The notes under the pieces were generated by a model. The model did not search any database. It saw only the letters and a list, made by a program, of their open reading frames with translations, and was not told the origin of the DNA. A DNA stretch of 64,000 nt from positions 7,363,036 through 7,427,035 of the forward strand of contig BSQZ01000018.1 of the NCBI GenBank assembly GCA_033239005.1, read 5' to 3'. The position numbers were made by a program, and so were the translations under genes. Positions 1 to 64,000 of this stretch are shown in pieces; position 1 is the stretch's first letter; each line of letters starts with the position of its first letter. This DNA is from Lamellibrachia satsuma. Lineage: Eukaryota; Annelida; Polychaeta; Sabellida; Siboglinidae.

Positions 1-124
1 ACACAAAACAGTAATGCTATAAGTGTTCACATGACTCGAAGTTCATATGTACAACTAAAATGTCTAAGTATAGCTTGACCAAGTACACATGTATATAAAA
101 GTGACACACCACAGTTATTCCTAC

Positions 125-208
125 CTGAGTTGTATCAGCCCTGGCAGGTGACGCAGTGTGATGGCCAAAGTGTCTGTCCCTGTGCCAGACAGCTTGCAGC
201 CATTCAAA
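125..208 (-). CDS. NLR exon 15: B-type LRR (28 codons), last exon in the window
   Basis: The acceptor is GTTACAG and the donor CTCAG|GTAGG. It reads LNGCKLSGTGTDTLAITLRH and onward. It ends in phase 2 with an intact donor, so the gene continues left of base 1 with at least one more exon. Confidence 0.82.
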
Positions 209-3200
209 CTGTAACACATATAGATAATGTCAGTATAATAACTCGATCAATTTGTTGATGATTGCAACACTAGAGTGTGGACTGGATCTGTATATACTCT
301 ACTTAGATATAACAAGTAAAGGTGTTAATCAATGTTTGTCAGTGAATTAGTAGTTTATATATCATTTAATATACAATGGCTTATTACCAGCATCACGACA
401 AATGCCCGGTGTCGCAAAATATGCATACCTGGGGGTACTGATGGTCAGGGTTGTTTGATTTAAATCATTTGATTTAAATCACATGAGATCAACAAGGTTT
501 TGTATGTTTTTAATACAAAATACAAAGTGCACACACTTGTGTAGCTGTATTATCACCAGAGAGCCTGATAGTCAAATATTTTATGACATTGTGTATGTTT
601 CTGAATGCAATGAAGCCACACAAACTTGTCTTCCAGAGGAAGTATCTTTTCAACACAGAAGTCCTGAGTTAAAGTCCACTTATAGCTTGTGCTAGTTGTT
701 ACCAATTCAGTATGTTGACTCAGTTGTTTAATACTGTACCAGTTTGTATTCTGGTTAGAAACCCTTAGAGTACACAGAGCCCTGGACAGGTGTTAATCCA
801 CCCTATAGGCAAACAATAATTACCACTGCTACAGCACAGCATGCTTTTCTTTCCAAGACAGATTATGCAACTACAGGGGGTGAGGCCTTATGGACATTGT
901 CTAATGTCTTTATATAAGCAAAAATCATGTACCCTCTGTAGAACCCAAATCAGTTTGAATATAACATGTTTCAAAGAGTTTACAAATTTAAACATCTATA
1001 TAAATATCTATATACCAGATTAAAAAAAATCAAATAAATTTAAAAAATCAAATAAATCCGATTTAAATTTTAAAAATCCAATTTTTATATTTTTTTATAA
1101 AAATCATGATTTTTTTCAACCCTGCTGGTGGTTGTATACTGGTGTGTGAGTGTGTGTGAGCATGCATGCATGCATGTGTGTGATTGTGTGCATCTCTATC
1201 ATTGTTTCTGAATACCGTATTCGTCCTATTAAGGGTACAGGACACTTGAACAAATTCTTCTTCTTCCATTAAACGGCCAACATCATTATGTTGATGATTC
1301 TGTCGTTCGGCGCCTCCCACGTGCCGGGAATTGGTGGGTTAGAGATAGAGACCACCACTCTGAGTCCACAACAGATTACACATTTACCCCTGTGTGGGAT
1401 CTTTTACTTCCCCTGGCATAGACACCAGATAGAAATTTTTACATCATAAAAAATTGTATTTTTTTACAAAAATCTGTGCAAAAAACAAATTAATTTTTGT
1501 TCTGCCAGAAGGCACCACTGTTTTTTATTAATCCACCAGATGGCATCACAACAAAACTTTACAAATGGTGTCCGTCCAAGACCAGCATAATGTTCTAAGT
1601 TGGAAACTTACACATTTTGGACAACTATCTGCGGTTACCATGTATTTAAAACTAAGTATGAGTGAAACATTGGAGAAAAGTTAGCAGTGGCAAACGTTCA
1701 GCACAACAGATGTGCAATATCTATTTTGAAATATAGTAAAAGACTGGCTGTCATACAGACACTGAACCTGTTATAATCAAATATGTGCTCTGTGTGGGGA
1801 ACTAAAAAAATCGGGCAGAACACATCAAGACTCAACGGAAGTGACTGTCAAGATATTTATTCAATGAAGTAACTGGATTGGTATTAAAAGCCTTTTATAT
1901 ATTCACGTGGTCAAAATAGATTAGAGCTGATATTGGTGAAACTTCTGATTTTCTTACTAATGTTGTCACTGAACCATGACCAAAACTGGGGGTGTACGCT
2001 CATTAGAGCATGTACGCTTAATAGGATGAATACGGTATCTGTCTTTTTGTCAAGTCCTCACACACATTGCTGTCTCCTACTGTCTGTGTGTCCATCTATA
2101 TGTCTGTGGGTTACTGCCCTCACACACACTGCAGTCTCCTACTGTCTGTGCGTCCGTCTATATGTCTGTGGGTTACTGTCCTCACACACATTGCAGTCTC
2201 CTACTGTCTGTGTGTCCATCTGTTTGTGGGTTACTGCCCTCACACACATTGCAGTCTCCTACTGTATGTGTGTCCGTCTATATGTCCGTGGGTTACTGCC
2301 CTCACACACATTGCTGTCTCCTACTGTCTGTGTGTCCATCTATATGTCTGTGGGTTACTGTCCTCACACACATTGCAGTCTCCTACTGTCTGTGTGTCTG
2401 TCTATATGTCTGTGGGTTACTGTCCTCACACACATTGCTGTCTCCTACTGTCTGTGTGTCCGTCTATCTGTCTGTGGGTTACTGTCGTCACACACATTGC
2501 TGTCTCCTACTGCCGTGTGGGAGCTTGGAAGTTGGTATGTGTTGAAGCGTAGCCCCAATGACCTGCCTGTTGCTCTTACACTTGCCTGCATTAATATACA
2601 TTAATAGTTTCTATAATGTGAAGAAGATGAAGCTGAAAAAACACATTGATAATTGAATGTGTTTTAGGGGTTGGTAAATGACCATTGTTCCATGAACATT
2701 TTTATTAATGCTTTACTGGTAAATACTCAAGATAGCAAGTGGAATATGAAGCAATTAGTTTATGAGAGTCCAACGATACTGTTAACATCATATTATTAAA
2801 TTATATTGGCAGTGTACTGCATATTGAAACATAACCTGATACGTTTAACTAGCATATTCATTGCATGTGTACCAATTTGTTGGAAATTTCATTGATGCTG
2901 TCATAAAGAACTTGTATGTCAGATATTTTCATCAAACCTCAGTTCCTCTAGTGCTGTCATCTTTGAGATAGCGTCAACTAGGGCTTTACCAGTTGATGGG
3001 TCACCAAATTGGTTGCTGTCTAACCTGTGAAAATATACAATATATGCATAATTTTGTAATTAACATGTATCCCGTTTCAAGAAAATCAAGTGTTGATTTC
3101 AACATTTTAATGCACGTCTAACATTATCTTTAGTTCAGTGAACATACCTAAAATAATTTTTAAACCAAAAATGAAGGCATTAGCAAAACTTCAACTTCTT

Positions 3201-6200
3201 AATTTCATTAATATGCATCACCCCTAAATTGACTGTATGATGATTGAATACTGATAAATGTAACATTCCAAAATTCTGCTGTTCAATAACGTTTATATTG
3301 CTACATACAAACTGTAGTTAAGAAAGAGGATGTAGTGTTACAAGTGGTGCATGGACAAAATCCCTCCCCCGGACAAAAGCCCCACTGGACAAAAGCCCCT
3401 TCAGACAGAAGCCCCACAATCTAATAACTTACTAGTATGCAAACAAATGGGAAATACAGTAATAGACATAAAACAAATGGGAAATACAGTAATAGACATA
3501 AAACAAATGGGAAATACAGTAATAGACATAAAACAAATGGGAAATACAGTAATAGACATAAAACAAATGGGAAATACAGTAATAGACATAAAACAAATGG
3601 GAAATACAGTAATAGACATAAAACAAATGTACACAAAGAAGAGTAGGTCGAACCAAAAGGAAACATTTGATGCACTCAGTAGAACAAGAACTTCTTGTTC
3701 TTGATGCAGTCACTAGATCATTTGACATGTTCTGTTGCTTTCAGGAAAAATTAAACAAACATATTATTTATTGTTTAATGTTGATGTATTTTACAGAAAA
3801 CTGCGTTATCAGCCATTTAAATGTCTGAAATTGTTTATGACTGGGAGACTGGAAAGTATGTACACTTAGCATAACATGACGATAGTTTTTGTGGGACATA
3901 GCATTTTAGCACGTTCCATTGCAAACATATTTAATTGTGTTTGTTTGCCAACAGACATCATGCGTAAATGATGTCACATATTATAAGCCAGAGAATTACA
4001 AACCAGCAAGTTTAACATAAGTGATTTGTAAATTATTAGAAAGGTTAATTAAAGACCATATAGTGGACTTCCTTGTTAGATATAAATTACTAAATCCATC
4101 TCAACATAGATTCCTAAAAGTGAGGTCATGCTTAACGAATATGTTATGTTTTTTTTGAAGAAATCACTAAGTGGACAGACGAGGGATCACCAGTAGATAT
4201 TATCTACTTACATTTTCAGAAAGCTTTCGACAAAGTGCCACATAAAAGATTACTACTTAAATTAAAAGCCCTTGGTAATAGGGATGGCATAATCGATTGG
4301 ATAGAAAATGGCTGACTGACAGAAGACAATGTGCTGCAGTAGAGGGAGGCTTCCAGTTTTGAGTGGGGTACCACAAGGATCAGTATTAGGACCTTTGTTG
4401 TTCTCAATACTTTTCAACGAATTGCACAATAATATAACAAGCAAGGTGCTAACATTTGGATGTAAACAATAAAATGGGAGATACTGTTCTTGGTAATATC
4501 ATAAAAGAAAAGGACTCGTGAGTAACAATAATTGTTGGTATGAAAGTCTATTGCAGCTTCAAAGGATAATCAAATTCTTGGGTTGATTAGGAGAAATATA
4601 ACATATAAGGAAAAAGAGCTAATCATACCTCTGTATAAAGCAATAGTAACATGATTTGGAGTACTAGAGACAAGGGGGTTAAGAGGAGATCAAACTGAAC
4701 TTTTTATAAAGATATTTAATTGGTACGAAAATAGTGATAGAAATATTTCTGTCTCACTTAAGAAAGATAGTAGAACTAGAGGACACGTATCAGAAAGTAC
4801 TCGTTCTCACAGAGGACAATAAATGAATGGAACAAATTATCTACAGATTGTGTAAATGCTAGCAGCGTGAATATGTTTAAAAACAAAGTTGGCAAATATC
4901 ACAGGAGGGTGGGTTACACATAGATGAAAACTTGTCAGACTCTCGAAAAGCCAACGGCTTCCTTGTCCACTTACCATCTGGCCCTTTGCCTTCAATGGCA
5001 ATCTTGTTCAATCTTGTTGTTAAATTATCCTCTTGTTAAATTATCCAGTGATGTTTGTAAAGCTGGGACATGAAATGCACATTTACTGAAGAATCACCCA
5101 TATATCAAAACACTGTATGTATACTTCCTTAATGTACCAAATGAAAGGAATGTAAAAATTTTCAACAATATTTTCAAGCTGCTATTGTCAAATAGATGCA
5201 CTTAAAAGGTATCGTCGGCTACCATCATATTATTGTGGCATAAGACTATGAAAAATCTAATACAAAATAAAGATTAATAAAAGATAACATTTGCCACATG
5301 ATGCATGACCAGAGAAGATATAATACATAGAACTGCTCTAACATACATAGCACACTATGTCATTAAGAGTACACATACCTTGATGTGCTTATGTATTTTC
5401 AAAATATGTAGAATAGTTTAAAAGAGTACTGGTGTATTACCATTCTGAATAAGTTATTCTTACCTGGCTTTTTTCAGCTGTGGCAGCTGACCCAGTGCGA
5501 CGGCCAACGCTTCTGCCCTTGCGCCAGACAGCTTGCAGCCATTCAAACTATGTAACACATATAAATAAAGTCAGTATAACTTAATAATCCTTTGAAAATT
5601 GCAACACTAGAGTGTTTACTGGAACTGTAGACATACAGCTCTACTTATACAGACAACTACAGGTTTTAATCAATATCTTTCAGTGAATTTGCATCTTATA
5701 TATCATTATATGCTGGTTTATTACAAGCTATGTCAAATTCCACAGTTTAGTGCCATATATAATCAATGACACAGCCCTTCTAGTAGTTGATGCAAGGTTT
5801 CTAAAAAAAATGGTTTTGTCTTCTTGTGCAGTATTACTTTGTATACATTACAAATAATTTTTGGATATTTTATGGCAAATCATTTTATGTGCTTTATACA
5901 TAAACGCAGTACTGCTCTAAACTGCACCAAGTCTGTAAACTTTAACATGCGAGATTTGTTAAGCAATGTTGTTGTATGGTCACAACACTGAATCACCCTT
6001 TTTTGTAACATAATTATAAAACTGTAAATTTGTAGAATAGGTGTTACCCCATATCTCCACACCGTACAGTAGATATGGCAAGAATAGTGTGGAATAAAGC
6101 ATTTACATACTACGATATTCCAGTAGTTTGCTGCATCTATACATGATACAGACTGTTATAGACAGCTTAGATTTTACTTGACTGATGTGGTCTTTCCAGT

Positions 6201-9200
6201 TTAATGACTCACTGACAAGAATGCCAAGACATTTTGTGACGTGTACTCTTGTTATCTGCATATTTTTTATCCTGATAGTTATACCAGATATTCATACTTG
6301 ACCAGAAAGTAACATATAGTTGGTCTTTGTTATATTCAAGGACAACTTATTGATTGAGAACCATAGGTGCAATTTAGAAAGTTCTCAACATATAATACAT
6401 TCAAGTTGTTTTACGTTATTGGCTGAACAGAAGATATTTGTGTCACCTACAAACACAATAAATATACAGAATAAATAACTTAGGGCCATGTATAGACCCT
6501 TGTGACACTTCACACTTTGTTCCTTCCAGGCCTGAGCTGCAGCCATCAATGCTTACTATTGATTACCATTAGCAAGGTAATCACTTATCCAATTCCACGA
6601 AAGCCGTAATATTAAAGTTTTTTACAAAGCAAGTGTCGAAAGCTTTCTTGAGATCTATAAATACACTTACTACTCATTTCTTATTGTCTAACGAATTGGT
6701 AATTTCGTCAAGCAATTCTACCAACGCGTGCAAAGTTGACATGCCTTCTCTAAATCCATATTGACATTAGTTTAAGATATTGCAGGAATTTACAAAGCTA
6801 TCAAGTTGAGAGTTAAATAATTTTTCTAGTATTTTAGATAAATGCGGTAGAAGTGAAATCGGTCTGTAGTTAATAAGTAAGTGTTTTTCACCAGACTTAA
6901 TTAAAGGTAATATTATAACTATTTTCATCTTCTGTGGGAAAATGCCATACTTGAATGACAGATTACATATATGAGTCACAGGCTCGGAAATACATTTAAT
7001 CATATTTTTTAACAGTTTCATCGTAATGCCATTGCAGTCGGTTGAAGATTTATTTCCGCAACTATTTACCGTGTGTATAACTTCTTCTTTATCATTATTA
7101 AGCATAATTACCTCTCAAGAAACTTAGTGTTCGTTTTGTATATTTCAACTTCATCTCGCAGTCTTCTTCAGCAGACTGAAGTTACGGATCATCTATCCAT
7201 CCAAGGGTTCTTCTTTATATAAGTTGGTGTCAAAAACATAGAACGTTCATTGCGTGTCCCCATGTAATCAAGTACTGAGACCCCTGATGGAGTTTCTATC
7301 TGTTTTACCAACTCTGGTCCAGTGCTTGTAAAGTATTCGTTAAACGTATTTGCTATAGTATGCCGATCACCGACAGTAATACCATTGTAATTATATTGTA
7401 CAGGGTAGTTGCACTCAACTACTCAATCTACCCATGATGTTTCATAAAACTGTCCAAGTGCCTGATATATTACCTCGTTGACTATAGCTTGCTGTCATAG
7501 TTCCTTTTAGCGAAACGTATGACTGTTGTTCATTTATTTTTGTACGATTTATATCTCAATTTGATATCGTGGTTTCTATTCGGCAGAAACTGTTTATAGA
7601 ACTTATTTTCTCCGACAAGCATTTTTGAGCCCATTCATAAGCCAAGTTCATGCTTATTGCTGTTATTAACTCGGCGAAGCGGACAGTGTCTGTTATATAA
7701 ACCAATGAAGTCATTTAGAAAACACGTGTAAGCCTCATTAACATCTGTGTAATTAAAAACCGTGTCCCAAGATTGTGTGTTCAGTGCAGCTTTTAGTGAA
7801 TTGGTATTCTCCACATTTGTTTGACGGATGTTTGCACATTGCCACTGCGATTATGAGGGTTACTATTACACCTACAGATGGCAAAAACTGGCAAATGATC
7901 GCTTATGTCGGTGATAAGTAACCCACAGGTAATATCATGATTAATTTTGTTAGTAAATATATTATCGAGAAGTGTTGCACACATTCGAAATTTGGGTAGG
8001 CTTAGTTATGACTGGGTACATATCTAGGCTAAACATCAGATCTAGAAAATATTTGGTACCTCTGTGCGAGTCATATTTCAGTAAGTCTATATTGAAATCA
8101 CCACAAATAAATAGTTTTCTTTCAATGTGATAAGTTGAGTAACCTTGTAGATAACCTTGTAGATAACCTTGTAGATAACCTTGTAGATAAAACTGGGACA
8201 TCTGATCTGTTATCGCCCATGTTTCAGAGACAGCTATGATGTCGAAAGCAATATTCAGTGAATCTAAATAATTACAGATGTTTTCAAAGTTTGCATTCTG
8301 ACTACGTGAATTAAATTGAACAAACGACAGACTTCCACAGTCAATATTATATGATCCACAAAGATTTTAATTAAATTGCTGAACTGAATAATATTTGGGA
8401 AATACAATTATAAAAGTTATTCTCTGGGTCAATATTGTTTTCTAGCTGTATAGTCTGAGTATTTAAATGTACTAAGTTTAACTCATCTAACTGATTGAAA
8501 GTGTGTTGTTGTGGTAATTCAAAATCATTTTGTATAATTTTATGTAGAAATTCATCGTCACTTATTCCCACATACGGGAGAGCAAATAATGTGTTCATTG
8601 TCCTACTGCAGTCTAAATTCTCGCAAGGTATGCTTTCACCATTTGTCCGCCCTCGTTGATCTTGATGTACACACACTGACAATTTTGTTTTCTCATTTAA
8701 ATTTTCTGGCTAGGCAGAAGAGGCCTTCACTAACAGAGTTGTCTCCTACTCCTTTGTTGGAGCTTGTAAATAGGCATGTTTTAAACCTACACCTGTGACC
8801 TGTGGGGTTTTCTTACACCTGTCTATGATGTATTTGGCTCCTAAATTAGTAGTTTTTCTATGCCATGAAGGTTGTATCCGTGACAAAAAAAGTATTCACA
8901 ACTGAAACTTGGTTGGAATGTGGTAAATACCATCGTTCCATGAAAAGGTGAATTACTGCTTTGCTATTACATACTCCAGCTGGCAAGTGGACCATGAAGC
9001 CATTGGCCAAAAAGAGTCCAACATTATCATTGACAACATTATTATTATTAAATTATATGGACAATGCATCAATTAATGAAATATAGTTTGATACTTTTGA
9101 CTAACATATTCATTGCATGTAAAGGTAAAGCTATTTGTTAGAAGTTTCCCATTGTCATAAAGATATTATATGTCAGACATTTTCATCATACCCCAGTGTC

Positions 9201-10341
9201 TCTAGTTTTGTCATCTTTGAGATAGCGTCAACTAGGGCTTGACCAGTTGACGGGTCATCAAATTTGTTGCTGTCTAACCTGTGAAAATGTAAAATATATG
9301 TGTAAATTATTTATTAAAATGTTTAGTGATATTACAATATTTACAGGTGTTCACTTTAAAATTGTTAGTGCACAACTACTGAAATAATTAAAGTAAACAG
9401 TATGAAATATTTTGTAAACACAAGGTGATGGCATACAGAAGACATTTGTATCAATACATATCACTGCTAGAATGACTGTGTGACGTTTGGATGCTGACAA
9501 AGGTAACGTTCCAACATTCTGCTGTTCACAAATGTTAATAATGATACACACAAACCATAGTGAATAAAACGGATGTAGTGTAACAAGCAGGTCCACTTCA
9601 GGTCCAAGTAACATTGGAAGATCATGATATTTATGTTGGAATTAAGCAACAGCCATAGGTTAATATTATATCAGTGGATGCTACAGGAAATAAATACACA
9701 TTAAGTTGTATAGATAAATGGGGTGTCATTTCCTGTCTTGGGCTACGTGTGTCAAACAGTATTCATATACAAATACTATTTCAAATTGTATCATATGGCT
9801 GATGCAGCAGATGATTGATGCAGTAGACGCCAGGTAATGGCCAGTATGCACATCATGGTCCCTTATGTACAGTTAAAATGTGTATGAATGGCTTGAGTAA
9901 GTACACATGTACATCAGTATGTATAAAAGTAAAACACCCTATTCAGTTATTCCTACTTGAGTTTTGTCAGCAGTGGCAGGTGCTGCAGCGCAGCGGCCAA
10001 AGTGTATGCTCCTGCGCCAGACAGCTTGCAGCCATTCAAACTGTAACACGTACAGATAACATCAGTATAAAAACTTAATAAATCTGTAGATGGCAAGGCA
10101 ACACTAGAGTGTGGACTGGACCTGTAGATGCGACTTTACACATAAAACAAACATGTAAAACAAACAGATCACTGAATGGAAGTGAATTGATAGCTTATAT
10201 ACGATTTAAAGTGAAACAAGTTATGGTTTTGAGCCTATGCAAATATCAACTCACCCAACATTGCTTACTTCTCAGCTCACTTAATTGAAAGTTCGTATGT
10301 CGATCTTGGCTCCCCGTTTGTATGTCGATCTTGAATGTGTG

Positions 10342-10377
<36 letters not shown>

Positions 10378-13300
10378 TGTTTAAGCATGTTTGTTTACGA
10401 GCATGCATGCGTGTATGCGTGATGGGCATGCACCCATCCATGCAGGTGTGTATGCATGGAGGTACATGTGTGCATGTTATTGTGTGAATGCTTGTCTGTT
10501 TATGCTTGCGCACTGATGTATACAATACATGGATATCTGTATGCGTGCATACTACAAAATGCCTTCCATTGTCCTGATATTGTTTTCATGGCTGAGAACA
10601 GCAACAGAGGAATGCGAGGTATTGGGATTGAGCACTGAGAATAACTAGGGGGTCTAGCATCATGCCCTCAATTCACCATCATATATCAATATTGCATTTA
10701 AAGAACACTACAAAAACACCCTTTGATATATAACAATAATAAAACTTCTTCCGGGCCTCAGTCCTTGGAAACCAGGTTCAGAGGCCCATCAAGACAAATG
10801 GGTTAGTCAATCTTGAAATCGATAACCAATAGTATTTGCCAGCGAAGCAAAAGTCATGATTGTGGGGCTATGCACCTAAAAGATTTAATAAATAATAATA
10901 AAAACTAACCACGTGCAACTAAAATCAAGAATATCACGCCAGTGGTTTACTCAGAATGTGTTCTAAAAGTGGGAGATTCCAGTCATTTCTCCGGTTGACT
11001 GAGGGCTGACATGTTAACCAGCGCAACTGATAAGCGCATACGTAGTTCTATGAAAATCAGGTAACACAGAATACACATGACGTATTAATTATCCCGCTAA
11101 AACACAGAGCCAATGCAAAGTCTCAAACAAATGTGCTACTTTGTTAGAAAGAGAAGTAGTTTAGTAAACAAAGGCCAAAATATGTTACATAAGTTGAGTT
11201 GGAACCCAAACAGCATAGCCATATCCTATTGATAAGCATAGGACTAGGTGTATACAAGTATATTTTTATTTGGGGACAGAATTTTGTTAGACTTTGACAC
11301 CGGTGACGTAGGGTTATCTAACAGTATGGCACGGCTCATGAAATTAAGATGCTGTGTTCAACATGGTTTTCCTAGTGAACCACTTATGTGATATTCTTAA
11401 TTGTAGTTGCAAATGGTTGTTTTATTAACTCTAGGTGCACAGACCCCAAACCATGACTTTTATTTCCCTTTAACAAAGTGACCTCCTACTGCCAGGTGGG
11501 ATGCTGTAAGTTGTTTCCCTTTAACAAAGTGACCTCCTACTGCCAGGTGGGATGCTGTAAGTTGTTTCCCTTTAACAAACTGACCTCCTACTGCCAGGTG
11601 GGATGCTGTAAGTTGTTTCCCTTTAACAAAGTGACCTCCTACTGCCAGGTGGGATGCTGTAAGTTGTCATGTCTTAAGCACAGCCCTAGTGTCTGATTTC
11701 ACTAACACTTGCCTATAATGTGCAAAGACATTAATAGTTTCTCAAATACAGAGAAGAAGGGTCCATGACAAAAACTGTTGCCTTATTCATCCAACAATAC
11801 ATTTGACAACATATTAAACTGTACTGGCATTACATCATTGAATTATGCTTAGCCTATAACTTTTGACAAACACATTATTGCATATATAGCTACTTGTTGG
11901 AAGTTTCATTTTGTCAAAAAGAACTTGTCAGATATTTTTATCATACCTCAGTATCTGTAGTGCTGTCATCTTCAACACATTGTTAGCGAGGACATGAACT
12001 GTTGCTTGGTCATCAAATCTGTTACTGTCTAACCTGTGAACATATCAATATGTACATTAGTTATTAACATATTTACAAGTAGTAGGTCTTTGAAGAACAT
12101 CAAGTACTGGTTTCATAACTATTAGTGCACATCTACTAACATCATGTTTATTTCAGTAAACAGTTCTATGTTGTAATAAAAGGTGCAGGCATATACAAAA
12201 CCTTTCCATTAATATATATATGGTGCTCTTCCACCTTGTTCCCTGCTGTACAGGGGTGAGGGTCACGTAAAGTATTGTCGAGCCACTCTTTCTGTTCTTT
12301 CTTTCCATAGTTTTCTATTAGCCACCCCCTCTCTCCATCTTTGATCCTCCCCCCATCTTCTCATGTCCCTCCTCACACAGGCCTCCCATCTCAGCTGTGG
12401 CCTTCCCCTTTTCCTGCATTCTTGATGTTTTTCCACCTCTGCTCTCTTTGCTAGTTTGTTTGCATCCATTCTTACCAAGTGGCCTGCCCATCTCATCCTG
12501 CTTCTCACCAATCTTCCTGCTAGGCTGCATTGCATCCCAACCTGTTTCCTCAGGTCATTCATCCTTCTTCTTTCCACCCTCTCTGTTCTTGTTATTCGAC
12601 AAACCCAGTTGTTTTCACAAACTTGCAGCTTCTGTTGTTGTTGTTCTGTCAACGCCACCGTCTCCAGACTATACATGCATACTGGTGTAACATACGTTCT
12701 CAGGACTTTCTCTTTCAGCTTTTTCGAAATTTTTCTGTCCAACATGACTCCCTCTACCTTTCTCCAAGCATTCGCTCCCGCTTGTGTCCGACGTCCGATA
12801 CCTGGTGCTCTTCCTTTCTTCATCCCTTTCATCCCGGTATGCATCTCTGTATCCGTAATATCAGTAAACTCCACTTTCCCCTCTACATACGATGGTAGTT
12901 CCAGATCGTTGTTATTTCTTTCCTGGTTCAGTAGCTCCTTGAAGTAGCTTTCCCAGACCTTCAGCACTGCCTCTTGTTCTGTCACTAACTTCCCATTTCT
13001 ATCTTTGACCACCGTCCCACCCTTCACATCCTTACTATTCTCATCCCTGTCTCGGGCTATTTTATATATCATCTTCTTTCCACCATCCTCATCTAGCTTG
13101 CTATACACATCTGCTTCCAAATCTCTCCTCACCTTATCAACAGCTTTCTTTGCCGCTCTCTTCTTCTGCCCGTATGTGTGTATCATTTTTGCATCTGGTT
13201 GATTTCCTCTCTCCTTGGTCTTCTCTATTTCTTTCCAGGCTTCCTTTTTTTCGCATACTGCCTCTGCAACCTCGCTTGTCCACCATCCTTGGTTACTACT

Positions 13301-14379
13301 CCTTGACATTCCGCCCTTTCCCGATGTTCTTCCACATAGCTCCACTGCAGCTCCCACAAATGCTTCTTTGTACTTTTTCCATTCTTCCTCCAAACCACCA
13401 ACTTCTTCAATGAGCTGTTCATACTTAACCGTCACCCGCTCCTTGTATTTGTTTCTTCTTCTGCATACGCACAACAAACACCACTGGCTTGTGCTGTGTC
13501 GTTACATGTTCTCCAGCCACAGCTTTACAATTCTTAAGCTTCCATAGCTGCTGCTTCCGGACTATCAGTAGATCTAATTCTGTCTTGTGCTGTCCACACC
13601 TGTATGTGATCTTGTGGCTCTCTCGCTTCTGGAAGAAAGAGCTAGCCACTGCTAAGCCATTTCCCGCCACCAGCAGCTCCACCAGAGCTCAACCCTCTCT
13701 ATTCCTTGCTCCCCATCCATATCTGCCAATGCTCTCCTCTTCACCTGGTTCCACTACTCCAACATGTGCATTGAAGTCTCACACAATACACAACATGACC
13801 TCCAGCTCCACAAATCCCATCATCCTCTCCAAAGCATCCCTTTCTCTGCCTCCATCCTTCCCGTCTGTGGCCAATACACACACATAACACATATCAGATG
13901 GCGCGTCGGTTACCCAGGACGTGGTAGCCCTTTCACTCAACAATATTTGTACCATCATTATATTTGAGACATCTTAGCCATCTCAGCATCGCTGCCCTGG
14001 CTCACCTGCTGTTGCGGTTTTATGGTAGAGTTTTCCTTCTCCTAGATTACCTGCCTACCAAGGTAAATGAGCATGATCTACCATAGTTGTGGGTTGCAAT
14101 GGTGCAGCACTGGGACGTGTCCAAACACATGCTTCAACCTACTCCGAGATACCTACCACATTCGCCTGGGGCCGCAAGGTGCCCAGTATCCGCAGTGTAC
14201 CACGAGAAGGTTGTGCTAGTCTTGTCTATGGAGAGGCTATGTACCAGCAGGGGAGACTTATGCACTCGGCTCCCTCTTCACTACAAGGAGCTATCTGGCG
14301 GCTGTAGCTGATAGCGAGAGTATGAAGCACACACTACATACTACACACTACACTACAGACCTGTGTAAACACACCACAC

Positions 14380-14430
<51 letters not shown>

Positions 14431-17400
14431 TCGCAAATCGATTGTGTGACATTTGGATAATGATAAAGTACACCAATATAAAATTCTGCTGTTCAAAAAT
14501 GCATATACTGATACACACAAATTGTAGTAAATAAAAAGACCGTAGTGTAACAAATGAAGCAGATATATTTCAACATAACAATCAATCATAAAACTAAGTA
14601 ACAATAGAAGAACATACTATTAATGTTGGAATTAATTAATATTATTAATGACAAATTAAGAAATAATTATGTCCTAGGATATATGATTAACTGAGGTTTC
14701 ATTACCTCATTAAATGTGTTAAAGAGTATTCGTGTACAATTACTATTTAAAATATTCGTATCCGATTATCTAAAGCAGAAATTTAAATAGCACCATATGG
14801 CTGATGCAGGAGAAGACTGAGGCAGCACTTACGTACTTCAGGTCAGTAATTATCAATAGATGGTGTTTGATGTTTACTGAGCTCTTAGAAAACTAACTTC
14901 ACTGAATATAGTCAAAGATCACTCAGCCAATATTTTATGGAAGAATTACAATAATATAGTCTGTGTGGTCAAGTGAGTGTCCGGAATGCATGACATACAT
15001 GAAATGATACTATTTGATGTCATCAGGGAAGATGTGTTATAACTCCGAGTTAGGAAAATATAGCATAACAGTCCTTACATGCATAACGCAGTTACTCTTG
15101 AGTGCCGAATAAGTGTCCCTATGCACATATTTATTTGATGAAAAATGCCACCCTATACGCACCATATTTGGCACTACACTATTATTAAATTTAAACATTT
15201 GTGCCAGACTATATTCTCTGATAATCGTTGCAAATTATGCAAAGTATAATTTATAGGAGAGCAATCGCTCTCACTCCCTATTGCTAGCGCTAATCAATCA
15301 TCCATGGAGCGTTTTACTGCTCGCGCAAAAATCACTTGCTCCCAACTGGAGCTGCATGTGGCTCCCTCTGACGGCTAAGTTTTCATCCTTTCGAACAACA
15401 GTCGTGAATTTAGCGGGATCCTGTGCTTCTGAGGTTCCTAGATTTTTTATCCCGAAGCATTAGACCGTTAGATTTCCATGATTAGATGAATCGGTCAGAA
15501 TCTTTAGTTCTCGGAAGCTCGACATGGTCTACTATTAGTTAAACCGCCATTACCACCGCGTAATTCATAAACCGACCGTAAATGGCCGCCGTGCGCAGGG
15601 CCTCAAACCGGTCGTAACCGGCTGGCGGTGGTTTCCCCTGAAACGGGCTTGCGTATTCAATTCAATAAAACTTTAATGTCCATTTATAAACGCAGATATA
15701 AAATGTGGTTACTATATCTGCGGTGACATACCCCGGCAATCCGTGTAGTTTTCTACGGACACCTTAGGCTTGGCTTCACGTCGGATAAAAAATTGCTTCG
15801 GTGCTAAAACGAAAAATATACTAGTGGCTTTTTCGCATGGCACTATTATTTGTTTTGAACAATTTGCCACCCTATACTGTTATTTGGCACTATACTATTA
15901 TTTGGCACTCGAGAGTAATGGCATAAGTGTACATATGGCTTCATGCCTACGTACAACTAATACACATGTAGATCAAAGTGACTCAAACCTACCTGAGGTC
16001 TATCAGCCCTGGCAGGTGATGCAGTGCGTCGGCCAAAGCTTTTGTTCCTGCGCCAGACAGCTGGCAGCGATTCAAACTGGAACACATATAAACAACGTTG
16101 GCATAATAGCTTAACGAATCCGTTGAAGATTGCAACACTAAACTGTGGACTGAACCAGTAGACATTTGGTTCTACTTAGATCGAACAAATATAGGTTGTA
16201 GCCAGTTTTGCCACATCATATATAGTAGTACCTGCCTTCAACAGACACTTCTGTATCCAAGCAAAAGTGTCCCTACATGGCAGGTGTCTCCTCATCAGAT
16301 GGACAGGCATGCTGGAGTGGAGGGCTGAAATAAGGCGCGTTAGGTGTTCCGATGTCTGCCACCAGGGTGCTACAAACCAACAGCGATCGCCGCCCGCTGC
16401 TCCAAGTCCAAGAACGCTGTCGAAGCCAGTGTGCTTGCAGCACTGTCTTATACAGCAATATGCAGTTTATAGAGCTTATTAAACGAGTCAACTACCATCA
16501 ACGTGTATTATTTTTAAAGGTCACACCCTGTTTAATCTGATATAAACTGAAAAAAATACACGTACGTATACCGTTATGGAACTATGATGACGATGTACTG
16601 AACTAATAGGCCTACGAATCGAAAATAATAACCTGGATTTGAGCAGCCGAAAACGTATATGAGTTGACACACACACAGTATGTAAGCTGCTTAAACACAG
16701 AAAATGACAATAGGCAGAATTAATAATCGTTTCACCTCGATTTTCAACTGATCTCGACCGAAGCATAAATTTATGATGCACAACTTAGCATCGATTCGTC
16801 GTTTCATATGCAGATGACGAATTCGTATTTTTGCGCACCGGTAGCGCCTTTGGCATGTTGGTTTCGTGTCGTTTAAATTGGAGGCATGCCATTTCACCCA
16901 GTGTCATATTAGTACTGCATACTAAATTGCATTTAAGAATGTTTATCTGATTCTTATGCGAGGCGTATTTGTGAATCTCGATTGCAATTTCAAACCGCCT
17001 AAGCGAAGCCAACATCAGCGATTGATGTCGGCGGCAGCGCCAAACAAACAACTTGTTGACAGTCGTTCATTATCGTTGACATTGTTCACCTGTTTCTTGA
17101 GAATTGTCAAAGCAATTCTAAGTACAGTAGGTTTAAGCAGGCCCATTTGGCATTTCCCCCAGCAGCAGAAAATCGGGGTCCACGACCAACAGCCTTATAT
17201 CCGAATTCGCGATATAACGTTGTTTTTCCCACTACACACCGTGCTGTTTGTCCGTCGCCATTTTGGAAATAAAATATTTTGAGAAAAAAATTACGAAAAT
17301 AATAATTACTGTCCACCTTAGCAGGGACAGAAAACCAAAATATCCTGTCCGCTGTCTGCATTCACCAGGTGTCCCCTCATCAGAGGGACATTAACATGGT

Positions 17401-17587
17401 AAAACAGTGCGTACATTGAGAAAGTGTCCCGCCATAGCAGGTGTCCCGCTCATCAGAGGGTCCGTCGAAGGTAGGTACTACTGTAGCAGTGTATACTGGC
17501 TTATTACCGACCATGTCATGCCATGACAAATGCCTAGCGTATTATCACAAGAATACGCATACCTAGGTTGGTGTACTGGTTTGTGTG

Positions 17588-17619
<32 letters not shown>

Positions 17620-20600
17620 TGTGTGCGATGCAGTACGTTTGTACATGCGTGATGAACATGCGCATGTATCCGAGTGGTGCATGCATTCATCCATGCATGC
17701 GTGTGTTCACATGTGCATGGGCATGTGCATGCACGCATGCGTGTGGTGAATGTATGCATCAATGCATAAGCACATTCTTGTCTATTTATGCTTGTGTACT
17801 GGTGGATCTTTCCGCATGAAATCAACCGATGGTCAAAAAGTTGATGTCTCAGAATTTGTTTAAATTTTAACCAGTGAATAAGTAGCTATACCTGAGCACA
17901 CCTGCAAAAAACTAAGGATTTGGATGGAAATTGTGTCTATAACATCCTATGACGCTAACAGGGGGTAAACACCCAAAAATGGACCCATTATTTTTATCTG
18001 TTTTCAGATGCTTCTAACTTGAGAAGTTAACAAGCTACATATATGAAATTTGCAGAAGATGTAGACATATTGGTACAGATTATCTATGCAAATTTCAAGA
18101 ATTATAGGGCAAAGGACAATATTTTTTTCCAAGAAGGATTTCAATAGCCTGTATTTCATTGTTGTGTTACAGTTCAACGTCCAAACTGCTACCATCTTTT
18201 GTCAGGGATACTGACAGTAACCAATTGATTCAGTACGCTTCTAGTTGCTATACTTTCAGAATAATTCAGCCATCAACTTTACCTTTTTCTACATTTTTCG
18301 AGTTTCAGCACCCAAAATGAGAATGTGGGACAAGTCCTTTAACCCCCATTTTTTAACTGTGCATAGTCCTTTATTAGGTAAACAGCATAGTAAAATTTCA
18401 GGATGGTGTTCTGCCACTTTTACAGAACAGTAACTTTCAGCTGCAATATAAATCAAAGAAGACAGAACACCAACCTGAAATTTTAATATGTTGTTTACCT
18501 AATAAAGGACTAAAAAAATTGGAATCTGGTAAAATACACTGTTAAGTTAAACATAGCTTGATGTTTTTGACTAAGACAGTGACATTTATTGCACATGGAA
18601 CTTATATGTCATACCTCAGTGTCTGTAGTGCCGTCATCTTTGACACATTGGCAGCGAGTGTTTGAGCAATTGTTGAGTCACCGAATTTGTTGCTGTCTAA
18701 CCTGTAAAAAATATATATAAATTAGTTATTAACATATCTACAAGTAGCATTTAAAAAAATAAAATTAATCAAGTGTTGATTTCAAAACTGTTAGTGCACA
18801 TCTACTAACATTGAATGGGGCGCGGTTGTCTGAGGTCATAGCACTGCACTGTCAATCGGTAGTACCAAGGTTCGAGTCCACCTGTTGCTGTTTCGAATCC
18901 TGGACAATTGAACCAGTTCAGTACTACAGCCCTGATCTGCTGTGACCACTGAATAGTGCATTCCCAGTGAATATGCAAGAAAATCGACTGCATCACTTCA
19001 AATCAAGATTTCAGCAACAAAAATGCATTTTAGGAATATTATATATATTCTGAATAATCAGCGAGTAAAACGAGGCATATCGTTTTACATTTCGTCGGCA
19101 TGGTAACCAGCAATCCAAGATGGCCACCACGATTTCAATGTTTTTGCTGTGGCTGAACGCAGTTGTATGCCAATGTACATATTTAATGTAAACTACTCAT
19201 GTTGATCATGCTACAGGAGTGTACTATGATATAAAATACAATATAAAGTACATTTTGTGAAGTATGAGAAGGTGAAAATCAAGTTATTTATCTGTATTTT
19301 AGACATATATGACAGAAGTGTTCATTTATATATTTACTAACACATTCATCGCTACTGGACCGATTCCAATCAAACTTTGCTTGTTGACGGATTCACAGAC
19401 ACCTTTTCTTTCTTACAAAAATCAAACTACGCATCATCCAGCATTGATAGTACAGTGTGCAGCTCATACTCAGTGTTTACACCGTCACTTTCTGAGTAGC
19501 CATAGAAAATACTCCCATTGTCAGTATCCGTTTTGCCTCCGGCTCCGTTACTAAGTTCGCCAACGTCATTGTTGTTTCGATCTTCAACATCCGACAAAGA
19601 TTCGTCGCTAAAAGTATCAAATAATCTGTCGAAAACATACGGCGGTAAATCGTCAGTTGAAGTAAAGCCGTCGCCATTGCAGCCATAGCAGATTTTGATA
19701 ATCCATCATTAAAAAACGCGAAAATCTCCGTAAAATGATATTGAGTGATAATAAAACGATTGCCGATACCGAATAGCTAATTCATTCGCCATGACAACCA
19801 TATATAACAAGTGGCTCCACTTAGTGGATAATTATGAGTAAAAGCGATTTAAATGGTGAACGTAGCCAATGCCGGAATTCCGGCCTGTCGTACTGAAATG
19901 GTTAATTCACCCATTGATGCCTATGTCTTTCGGAAGAGACATAAAAAGCAGTTGTTACCTGGTGTCTGTGCCAGGGGAAGTGAAAGATCCCACACGGGGT
20001 AAATGTGTAACCTGTCGTGGACTCAAAGAGTTGTGGTCTCTATCTCTAAACCCACTGAGTCTATCTCCCGCGGCCAGGGCTACTTCCCGGTGAGAGGCGC
20101 CAAGTAGGCAGTGTGTATGGCAGTAAGGCCATAGCTGACTCCCTACAGGGGTCTACAGTAAGGCCGTAGCTGACTCCTTACAGGGGTCTACAGTAAGGCC
20201 GTAGCTGACTCCCTACAGGGGTCTACAGTAAGGCCGTAGCTGACTCCCTACAGGGGTCTACAGTAAGGCCGTAGCTGACTCCCTACAGGGGTCTACAGTA
20301 AGGCCGTAGCTGAGTCCCTACAGGGGTCTACAGTAAGGCCGTAGCTGACTCCCTACAGGGGTCTACAGTAAGGCCGTAGCTGACTCCCTACAGGGGTCTA
20401 CAGTAAGGCCATAGCTGACTCCCTACAGGGGTCTACAGTAAGGCCGTAGCTGACTCCCTACAGGGGTCTACAGTAAGGCCGTAGCTGACTCCCTACAGGG
20501 GTCTACAGTAAGGCCATAGCTGACTCGCTACAGGGGTCTACAGTAAGGCTATAACTGACTCCCTGCAGGGGTCTACAGTACGGCCATAGCTGACTCCCTA

Positions 20601-23600
20601 CAGGGGTCTACAGTACGGCCATAACTGACTCCCTACAGGGGTCTACAGTAAGGTCGTAGCTGACTCCCTACAGGGGTCTACAGTAAGGCCGTAGCTGACT
20701 CCCTACAGGGGTCTACAGTAAGGCCGTAGCTGACTCCCTACAGGGGTCTACAGTAAGGCCGTAGCTGACTCCCTACAGGGGTCTACAGTAAGGCCGTAGC
20801 TGACTCCCTACAGGGGTCTACAGTAAGGTCGTAGCTGACTCCCTACAGGGGTCTACAGTAAGGTCGTAGCTGACTCCCTACAGGGGTCTACAGTAAGGTC
20901 GTAGCTGACTCCCTACAGGGGTCTACAGTAAGGTCGTAGCTGACTCCCTACAGGGGTCTACAGTAAGGTCGTAGCTGACTCCCTACAGGGGTCTACAGTA
21001 AGGTCATAGCTGACTCCCTACAGGGGTCTACAGTAAGGTCGTAGCTGACTCCCTACAGGTGCCTACAGTAAGGCCGTAGCCGACTCCCTACAGGGGTCTA
21101 CAGTAAGGTCATAGCTGACTCCCTACAGGGGTCTACAGTAAGGCCATAACTGACTCCCTACAGGGGTCTACAGTAAGGCCGTAGCCGACTCCCTACAAGG
21201 GTCTACAGTAAGGTCGTAGCTGACTCCCTACAGGGGTCTACAGTAAGGTTGTAGCTCACTCCCTACAGGGGTCTACAGTAAGGCCATAACTGACTCCCTA
21301 CAGGGGTCTACAGTAAGGCCATAGCCGACTCCCTACAGGGGTCTACAGTAAGGTCGTAGCTGACTCCCTACAGGGGTCTACAGTAAGGCCATAACTGACT
21401 CCCTACAGGGGTCTACAGTAAGGCCATAACTGACTCCCTGCAGGGGCCTACAGTAAGGCCATAGCTGACTCCCTACAGGGGTCTACAGTAAGGCCATAAG
21501 TGACTCCCTACAGGGGTCTACAGTAAGGCCGTAGCCGACTCCCTACAGGGGTCTACAGTAAGGCCATAACTGACTCCCTACATGGGTCAACAGTAAGGCC
21601 ATAGCTGACACCCTACATGGGTCTACAGTAAGGCCATAACTGACTCCCTACAGGGGTCTACAGAAAGGCCATAGCTGACTCCCTACATGGGTCTACAGTA
21701 AGGCCATAACTGACTTCCTACAGGGGTCTACAGTAAGGCCATAGCTGACTCCCTACAGGGGTCTACAGAAAGCCCATAGCTGACTGCCTACAGGGGTCTA
21801 CAGTAAGGCCATAGCTGACTCCCTACAGGGGTCTACAGTAAGGCCATAGCTGACTCCCTACAGGGGTCTACAGTAAGGCCATAGCTGACTCCCTACAGGG
21901 GTCTACAGTAAGGTCGTAGCTGACTCCCTACAGGGGTCTACAGCAAGGCCATAGCTGACTCCCTACAGGGGTCTACAACAGTACATGGTACAGTACTAAC
22001 ATTATATTTATTTCAGTAAACAATATTAAATATGTTGTAAAAAAAAGGTAAGCAGTTAAAAAAATTTGCATTTACATTAATATAAATCAATGTATGACGT
22101 TTGGATACTGGTAAATACACAGTTACAAAATTATGCTGTTAAAAATGTGAATGCTGATTCACACAAAATGTTTTGAATAAAGATATTGTAGTGTAACAAG
22201 AAGATCAATTTTACCAGTCAATTGTCATAACACAAGTGTTTGTAAGAACATAATATTTATGTGGCAGCCACAGATTAATATTATTTCTGTGGGAGTATAA
22301 CAAATAATTACGTCTTAGAATATATACAGTTAAACAGCATTTCATTACCAGGCTTGGATAAAATATCTTTATATCTACAACAACAATTCAAATAGCAGCA
22401 GATGGCTGGTGCAGCAGACGGCTGAGGCAGCAGATGACTGAAGCAGCAGATGATGTATAATGCATTAATGATCGCTAGATGGCATTGACGGTAATACTTG
22501 TAAGAAAGAATTACAATTATAGTCACTGTGGTCAAGTGACAGTCCACATGACCTATGTAAAATTACATTATTTTTTGCCCTTACATCACAGAAAATGTGT
22601 CATAGACTATAGAGCATAACTGCCCTAACATAGCACACTTACGCAATAAGTGTACACACGGCATCAAGTGTTTGTGTACAACAAAATGTGCATGAATGGC
22701 TTGACTGAATACACGTGTACATCAAAGTGATTCACTAAAAATCAGTTATTCCTACCTGAGGTATGTCAGCTGAGGAAGGTGTTTCAGTGTGTCGACCAAA
22801 GCTTTTACCCCTTCATCAGTCAACTTGCAGTGATCCAAACTGTAACATGTATAAATAATGTCAGTATAATAACTTAACGAATCCACTGAAGATTAAAACA
22901 CCAGAATGTGAACTTGACTTGTTGGCTCTACCTACATATTAGTCAATGTTTATCAATTAGTTGGTACTAATATTTAACATTATATGCTGGCATATTACCA
23001 ACCATACAAAGACAGGACAAATGGCCAGTGTATGACAATAAACCTATGTGTATTTTACTTACTTTGTTTCTTGATATGCCATATTTCACCTAGTAAACAT
23101 AGAGTACGCATGAAAAAAAATTGGGAAAATGGAAAAATGTCAACGAATCTGTTCTTGTAAGCGTACACCATCATTTTTTTCTCTCAATAATAAGGTAACT
23201 GTTTAACACTAGTGATGTCATTTGGTGACTAGAATAGAACAACTGAAAAGTGATGCCATCTGCTTAACACAAGTTGGCAACTCTTTTCAGTTGTTCCACT
23301 TCAAGTAAAATTACAAATATTATGGATCCTGCTGATTAAAAAAGGGAATGTACGCTTAATAGGTCGAATACGGTACACACAGTTTATTTCATGGACGGGT
23401 AGGAAAGAACATGCGGAGTATTAACTGGCAACTTACCACGAGATAGTGACTGAGAAACATAATAGCATCCTTAAGGATGTCTTTTTGTTACTGCTTTTGC
23501 GACGGTCACAACAATAACACCCATAGTGTTAGCCACAGACCCATCCACCCGTCATTTGGATAGGTAGTTTTGATTTTGGACGGGTGGAAATCACCCCGGA

Positions 23601-25860
23601 TGGGTTTGATATCCGTCAATAAATCAACACTTGTGATATAGGATTGGTCGTTCGAACGTTTCCCGACTCAGACAGCATACAAGCTGATAAATCGTCACAG
23701 CAAATATCTGAACTCAGCTGTTTTCTTCCTAGACAACAAAAATCCAAAAAATTCCCCTAGGGAAGTCTCATCATTTAGGATGAGACTTTGAATCTTTCAC
23801 AGTCAGTGTTTTTGAGTGGCCCTTCTGTTCATGCGTGTGCTTCTTCTTCTTGCACACGATTCAAACTGATTAGATGTAAAAATAGATTATGGACAAGATA
23901 TATGGAAACAAGAGATGGGAATAAATATTTAGAGTACTGCAAAATCAGAAACAAAGTCAGAACCTTAACACCAAAACTTTAAAAGGAGTTTGAAAGAAAT
24001 TGAACTAATCAAGAAAAAAGAACCCAAAAGCCTTCTGGCAATATTATAAATCCAAACCTACAATCAAATCAGGAATTGATAAATTAAATGTAGATCCAAC
24101 CAATCCCAAATCCAACATTACAATAGATGATGGGGAAAAAGCAAATATTCTTGCAACCTACTTCACTAGCGTATTTACAACTGAAGGACCAGGGGAAATA
24201 CCAACCATACCTAGAGTAAAGATTAAAACAATGATGGATAGGAGCCAGGCTATTGGTAGAATTTTCTAAATCAATCTGTCACCCAATAAGTACAATATCT
24301 GAAATGTCGATAAAAACAGCTAGTATTCTGAATGATTGGAAAGAATGGAAAATTTCAGCTATTTACAAAAAAAGAAACAAGTCATTAGCAAGCAACTACT
24401 GCCCAGTAAGCATTACAAGTATTCCATGTAAATGAAAGGATTATTAGAAAACATTATTATTGTATATGAAGGAAAATGGTCTATTTAGCCCAAAACAATA
24501 TGGTTTATATCAGGGCCCTCAACAGTCCTCCAACTTATAAAAGTTTTAGATAACTGGACCTTGGGAATCGATAACGGAAATTATACAGATGTCATTTATG
24601 TGGACTTCCAAAAAGCTCTTGACACTGTACCACATAAGAGGCTAATAAATAAATTGGATAGCTATAACATTAGGAAGGAAATAATAAATTGGATTGAAGC
24701 ATTTCTCACAGATAGAAAACAAAAGGTGGCTGTAAATGGAAAAGAATCAAATTGGTACAATGCAACTTCTGGGATACCTCAGGGTTCGGTTTTAGGATCA
24801 TTACTATTTGTACTATATATATATAAATGACCTATCAGAGCTAACCAAGTCTGATACATTTCTATTTGGAGATGGCATGAAGATATTTACAACTATTACA
24901 GATAAAAATGACCAGGGCATCTTACAACACGACATAAATACCTTAGAGCAAAGGAGTAACAAATGTTTACTAAAATTTCATCCAAACAAATGTAAACACT
25001 TGACTATTGGAAAAAATTGTTGGAGATATCAAATATTCAATGACACTTAACAACTCCATACATCCGCTCGACACAACTGAAAAACAAAACGACTTAGGGG
25101 TTATTACAGACACAAAGCTATCCCTTGATGACCACATTAACCAAACAGTAAACAAAGCAACAAAGATGACAAAAATAATTTGTAGAACTTTCCAATTTCT
25201 TGACAAAGATGCGTTCTTGTCATTATATAAAACAATGGTAAGAATGCATCTTGACTAGTTTGGTACCCTTAAAAAAACACATTATTGCAAAAGAAAACAT
25301 CGAAAGGAGAGCAACGAAAGAATTACCAGGTATGAGAAACTTAACTTATATAGAAAGATTAAAATCACTAAAACTACTCTCATTAGCACAGACGTCTACG
25401 AGGTGATATGATTGAAGTTTTTAAAATTATACACTGTCTATACCATACGATATTGAATCTTCACCTTTTTAAAATGGTATGATGCATCCTACAGGATCGG
25501 GAATAGAGGGCATACTCTAAAATTATTTAATAAAAGTTCAAATACAAATATTAAGAAAAAATGCTTTTCCCTCAGAATGACATAGCCTTGGAATTCCTTC
25601 CTGGAAACAGTCGTTCAGGCAAAATCTACAAATACTAAAAAATCGCCTAGACCATTTCTGGTCCAGTCAGGAAATTCTATATAATTTTGATGCACCTTTA
25701 AAAATAGGAACAGGAATTCTTAAAATATTAATAGACGACGGTGAAGATCTGATCAATAAGGAGTCACAAGAATCCTGCGATCAGAACCATCTTAAGGTAG
25801 ATAAAAACAAACTTAACACAAAAGTGCTGTTTATAAAACAACATGCAGTTATCTTATCAG

Positions 25861-25899
<39 letters not shown>

Positions 25900-28800
25900 C
25901 ACGCACACACGCGCGTGATTGCCAGGGATGAAAACAGGAATTTTGAGGAATATTTTTCATGCCGGATCTACTAGGTGCTGTCAGGTGCAGTCTGGGGATA
26001 TAATGCCCTAAATGTGTTTTTTTTATATAAATGATGCTCCATTAACTATCAATGCTGCATGTATTGGTGATCTATCTCAATAAATTGTATTGCTGTTCTG
26101 TTTCTGTTCAAATGGAGCTAATTCTTTTCAAAAACAAAGAATCCCCTCATATCCATAAACACAAGTTTTCCCTGTCCTCCTCCCTTGAATCTGTTGAGTG
26201 TTGAACGTGAACAAGACCTACAATCGCATCAAATGACACTCATAACACAAGGCAATGCCTAAAAAGTGCCACAAGTTTGAACAGAAAGCAGAAGACTGGA
26301 TTGATGTGATAGTCACTTACTCTAACTTCTGAACAGACTTGTTATGTGTCAGCCCATTGCACAGTTGCCTCACCAGGTGGACGTCTAACGATGAGTAAGA
26401 CAAGCTGGAAGATAAAACAGTACCACAATTATAAGTTCCTTCCCGATTAACCAACATTAATTAGCTTAATGCTAATAAGAAGCTACACCCAACAGCCTAT
26501 TTGTATTTTAAATGTGTTTTTCTCACTGATCACTCAATAAATTTAGGCATCAAACACCAAATTATCGAGTTGCTAAGCTATTTTGATGTTGGTTTTCAAG
26601 AAAATGTAAACTCAATTGTTACACAGGAAACATTAAGCCACAGCTCAGCTGTTAATTAATTAATATAGCATTGATAAAACATAATTAATTTAATAAAACA
26701 CAATTCTAAAAACTAACATTTTGACTAATGCATGACATGGATTTAGGATTTCATGTTCCAATTCTTTATAACAGTTTATAATATGTAATACAGTGTGTTA
26801 AAAGCAACCTCAACTTCTACATCTTAGTTAGAAACTCACATTATATGACGAATTATTTACACTACCAGTAAATTTGCTTGAACTTTTAAAACCGCAATTT
26901 CACTATTGAATTTACTTGTTATTCCAAACTACACATTTAAATTTGTCAACACTTGTTAGATATGAATGAATGGAAGTAAAAATTTGCATGACTTACATGA
27001 GGCTGATGATACAGCACTCTGGTTGCATTAAAACCCAACCCAGTGACATAATTTCTGTTGGGGACACATTGTAGGATTTGATCTCTTCTGGCACCAGATC
27101 TACGAGGTCTGGGCTTTGACCCTCGTGTATGATTGTGGTCAGTTGTAATGGGTCAAACACAACAGCCAGTTTCTCAATGAAGGTGGGAGGGTCCAACTGA
27201 TCTTCGGCTGACTCTAGATGCTTCATGAAATCTGCATTCCGTTGGTCACATAGCAAGCCACTGATAAATGTGATCAACATCTCATGTTGGCAGACAGACG
27301 TCTTATCCGTAATCAGCTCCAGAAGTGCTTCACGTTTTCCTCTCAATAGCCCCACAGCTGCAAACATTTCCTGTATGGTCAAGTGGCTGAACAACCAGCA
27401 TGGTCTACTGGGACTTGGAAAGTGGTCCTTCGTCACAGATTCTGCCAGGAACCCTGTGTGTTTGTCTTTGTCACTTATGTCAAACTGATCAAGGTCATCT
27501 TCATAAATGATGATTCGTTGTGGAGTTGACATTGTGCAGTACTTCGCCAGATCTGCATGATTCTTCAAAGAACTGCCCACCTCATGAAATATCTTCTTTG
27601 AGTTTATTTGTGTTCTGATGCCTTTCAAAGAAGGGTGAAGTTTCTTGGCGAGGTTAACTACTGCATAAATATACAGCTGCGTCATGGTATTTACTGATCG
27701 TTCGTCCTCACTGTCAGTGAGTAACATGTCAGAAAGACACACACAGATGATATTGCATAGCAACGGCACATAACAAAGTGTTTCAAGGTTCACATTGCTC
27801 TGAAGATAACGCCAGATGAAGTTCTCTAATTCAGTATCTTCTCTGCTGAATTCATGAATGTACTTCTTTATGCTTTCTTGGGGGAAGCCATACAGTTCTA
27901 CAGTGCGGTCACATGCAGCTGAAGGAATGTTGTCATTTGGTCTAGAAGTAATTATGACCTTGGCCCCAGGTAGCATGCCATTGTTCAGAACACTTGAGAG
28001 TATTGAGTTCAGTTCAGTCTCTTTGGTGTCATCACGTTCGAGGACTTCCTCATCCAGGTAATTACATTCATCCAGACCTTCTTCCACGATCATCACGTTC
28101 GATGGGTTTTCACGGAGGTGTTCAAGTGCTGCAGTCTTTTCTTCTTTAGTCAAAGGCAGTCCATCTAACAGGAGATTCCCAAGTGTCCACTTTCTATCCC
28201 GCTGCAGTTGTCGTAATGTGATAACAAACAAATACTCGATGACATCTTTCCACAGCTCTTTCTCAGCCCACTGTTTGGCAATCTGCTTAATGAGCGTCGT
28301 CTTTCCGATGCCCGCTTTGCCTAAAATCAGGACTTTTCCAGGAGCACATCTGTCACGAAGCTTCTCGAAGAGTTGTGATATTTGAATAGGTTCCGCTGAC
28401 TGCATGCGTTGCTGCATTTCTTCTACGTCTTGATTACCAAGTGTTTCTGGTAAGTTTATTTTATCGAACTTCTGCAATCGTAGTTCGACAAACATCTCAT
28501 CAAGAGGGACATGACTGCATGAGTTTGAATCGACTCTGTCTTGGACCGGGACAGTTAGGTCGCTGTACATCTTTCGTAATGCTTTCTTCAGTTTTTCTGA
28601 AAACAAATATCTGCTACTGAAAATGCAGCGCAAATATGAATACAAACATTCATTATGCTTGAAGCATTTGAAAGTTTCACCAATACTTATTTTGTTAGAA
28701 AGAAATCCAGCTGGTTTTGTTCATCTGTGCAGAAACTGTATTAATTGTACATGGAAAAACTGTTCCTGGTCTAAACAAAATGACCCACAGAAACATACCC

Positions 28801-31800
28801 ACATCGCTCACCATTATCACCAACAAGTCATGCCACAATGAGAAAGTGACAATAGGAATAAGTCACAACTGTTACACTCTTTACTTTACATGTGAATGTG
28901 GAACATGTGCATTGATGGACGGCGAAGTTTCTCAGAAGCCACAATGAAGAACCACACGTTTAGTACGGGAGCTTCTCAACACCAACATTATAGCAAGCCT
29001 GTTTGTATTAATTAGGGCTTTTTCACGTAAAGGGTACACTTCTTGTCACATGCAGCCTCAAAAATCAAGAGTTCTAATTATTTGGTTCATGTTATTTTCC
29101 AAGACTATAGGTGATATTACATTAACACTAACATTTTAGCAGCATGACGTTACATATTTCCTAAAAAATTGGCTTTAAAGTTAAGCTATAAAATTTGCAA
29201 TTTGGAGAGGACATTTCTTTAACACACAATATATCATTATGATATGAGGTATATGGTAATTATTCTTATACAAACTACATTACTGAATAAAACAATATAA
29301 TACAATACGCAAAAAGTATTGCGCAAAAATCCCCGAGAACCAGAGCCCGGCAGTGCGTTAAAACCAAAGGATTAGATAATCTCAAATTGGTTTATAATTT
29401 TTAAGTCACCAACAGTTGAATGAGGGGATAAGGAAAAAACGATGGATCTACAGATGATGTCGGAATGATATTACATTTCCTGAAGACTCAACGCTAATAA
29501 TAAGGGAGATCCACCTAGTTGGAGCGGCCTTAGTTCTGACATTTACATTAACTTTAGGAATAAAAAGATCCACTAACTAGATGATTGAAGCTGCCTACGT
29601 TTTCTTGCAGGTGGGAGCAGCAAATATTTTCTAATATTAGCTAAATACATTGACACAACAGGCTAAATACATTGCTATGCTTTACAGACATGTCAACAGA
29701 GCTATAAATGTATTCAAAATGTTTACCATAATTATAGATCATGTTATAACAAATGCATTAAACAAATGTCGTCTCCAGAACATTGGGTTAACGCATGTAA
29801 AAACCTTGTCATTTCCTAGTTTTCCATTATGTAAGACACATTATTCAACTGTCTAGAAGCAAACTAAATACTTGATGGTCGTACAACATTATTTAATTGA
29901 TTTTAATAATAGAGTTCAAAACTTATTACGTCTTTATCATCGTCTTCATATCAGTCATATCCCGTGAGAGCCTTTGACAAAATACATTATAGTAAGTTAA
30001 ACTTGCATAGCAGATGTCTTCTACATACTTAACGACATACCCGTCTACTCTGACATAGCCTAAGCCTATGCAGGGACATTGAACATAGTTATGTATACAT
30101 ATGTATGCTGTTTGATGTTGTTCTCGAATAGACACACACAAATTCGCAAGAGCATTTAGAACCGTGCTTAAATATATAACAAATTCCAACCCATCTGAAA
30201 GCCTGCTACTCTGGTAGTGGAGTATCATATATCAATGTGTACTAACCACTGGTTTATTAATGTTTGACATTGGGATGTTGATGTTCTGGAGAGGACATAT
30301 TTGTAATGGAAAATGACATGCTCTAGTTAATGATGGCCACATATTGTAAACCTACACACTTAGACAAAATTGGCTTTTTGGTTTACACTTGGGATGTCTA
30401 ATACATTTTATACCTACAGTTTTGATCAGTAGGAATTCATTATTATTATTAGTATCATTGGGGGGGTCATTTTTGTGAGGACATTTCAATGTTTTTCACG
30501 GAAAATGCACCATTAAATACTAATTGACTTTATGCCATACCTACTACTCCAACTTGCACCAAATTCGTCATGTTTAGTTGATTAGCTGATTGATGGACAA
30601 TTTAACAAAATTGGTTGTTATTTGATAACTTTCGTCACAGTATTGCAGTGCAGGTTTTAATACTAACATAAACTGAAGTGGGACTATGAAATGTGTCAAA
30701 AACAGCACTGTGCCGATTTTCCTTAACAAGTAGTTGATGCATGTTTCACAAGATTTAACAAGATTGCCATCCCAAACAACAAGTTCCAGGTGGCAAGTGG
30801 ACAAGGAAGTCATTAGCTTATCGAGAGTCCAACAATTTTCTCATCTAGCCCACAATGTAGCCCGCCCTTATCAGATATCTGTAAATTTTATTTTTAAACA
30901 TATTCACACTACTAGCATTAACACCATCATTTGCCAGTTTGTTCCATTCATTTATCACCCTCTGTGAGAAAGAGTACTTTCTCATGTCCAACCTACACTG
31001 CTCCTTATCTAATGCTACTTTGTGTCCTCTGGTTCTACTGCCTTCTTTATGTTTGAAGAACATATTCCTATCAACATCCTCATAACTGTTCACTATTTTA
31101 AACACCTCTATTTGGTCTCCTCTTAGTCTCCTGGTCTCTAGTGTTGTCAAACCACATTGTAATAAGTGGCTATCGTAACTAACGTCTCTCAATTCTGGAA
31201 TCATTTTAGTTTCTCTTCGTTGTATTCTTTCCAACTTGTCTATGTCCTTTTTACGATATGGCCTCCATGCTAGAATACAATATTCCAAATGTGGTCTAAC
31301 TATTGCTTTGTACAGGGGTACAATTAGCTGTTTCTCCTTATACGTGATAGTTGTCCTAATTAGCCCTAGAATTTGATTTCCTTTCGAAGCAGCAATCCCA
31401 CATTGCTCTGAAACTCTCATGTCACCACTAAATGTTACTCCTAAGTCCTTTTCTTGTGTGGTTCTACCTAGTACAGTATCCCCATTTTATATTCTTCGTC
31501 CATGTTTCCACGTCCTATGTGTATACATTTACACTTCCCAAAACTGAACAACATTTGCCATTTTTCTTAACATTTAACTAATTTATCTAGATTATCCTGT
31601 AAACTTTGTTTATCTGTAGCATTAGTAACCTTTCTGAATACTTTTGTGTCATCTGCAAATTTGAGTACTTTGCTAGATAGGTCATCTTCCAAATCATTTA
31701 TATATATTAAAAACAGTATAGGGCCTAATACTGATCCCTGTAGTACCCCACTCAAAACAGATTTCCAGTTTAAAATTTCACCATCTACTATTACTCTCTG

Positions 31801-34800
31801 TCTTCTGTATGTAAGGCACATTTCTATCCAGTTGATTACATCATTACCTATACCATGGGCTTTTAGTTTAAGTAACAATCTTTGATGTGGCATTTTATTG
31901 AAAGCTTTCTGAAAATCTAAGTAGACAACATCCACTGGTGACCCGTCATCTACCCACTTTGTAATTTCTTCAAAAAAACAAGAGATTGGTTAGACATGAC
32001 CTTGCAATGTTTGCTTCTTTCCATTCTGAAGGAACTATTCCTTCTTCTAGTGACAAGTTAACCAATTTTGCATGTGTTAACTTCATGTGTTTCTTCATGA
32101 AATGTGTCCAGTATATAGGGTCTTTAGTACAGCCACTGTAAGATAACAACACTGAATTAATACACAATGAATTGTTTGAATACAATGAGGGAAAGTGTAT
32201 TTTGGCAAAAGTGTACCATTTATGTGAAAACACCTATTCATTATTTATTGAAATGGTCAATATGCGTGAGATTTACAGATAACTGCGAACGAGTGTGAGT
32301 GGAAGTCAAATGTTTAAGTATCACGCCAACAATGTTCGAGACTTGGTACATATGATTGTTCTCTTTTCCACGTTCCCGCATCTCCATCCTGCTTTAGGTC
32401 AGGCATCTCAGATCAACAGTCCTACCATCTCAGACAAACAGGCCTACCATATCAGATCAACAGTCCTACCATCTCAGATCAACAGGCCTACCATCTCAGA
32501 TCAACAGTCCTACCATCTCAGATCAACAGTCCTACCATCTCAGACAAACAGGCCTACCATATCAGATCAACAGTCGTACCATCTCAGATCAACAGGCCTA
32601 CCATCTCAGATCAACAGTCCTACCATCTCAGATCAACAGTCCTACCATCTCAGAAAAATAGGCCTACCATATCAGATCAACAGTCCTACCATCTCAGATC
32701 AACAGTCCTACCATATCAGATCAACAGTCCTACCATCTCAGATCAACAGTCCTACCATCTCAGATCAACAGTCCTACCGTCTCACAACAACACTCCTACC
32801 ATCTCAGATCAACAACCCTGCCGCTGACAAAGAAATCTCTCAACTGTTAGTGGGCGGGGCTTACGTATCCCGGAAGACGATTTTTTTGCATTACTTTCTG
32901 ATCATGCTCATGATTAGGTTCATGTGCAACTACAATCCCCACTCATGATCAGGTTCATGTGCAACTACAATCCCCACTTATGATTAGGTTCATGTGCAGC
33001 TACAATACCCACTCATGAGTAGGTTCATGTGCAGCTACAATCCAAACTCATGATTATGTTCATGTGCAGCTACAATCCCCATCTCATGTTTAGGTTCATG
33101 TGTAGCTACAATCCCCACTCATGATTAGGTTCATGTTCAGCTACAATCTCAGATCAACAGCCCTACCACCGACAACGATATCTCTCAACTGTTTGTGGGC
33201 AGGGCTTACGTATCCCGGAAGATGATTTTTTTGCATTACTTTGTGATCATGCTCATGATCAGGTTCATGTGCAACTATAATCCCCACTCATGATTAGGTT
33301 CATGTGCAGCTACAATACCCACTCGTGATTATGTTCATGTGCCGATACAATCCCCAATCATGATTAGGTTCATGTGTAACTACAATCCCCACTCATGATT
33401 AGGCTCAAGTGCAGCTATAATCCCCATTCATGATTAGGTTCATGTGCAGCTACAATCCCCACTCATGATTAGGTTCATGTGCAGCTACAATCAACACCTC
33501 ATGATTAGGTTCATGTGCAGCTACAATCCCCACTCATGATTAGGTTCATGTGCAACTACAATCCTCACCTCATGATTAGGTCTGTGTGCAGCTACAATCC
33601 CCACCTCATGATTAGGTTCATGTGCAGCTACAATCCCCACTCATGATTAGGTTCATGTGCAGCTACAATCCCCACCTCATGATTAGGTTCATGTGCAGCT
33701 ACAATCCCCACTCATGATTACGTTCATGTGCAGCTACAATCCCCACCTCATGATTAGGTTCGTGTGCAGCTACAATCCACACTCATGATTAGGTTCATGT
33801 GCAGCTACAATCCACACTCGTGATTAGGTTCGTGTGCAGCTACAATCCCCACTCAGAATATCTGCCTCCATACCTGTAACTGTAGCATCCTGGACTGGTC
33901 GTTGGGCTGAAACAAATGTATATTTATATTCCTATGATGATCATCATTTGGAACCCCAATACCCCCACAAAACAAAATCCCCCTAGGATAATATCCCCCT
34001 GGACAATAACCCCCTAGGACAAAATCATCATAAGCAAAATCCTCAATCCAAAAGAATATAACAGTTATCAATATGTTACTGCAGGGTGGAGTACGACACC
34101 CAGGGTAAGGAGACATCGTATGAAGAAAGAATCCTTTGGGTATATATTGTCTATGTGCTATGAATGATCTATTTCATTATCTTCAGTATGTTCCGTGTGT
34201 TGAAATTGTTCACATATCTAGTCTAAAAAAAGTTGTAGCCATTTTAGCAGACGTTTCTACAGTGGCATAAAAGACCCACCCACAGGGTAAGTCGCCCACC
34301 TCTGGGCTTTTGCATTTGCAATATTATAATTTCTTTATTTGACTATTGTTCTCATATAACGCCCGTAACGGATACATTTATACCACTACTATAATCATAA
34401 TTTGCATAATAATGTAACTAAAATTTTTATTATGTGGACTCTTGAGTATTTTGGACTGTATAGTAAATATGAATGGTTTTTTACGGTTTAATGGTTTTTT
34501 GTTGCTAACGAACAGGGGATATTGTCCAGGGATATTGTCCTAGGGGGATTTTGTCCCAGGGGATATTGTCCTAGAGGGATTTTGTCCCAGGGGCGTTTTG
34601 CCCACAGGGATAATGTCCTAGAATCAAATAAGTATTTGAACGAATTTACAAATCTACGGTCCTGTCCCCGAAATCTATGATTCTGATTTCGAATGGTAGA
34701 TTGCCTTAAAAAATCTGTATCTTTCACCCCACAACTAGGAAGACAGAGCAATCAAACACGTTTTTTATAATTTGTAATTAAACATATCTAACCCGAATTG

Positions 34801-37421
34801 CATAGACTATTATTAAGAAAAAAATCCACAATGCACAATTATGTTTATTTTGATTATAGCTGGTATACACATGCATTTGTGATTTTGGCTTGGTTGCATG
34901 GTTTGGGTAAAGTATTAAATACTATAATACTTCACTTCTCTATTCACATGTACTTCTCAGTCTCATGATAAGAGGCAATAAATAAAGAAATTACCACGTC
35001 ATTTGACAAATACATAAGTCATTGGAGGGTAGATAGGGGTGTGGCAGAGGTTTCAACCTCCCACCTTACACATCACCTTTGGCCCATAAGGCTTCATTGC
35101 TCCTTCTCCAGCTTGTTCTGTTTTGGCCACTTGTCTCGCTTCTTTCCATGGTTTCAACCCTAAATCTTGTCTTTGTTTTTCTACAGGTTTCCTCCAGGTT
35201 GTTTTTGTTTCAACCTCCCATCTCCCACCTATTTGTGTGGCCAATCTCCTCCCATCTCCCACCTATTTGGGTGGCCAATCTCCTCCCATCTCCCACCTAT
35301 TTGCATAGCCAATCTCCTCCCATCTCCCTCCTATTTGTGTGGCTAACCTCCCACCTCCCACCATTGTTGAGAGTTTACCTCTCACCTATTTCTGAGGCCA
35401 ATTTCCCACCTCCCACCAATTTTTAGGACCAACCTCTCATTTCCTGCCACACCCCTCAGTAGAATGCTCTGGTGATATCCTCTATGAGCATTTCACATCT
35501 TTCATACCTGTCATCATATCCTGGGCTGTCCTGACTTCTTGCAACTGTTGTTCATGGACTTGCAGCTGAATGGCCTGTTGTCGTAGTTGATCTGTGTTCG
35601 CTTGGCCTTGTACTAAAACAAATGCAACTCAAATATTATCTAGTACGGCTAAGCAAATTGTTCACGATGTAATGTGTAACCTTCATTTCATATAGACATG
35701 ATATATTGTAAATTTGGTCAATGCATAAGATAAGATTTTTTTCATTGCCAGCCTATTCATTCATTTAGTAAAAGGTCACATTTATTATTGTCAGGAGAAA
35801 TTAGGATAAGATGAACAAGTAAAAGTAAACAACAAAGTGAAAGTAAACAACAAAGTGAAAGTAAACAACAAAGTGAAAGTATACTGTCATCTTTTGCTGT
35901 TAGCATCAACATCCATAGAACAAAACAGGTCTGTATACCTCTAAAAAAGAATACAAATCATAGTGAGTCACCAAGAGAGCCGATATAATCATTTCAGAAC
36001 AGATCATATCCAAATAAAGAGGGGATAATGCTAAAAAAAATGTTTTAATACTTAGCACATCCCAACTTTAGGAATCTTTCTACTTTAAGAAATAGCTAAT
36101 GAGAAAACCTAGATTACACTGTACCTATGACTTGCTGATTATGCCTTTGCAGCAGAGATATCATTTGACCTTGCTGTTGCTGTTTCCCTTCCAAATGATA
36201 CATCGCTTGACCTTGTTGCTGCTGTTGCCCTTGCAGCTGATGCATCACTTGACCTTGATGTTGGTGTTGCCCTTGGAGTTGATACATCTCTTGACCTTGC
36301 TGCTGCTGCTGCCCTTGCAGCTGATGCATCACTTGACCTTGCTGCTGCTGTTGCCCTTGCAGCTGATGCATCACTTGACCTTGCTGCTGCTGTTGCCCTT
36401 GCAGCTGATGCATCACTTGACCTTGATGTTGCTGTTGCCCTTGGAGTTGATACATCTCTTGACCTTGCTGCTGCTGTTGCCCTTGGAGTTGATGCATCAC
36501 TTGACCTTGATGTTGCTGTTGCCCTTGGAGTTGATACATCTCTTGACCTTGCTGCTGCTGTTGCCCTTGCAGCTGATGCATCACTTGACCTTGCTGCTGC
36601 TGTTGCCCTTGCAGCTGATGCATCACTTGACCTTGCTGTTGCTGTTTCCCTTCCAAATGATACATCGCTTGACCTTGCTGTTGCTGTTTCCCTTCCAAAT
36701 GATACATCGCTTGACCTTGCTGCTGCTGTTGCCCTTGCAGCTGATGCATCACTTGACCTTGATGTTGCTGTTGCCCTTGGAGTTGATACATCTCTTGACC
36801 TTGCTGCTGCTGTTGCCCTTGGAGTTGATGCATCACTTGACCTTGATGTTGCTGTTGCCCTTGGAGTTGATACATCTCTTGACCTTGCTGCTGCTGTTGC
36901 CCTTGCAGCTGATGCATCACTTGACCTTGCTGCTGCTGTTGCCCTTGCAGCTGATGCATCACTTGACCTTGCTGCTGCTGTTGCCCTTGCAGCTGATGCA
37001 TCACTTGACCTTGCTGCTGCTGTTGCCCTTGCAACCGAGTGATGTCATGGCCTTGTTGCTGCTGCACTGCTGTTCACGGGCAAATGAGACGTCTAAATAA
37101 TACAACTTAACAAAACATATGATGATAGATATATAGATAGATGGTAATATGTTAACATCTACAAAAACGAAAATAGAAGAACTAAGACAATGCTTAAGTA
37201 ACTATCACAATACTGGTTGCAAATTATCTTTGTATCCTTGATTATATAATCTAGCATACTGTTTGCTGCCATAAAACATATTTGTTCCATCACATTATTA
37301 GAAACTTCAGTTACACCAGATAATTCCAGTAAACAAGCAACGTTGTGTACAAAATATGTAATGTTGAGTTATACATGCCACCAGCTGCTGACGTGTAACA
37401 CAGACTTGTTCAGATGTTGTG

Positions 37422-37457
<36 letters not shown>

Positions 37458-38571
37458 TGTGTACATGCATGCGCAAGTGTGCGTGGGATTGTGCGTGCAC
37501 TCGCCATGTATGTAGTAGTGTAACCTCTTAGTCATAGCCATGTATCATTTAAATTCAATATTTTTATGTGAATTTCTGCATTGCCAGCTATGGTTAACCA
37601 GGACGGTTGGATAGCATGCATATTGCCAATATGAACTATACACAGTGGTTGTGTCTACATAGGGACATTGGATGGCATGACACTCTACTATTTCACATAT
37701 AAAAAAAATCCAAGACAAAAAATATTTTGGATGTGTCTAATAAAGAGCAAACTGGAAATGATAGGATCATCCCACTGACTTTGATACACCAACATTGCAC
37801 TGCAGTTAATCAATGAAGTTGTGTAAAATTTACAGAAAAACAGCTGACAAAATGATTGTTGATATTTGTGCTGCCAATACCTGCTTGGCTTTGCTGGTTT
37901 TGATCAAGCGCCTGCACCGTCCCATCAAGTGCCAGCACCGTCCCGTCAAGTGCCTGCACAGTCCCGTCAAGTGCCTGCACCATCAAGTCAAGTCCACTGT
38001 ACCTCTGCCTCTCGGCATCAAGCAGTTGTTTGAGGCGGGTGCACTCTGCAGTGACCACGGGGTCTCGTGCCCATTGTCTCATCACAGTGAGGTTCCATTG
38101 CAGTTGTGCATAGATCGTATTTAATAATGCCAATTTCTGGATGAAGGTTGCACTCGGTACAGATGCTGAAGTGGAGTGGGCCAACTCATTTCGCATCTCC
38201 CGCAGTTCATCGACACGTTCACTATCTCGAAAAGGTGGTGTCCTCGTGCCAGGTGGTGTCCTAGGCTTTGGATGCAGAATCCTAGTTCCAGAGTACAGCA
38301 GACACGTAAACAAAGCTGTGCAATCATAGAGCGCAGTGTCACCCTGTCTAATAGTGTCGATGATGTGTTGACCTATATGCCTTGTGTTTGAATTTGGAAA
38401 ATTTGAAATGAAAAATTGTCCTGATTGCTGATCGTCGCGCCATGCAATGTTGAATCGTTGATGATATTTGCTCTTAAAGAAAACACGAAGCCTGCGAGGT
38501 ACATCATCCCACAGAATGCGTATGAGACGCAAAAAGTTTTCTTGATCGGGTGTTAGTGGAGTACCACTCAT
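125..38571 (-). CDS. HEPN - coiled-coil - NACHT - LRR receptor (NLR-type), 3'-partial, 15 coding exons
   Basis: This is the whole-gene entry; exons are listed separately. Joining the exons 38571-37881, 37069-36125, 35612-35508, 33906-33874, 28596-26997, 26404-26321, 22839-22756, 18701-18615, 16076-15993, 12033-11947, 10040-9957, 9278-9192, 5547-5464, 3024-2938 and 208-125 gives one open frame of about 1,408 codons with no stop. Phases agree at every junction: phase 1 through the NACHT acceptor and phase 2 afterwards. The order HEPN (DZIP3 type), heptad and glutamine-rich repeats, NACHT and ribonuclease-inhibitor-like LRRs is that of a cytosolic NOD-like receptor, where LRRs sense, NACHT oligomerises on nucleotide binding and the N-terminus signals. 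Immune sensing and RNA cleavage or binding by HEPN are inferred from family knowledge. The 3' end, stop codon and any further LRRs lie left of base 1. An acceptor just upstream of the ATG implies a 5' non-coding exon not located with certainty. Exons could be missing between 33874 and 28596. Confidence 0.82.
446..1124. mobile_element. hAT-like non-autonomous element (MITE) with 8-bp TSD
   Basis: The ends are inverted (CAGGGTTG at 446 and CAACCCTG ending at 1124), each followed inward by ATTTAAATC/AAATC-rich sequence. The flanking 8-mers CTGATGGT (438-445) and CTGGTGGT (1125-1132) match at 7 of 8 positions, as expected of a hAT target duplication. No transposase is seen. It sits in the intron between exons 14 and 15. 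Confidence 0.75.
1212..2038. mobile_element. TIR element of about 827 bp (ATACCGTATTC ends)
   Basis: The left end ATACCGTATTCGTCCTATTA and the right end are near-perfect inverted repeats over about 28 bp, with two or so mismatches. No transposase ORF is present, and no target duplication could be confirmed. It includes a copy of the dispersed repeat at 1310-1430. A lone related TIR copy lies at about 23348-23376. Confidence 0.6.
1310..1430 (-). repeat. Dispersed repeat, copy 1 (inverted relative to 19958-20080)
   Basis: The reverse complement closely matches about 120 bp at 19958-20080 (shared words GGTGTCT, CCAGGGGAAGT, AAGATCCCACAC, GTAAATGTGTAA). No family name is assigned. Confidence 0.6.
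2059..2512. repeat. 62-bp minisatellite, about 7 copies
   Basis: The unit begins CACACACATTGCTGTCTCCT with a 62-bp period (some units 58 bp after loss of TATA). Its core CTCCTACTG also occurs at the matching intron position beside exons 10 (51-bp array) and 12 (single copy), so the array grew from an intron sequence already present in the duplicated LRR module. The long open frames across it are repeat artefacts. Confidence 0.85.
2938..3024 (-). CDS. NLR exon 14: A-type LRR (29 codons)
   Basis: The acceptor is TTCACAG and the donor CTGAG|GTTTGA, weaker than the GTATGA of sister exons. It reads LDSNQFGDPSTGKALVDAIS and onward. The open frame and phase are kept. Confidence 0.8.
3237..3340. repeat. 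Conserved intron block, copy 1 of 4
   Basis: The block (core AAATTCTGCTGTTCA, then CATACAAACTGTAGT and GTAGTGT) recurs at 9480-9585, 14446-14560 and 22093-22205, each time in the intron on the 5' side of an A-type LRR exon. This is direct evidence that exon pairs duplicated with their introns. Confidence 0.75.
3355..3410. repeat. Fragment of the 'GGACAAAAGCCCC' repeat
   Basis: This short G/C-rich run (GGACAAAAGCCCC repeated) resembles the ends of the inverted element at 33950-34625. It is probably a remnant or terminal motif of a DNA element. Confidence 0.45.
3438..3628. repeat. 30-bp minisatellite, 6.3 identical copies
   Basis: The unit contains AAACAAATGGGAAATACAGT with a period of 30, and copies look identical. 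The 30-bp period makes all frames open, so its ORFs are artefacts. Confidence 0.92.
3975..5055 (+). mobile_element. LINE-A (CR1/Rex-like), degenerate 3' fragment, copy 1
   Basis: The plus-strand translation in several frames gives decayed reverse-transcriptase pieces: a Y-K-P-A-S-L-T type block, then QKAFDKVPHKRLLLKLK, then the C-terminal T-R-G-H segment. Frameshifts and a deletion between about 4450 and 4540 disrupt it. It ends with repeats of CTTGTTAAAT, as do the copies at 30748 and 48597. It is dead. Confidence 0.8.
5056..5463. other. Intron sequence without recognised features
   Basis: This is AT-rich DNA between LINE-A copy 1 and NLR exon 13. I see no repeat, ORF or motif of note. Confidence 0.6.
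5464..5547 (-). CDS. NLR exon 13: B-type LRR (28 codons)
   Basis: The acceptor is TTACATAG (TAG rather than the CAG of its sisters, apparently from an extra AT at the border) and the donor GCCAG|GTAAGA. It reads LNGCKLSGARAEALAVALGQ and onward. The final consensus leucine is alanine (KKA), a mild departure from the LRR pattern. Confidence 0.78.
5750..8690 (-). mobile_element. LINE-C: decayed non-LTR retrotransposon with endonuclease and RT
   Basis: On the minus strand, from high to low coordinates: endonuclease N-terminal part near 8340-8210 (FNSRSQNANFENI... AVSETW), endonuclease core near 8120-7840 (ICGDFNIDLL; DISDHLPVFA), RT near 7105-6767 (NYRPISLLPHLSKILEKL) and C-terminal part near 6062-5880. 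Many stops and frameshifts show it is inactive. It belongs to the Jockey-superfamily type (CR1-like), different from LINE-A. A 12-bp in-frame expansion at 8133-8194 repeats Y-L-Q-G four times. It lies in the intron between exons 12 and 13. Both ends are approximate. Confidence 0.8.
8738..9185. repeat. Intron block shared downstream of A-type exons 10, 12 and 14
   Basis: The word CTCCTACT followed by an AGCTTG/GTTTT context and, further on, GGCAAGTGGA...GAGTCCAAC recur at 2500-2935 and (partly) 11640-11940. All lie just 3' (in gene sense) of an A-type LRR exon, so they are remnants of the duplicated module. Confidence 0.6.
9192..9278 (-). CDS. NLR exon 12: A-type LRR (29 codons)
   Basis: The acceptor is TTCACAG and the donor CTGGG|GTATGA. 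It reads LDSNKFDDPSTGQALVDAIS and onward. It is nearly the same as exon 14, suggesting a relatively recent duplication between these two. Confidence 0.83.
9480..9585. repeat. Conserved intron block, copy 2 of 4
   Basis: TGACGTTTGGATGCTG and AACATTCTGCTGTTCA are shared with 3237, 14446 and 22093. A second shared block (ATATGGCTGATGCAGCAGA) follows at about 9795. Confidence 0.75.
9957..10040 (-). CDS. NLR exon 11: B-type LRR (28 codons)
   Basis: The acceptor is GTTACAG and the donor CTCAA|GTAGG. It reads LNGCKLSGAGAYTLAAALQH and onward. The intron to exon 12 is only 678 bp and contains no large insertion, so it serves as the reference 'empty' state of the duplicated module. Confidence 0.83.
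10335..10380. repeat. (TGCG)n microsatellite
   Basis: This is a run of GCGTGCGTGCGT. Similar runs occur at about 17587-17622, 37421-37459 and 43999-44025, often followed by degenerate CATGCATG/GTGCATG sequence, so they may be part of one dispersed element family. Confidence 0.85.
10400..11440. other. Long intron between exons 10 and 11: no clear feature
   Basis: After a degenerate GCATGC-rich tract (to about 10550) the sequence is unique-looking and AT-rich. No exon with paired splice sites or long ORF was identified. Confidence 0.5.
11463..11666. repeat. 51-bp minisatellite, 4 copies
   Basis: The unit contains TTTCCCTTTAACAAAGTGAC and CTCCTACTGCCAGGTGGGAT with a period of 51, nearly identical across copies. 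It grew from the same CTCCTACTG intron motif that seeded the 62-bp array at 2059. Confidence 0.9.
11947..12033 (-). CDS. NLR exon 10: A-type LRR (29 codons)
   Basis: The acceptor is TTCACAG and the donor CTGAG|GTATGA. It reads LDSNRFDDQATVHVLANNVL and onward, an A-type repeat. The intron on its 5' side contains the RTE-like LINE (12220-14430). Confidence 0.82.
12220..14430 (-). mobile_element. RTE-like LINE, internally deleted
   Basis: On the minus strand, 13990-13480 carries endonuclease sequence (FNAHVGVVEPGEEE; YGWGARNREG; SHKITYRCGQHKTELDL). A 404-codon ORF (13477-12263) gives the linker (GWWTSEVAEAVCEKKEAWKE), then jumps from KKGRAPGI straight to the C-terminal region (MRWAGHLVRMDANKLAKRAE). 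The reverse-transcriptase catalytic core (Y-x-D-D) is therefore missing without loss of frame. The type resembles RTE/BovB-like elements annotated as 'craniofacial development protein 2-like'. It has TA repeats at both borders. The paralogous intron near 9460 lacks it, showing the insertion is younger than the module duplication. Confidence 0.82.
14382..14428. repeat. (TA)n microsatellite
   Basis: About 23 TA units sit at the 5' edge of the RTE-like insertion, next to resumed intron sequence. Confidence 0.95.
14446..14560. repeat. Conserved intron block, copy 3 of 4
   Basis: GTGACATTTGGATAATG and AAATTCTGCTGTTCAAAAAT are shared with the other three copies. Its continuation of the intron interrupted at about 12220 confirms the RTE element's borders. 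Confidence 0.75.
14570..15985. other. Intron between exons 9 and 10: mostly unassigned
   Basis: It holds the shared word ATATGGCTGATGCAG (about 14796) and then unassigned sequence. A GC-richer stretch (15540-15660) precedes a segment resembling the 3' end of a retroelement (TAATGTCCATTTATAAACGC, about 15674). No coding exon was found. Confidence 0.45.
15993..16076 (-). CDS. NLR exon 9: B-type LRR (28 codons)
   Basis: The acceptor is GTTCCAG and the donor CTCAG|GTAGG. It reads LNRCQLSGAGTKALADAL and onward, a B-type repeat matching exons 11, 13 and 15. It lies just outside the TIR element at 16224-17482. Confidence 0.82.
16224..17482. mobile_element. TIR element of about 1.26 kb with subterminal GTGTCCC...CATCAGA repeats
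   Basis: The ends AGTAGTACCTGCCTTCAAC (left) and the inverted equivalent at the right match with few differences. Inside each end lie inverted copies of AAGTGTCCC and GGCAGGTGTCTCCTCATCAG. No transposase is recognised; the small ORFs inside have no known motif. It lies in the NLR intron between exons 8 and 9. Confidence 0.68.
17587..17622. repeat. (TGCG)n microsatellite
   Basis: A GCGTGCGTGCGT run followed by the same GCATGCATG-rich degenerate tail seen near 10390. Confidence 0.85.
17825..18115 (+). repeat. Dispersed repeat, about 290 bp, copy 1
   Basis: It is similar, in the same orientation, to 40914-41205 (shared words ATGGTCAAAAAGTT, CTTGAGAAGTT, ACATTGGTACAGATTATCT, CAAGAATTATAGGG). 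The family is unidentified. Confidence 0.75.
18365..18511. repeat. Foldback element: 49-bp stem, 49-bp loop
   Basis: 18365-18413 (AGTCCTTTATTAGGTAAACA...) and the reverse complement of 18463-18511 agree at 46 of 49 positions. As part of the NLR pre-mRNA it would form a near-perfect hairpin. It probably derives from a small foldback MITE. Confidence 0.85.
18615..18701 (-). CDS. NLR exon 8: A-type LRR (29 codons)
   Basis: The acceptor is TTTTTACAG and the donor CTGAG|GTATGA. It reads LDSNKFGDSTIAQTLAANVS and onward, a 29-residue A-type repeat (LDSNxFxDxxxxxxLA) paired with the 28-residue B type. Phase 2 is kept. Confidence 0.82.
18815..18890 (+). repeat. tRNA-derived SINE-like head
   Basis: GGGGCGCGGTTGTCTGAGGT resembles a tRNA 5' end with A box, and GGTTCGAGTCC fits a pol III B box about 45 bp downstream. 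It does not fold as a full tRNA by eye, so it is called a SINE head, not a tRNA gene. Confidence 0.5.
19958..20080 (+). repeat. Dispersed repeat, copy 2
   Basis: Same family as 1310-1430, opposite orientation. Confidence 0.6.
20111..21975 (+). repeat. 35-bp minisatellite, about 53 copies
   Basis: The unit contains CAGTAAGGCCGTAGCTGACT followed by CCCTACAGGGGTCTA. Variants such as GGCCATA, GGTCGTA and AACTGACT are grouped in blocks, showing that neighbouring units spread by local duplication. CCCTACAGGG is an imperfect palindrome in each unit. It lies inside the composite insertion. Confidence 0.95.
22093..22205. repeat. Conserved intron block, copy 4 of 4
   Basis: TGACGTTTGGATACTG and AAATTATGCTGTTAAAAATG match the other copies. 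It is followed at about 22395 by a shared CAGCAGATGGCTG-rich segment that here is itself repeated. Confidence 0.72.
22756..22839 (-). CDS. NLR exon 7: B-type LRR (28 codons)
   Basis: The acceptor is ATGTTACAG and the donor CTCAG|GTAGG. It reads LDHCKLTDEGVKALVDTL and onward, the standard NLR LRR consensus (LxxCxLxDEGxxxL). It is the most divergent of the five B-type exons; the others begin LN(G/R)C(K/Q)LSG. Confidence 0.82.
22850..23780. other. Intron between exons 6 and 7, left part
   Basis: It contains the block shared upstream of B-type exons (short remnant near 22880), a lone GTACGCTTAATAGG TIR (about 23351) and a self-repeating GACGGGTGG stretch (23550-23600). No exon is seen. Confidence 0.45.
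23870..25690 (+). mobile_element. LINE-B: degenerate non-LTR retrotransposon
   Basis: Broken plus-strand frames give an RT sequence: VIYVDFQKALDTVPHKRLIN, GIPQGSVLGSLLFVLYI at 24561-24830, INDL...FLFGDGMKIF (the FADD catalytic box changed to F-G-D-G) near 24830-24890, then a C-terminal tract (QTVNKATKMTKIICRTFQFL) and W-N-S-F-L-E near 25590. It is a Jockey/CR1-like relative with clearly different codons from LINE-A. It is inactive because of frameshifts, stops and the changed catalytic motif. Ends are approximate. Confidence 0.82.
25864..25916. repeat. (GT)n then (GC)/(CA) microsatellite
   Basis: About 16 GT units followed by GCGCGCGCACGCACACACGC, a purine-pyrimidine alternation that can adopt Z-DNA. 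Confidence 0.95.
26321..26404 (-). CDS. NLR exon 6: first LRR (28 codons)
   Basis: The acceptor is CTTCCAG and the donor TTAGA|GTAAGT. In phase 2 it reads LSYSSLDVHLVRQLCNGL and onward, a ribonuclease-inhibitor-type LRR with L-x-x-L spacing, directly after NACHT. At 84 nt it is exactly one repeat long. It differs most from the other LRR exons and probably caps the array. Confidence 0.8.
26405..26996. other. Intron 5: no feature seen
   Basis: This is 592 bp of AT-rich intron between the NACHT exon and the first LRR exon, with no repeats or ORFs of note. Confidence 0.8.
26997..28596 (-). CDS. NLR exon 5: NACHT ATPase domain
   Basis: The exon is 1600 nt, with acceptor TTGTTTTCAG at 28599-28597 and donor CTCAT|GTAAGT. 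The first 75 or so residues contain MFVELRLQKF, the pre-NACHT strand typical of invertebrate NLRs. The Walker A motif GKAGIGKTTL is at about 28321-28292. Walker B reads VMIVEEGLDE, so the usual first aspartate of the L-D-G-L-D-E core is glutamate while the final D-E is kept. Sensor 1 is KVIITSRP. Then come a helical/winged region (ELYGFPQESIKKYI, YVPLLCNIIC, TMTQLYIYAVV) and the late NACHT motif HLTIQEMFAA. This is the STAND-class switch that would bind ATP and oligomerise. The Walker B change might slow hydrolysis; that is inference. The exon is uninterrupted and looks functional. Confidence 0.92.
28600..30745. other. Intron 4, right-of-NACHT part: no clear feature
   Basis: This is AT-rich sequence without clear repeats. 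The small ORFs here have no domain signal and no matched splice sites. An additional phase-1 exon cannot be excluded. Confidence 0.5.
30748..32130 (-). mobile_element. LINE-A copy 2 (internally deleted)
   Basis: Minus-strand RT sequence: LSLEEGIVPSEWKEANI near 32060-32000, then a jump to RSCLTNLLFF, so about 170 bp present in copy 3 are missing. It continues with MDVVYLDFQKAFNKMPHQRL, LQGSVLGPILFLIYINDL, KFADDTKVFR and the C-terminal half (IVRPHLEYCILAWRPYRKKD) to about 30845. The FADD catalytic motif is kept, but frameshifts near 31490 and 31570 break it. The 3' end has CTTGTTAAAT-type repeats. It extends slightly further 5' than copy 3. Confidence 0.88.
32399..32815 (+). repeat. 22-bp minisatellite, about 19 copies
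   Basis: The unit AGATCAACAGTCCTACCATC plus TC, with a minority variant ACAAACAGGCCTACCATATC. The resulting 217-codon ORF (H/S/T/Q-rich) is a repeat artefact. Confidence 0.93.
32820..33850 (+). repeat. 35-37-bp minisatellite with higher-order duplication
   Basis: The unit contains TCATGATTAGGTTCATGTGC followed by AGCTACAATCCCCAC, about 25 copies. A 110-bp non-repeat segment (ATCTCTCAACTGTT...GGGCTTACGTATCCCGGAAG) lies at 32838 and again at 33178, so one block of array plus flank was copied as a unit. It ends just beside the microexon at 33874. Confidence 0.88.
33874..33906 (-). CDS. NLR exon 4: 33-nt microexon
   Basis: This very small exon of 33 nt is bounded by TTTGTTTCAG and TTACAG|GTATGG. 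In phase 1 it adds AQRPVQDATVT and then joins the NACHT exon codon G|AA (Glu). Length, phases and splice motifs all fit, but an 11-codon exon carries little coding evidence of its own, and skipping it would also keep the frame. Its donor abuts the 35-37-bp array at 32904-33850. Confidence 0.5.
33950..34625. mobile_element. Inverted-repeat element (CCCCTAGGACAAAATCCCC ends)
   Basis: The left arm (33950-34025) carries several CCCCCTAGGA(C/T)AA(A/T)ATCC motifs and the right arm (34505-34625) their reverse complements (GGGGATATTGTCC, GGGATTTTGTCC). The middle is AT-rich and non-coding. It looks like a non-autonomous DNA element with iterated subterminal motifs; borders are approximate. Confidence 0.6.
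34630..35180. other. Intron 3: no clear feature
   Basis: AT-rich intron sequence, no exon signal. Confidence 0.5.
35190..35455 (+). repeat. C/T-rich degenerate repeat (CAACCTCCCATCTCCCACCT)
   Basis: About eight imperfect units of roughly 30 bp. A similar motif (GGGAGGTTGGGACTC, inverse sense) occurs at 38740-38815 before the 34-bp array, so the two may share origin. Confidence 0.6.
35508..35612 (-). CDS. NLR exon 3: Q-rich coiled-coil linker (35 codons)
   Basis: This 105-bp exon has a strong acceptor (TTTGTTTTAG) and donor (GACAG|GTATG). In phase 1 it reads V-QGQANTDQLRQQAIQLQVHE and onward, with regularly spaced hydrophobics in a glutamine-rich helix, so it continues the coiled-coil stretch of exon 2. 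The flanking sequence is a degenerate C/T-rich minisatellite (35190-35455) and AT-rich intron. No known domain is recognised in it. Confidence 0.65.
35815..35880 (+). repeat. 18-bp repeat, 3-4 copies
   Basis: AAAGTAAACAACAAAGTG repeated inside intron 2. Confidence 0.85.
36125..37069 (-). CDS. NLR exon 2: glutamine-rich 14-residue tandem repeats
   Basis: The exon has 315 codons, enters and leaves in phase 1, and is open throughout. The acceptor is AACAG and the donor ATAG|GTACAG. It consists of about 22 copies of a 14-residue repeat, typically GQQQQQGQVMHQLQ, with variants ending EMYQLQ and AMYHLE. Each unit is 42 bp, so copy-number changes keep the frame. Fourteen residues are two heptads with M and L spaced as in a coiled coil, which suggests an extended helical or low-complexity linker between HEPN and NACHT. 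The opposite strand is also open (an L-rich reading) because of the repeat, but it lacks splice consistency. The acceptor pyrimidine tract is weak; its support is the exact phase match to exon 1. Confidence 0.72.
37421..37459. repeat. (TGCG)n microsatellite
   Basis: A GCGTGCGTGCGT run in the intron between HEPN exon 1 and exon 2, followed by the degenerate GTACATGCATGCG tail seen at other copies. Confidence 0.9.
37881..38571 (-). CDS. NLR exon 1: DZIP3-type HEPN domain plus heptad repeats
   Basis: The first coding exon has 230 codons plus one base. It starts at the ATG of MSGTPLTPDQ, 9 bases inside an acceptor (CTTTTCAG) that makes it exon 2 of the transcript; an in-frame upstream ATG lies across that acceptor and was not used. 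Residues 15-165 match the HEPN domain of DZIP3/hRUL138-type proteins: W-D-D-V-P-R-R-L-R near 21-29, an aromatic/aliphatic core (ALYDCTALFTCLLYS) near 80-94, and R-N-E-L-A-H at 127-132, the R-x4-H signature of the HEPN superfamily. Residues 175-192 are helical and charged, and 197-223 hold four near-perfect heptads (VQALDGT) encoded by a 21-bp in-frame minisatellite. The exon ends at CAG|GTATTG. HEPN domains may be RNases, RNA binders or adaptors; which applies here cannot be read from sequence. Confidence 0.8.
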
Positions 38572-38804
38572 GTTTGAACTCTGAAAAGAAATATATACAA
38601 GACGTTTGAATGCATTCACATCAACATCAGCTACACCTGCATTCATAACCACAATATGCTGTTCATGGAACGACACCAAAATGGACCATGGGAATGTGTG
38701 ATCATGCTTAAAAACTTAAAATGATCGCGTCTTAAAAACTGGTGGGAGGTTGGGACTCAAAAATAGATGGGAGGTGATGATGGCTGCCAAAACAGGTGGG
38801 TAGT

Positions 38805-40165
38805 TGAGACCCCTGCCACACCTCCTTCACTAGATGGTTGAGACCGCTGCCACACCTCCTTCACTAGATGGTTGAGACCGCTGCCACACCTCCTTCACTA
38901 GATGGTTGAGACCACTGCCACACCTCCTTCACTAGATGGTTGAGACCGCTGCCACACCTCCTTCACTAGATGGTTGAGACCCCTGCCACACCTCCTTCAC
39001 TAGATGGTTGAGACCGCTGCCACACCTCCTTCACTAGATGGTTGAGACCACTGCCACACCTCCTTCACCAGATGGTTGAGACCGCTGCCACACCTCCCTC
39101 ACTAGATGGTTGAAACCCCTGCCACATCTCCCTCACTAGATGGTCAAGACCCCTGCCATACCTCCCTCACTAGATGGTCGAGACCCCTGCCACACCTCCT
39201 TCACTAGATGGTTGAGACCGCTGCCACACCACCCTCACTAGATGGTTGAGACCGCTGCCACACCTCCCTCACTAGATGGTTGAAACCCCTGCCACATCTC
39301 CCTCACTAGATGGTCAAGACCCCTGCCATACCTCCCTCACTAGATGGTTGAGACCCCTGCCACACCTCCCTCACTAGATGGTTGAGACCCCTGCCACACC
39401 TCCCTCACTAGATGGTTGAGACCCCTGCCTTGACTTCCCTCACTAGATGGTAACTACTTACATTTCTGCTTTCGATAAAGTGCCACATCAAATGTTGCTA
39501 CTTAATTTGCCACACCTCCCTCACTAGATGGTTGAGACCCCTGCCACACCTCCCTCACTAGATGGTTGAGACCCCTGCCACACCTCCCTCACTAGATAGT
39601 TGAAACCCCTGCCACACCTCCCTCACTAGATGGTTGAGACCCCTGCCACACCTCCCTCACTAGATGGTTGAGACCCCTGCCACACCTCCCTCACTAGATG
39701 GTTGAGACCCCTGCCACACCTCCCTCACTAGATGGTTGAGACCCCTGCCACACCTCCCTCACTAGATAGTTGAAACCCCTGCTACACCTCCCTCACTAGA
39801 TGGTTGAGACCCCTGCCATACCATCCTCACTAGATGGTTGAGACCCCTGCCACACCTCCCTCAGTAGATAGTTGAAACCCCTGCCACACCTCCCTCACTA
39901 GATGGTTGAGACCCCTGCCATACCATCCTCACTAGATGGTTGAGACCCCTGCTACACCTCCCTCACTAGATGGTTGAGACCCCTGCCACACCTCCCTCAC
40001 TAGATAGTTGAAACCCCTGCCACATCTCCCTCACTAGATGGTTGAGACCCCTGCCATACCTCCCTCACTAGATGGTTGAGACCCCTGCCATACCATCCTC
40101 ACTAGATGGTTGAGACCCCTGCTACACCTCCCTCACTAGATGGTTGAGACCCCTGCCCTGACTTC
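38805..40165 (+). repeat. 34-bp minisatellite, about 38 copies, with embedded LINE-A scraps
   Basis: The unit contains TGAGACCCCTGCCACACCTC followed by CCTCACTAGATGGT. Variants (CTTCACT, GACCGCTG, GATAGTTGAAA) cluster in blocks. A LINE-A-derived scrap interrupts the array at about 39447-39507 and ends it at about 40170. This lies immediately upstream of the NLR first coding exon. Confidence 0.93.
39447..39510 (+). mobile_element. LINE-A scrap within 34-bp array
   Basis: It encodes Y-I-S-A-F-D-K-V-P-H-Q-M-L-L-L, clearly the AFDKVPHQRLLLKLK block of LINE-A. The preceding array words (CACTAGATGGTA) correspond to the LINE sequence just upstream of this block. Confidence 0.8.
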
Positions 40166-40167
40166 CC

Positions 40168-40245
40168 TCACTAGATGGTATCTACTTACATTTCTGCTTT
40201 CGATAAAGTGCCACATCAAATGTTGCTACTTAAATTAAAAACTAA
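40168..40245 (+). mobile_element. LINE-A scrap ending the 34-bp array
   Basis: The same block as at 39447, extending to L-L-K-L-K. Its last 30 bp also start the second copy of the duplication at 41398. Confidence 0.8.
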
Positions 40246-40395
40246 ATTAGAATAAATGTATATTTTAACAATTTGTGCCACATTACCTTTCTAATTCTCC
40301 TGCTGTTGTTTTGTCACTGCTTTGGTCTGTGGCTGTCTCTTGAATCACTGCCCGACTACCTGCCCGACTACCTGCCCGACTACCTGCCCGACTAC

Positions 40396-40449
40396 CTGCC
40401 GTGGCACATTTAGAGCTCTCTCTTTCTGCGAGCGTCTATCCCATTTTGT
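40396..40449 (-). other. Candidate 54-nt exon, copy 1, with 12-bp arrayed donors
   Basis: On the minus strand, TACTATTTCAG precedes 54 open bases (TKWDRRSQKERALNVPRQ) followed by CAG|GTAGTC. The donor word repeats four times at 12-bp steps (to 40362), each step adding V-V-G-Q in frame. It could be a 5' non-coding or alternative exon of the NLR gene, about 1.8 kb upstream of its ATG exon. Speculative. Confidence 0.25.
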
Positions 40450-40644
40450 CTGAAATAGTATATAGGTGTTTAAACATAACAAGTAAAAACTCACCGTTTT
40501 CTATATGTTCTGTGTGTGTAACACCACACGTGATAATGTGTGCCCAATAGATATTAAGATAACAGTATTATTATCATGCTTTATGTAAGTTACATGGGAA
40601 AAAAATATTGTTCACCACAGTGAATTAGCATATCCACTATTAAT

Positions 40645-40785
40645 TCATGTATTAGTCATGCATGATGTACAACATCAATGTATGTATTAGTCAGGCATGA
40701 TGTACAACATCAATGTATGTATTAGTCAGGCATGATGTACAACATCAATGTATGTATTAGTCAGGCATGATGTACATCAATGTAT
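40645..40785 (+). repeat. 35-bp minisatellite, 4 copies
   Basis: The unit contains AATGTATGTATTAGTCAGGC followed by ATGATGTACAACATC. Confidence 0.93.
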
Positions 40786-40913
40786 GCAGTTAACATGAAC
40801 ACTAGTGCTATCATACTGCTCTTAAACATAAACTTCCTAAGTCAATAGGTGGAATATTATAGCCATATGTATTTATAAACCTCCCATAATCATCTCTCAG
40901 GGGGTGATTCTAT

Positions 40914-41205
40914 GTAAAATCAACCAATGGTCAAAAAGTTTATTTATCAGAATTTACTTTAATTTTAACCAATAAATAAGTGGTTAAATTTGAACAGTTC
41001 TGCAAAAGAACTAAGCATTTACTTGCAAATTGTGTCTGTAATGCCCTATGATGTGAACGAGGGGCAAGCTCTGTTATTTTGACCTATCTTCAGGTGCTTC
41101 TACCTTGAGAAGTTTATAAGCTACATTAAAATGTGCTGAGTATGTAGATACATTGGTACAGATTATCTTTGCAAAATTCAAGAATTATAGGGAGAATGAC
41201 ACAGG
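40914..41205 (+). repeat. Dispersed repeat, about 290 bp, copy 2
   Basis: Same family and orientation as 17825-18115. Confidence 0.75.
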
Positions 41206-41282
41206 ACACACTGCGTGCACGAAAATCATAAATTTTGTATAGATAATTTGTAGCAATGTCTACACATTCAAAAAATGTGTAT

Positions 41283-41398
41283 TGTAGCTTGTACTGTAGC
41301 TTATATTGTAGCCTGTACTGTAGCTTGTATTATAGATTGTATTATAGATTGTACTGTAGGTTGTATTATAGATTGTACTGTAGCTTGTATTATAGATT
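41283..41398 (+). repeat. 12-bp-type repeat (TGTAGCTTGTAT), short array
   Basis: Units of TGTA(G)CTTGTA and TATAGATTGTA. Same family as the large array at 42262-43090. Confidence 0.9.
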
Positions 41399-42190
41399 GT
41401 TGCTACTTAAATTAAAAACTAAATTAGAATAAATGTATATTTTAACAATTTGTGCCACATTACCTTTCTAATTCTCCTGCTGTTGTTTTGTCACTGCTTT
41501 GGTCTGTGGCTGTCTCTTGAATCACAGTGCTGTCCGACTACCTGCCCGACTACCTGCCCGACTACCTGCCGTGGCACATGTGGAGCTCTCTCTTTCTGCA
41601 AGTGCCTATCCCATTTTGTCTGAAATAGTATATAGGTGTTTAAACATAACAAGTAAAAACTCACCGTTTTCTATATGTTCTGTGTGTGTAACACCACGCT
41701 TGATAATGTGTGCCCAATAGATATTGAGATAACAGTATTATTATCATGCTTTATGTAAGTTACATGGGAAAAAATATTGTTCACCACAGTGAATTAGCAT
41801 ATCCACTATTAATTCATGTATTAGTCAGGCATGATGTACAACATCAATGTATGTATTAGTCAGGCATGATGTACAACATCAATGTATGTATTAGTCAGGC
41901 ATGATGTACAACATCAATGTATGTATTAGTCAGGCATGATGTACAACATCAATGTATGTATTAGTCAGGCATGATGTACAATATCAATGTATGTATTAGT
42001 CAGGCATGATGTACAACATCAATGTATGTATTAGTCAGGCATGATGTACAACATCAATGTATGTATTAGTCAGGCATGATGTACAACATCAATGTTTGTA
42101 TTAGTCAGGCATGATGTACAACATCAATGTATGTATTAGTCAGGCATAATGTACAACATCAATGTTTGTATTAGTCAGGCATGATGTACA
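41398..42190 (+). repeat. Segmental duplication, copy 2, with 35-bp array of about 11 units
   Basis: It matches 40221-40800. A second candidate 54-nt exon lies at 41566-41619 on the minus strand, still open (TKWDRHLQKERAPHVPRQ), with three donor words instead of four. The terminal 35-bp array (41812-42190) expanded to about 11 units after the duplication. Confidence 0.9.
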
Positions 42191-42261
42191 ACATACACCA
42201 AATAGGGAATGTGGATATACAGTGTTCTCTTCGGGAGTTCAGTTGGGCAGGCATCCAGACT

Positions 42262-43090
42262 GCACGTCTGTAGCTTGTGCTTTAGCTTGTTTTGTAGTTT
42301 GTATTGTAGCTTATACTGTAGCTTGCATTGTTGCTTGTACTGTAGCTTATATTGTAGCTTGTACTGTAGCTTGTATTGTAGCATGCACTGTAGCTTGTAT
42401 TGTAGCATGTACTGTAGCTTATATTGCAGCATGTACTGTAGCTTGTACTGTAGCTTGCACTATAGCTTGTATTGTAACATGTACTGTATCTTGCATCATA
42501 GTTTGTACTGTAGCATGTAATGTAGCTTATATGATAGCCTGTACTGTAGCTTGTATTGTAGCTTGCATTGGAGCTTGTACTATAGCTTATATTGTAGCCT
42601 GTACTGTAGTTTGTATTGTAGCTTGTACTGTAGCTTGTACTGTAGCTTATATTGTAGCTTGTGTTGTAGCTTGTACTGTAGCTTGTACTGAGGCTTATAT
42701 TGTAGCATGCACTGTAGCTTGTGTTGTAGCTTGTGTTGTAGCTTGTACTGTAGCTTGTACTGTAGCTTGTATTGTAGCTGGTATTGTAGCTTGTGTTGTA
42801 GCTCGTACTGTAGCCTGTACTGTAGCTTGTATTGTAGCTTATACTGTAGTATGCATTTAGCTTATATTGTAGCTTGTACTGTAGCTTATACTGTAGCTTG
42901 TACTGTAACTTGTATTATAGCTTGTACTGTAGCTTATATTGTAGCTTGTACCATAGTTTGCGTCGTAGCTTGTATTGTAGCTTGTATCGTAGCTTGTATG
43001 GTACTCGTAGCTTGTACTGTAGCTTGTGCCGTAGCTTGTATCGTAGCTTGTATTGTAGCTTGTATCGTAGCTTCTACTGTAGCTTGTAAA
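42262..43090 (+). repeat. 12-bp minisatellite array (TGTAGCTTGTAC/T), about 69 units
   Basis: Interspersed variants TGTAGCTTGTAC, TGTAGCTTGTAT and TGTAGCTTATAT. The 12-bp period gives long VACTVACI / YCSL ORFs that are artefacts. Confidence 0.95.
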
Positions 43091-43094
43091 CTTC

Positions 43095-43820
43095 TCAACT
43101 TCTGAAAACTGGTGAAAATAACGGGTGCAATTTTAGGCACTTACCCCTTGTTCACATCATATCCAGGGTAAAATACAAAATATGTTACCTGTCATATTTA
43201 CAGTCACATGAAGGTGGTTTCTGCTGTCCCTTGATCAGCAGCAGCGTCCCAATATGTCTTACGGATGTCAATGTCTATCCCATGTCGTCTTCAAAAAGGC
43301 AAAGTTTATTAGATAATCATATAATGAACAAAGACATAACCATCTTGAAAGACCCATCCTCATGACACATCAGTAGCTCTATATATATTATCTATCTACC
43401 CCCGGGAGAACAGCTACTAGAAACATGGATTTGTAGTTTGTCCCACCTGTTGTCTTGGTCGGCCCAGACATAGACAATCAACTTACCAGCTTCAGACAAA
43501 TCGTGGCCAATACAACAAATAACACAAAGCACCCCCCAAACAACTCGTTAATGCCAAACCTGATTCCTGTAATTAGTGAAGAATGTGCTGATGTGACTGA
43601 TGTGTGAGAAAGTATAACTGCAAAGCTTCAATGATTCCGTGATTCAGGAACCAGACCCAACAGCAATGCAATTGTTCATCTTGCTCTATTAATTAATTAA
43701 TTTCTTGTTCCATCTACAAAACAAATTCTATTAAATAATTAATTATTTGTTCTATCTACAAAAATGGTATACAATTTTTTTATTGTGGAGCTCCTCAGTT
43801 ATCATTTGCTATATTACATA
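43095..43820. other. Intergenic/intronic: no clear feature
   Basis: A donor-like AAGGG|GTAAGTGC on the minus strand (about 43142) and an ATGGGATAGAC word (43276) resembling the candidate 54-nt exon suggest possible 5' non-coding exons, but nothing firm. Confidence 0.3.
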
Positions 43821-43822
43821 CT

Positions 43823-43825
43823 TTA

Positions 43826-43859
<34 letters not shown>

Positions 43860-43879
43860 ATGTACATACACACACACAC

Positions 43880-43918
<39 letters not shown>

Positions 43919-44041
43919 TATACATATACATAGTCACAACTAATAAAAAGTATTTATTTAATGACTTAACTTCCCCTAAAATCATATATGTGTGTGTGTG
44001 CGTGCGTGCGTGCGTGCGTGCGTGCATGTGTGTATACGTAC

Positions 44042-44092
<51 letters not shown>

Positions 44093-44160
44093 ACATATAC
44101 ATAGTCACAACTAATAAAAAGTATTTATTTAATGACTTAACTTCCCCTAAAATCATGCAA
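43823..44160. repeat. (TA)n tracts with tandemly duplicated 65-bp spacer
   Basis: Two TA/TATACATA tracts each end in the same segment (CATAGTCACAACTAATAAAA ... CCTAAAATCAT), at 43926-43985 and 44099-44156. Between them is a (TGCG)n run at 43999-44025. Confidence 0.9.
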
Positions 44161-44627
44161 CTATATGCAAATTAGGCCAAAGAAATTAGTTAAATGTCTC
44201 AGTTTTAGACATAATTGAAATTTAGGACTAGAATTCTATCAAATTGCCCAGTTTCACTGACAAACATTGAACATAGCTGTGTTAATACAAAAAGTGAATG
44301 CCCCAATATTGCCAATGGCTGTTATGTCATGACACATAACTCAAGTCCAGACAGAGATGTATGTACAGTAGCCATGCACAATGCATGCACAATGCATGCA
44401 CAATGCACACTGAACTACGGAATATGTAAATTATTTAACATGTTGTGCATAAAAACACATTTAATCACCTTTTTGGAAACTCAAACTCGCATATTTAACC
44501 TGCATTGAGTGCTATATTGCCCCCTTTATTCACACTTAAAGCGAGTTAAATATGCAAATACGAACTTAGAAAAGGTACTTAAATGTGTTTTTACACACAA
44601 CATGGTTAATAATGTCCTAGTTCAGTG

Positions 44628-45122
44628 TGCATCTTGCTTACACTGTGCACTTCAGGGTACTACACATCTTGCTTACACTGTGCACTTCAGGGTACTACAC
44701 ATCTTGCTTACACTGTGCACTTCAGGGTACTACACATCTTGCTTACACTGTGCACTTCAGGGTACTACACATCTTGCTTACACTGTGCACTTCAGGGTAC
44801 TACACATCTTGCTTACACTGTGCACTTCAGGGTACTACACATCTTGCTTACACTGTGCACTTCAGGGTACTACACATCTTGCTTACACTGTGCACTTCAG
44901 GGTACTACACATCTTGCTTACACTGTGCACTTCAGGGTACTACACATCTTGCTTACACTGTGCACTTCAGGGTACTACACATCTTGCTTACACTGTGCAC
45001 TTCAGGGTACTACACATCTTGCTTACACTGTGCACTTCAGGGTACTACACATCTTGCTTACACTGTGCACTTCAGGGTACTACACATCTTGCTTACACTG
45101 TGCACTTCAGGGTACTACACAT
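44628..45122 (+). repeat. 35-bp minisatellite, 14 practically identical copies
   Basis: The unit contains ATCTTGCTTACACTGTGCAC followed by TTCAGGGTACTACAC. No differences between inner units were noticed, so expansion was recent or the array is homogenised. All three plus-strand frames are open as an artefact. Confidence 0.95.
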
Positions 45123-45124
45123 AT

Positions 45125-45915
45125 TGTATGTTATAATGGCGAAATTGAGGTGGGCCCGAATTCTAGACAAGTGCCAATGTCTGCATATTATGGTACATAA
45201 TGGCAAACAAATACAATAGTATTTAATATATGCATTATAATATATTTTATTGAGTATTTCTAGTGAATAATTTGAGTTAAAAGTTACATTCATGGTGTCA
45301 TTGAAAAAGTTATTGAAAATTTGTTGAAAATACCAATTACATTTTCACCAATTCCAAGTACTTTTTAAAACAAAACATCAATTCCATTTACAATTCCGGA
45401 ATTGGATTTGGCGCGTCAATTCCAATGTCAATGACAAAGTCGAAGTAATTGACCCCAGCCCAGCCCAGCCCAGGCCCAGCCAAGTCGGCCAAATTAAGGC
45501 CAAGCAAAGTCTGCCGGTCAAGTCATAACATCACCAGTAAATGCTGACATTGGTGCATGGCGAAAACGCCCAATATGATTTGTATAAACCCACGACCATA
45601 AAAACACACTTCAGCCTAGAATTAAGGCTTTTGGAGTACAGTGTTCAACCACGTAACATGACATAACATGACGTAACCACACGTCACTTTAGACTAACTG
45701 CGCACAATGCCACACAATCGCTCGAGATCTTTTAGTCCAACGATAACATAAGCTAATGTCATCGTTTAATAATTTGTTTGGGATAACTATTATAATCCTG
45801 GCATATGACCAGTTCATATACACTGAGACTAGTACACATTTTGAATTGAAATTAAATTGTTATTTAAACCACATAACCAACTTACGCGTTTGCGGTTTCG
45901 ATATCCTTTGAGCGA
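45125..45915. other. Unassigned intergenic sequence
   Basis: A short (CAGCC)n stretch occurs at about 45458-45485. No gene is seen. Confidence 0.5.
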
Positions 45916-45917
45916 GG

Positions 45918-46105
45918 CTATTCGCAGAGCAGCTATGGCAAAATGTTTTCTTATTCGCAGAGCTGCTCTGCAAATTACGCAAATGTTTTCTTATTCGCAG
46001 AGCAACTCTGCGAATTACGGCAAAAGTTATTCTGCGAATTATGGGAGGACTGGTTACGGAAACAGTTATTCTTATCCCCAGAGCAGCTCTGCGAAATACA
46101 TAGTT
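45918..46105. repeat. Palindromic TTCGCAGAGCAGCTCTGCGAA cluster, left
   Basis: Four to five copies of the palindrome TCGCAGAGCNRCTCTGCGA (some half-sites) are linked by TTACGGCAAAAGTTAT-type spacers. An inverted copy of the same module sits at 50783-50830. Confidence 0.8.
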
Positions 46106-46223
46106 ATTAATTATTAGGCGCCGTGGCTACGCGTACGTGAGCCGTACCCTTATACCTCTACGCTAGTCTAAAAGTACGGCAGTCATTATGCACACGCTTA
46201 TTGATTTCCTGTTACGTGAACCG

Positions 46224-46496
<273 letters not shown>

Positions 46497-46499
46497 GTC

Positions 46500-47095
46500 A
46501 AGTCCAAGATAGTTACACATGACTGCATATTATTACTAGATTGTCACACGGTATGTAAGTGTCCAAATAGAATTGCATTATTAATGTTCGCTATTAATTT
46601 TAGCCAGTTCTGAAACATCAAACGCTATTTAGCCAGTTCGTAAACATCTAGATGTGCGGGCGTCTTCCTCTGTCGCGATGATGGGCACGGACCACAGTCA
46701 GAATGCATCCTCCATTACAATGATAAAGAGTCCCTAGGAGAAAATGAATTGTGCTGTTTTGGTGTATTAGTGAGAGCAGAAATTGTATGAATGAGTGAGT
46801 GTAAGTGATGTTTTTTTGCACAGAAGCATCTGCGCTTTGAAAAGATGCCATTTGTCAGTTGGCATACCTGTTGCGTAAGGACACAGTGGCCATCAGGCGG
46901 GAAGTACTCATATTTTGGACACCGGTGAATTTTATTGCAGAAATGCAGGGGTGTCATACTTTGGAGCAATTTGTACGAAAAGGAGGTATGTCATTTTCAC
47001 GAATTTCACACACCAGGTGTCTTAGTGGGTCTGTCATTTGCTGTGAAATAAAAAAATTGTAGGAAAATTTGTTAATGTAGGCACAAAAGCGTTAT
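46500..47095. other. Unassigned sequence
   Basis: No ORF, repeat or splice structure that I can support. Confidence 0.5.
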
Positions 47096-48066
47096 AATGG
47101 TCGTCTATGGGAAAAGTGACTGTGGTCCGTATCCTGATCGTCGGGGTTCAGGGGTCGTCTCAGCAGGAGATACGTTGAGCACACTGCGTGGTTCAATATA
47201 AGTCGCTGGGAGCTGTCTCAACATGAGCCCTGATATATCGCGCGTTCACTGGAATCACCAGTTTATCTGTGATTGTAGGAGATCGAGTAGACGTCGTCGT
47301 CACTGTCGCTGTCGATGACCGCAATACCCGGTTCGAGTTTAATTGGTTTGAAGTGTGATGTTTTAATTCTTGTGATGTTTCGATCGTTTCGTTTCGCTGT
47401 AATCATGTTTCCTTTCATGTTCACCACAATACGGACGATGGTCGAATGGTGATGTTAGTTTTTCTTTCCTGTGTTGTCGTTCCAACATGGTGTTTCCTGG
47501 AGGCATGTGACGTGTGATGGCATGTCGTTTCTTACCCGCATATGGCTTCAATTTGTCTTTCGCTTGTTTGTCGTTCGTTGTCAACTTTGTGTTCAGTGAG
47601 GATTTCTGTGTTTGTGTGATCGTGTTCGGCAGTTTGATTCTCATCTAGCGGTGGAATGAGGCGTTGTCCTGTAGTTTCGGAGGAACTTGTACAACTCCTG
47701 TCTCCGCGATTTGCCTTCGATCAATGCTGCTTTCGTCACTTTCCCAAGTTTCGCATGAGACGTTCCGCTTCACTTGTGCCCACAACGGAGTAATCCGCTG
47801 GTGCATGTTTGAATCCCACGTGTTTCGCGAAGGTGTGGGATTGGTGACTGTTAAACGGGGGTCCGTTATTAGTTTTAAGTTTTTCAGGAAATCCCAGCAA
47901 GGAAAACGCTTTGTCGAACGCAGGTACGACGCCGTTGACGCTTGTAGAGTGTACACTGCTTCGATGACAGGATATCGTGACAGTCCGTCAATCATCACCA
48001 ACGTATATACGCCTGACTAAAACGGTCCGTAGAAGTATGCGCTTATACTTCCTGCCATGGATATTC

Positions 48067-48318
<252 letters not shown>

Positions 48319-48596
48319 TGACTTTGGTGGCATAACGATGCGGTTTCCTCGCAACACGATATCACGGTTCTCATTTTCGAGCTTGTCATAGACTCTGAAT
48401 GGGGTGTATGTTGGTGTCGCATTGATGAGTAGTTTGTGCCATTTCCCAGTGTGTATCGCTTCTGCGACTTGTAGTAACACGGTATCTTGTACAGTTTCTC
48501 TCTTGATTTTATCCACGATTATGGCAATCGGCGAGGAGCTCTCCACGATGAAATTGGTGTATATTTCTGCCATCTTCTCGGCTCCACTGGTTTCAG

Positions 48597-50057
48597 TTTA
48601 ACAAGATTTAACAAGATTGCCATCTCGAACAACAAGTTCCAGATGACAAGTGGACAAGGAAGCCATTGGCTTATCGAGAGTCCAACAATTTTCTCATCTA
48701 TGTGTAGCCCGCCCTTATCAGATATCTGTCAATTCTGTTTTTAAACATATTCACACTACTAGCATTAACACAATCATTTGGTTCCAATCATTTATCACCA
48801 TCTGTGAGAAAGAGTACTTTCTCATGTCCAACCTACACTGCTCCTTAACTAATGCTGCGTTGTGTCCTCTGGTTCTACTGCCTTCTTTAAGTTTGAAGAA
48901 CATATTCCTATCAACATCCTCATAACCGTTCACTATTTTAAACACTTCTATTTGGTCTCCTCTTAGTCTCCTGGTCTCTAGTGTTGTCAAACCACATTGT
49001 AATAAGCGACTTTCATAACTAAGGTCTCTTAATTCTGGAATCATCTTAGTTGCTCTTCGTTGTATTCTTTCTAGCTTATCTACGTTTTTTTTACGATATG
49101 GCCTCCATGCTTGAATACAATATTCCAAATGTGGTCTAACTATTGCTTTGTACAGGGGTACAATTAGATGTTTCTCTTTATACGTGATAGTTCTCCTAAT
49201 TAGCCCTAGAATTTTATTTCCTTTCGAAGCAGCAATCCCACATTGCTCTGAAACTTTCATGTCAGCATTAAATGTTACTCCTAAATCATTTTCTTGTGTG
49301 GTTCTACCTAGTACAGTATCCCCATTTTATATTTCTCGTCCATATTTCCATGTCCTATGTGTATACATTTACACTTCCCAAAATTGAATAACATTTGCCA
49401 TTTTCCTGACCATTTAACTAATTTTTCCAGATCATCCTGTAAACTTTGGCTATCTGTATCATTAGTAACCTTTCTGAATACTTTCGTGTCATCTGCAAAT
49501 TTGAGTACTTTGCTAGATATGTCATCCTCCAAATCATTTATATATATTAAAAACAGTATAGGGCCTAATACTGATCCCTGTGGTACCCCACTCAAAACAG
49601 ATTTCCAGTTTGAAATCTCACCATCTACTATTACTCTCTGTCTTCTGTGTGTAAGCCACTTTTCTATCCAGTTGATTACATCATTGCCTATACCATGGGC
49701 TTTTAGTTTAAGTAACAATCTTTGATGTGGCACTTTATCGAAAGCTTTCTGAAAATCTAAGTAGACAACATCCACTGGTGACCCGTGATCTACCCACTTT
49801 GTAATTTCTTCTAAAAAACATAAGAGATTGGTTAGACATGACCTTACTTTTAGGAATCCATGTTGAGATGTATTTATTAATTTATGTTTTATGAGGAATT
49901 CCATCATGTGGTCTCTAATTAATGTTTCGAGTAATTTACATACAACTGATGTTAAACTCACTGGTCTGTAATTTTCTGGCTTCTTCCTCGATCCTTTCTT
50001 AAATAGCGGCGTAATGTTTGCTTCTTTCCATTCTGAAGGAACTATTCCTTCTTCTAG
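48597..50057 (-). mobile_element. LINE-A copy 3, 5'-truncated, nested in the Gypsy element
   Basis: This is the best-preserved copy. From LEEGIVPSEWKEANITPLFK it runs through NYRPVSLTSVVCKLLETLI, VVYLDFQKAFDKVPHQRLLL, SGVPQGSVLGPILFLIYIN and KFADDTKVFR in one frame (50062-49308). After one frame break it continues with IVRPHLEYCIQAWRPYRKKN to about 48751. It ends in CTTGTTAAAT-type repeats. All copies are 5'-truncated, as expected for target-primed insertion. Confidence 0.92.
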
Positions 50058-50512
50058 TTGCAGCCAGTGGATGTCTGGAACAGTAGTCAGCTGGTTGTCC
50101 GTTCTAAGTCGGTATTTGACGATCAGGTCGTACTGCTGGAGACGTAACGTCCACTGCTCAATTCTTGCAGGTGGGTTTGACCTCGGGTTATTGTATATCG
50201 CCACCAGTGGTTTGTGGTCGGTGATAACAACAAATGAGTTGCAATAGAGATACCGGTGAAACTTCTCACACCCGAATACCACTGCAAGTGCTTCTCGCTC
50301 CGTTTGTGAGTAGCGTTATTCTACCGGTGTCAATGCACGCCTTGCATAGCTGATGATCTTCGTAAGTTTTTGTTGGATCAAATGGAAAAACAAAAAAGAA
50401 CACAAACACGGACCCTTCATGTTGTTGTTCTAATTTATATAACAAAACCGCGTATGACAGTTAGTATTAGTTTTTCGGTTTTCTTATGGCAAAGTTGAAA
50501 GCGAAAATCTAA

Positions 50513-50516
<4 letters not shown>

Positions 50517-50572
<56 letters not shown>
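50517..50572. repeat. (TA)n microsatellite
   Basis: About 27 TA units. Confidence 0.98.
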
Positions 50573-50578
<6 letters not shown>

Positions 50579-50782
50579 CTTTTTTGCTTCCGCATTGAAA
50601 ATTAAATAACGAAAAAGGACAAGACGGCACATACACGCACCCTGCATCCAGGCGAAAATGTATGCAACAAATGGTGGCGCCACAGCGCGCAGCCTGGCTA
50701 ATCGAGGCTAAAGTCCACGATGCTCAAACTGCATTCTGCAAATGCGCAACAAAATGGTGCACGGTGATTGGTTGACCCCTGC

Positions 50783-50830
50783 TCTGCGAATAAGGATAAC
50801 TTTTGCCGTAATTCGCAGAGCAGCTCTGCG
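50783..50830. repeat. Palindromic TTCGCAGAGC cluster, right (inverted)
   Basis: The reverse complement matches the left cluster near 45918-46030, including the linker TTACGGCAAAAGTTAT. Confidence 0.8.
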
Positions 50831-50834
50831 AATA

Positions 50835-53312
50835 GCCAGTGCGATATAACTTTTCTACCTATCGGAGAAGCAGGAAAATACTTGTAGTTTGAAATCATCC
50901 GGCAGGCGGCGCAACATGTGCGCTACGTCTATTTCCGGGCATGATGGATGTCGGTGAAATATGCGGATCTCTAAAATAGTAAAATTTGGACACAATATGC
51001 TCACATTATACAAAAATTATAACCGGGAAAGACGTTTGCAAGTATCATCTAAATGGCCATTTGAAATAGTTAAATTTGGATCCACCTGGTAAGACTAAAA
51101 TGTTGTTTAAAGTAAATGAAGGTCGAACTGCCGACGTGTAGTCTGCGACTACACCAACAACGGCACATCCATCGATTGGTTAAACTTCTTGTAACGTGCC
51201 GTTACTAACCACGAGTGTAAAGCCGATAGTTGGCCCATTTGCATGAAATATTTGATAGTTTAATCATCTACGACGTAAATATAGGTTTTGAGCTAACCAG
51301 AAGGATTTTTGTGCATCTATATTGCACACAAATCAACCATTTTTACTTAGACTTGGTCTTAGACTTAGGACTAGCCAGGCCCCAGGGGCAGGGCCAGGGA
51401 CTAGACATCTTGACTCCACTTCATCTTAATTCTTGCCATTGTACTACACACTGTGCTGCCAGATTTTTTTTAAAATAACCACACGAAAAACGGTAGATTT
51501 AATAATTGGCTTGGATAGCAAACCCTTGAACAATGCCAATGGCACATTAAACAAGCCTTGGCCCTTGTCCATGGTGCATGACCTTATAGTAGTAGGACAT
51601 TATTGAAACAGTTCACTCCATGCCTACTAATCCGATCTCAAAACTGTAGAAAGTGTTTAATAAATGCAGTAGTTCATTCATTTTACCCAAAGCTAGTCTA
51701 ATATGGCAAAATCACGGAAATAAAAAGCCAAAATCTTTTCAGGGAGCCATAAGGTGCATGTTTTCCAGAATAACCCAGAACAAGATTTAATGATGACTAG
51801 TGTGGAGTAGGTGCTCAAAGGTTGGCTTCACGATAACGACCGGGCTGGTCTTAGTACTCAAAGGTTGGCTTCACGATAACGACCGGACTGGTCTTAGTGG
51901 CGATCTCCCTGTCAGATCAAAATATTTGTTTGATTTACTTATTTTGTTTTTTTGCTGTCAGCTTTTATTTCCTGATTTGTATTCAATATTATTGTACATA
52001 TGTCTTTGGTCAAAATAAATGCATCTTTCTCTCAATATAAAGATGTCATTGGCATCTGTAGATAGATAATGGGACTTTCACCAAATGGCAAAACAATTAC
52101 ATGTAGATTAAAACTCCACCCTCGACTGGTTTTGTCTCTTTCAAATCCAGTTCATTGATGTCCAAATATGTAGTGTGTGAATAGTTTATGTAACATCCTT
52201 ATTCCACAGTCAGTTTAATAAAAAATACTATTTTTGTTCAAATCATCAAATCTGTTAAGGCTCAAAATATTGGATATCCAAAAATGTAAACACTGCAGGT
52301 CAATGCTTATCATGGGCGTTAAAAAATTTTACCAAGGTGAAATCCATGGGTTTTCATTTTCACTTCAATTAATGTTTAACCATTAAGTAATTTAAATTTC
52401 GAAAAAAGTACATGCAACATTTGCACAAATAAGCTGGCATGTTCCAGTGGATACTAGGTAAGTTTAAATTATTTTGCAAAATTATTTGAAATGCAACTAG
52501 CAAAAAAATTTATTCATGAGGGACCTTTAAGGTATGTTTTGGTCCCATGGAACAATGATGCTGGTAGGTGTTTGTTGTATAGATGGAACAGCCAAAACGT
52601 GGCCGCCAGCCATCAATCAATCATCGTTCCATGTCATTCCGTGAGTCCAAAACATACCTTTGTCTACATGTAGTTTCCAGTTTGGTGAAAAGCTGTGTCA
52701 TGCCATAATCTATCTACAAATGACAATGACATATCGAGCATTGACTCCATGCTATTCGCCGTTAAATCTTGTTCTGGAAAATAGGCAATCTATAAAATAA
52801 CCAAACACACCCAAGGAACTAACTCTGGTATCAGGGACACTTTGTGAAGGCCTGGTATCTTGTAGCAACCCACTCATGCCAGAGGAAGATTACATAATAT
52901 TATATACAAAATCAAACTTATTCCATAAATTATACCCCCAGTTCATGCACATGAACCACCAAGACTCCTGCATTAGACCAAGAATGGGCTGTTTGGACTC
53001 AAGTTACTCAACCAGTGAGACTTGATAACCTGAACCAGGTCTTGCTAAAACACACAGGTTATGGTGTCAAATGATCAATAACATACACAAATCATGACAT
53101 CCAAGCTAAGAACATTGATGAAATTACACATGTGTACATGACTTATCTCGTGGTAAAAAGCTTATTTATTGGCTGAGTGGAAGCTCTGTGTACTAATGTT
53201 CAATAAGTATTATAGTAACCATTTTGTACAAACTGCTTTTTGTAGTGTACAATTTCTGCATAAATGTATATATATATATATATTGATATGATTAATATAT
53301 TTTCTTTTGCAG
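50835..53312. other. Upstream region and likely 5' intron of the Kelch gene
   Basis: It contains a 42-bp direct duplication at 51810-51898 (CTCAAAGGTTGGCTTCACGA...) and a foldback at 52529-52662. No first exon could be identified. A CpG-containing stretch at 50890-51190 is the most promoter-like part, which is weak evidence. Confidence 0.4.
52529..52662. repeat. Foldback with about 24-bp stem
   Basis: AAGGTATGTTTTGGTCCCAT and, inverted near 52660, AAGGTATGTTTTGGACTCAC agree closely. Probably a short MITE relic. Confidence 0.6.
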
Positions 53313-53459
53313 CAGTTGGTAACCTGGACTTCTGGATCTCAAACTATGGACACACACAGAACAGTGCTGCTGTTTCTAGCATAAACCAACTGTACCCTAT
53401 ATAACATTGGATGATCGACACAACCATCAAAGCAGTGGATTCATCACTTCAGACAAAAT
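53313..53459 (+). other. 5' UTR part of the Kelch gene exon, preceded by splice acceptor
   Basis: TTTTCTTTTGCAG (ending 53312) is a strong acceptor 147 bp upstream of the ATG. Stops in the frame upstream make the ATG at 53460 the natural start. Confidence 0.6.
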
Positions 53460-55250
53460 ATGAGTTTTGACCGTCGAAGCAGTGAACCATTTCCTGGGCA
53501 AGTGCAAAACTACCCCTTTGATCAACCAAACTATGGCTGTGACATGCTCGCGAAACTGAACAATTTACGAGCTGAATCATGCCTCACAGATGTGATCCTG
53601 TGCGTTGGTGGCAAGGAATTTCCATGTCACCGCAATGTCCTGTCTGTGTGCAGTCCATACTTTAAGGCGATGTTCTCTGGTGATATGCGTGAGAGCAAGG
53701 AGGCACGGATATCTTTCAATGAAATACTGCCGCGAACGTTGAAGGAAGTGATCGATTACTCATACACTGGGCATATTGAGATCACTGCCGACAATGCGCA
53801 GGATCTTCTTGCAGCGGCCACGTTGTTCCAATACCCAGACATTGTCAACGCGTGTTGCAAGTTCTTGTCGAACCACATCAATCCGTCCAATTGTCTCGGC
53901 ATCGAAGACTTTGCACAGTTGCATTCATGCCCTGAACTTGAAGCATCAGCAAATCATGTCGCACTGGAAAACTTCAGCGTTGTTGTTGATTCAGACGAGT
54001 TTCTTGAAATACAACTGGGGCGACTGTTGACGTACCTGACCAGCGATTTAATCGATGTGCGAAGTGAGGAGACCGTGTATAGCGCAGTGATTCACTGGAT
54101 TAAACACGATGTGAACAGTAGACAAGCATACAAATGTGCATTGATGGAACACATTCGTCTGGCTACATTACCGCTACAGTTCCTTGAGGATGTGGTGGCA
54201 ACGGACCCACATATGAGTAAGTGCGTTAAGTGTCATAGTCTGATGGTCGAGGCAAAGCTGTACCATGAGACGACAACAAAAGACGCACTGAGTCAACGAC
54301 GTCGGAGCATGCAGACGGAAACATTCATGCCGCGCCTGTCAACCGTCGCCAAGGAAGTGATGGTGCTGGTAGGGGGCGTGACTAGCAAGTCTGATGGAGA
54401 AGTGCTACATGGAAGCACGCACATCCTACAATCAGTCGAGATGTACGACCCACAGAAGGACAAGTGGCAGACCCTACCAGACCTGCCCCAACCTGTCTCC
54501 TGGTGCGCAGTCGCTGCTGTTGACAATGACATTTATGTAACGGGTGGGATTGGAGATGGTCAGCGGTTGTATGCAAACGTCTGGAAGTTTGAATCAGTGA
54601 AACGACGCTGGAGGGAAGTGAATCCATTGCTTGAGCCGCGAGCGCGCCATGCGTCAACGTCGCTGAATGGAAACCTGTACGTCATTGGCGGAATAACATT
54701 GACCTCCGACGGAAAAGTCATTGACGTCGAGACAATTGAATGTCTTGACTATAAGACGAAGCAGTGGGTTATTATTGGGCAGTCGCCATTCCCGCGCAAA
54801 CATTCGCACATTGTGCCATACCTACAGTCGCTGATCGAAATCGGTGGCACACAGGGCGAGGTGCAGGTACAGACGATGGAGTGTTACATGTGCAGCGAGC
54901 ATGCGGTTGAGTACTCCGTCGAGCAGTTTCTACTCCCTGAGAGTATCCAGTTTGCAGAGATCGTCGTCATCAACTACATCTTCTACATCATCTGGGAGGA
55001 CTCAAAGAAGGTGATCTCGTTGAATCTGAAGAAGCGCACATTCTGTCGGCTTCCGGACATGTTCTACCGACACATCCACGGTGGCGCCACTGTACTCAAT
55101 GGCAAGATCTATGTGACCGGTGGACTACAGGAGAATAAGCCAAATCGCATCACCGAGTGTTATGATCCAACCACTGGGACGTGGTCCATTGTGAGGTCAG
55201 TGCGCCACGCCAGGGCAGCACACGGCTGTGTCACAATACAAATGACTTGA
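53460..55250 (+). CDS. BTB-BACK-Kelch protein (KLHL type), CUL3 adaptor
   Basis: 596 codons in a single uninterrupted coding exon. The BTB domain spans about residues 30-140 (LTDVILCVGGKEFPCHRNVL, then SPYFKAMFSGDM), the BACK domain about 145-260 (NCLGIEDFAQLHSCPELEAS), and Kelch repeats about 295-590 with G-G doublets in VMVLVGGV, IYVTGGI, LYVIGGI, LIEIGG and IYVTGGL. The length is typical of KLHL proteins. Family knowledge says such proteins dimerise through BTB, bind Cullin-3 and present Kelch-bound substrates for ubiquitination. BTB/BACK wording most recalls the KLHL24/KLHL35/KLHL6 group, but I cannot assign orthology. The middle Kelch repeats (about 470-540) lack the clear G-G, so that blade is degenerate. 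Codon use is richer in GC than the surroundings, consistent with a real, constrained gene. It is transcribed away from the NLR gene. A candidate polyadenylation signal AATAAA is at 56202-56207. Confidence 0.95.
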   Translation: MSFDRRSSEPFPGQVQNYPFDQPNYGCDMLAKLNNLRAESCLTDVILCVGGKEFPCHRNVLSVCSPYFKAMFSGDMRESKEARISFNEILPRTLKEVIDYSYTGHIEITADNAQDLLAAATLFQYPDIVNACCKFLSNHINPSNCLGIEDFAQLHSCPELEASANHVALENFSVVVDSDEFLEIQLGRLLTYLTSDLIDVRSEETVYSAVIHWIKHDVNSRQAYKCALMEHIRLATLPLQFLEDVVATDPHMSKCVKCHSLMVEAKLYHETTTKDALSQRRRSMQTETFMPRLSTVAKEVMVLVGGVTSKSDGEVLHGSTHILQSVEMYDPQKDKWQTLPDLPQPVSWCAVAAVDNDIYVTGGIGDGQRLYANVWKFESVKRRWREVNPLLEPRARHASTSLNGNLYVIGGITLTSDGKVIDVETIECLDYKTKQWVIIGQSPFPRKHSHIVPYLQSLIEIGGTQGEVQVQTMECYMCSEHAVEYSVEQFLLPESIQFAEIVVINYIFYIIWEDSKKVISLNLKKRTFCRLPDMFYRHIHGGATVLNGKIYVTGGLQENKPNRITECYDPTTGTWSIVRSVRHARAAHGCVTIQMT

Positions 55251-57103
55251 CCACAGACTATTGGTGTAGGACTTGTCAAGGTTGATAGTAATACAGTGTC
55301 CTGAGGACAAACTAGGAAGTTTCACACCAAAAACATGTATGTTCTTACTCCTTCACTGTTACAATGATTGCCTTTTTCCAAGTTAAATTACATGTATTTT
55401 GTTTTTCTCTATTACAATTATGTTCATTTTTGTCTTTCTGAGTTACAGTTGTGTTGATTTTATTCTTTTTTTACAATTAGGTTGATTTTTTATTACAATT
55501 ATGGGTTGATTTTTGTCTTTCGTCTTTCTCAGTTGCATTGATTTTGCTTCTCAGTAACAGTTATGATTCTTAAAGAATATTGGTTCAATGACAATACCAA
55601 AACATGTGTTTGCAAATTTATGTCTTAAATTTGAGGAGTGGTGTATTTAGATTTCAAAGTGGTTTAATTGTAATTACACTTGTAATTAACCACAACAACC
55701 CTTAGCTGGTGTCATGTCTAACTGTGACTGTAAATAATCAAAATACAGTTACTTACTTTATGAAGTCATTTTGTTGAACACAGATTATCGATATTACATT
55801 GAAACATATCAAACATGTCATGAAGGATATCAAAATCAGTGTATTCCATTGTTACATTAATAGAGTGAGGAGGAATTGTATAGTTATGTTTTTGGAAACC
55901 ATTAAATTATTTGTTTTGAAAATCTTCCCACTGATCCTTGGCACATGGATATTCCGGTTGCAAATCTTTCAAAAGTGATACTTTTGTCACTGGTTGGAGA
56001 GCTATATTTGCCAGAAAGTGGAACGTATTTGATTGAATTTTACATCATTGATTGATGTGGAGAACTCTCAAGCACATACCTGTCAACTTGTACAAAATAC
56101 AGCACAGACACTTTCTGCACAACTATGTTGAATTTTTAATTTGTGGAATCAATTAGATAATTGTGAGAGTTGATGTTTGTTACAAGGTTTTATTAATTCT
56201 TAATAAATATTTTTTTATTTCAAATCGATGCAGTCATGTGACTGCATGGTCAACGATTTGGTCAACGATTTGAAGAAGTTAGACATTTATAACGAGTTGA
56301 TCTGACCTTATTAATGATTTGATGTTCAAGTGTACGAGACGAATGTCGCATCAGATAACTCAGACGACACACAAGCTAAGCCAAATTATTGTGTTTGGTT
56401 TGAAGGCCATAGACGTGTTATGACATTATTGTTTTTGTAAAGTTTCTGCAAAGAAAGCATTTCTTGTTACTAAACTTGCAACTCACATTTTGTTTTCTTG
56501 AATTGGTAAATCACTGTTTTATCTTTTGAAGCAGAAGTGTGCTTCAATACTGGGGAAATGTACTGTAGCACTAACAATGTAGGTAATGCATCCTGAGATA
56601 TCCAGATGAACCATGCCTGTGTACTGCAAGATATTTACTTGGGCAGGAACCAACAGTGTATTTCCAGACAAAGAGTTTAGTGCCAAAACACATCACTAGA
56701 TTGTTGACTGTCCTGTTCATTATCAACTCATCTTGTGCACATTTCAACATAAGAGTAGTTTGGAAATGTTGCTGGTTGTATTGTATGTGTGTAATTTATT
56801 TGGTGTCATAAAACTATTTGTTGACAAACGTTTTGTGTGTTTTAATGTTTAGCCCTAGCTGTTTATCCGGTATAATTCAATTTGAGGTTTTCACCATGTA
56901 ATAGTTTCTAAATGAACTTCTCTTTAAGCACCAATTGTTGTCAGTAGCACAACACGTTACCTGTGTAACTGTGAATTAGTAAAAGTTGCGTTAGTGGGTG
57001 TTTTGAAGGACATTTCCAATTGTTAAGGTACATCACATATATAGATATCTTATAATGTGGTATACATTTATTGTACATACGGGTATATCCTCAAATGTAC
57101 ATA
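55251..57103 (+). other. Kelch-gene 3' UTR and downstream sequence
   Basis: T-rich, with no ORF. A loosely repeated TTACAATTATGTTGATTTTT motif lies at 55410-55560. The AATAAA at 56202 would give a 3' UTR of about 0.95 kb; the true end is not visible. Confidence 0.5.
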
Positions 57104-58619
57104 GGGGAAGGCAGTGTTAATTGAGCCGTTCTTTTTGATATCTAGGGCGCAAATATATTCGTAAGTCAAAATTGTTTTTACTCACATAAACTATGATTAT
57201 TAATAGATTAATAATTTTATACGAATAGATAATTATATATAACTGATTCAGATAGGGTTGGTAAGCTGGCTCAACTAACACTTGGTGTGGGGTAAGTTGA
57301 GCCACAGAGTAACGTAAGTTGCATAAATGCTTTATTTGTATAATTTACGTAGGCCTTGTATAAAAAATTCATAACTCGGCCAACACATCAACTCAGCCAA
57401 CACATTATGTCTCTGACAAGTCTACATGCTTAATTAATAAGTCAACACAATTAATGTAGATTTATAGGTAAATCACAACCAGTGTAACTAACTGTTAATA
57501 TGTTGCCTTGTAGCTATCCGATGTCACAATTTGCTCGGAAAAATGAATTTCTTGATGTATTTTGGGGTAAAGAACATTCGTCTTCGTTCTTTATCCACTG
57601 CTTAACTAACTCTCCCTTTTGCCTTGGGTGGCTCAGCTAACCCTGTTTCGACAATTAAGTTTGTTTAATTGACTTCTCATGTGATGTAAATAATCTTCTC
57701 TGTACATAGTTAAACCATTTGTAAGTGGCACAAACAATAAAGTCTGGTCGCGTGTGTTGATAGTTTACTCACCAGCAGACATTTGTAAGTGGCACAAACA
57801 ATAAAGTCTGGTCGCGTGTGTTGATAGTTTACTCACCAGCAGACATTTGTAAGTGGCACAAACAATAAAGTCTGGTCGCGTGTGTTGATAGTTTACTCAC
57901 CAGCAGACATTTGTAAGTGGCACAAACAATAAAGTCTGGTCGCGTGTGTTGATAGTTTACTCACCAGCAGACATTTGTAAGTGGCACAAACAATAAAGTC
58001 TGGTCGCGTGTGTTGATAGTTTACTCACCAGCAGACATTTGTAAGTGGCACAAACAATAAAGTCTGGTCGCGTGTGTTGATAGTTTACACACCAGCAGAC
58101 ATTTGTAAGTGGCACAAACAATAAAGTCTGGTCGCGTGTGTTGATAGTTTACTCACCAGCAGACATTTGTAAGTGGCACAAACAACAAAGTCTGGTCGCG
58201 TGTGTTGATAGTTTACTCACCAGCAGACATTTGTAAGTGGCACAAACAACAAAGTCTGGTCGCGTGTGTTGATAGTTTACTCACCAGCAGACATTTGTAA
58301 GTGGCACAAACAATAAAGTCTGGTCGCGTGTGTTGATAGTTTACTCACCAGCAGACATTTGTAAGTGGCACAAACAATAAAGTCTGGTCGCGTGTGTTGA
58401 TAGTTTACTCACCAGCAGACATTAATCACAATTACTAAAAGTTTAGAAAAACATACTTTTAGCTCGCATGTTCTGACTGTTGTGACAGACGTAACCTACT
58501 ATACGTGAACCGTGTTCTAATAACATGTTCAATCACTGGGTGGTAGCCAGGTACCGTGTAACTGTCGCTACTGTAGTTTCCTGGGAAACATGGGTGGCTC
58601 AACTAACACTGCCTTCCCC
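57104..58619. mobile_element. TIR element (GGGGAAGGCAGTGTTA ends) carrying a 64-bp array
   Basis: The left end GGGGAAGGCAGTGTTAATTG and the inverted right end (GGCTCAACTAACACTGCCTT then CCCC) match over about 24 bp. More copies of the GG(C/T)TCAACTAACAC motif lie subterminally at 57265-57305 and 57628. No transposase is present. The superfamily is not assigned and no TSD is certain. Confidence 0.7.
57716..58423 (+). repeat. 64-bp minisatellite, 11 copies
   Basis: The unit starts CATTTGTAAGTGGCACAAAC and includes CAATAAAGTCTGGTCGCGTG. Only one or two substitutions are seen across all copies (ACTCACC/ACACACC, AATAAAG/AACAAAG). Each unit carries an AATAAA hexamer and a GTAAGT donor-like word. 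Confidence 0.97.
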
Positions 58620-58972
58620 ATCAACAATTTTTAAATACACCAATCATGTGTAATGCAGTTTATTTGTAATCATTACAAATGTTGACAATGCATGCGGTTG
58701 GAGCTTGTTGGCTGATTTGAACTCAATCCACTTTGTTGATCTATTTTGTTGGATCCAAGTCAGATTGGTGACCAAATAAATTGTTATAATTGAAGAAAAA
58801 TTTGTGTGATAGTTGTAACAATTACTTTATATCCATCACCTTTCAGATCTTCTTTCTCTGAAAGTTAATTTATTCTGTCAAATTGTTGTTGTCTTAAATT
58901 TTTTGCAAGAAACAGATCAACACACTTACTAACTGCGTTCAGTATATCTAATAATATCCATGCAGCCGCCTG

Positions 58973-59157
58973 TTAAATAAGCGGAGGTACGTCACTGTCA
59001 TCGACAAAGTCACTACTGTTTGGCCTCTCCTTGACCGGTCGTGTCCTGCCGCGGCCGAGTGGCTCCTTGCACAGGCTTTGGTCTGTTGCTATATTGGTAA
59101 GATCAACCATCTTCCTGCTGGATGGGTCAACTTCCAATCTCTCATGTCCAGTTCGGC
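58973..59157 (-). CDS. Terminal exon of an unidentified minus-strand gene
   Basis: The acceptor TGTCTCGTTTCAG is strong. In phase 2 the exon reads RTGHERLEVDPSSRKMVDLT and ends SSDFVDDSDVPPLI-stop at 58973. An AATAAA on this strand is near 58661. Composition is higher in GC than the surroundings and charged/polar, as in a disordered C-tail. I do not recognise the protein. Confidence 0.5.
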
Positions 59158-59407
59158 TGAAACGAGACATGAGACAAAAATGACTGAGGGTGTCTAAACA
59201 GTTTTCATTGTACTTTTGTAGCAGACATCCTCGGTACGGTGAACATCACATTCATAAAAATTTAATATATCTTGTTGCCCTATTTGGAACACATCGTTGT
59301 ACTTTTCATAGTACGCAATGTCAGACATGCCACAGTTTTTGTGTATGTTTTCCTTGAAATTCTGTACAAAGCCTTATAAATACATATAATATTTTTTATT
59401 GTTAACA

Positions 59408-60183
59408 GGTGTGGCATAGAAAAGTGATCTCATAGAAAAGTGACAGCCGGGTCACTTTTTCATATAGAAATTTGACTCCAGGGATCACTTGTCTATAGGA
59501 ATATGCCCATTGAATTGTGACCCCCACTATAGAAACGTGACCCCCACCCTAAAAAAAATTTTCTAAACAAGTGGTTAAGAATTTGGGGACATTTAGGTTG
59601 ATTAGTAGCATATATCTAACTACATAATGTATAAATGTAGATAATTAGATAATAATTGTTATGACACTGTTCACACATACACACCACAGTCCCAATGTAA
59701 TATATTCATTTGGTATTTATTAATTTAGTTAAACAATAAATTCCTGTATTGCACTGGTATATTTAGTTCAATAAATTGTAATTAAGTTTGATTAATAGTA
59801 TTATTATGTTGTTTATATATGAGCCATTCTCTTGTATGCATAAATCCTATTTTAACATGCTACATACAAACCCAAAACATATGCCAAACAAAACATACAT
59901 ATCTATGTTATATTTAAATTGCTGTCTGAACAATAAATAATTAGCAACATTCTATGGGGGTCACTTCTATAGCAATGTGCCCAAACACTATAGATTTGTG
60001 ACCCCCATCCTAAAATATATATTATAACTTAATGTATGTATATCAAACTGACATACATGCATACCTGTGTTATTTTTTAAAATGCTGTCTGAACAATAAA
60101 TGATTAGCAACAGGGGTTCAGGGGTCAACATTCTATAGTGGGGGTTACTTTTCTATGCGGGTCACTTTACCGCCTCACACCGG
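59408..60183. mobile_element. Probable non-autonomous DNA element with iterated TATAGAAAxGTGACCCCCA motifs
   Basis: The left end (GGTGTGGCATAGAAAAGTGA) and the inverted right end (GGTGTGAGGCGGTAAAGTGA) are similar. The words CTATAG...GTGACCCCCA(C/T) recur near 59520, 59950 and 60130. It lies in the intron between the two putative exons 58973-59157 and 60352-60437. Confidence 0.5.
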
Positions 60184-60351
60184 TATGTTGCATTCCTGTT
60201 CTGGACCAGTGTCATGATCTATCAGGCTACAAAATATATCTACATCAAATAAAATCTGTTTTCATATGTAATTCTAATAAGTGATGTAACTTGTTTGTTG
60301 CAGATGTGGGAAAGAAAGTGTCAGGTAATCCTGTCAAAAATCATAGTTGAC

Positions 60352-60437
60352 CTGTGATCTGTAGTTTTACTGCCACTGTTCTTGCCACTGTCTTTCTTCA
60401 AGTCCTTTCTTGTCGTTGGCGTCACCACTGGGTTGAC
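60352..60437 (-). CDS. Penultimate exon (putative) of the same minus-strand gene
   Basis: The acceptor is CACCTGTTTCAG. 86 bases in phase 0 read VNPVVTPTTRKDLKKDSGKN and onward, leaving phase 2, which fits the acceptor phase of 58973-59157 exactly (AG|C, Ser). The donor CACAG|GTCAAC is weak, so confidence is moderate. Lys/Ser/Thr-rich, no domain. Confidence 0.38.
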
Positions 60438-60439
60438 CT

Positions 60440-60984
60440 GAAACAGGTGACCAGTGGTCAGTCATATGTCCAGATTCTGGGCCTGAAATGAGCTTTTATT
60501 GATTATTAAGTCAGCTGTGATTTATACTTCTACTTGTCTTAGATGTTACATTAACTGTTGAACATCAAGTCTACTTTGTTTGAAATGTTTGAAAATAAAA
60601 TGTAAAAGTCATTAAAGTTCCTTTAACCACTTGAAATCATCGATTATTTATTGATTATTATAAGTCAGCTGTGACTAGATACTTCTACTTGGATGTTAAA
60701 TTACCTTTCATCATCAACATTATCAGCAAAAATTCAATCATTTAAGCTTAAATGTTTATACAGAGAATATATTTTATTGATCAGTATGCAAAAAAAAAAC
60801 AATCTACATATATATACAAATGTAATAAAGTTATGTAAAATAGATGATGTAACATCTACTCTGTAAGATTCACATACCAAAAAGGTAATGAACCAAAAAA
60901 TTTATATTGTCATGTCATTATGTAAGTACATAAAAACACTGTATACTGTTGTTTACAGATAAACATTTTTAACATACATTTAAA
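60440..60984. other. AT-rich sequence before the satellite
   Basis: A partial direct duplication of TTTATTGATTATTA(TA)AGTCAGCTGTGA at 60494 and 60647. No gene is seen. Confidence 0.5.
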
Positions 60985-63900
60985 TGCATGATAGATGCAT
61001 AGATAGACTTGTTTACTCCATCACCAACTCGACTTCACTGGGAAACATTCAGACATGATAGATGCATAGATAGACTTGTTTATTCCATCACCAACTCAGA
61101 CTTCACTGGGAAACATTCAGACATGATAGATTCATAGATAGACTTGTTTACTCCATCACCAACTTGACTTCACTGGGAAACATTCAGCCATGATAAATGC
61201 ATAGATAGACTTGTTTACTCCATCACCAACTCGACTTCACTGGGAAACATTCAGCCATGACAGATGCATAGATATACTTATTTACTCCATCACCAACTCG
61301 ACTTCACTGGGAAACATTCAGCCATGATAGATGCATAGATAGACTTGTTTATTCCATCACCAACTTGACTTCACTGGGAAACATTCAGACATGATAGATG
61401 CATAGATAGACTTATTTACTCCATCACCAAATTGACTTCACTGGGAAACATTCAGCCATGATAGATGCATAGATAGACTTGTTTATTCCATCACCAACTC
61501 GACTTCACTGGGAAACATTCAGCCATGATAGATGCATAGATAGACTTGTTTATTCCATCACCAACTCGACTTCACTGGGAAACATTCAGCCATGACAGAT
61601 GCATAGATAGACTTGTTTATTCCATCACCAACTCGACTTCACTGGGAAACATTCAGCCATGACAGATGCATAGATAGACTTGTTTACTCCATCGCCAACT
61701 CGACTTCACTGGGAAACATTCAGTCATGACAGATGCATAGATAGACTTGTTTATTCCATCACCAACTCGACTTCACTGGGAAACATTCAGCCATGACAGA
61801 TGCATAGATAGACTTGTTTACTCCATCACCAACTCGACTTCACTGGGAAACATTCAGTCATGACAGATGCATAGATAGACTTGTTTACTCCATCACCAAC
61901 TCGACTTCACTGGGAAACATTCAGCCATGATAGATGCATAGATAGACTTGTTTACTCCATCACCAACTCGACTTCACTGGGAAACATTCAGCCATGACAG
62001 ATGCATAGATATACTTATTTACTCCATCACCAACTCGACTTCACTGGGAAACATTCAGCCATGACAGATGCATAGATATACTTATTTACTCCATCACCAA
62101 CTCGACTTCACTGGGAAACATTCAGCCATGACAGATGCATAGATAGACTTGTTTATTCCATCACCAACTCGACTTCACTGGGAAACATTCAGTCATGATA
62201 GATGCATAGATAGACTTGTTTATTCCATCACCAACTCGACTTCACTGAGAAACATTCAGTCATGATAGATGCATAGATAGACTTGTTTATTCCATCACCA
62301 ACTCGACTTCACTGAGAAACATTCAGTCATGATAGATGCATAGATAGACTTGTTTATTCCATCACCAACTCGACTTCACTGGGAAACATTCAGTCATGAT
62401 AGATGCATAGATAGACTTGTTTACTCCATCACCAACTCGACTTCACTGGGAAACATTCAGCCATGACAGATGCATAGATAGACTTGTTTACTCCATCACC
62501 AACTCGACTTCACTGGGAAACATTCAGCCATGACAGATGCATAGATATACTTGTTTACTCCATCACCAACTTGACTTCACTGGGAAACATTCAGTCATGA
62601 TAGATGCATAGATAGACTTGTTTATTCCATCACCAACTCGACTTCACTGGGAAACATTCAGCCATGATAGATGCATAGATAGACTTGTTTATTCCATCAC
62701 CAACTTGACTTCACTGGGAAACATTCAGTCATGATAGATTCATAGATAGACTTGTTTATTCCATCACCAACTCAGACTTCACTGGGAAACATTCAGACAT
62801 GATAGATTCATAGATAGACTTGTTTATTCCATCACCAACTCGACTTCACTGGGAAACATTCAGCCATGATAGATGCATAGATAGACTTGTTTATTCCATC
62901 ACCAACTCGACTTCACTGGGAAACATTCAGACATGATAGATTCATAGATAGACTTGTTTATTCCATCACCAACTTGACTTCACTGGGAAACATTCAGTCA
63001 TGATAGATGCATAGATAGACTTGTTTATTCCATCACCAACTCAGACTTCACTGGGAAACATTCAGACATGATAGATTCATAGATAGACTTGTTTACTCCA
63101 TCACCAACTCGACTTCACTGGGAAACATTCAGCCATGATAGATGCATAGATAGACTTGTTTATTCCATCACCAACTTCACTTCACTGGGAAACATTCAGC
63201 CATGATAGATGCATAGATAGACTTGTTTATTCCATCACCAACTCAGACTTCACTGGGAAACATTCAGACATGATAGATTCATAGATAGACTTGTTTACTC
63301 CATCACCAACTCGACTTCACTGGGAAACATTCAGCCATGATAGATGCATAGATAGACTTGTTTATTCCATCACCAACTCGACTTCACTGGGAAACATTCA
63401 GCCATGATAGATGCATAGATAGACTTGTTTATTCCATCACCAACTCGACTTCACTGGGAAACATTCAGTCATGATAGATGCATAGATAGACTTGTTTATT
63501 CCATCACCAACTCGACTTCACTGGGAAACATTCAGTCATGATAGATGCATAGATAGACTTGTTTATTCCATCACCAACTCGACTTCACTGGGAAACATTC
63601 AGCCATGATAGATGCATAGATAGACTTGTTTATTCCATCACCAACTCGACTTCACTGGGAAACATTCAGTCATGATAGATGCATAGATAGACTTGTTTAT
63701 TCCATCACCAACTCAGACTTCACTGGGAAACATTCAGTCATGATAGATGCATAGATAGACTTGTTTATTCCATCACCAACTTGACTTCACTGGGAAACAT
63801 TCAGTCATGATAGATGCATAGATAGACTTGTTTATTCCATCACCAACTCGACTTCACTGGGAAACATTCAGTCATGATAGATGCATAGATAGACTTGTTT

Positions 63901-64000
63901 ACTCCATCACCAACTTGACTTCACTGGGAAACATTCAGTCATGATAGATGCATAGATAGACTTGTTTATTCCATCACCAACTCGACTTCACTGGGAAACA
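60985..64000 (+). repeat. 67/68-bp satellite, about 45 copies, runs off the right edge
   Basis: The unit contains CATGATAGATGCATAGATAG, ACTTGTTTATTCCATCACCA and CTTCACTGGGAAACATTCAG. A 68-bp subtype carries ACTCAGACTT instead of ACTCGACTT. Variants (GACAGATGC, GATAGATTC, ATATACTTATT) form runs and recurring higher-order patterns. Confidence 0.97.

Follow-up and report, generated by a model that had tools for sequence, protein, structure and literature searches.

The locus investigated in this study raises the question whether an animal receptor of the NLR type, built from a NACHT NTPase and leucine-rich repeats (LRRs), carries as its N-terminal effector a HEPN domain with the signature of a ribonuclease, and whether the exons that encode these parts belong to a single gene. 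The window, by which we refer to the whole stretch of 64,000 nucleotides that was analysed, covers positions 7,363,036-7,427,035 of contig C18 of the siboglinid tubeworm Lamellibrachia satsuma, whose genome as searched here comprises 735 Mb on 279 contigs. Within the window, we rebuilt a chain of 15 exons with matching phases on the minus strand, in which a HEPN domain is followed by a coiled coil, a NACHT and LRRs of the ribonuclease-inhibitor type. The chain starts with an ATG at position 38571 and is free of stops over its 1408 codons, each of its introns is bounded by GT and AG, with introns 1-4 being in phase 1 and introns 5-14 in phase 2. A first-pass annotation of the same DNA had described such a phase-consistent chain, including a HEPN with the motif R-N-E-L-A-H, a NACHT with intact Walker A and ribonuclease-inhibitor LRRs, and all of these parts were recovered where it had placed them. 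Position 125, which it had given as the end of the gene, probably does not mark this end, as four further LRR-like exons (including L039-L041) are located within 26 kb to the left of the window. Since the 30 kb read on this side did not reveal a 3' end, the gene seems to continue beyond the left edge and to be incomplete in the window. Several other elements reside in the same region. Just upstream of the HEPN exon, about 39 copies of a 34-bp minisatellite unit form two stretches (38803-40179), a 611-codon open reading frame on the plus strand (53415-55250) encodes BTB, BACK and Kelch domains of the KLHL type, and LINE-like reverse-transcriptase fragments, recognised by eye, are located at 30845-31989 and 48751-50315, both on the minus strand, and at about 4021-8700, the first of them in the intron that precedes the NACHT exon.

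The NLR-type core of the encoded protein is defined by strong matches to known families. Exon 5 (26997..28596, entered in phase 1 and left in phase 2) encodes the NACHT NTPase and the helical part after it, and it is matched by Pfam PF05729 with 96 bits compared to a cut-off of 26.7 and by structures of NLRP3 with an E-value of about 1e-25. Its motifs include the intact Walker A sequence GKAGIGKT, a Walker B variant (EEGLDE), VIITSR and FSHLTIQE. In the variant, the acid preceding G-x-D-E is a Glu instead of an Asp, and a scan of 25 loci recovered the motif from 21, with Glu in 18 and Asp in three that belong to clade B. The LRRs are encoded by ten exons, all of phase 2-2. Following a first exon of 84 nt (26321..26404), exons A of 84 nt or 28 residues (22756..22839, 15993..16076, 9957..10040, 5464..5547 and, as the last in the window, 125..208) alternate with exons B of 87 nt or 29 residues (18615..18701, 11947..12033, 9192..9278 and 2938..3024, the latter with a weaker donor GTTTGA). 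This part of the protein is matched above cut-off by Pfam LRR_1, LRR_4 and LRR_6, and its best structural match is ribonuclease inhibitor (1.4e-28). An interpretation of the B exons as alternative stop-bearing 3' ends was rejected because their stops are located behind phase-2 donors of the GTATGA or GTTTGA type and because of the regular alternation of 28- and 29-residue units. Modular LRR exons have been described in human NLRs (PMC6642158), and the window gene shares with animal NLRs such as NLRP3 the NACHT with its Walker A, the FxHLT motif and the phase-matched ribonuclease-inhibitor LRR exon modules. It differs from NLRP3-type proteins in the replacement of Asp by Glu in Walker B and in its N-terminus, which contains a HEPN, whereas neither CARD, PYD nor a death fold is found among the Pfam matches listed for the HEPN, coil and NACHT frames (25 of 29 in case of the NACHT).

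The HEPN domain is encoded in exon 1 (37881..38571, donor phase 1), where it covers about residues 1-170 and is followed by four heptads, with which the coil begins. Its motif R127-N-E-L-A-H132 (R-x4-H) satisfies the Rx4-6H pattern of the superfamily. Of the 72 aligned rows, which extend to identities of about 31%, 71 retain both the Arg and the His. The proposed assignment of this domain to the DZIP3 type stands through its relatives but not through the window's own sequence, which does not match Pfam PF18738 at E-values up to 10 (gathering score 27 bits). In contrast, the gathering score is passed by P0077 (32.9 bits) and P0056 (29.1 bits), two relatives that were found with a profile of the window HEPN and its paralogues, and the family is listed for ten of 14 paralogues at E≤5, with 9.1e-5 as best value. 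The closest named relatives are from L. satsuma, with 86% identity for the HEPN of P0028 at 95% query coverage, and P0057 of Ridgeia piscesae carries the name DZIP3-like HEPN. Exon 1 is 70% identical to P0003 and P0004 of L. satsuma, and the start Met is the same in all three. Judged by sequence, the domain is a divergent DZIP3-like HEPN. It is under constraint (dN/dS 0.21-0.31), which together with the conservation of the dyad would fit a role as effector. For the LRR units, a first set of exons had given pooled dN/dS values of 2.45 (A3-A6), 1.70 (A2-A6) and 0.93 (B1-B4). Upon inclusion of three more A exons and one more B exon, the A values were 1.40-1.50, with 73 and 68 of 500 bootstraps falling below 1, and the respective values are 1.40 for A2-A9 (bootstrap 0.69-3.03) and 0.97 for B1-B5 (bootstrap 0.46-2.11). 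The idea of positive selection on the LRR units was dropped since the bootstrap ranges span 1 after the addition of exons. The LRR units are constrained less than the HEPN, and we claim no more than this; the difference fits a variable sensor combined with a constant effector but does not prove it.

HEPN and NACHT are separated by a linker. A heptad repeat of the LDGTVQA type, with 21 bp per unit, follows the HEPN in exon 1, and the linker continues into three exons of phase 1-1, namely the Gln-rich coil of exon 2 (36125..37069), which contains about 20-21 copies of a 42-bp coding minisatellite equivalent to 14 residues (36142-37033), the coil of exon 3 (35508..35612, 105 nt) and the 33 nt linker of exon 4 (33874..33906). 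Two tandem paralogues, C18c and C18d, contain all three exons with conserved AG/GT ends, and here exon 4 with its flanks is 92-95% identical and has the same length as in the window. Exon 2 measures 63 nt in C18c, 105 nt in C18d and 945 nt in the window, which corresponds to 63 nt plus 0, 1 or 21 times 42 nt, and its 14-residue unit is absent in C18c and present about once in C18d. Exon 3 measures 84 nt in both paralogues versus 105 nt in the window. The length differences in both exons are multiples of 21 nt, by which the frame is kept. The four heptads of exon 1 in the window likewise compare with roughly 4, 4, 23, 27, 10, 42, 2 and 0 units in the loci L009-L016, as obtained in a regular-expression count. 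We read this linker as a predicted coiled coil, whose length might be either free to drift or tuned. Linkers of 21- or 42-bp coding repeats with widely differing lengths are new here.

The HEPN and NACHT frames are about 9 kb apart with a reverse-transcriptase fragment between them, as might be expected if they were parts of two neighbouring genes. The distribution of both modules in the genome argues against this. A search yielded at least 85 NACHT rows, a lower bound as 76 of 179 first-look candidates were scored, and 67 HEPN rows, of which 76 and 42, respectively, were kept after removal of second pieces, coil-only rows and three pieces of 34 residues. For 22 of the 42 HEPN exons, a NACHT exon follows in the same orientation at no more than 30 kb (at 1.5-24 kb), compared to 0.07 pairs expected by chance upon uniform placement, and there is no HEPN exon with a NACHT within this distance in wrong order or strand. 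The other 20 HEPN exons (e.g. C78:2739299, C151:31272 and C7:12606299) are without a listed NACHT within 30 kb. On contig C18, four HEPN-NACHT genes (the window gene and those represented by L002-L004 and L010-L012) are arranged in tandem between 6.96 and 7.40 Mb with a spacing of 135-148 kb. The fusion is also found in the predicted L. satsuma proteins P0003, P0004, P0068, P0082 and P0084. P0003 and P0004 both contain a NACHT above cut-off and LRR matches, which are above the LRR cut-offs in P0004 and below in P0003, P0068 combines a HEPN with a NACHT, and P0082 and P0084 contain HEPN-like and NACHT stretches, where the HEPN was assigned by eye and the motif stretch is missing in P0082. The additional mitochondrial-type poly(A)-polymerase domain of P0084 probably reflects a gene-model fusion, and P0005, which joins a HEPN to PARP6, is probably an annotation fusion of neighbours. 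In P0083, a CXorf38-type HEPN (DUF4559, 106.8 bits) is located ahead of a NACHT that is 65% identical to the one in the window. Here, either a second HEPN family is combined with the NACHT clade of the window gene or two genes were fused in the model. The architecture put forward in the first-pass annotation is thus present elsewhere in this species. Together with the phase-1 coil exons between both frames, which are conserved in two paralogues, the genomic pairs and the fused predicted proteins suggest that the HEPN, coil, NACHT and LRR exons constitute one gene, and an origin from two separate genes appears highly improbable.

Even as part of a single gene, the exons might belong to a silent or decaying member of the tandem array, whose architecture was once functional but which is no longer expressed. 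Exon 1 ends with a weak donor (GTATTG), the gene would span more than 64 kb with retroelement fragments, recognised by eye, in its introns, and three of the 25 NACHT loci that were read contain stops inside the exon (L046, L057 and L058). The remaining stops in these loci fall into the first 27 residues, before the acceptor of the exon, and the window chain itself is uninterrupted. Moreover, dN/dS values within the tandem cluster are 0.34-0.69 over both exons, with one HEPN pair showing no synonymous change, and insertions and deletions in the coil are in frame. Taken together, we regard a decaying copy as unlikely.

Nucleotide exchange leads to the oligomerisation of NACHT proteins, and the active sites of HEPN domains form at dimer interfaces. 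With a probability of about 0.6, we propose that the window gene encodes an NLR-type receptor, composed of a HEPN, a heptad coil of variable length, a NACHT and ribonuclease-inhibitor LRRs, that acts via a HEPN endoRNase. In such a protein, the LRRs would recognise a ligand of microbial or own origin, the NACHT would oligomerise upon nucleotide exchange and HEPN dimers would be assembled with the help of the coil. A metal-independent endoRNase site could then form from R127 and H132 of two protomers, as found in most HEPN domains with a conserved motif (PMC3710099), and the cleavage of viral or host RNA might stop infection or translation. A non-catalytic binding of RNA has been assumed for some HEPN domains (PMC3710099), the RNase action is predicted from sequence and the search conducted on this level found no relative of the domain with a solved structure. 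The gene might consequently encode a genuine receptor whose HEPN lacks cleavage activity and binds to RNA or to partner proteins, and which would work as sensor or adaptor instead of a nuclease. However, binding alone would not obviously need both residues of the dyad, whose near-invariance extends to distant relatives, and we consider a non-catalytic role as possible but rather doubtful.

The N-terminal module of this receptor appears to have been subject to exchange. In its HEPN, the window gene shares 71-72% identity with C14b, C3a, P0003 and P0004, compared to only 28-29% in the NACHT. The opposite holds for 13 other genomic pairs, with 48-64% identity in the NACHT and only 35-41% in the HEPN. 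At C14a, the identity is 44% for the HEPN, which forms a long branch in the respective tree, and 28% for the NACHT, which contains a stop. The three tandem copies group with the window gene in both the HEPN and the NACHT tree. A forced agreement of both trees was rejected in AU tests (p of 7e-11 for the NACHT and 0.003 for the HEPN), for groups that were named post hoc, after the identities had been seen, and the difference between Glu and Asp in Walker B agrees with the NACHT tree. Among eight paralogues looked at, the HEPN donor is in phase 1 in all six that could be resolved, and the NACHT acceptor is in phase 1 in both cases resolved out of six, one of which has a second candidate with phase 1 in the coding frame as well. 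Apparently, a HEPN module has been swapped between NACHT clades in the lineage of the window gene, which is new here, and recombination in the phase-1 intron between the HEPN and NACHT exons would be the simplest reading. For zebrafish NLRs, a shuffling of exons that includes N-terminal repeats has been proposed (PMC4852459). We tentatively extend this view to vestimentiferans, which might possess expanded NLRs with interchangeable RNase-type HEPN cassettes that recombine in phase-1 introns, with heptad minisatellites that keep the frame and determine the length of the linker, and with a second HEPN family (CXorf38/DUF4559, as in P0083) on the same NACHT clade, and these receptors might control RNA viruses or tune the tolerance of the bacterial symbiont via RNA cleavage.

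The first-pass annotation had regarded the locus as candidate for an under-described system, a view that does not hold for the architecture as such, since HEPN-NACHT-LRR proteins have already been published in animals (PMC3710099, PMC9646362, PMC8260672). Fusions of the DZIP3/hRUL138 HEPN with NACHT, LRR, CARD and DEATH domains were compiled by Anantharaman et al. 2013 (PMC3710099, Table 1), 17-83 HEPN-NACHT proteins per species are reported for anthozoans (PMC8260672), high numbers of N-terminal HEPN domains with NACHT for corals (PMC10236652) and one protein with Death-like, HEPN, NACHT and LRR domains for Aplysia (PMC9334734). A close counterpart exists in the pearl oyster Pinctada fucata, where a DZIP3-like HEPN forms the N-terminus of more than 50 NACHT proteins and which shares with the tubeworm the N-terminal HEPN, the central NACHT, the C-terminal LRRs and the large lineage expansion (PMC9646362). 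There, R-x4-H is also the commonest motif (131 proteins), with Rx4-6H present in 194 of 202, but unlike in the window the HEPN was assigned by PF18738, and the available part of the report mentions neither a heptad linker nor an exchange between HEPN and NACHT clades (PMC9646362). In cnidarians, a Dzip3-like HEPN is the commonest non-LRR partner of the NACHT in nine named species; these belong to another phylum, and the accessible text of the studies provides domains and counts but not gene structure (PMC8260672; PMC10236652). In bacterial HEPN-STAND systems, the HEPN is likewise joined to a STAND NTPase or its effector (PMC3710099; PMC8195603), and a comparison with bacterial systems by PADLOC gave no close match, with weak hits for the NACHT exon (best E 0.0018) and none for the HEPN exon at E≤0.1. 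An expansion of NLRs is known in vestimentiferans, with 68 copies in L. luymesi and 20 in P. echinospica (PMC8476170), and the term HEPN does not occur in the main text of two tubeworm genome papers that report NLR expansion (e.g. PMC8476170). Our literature search, which left most subscription journals outside its scope, found no paper on HEPN with NACHT in tubeworms or on HEPN-NLRs in annelids. Besides the details of the linker and the evidence for module exchange, the occurrence of HEPN-NLRs in the tubeworm lineage is thus new here.

Animal NLRs are usually thought to signal through death-fold domains. A family of HEPN-NLRs that is repeated and constrained and whose RNase-like dyad is near-invariant points to a direct enzymatic output, similar to the one proposed for bacterial HEPN-STAND proteins, and lends itself well to a test with a catalytically dead variant. 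The expansion of NLRs in vestimentiferans, gutless animals fed by bacterial symbionts, could be read differently once the N-terminal effector has been named.
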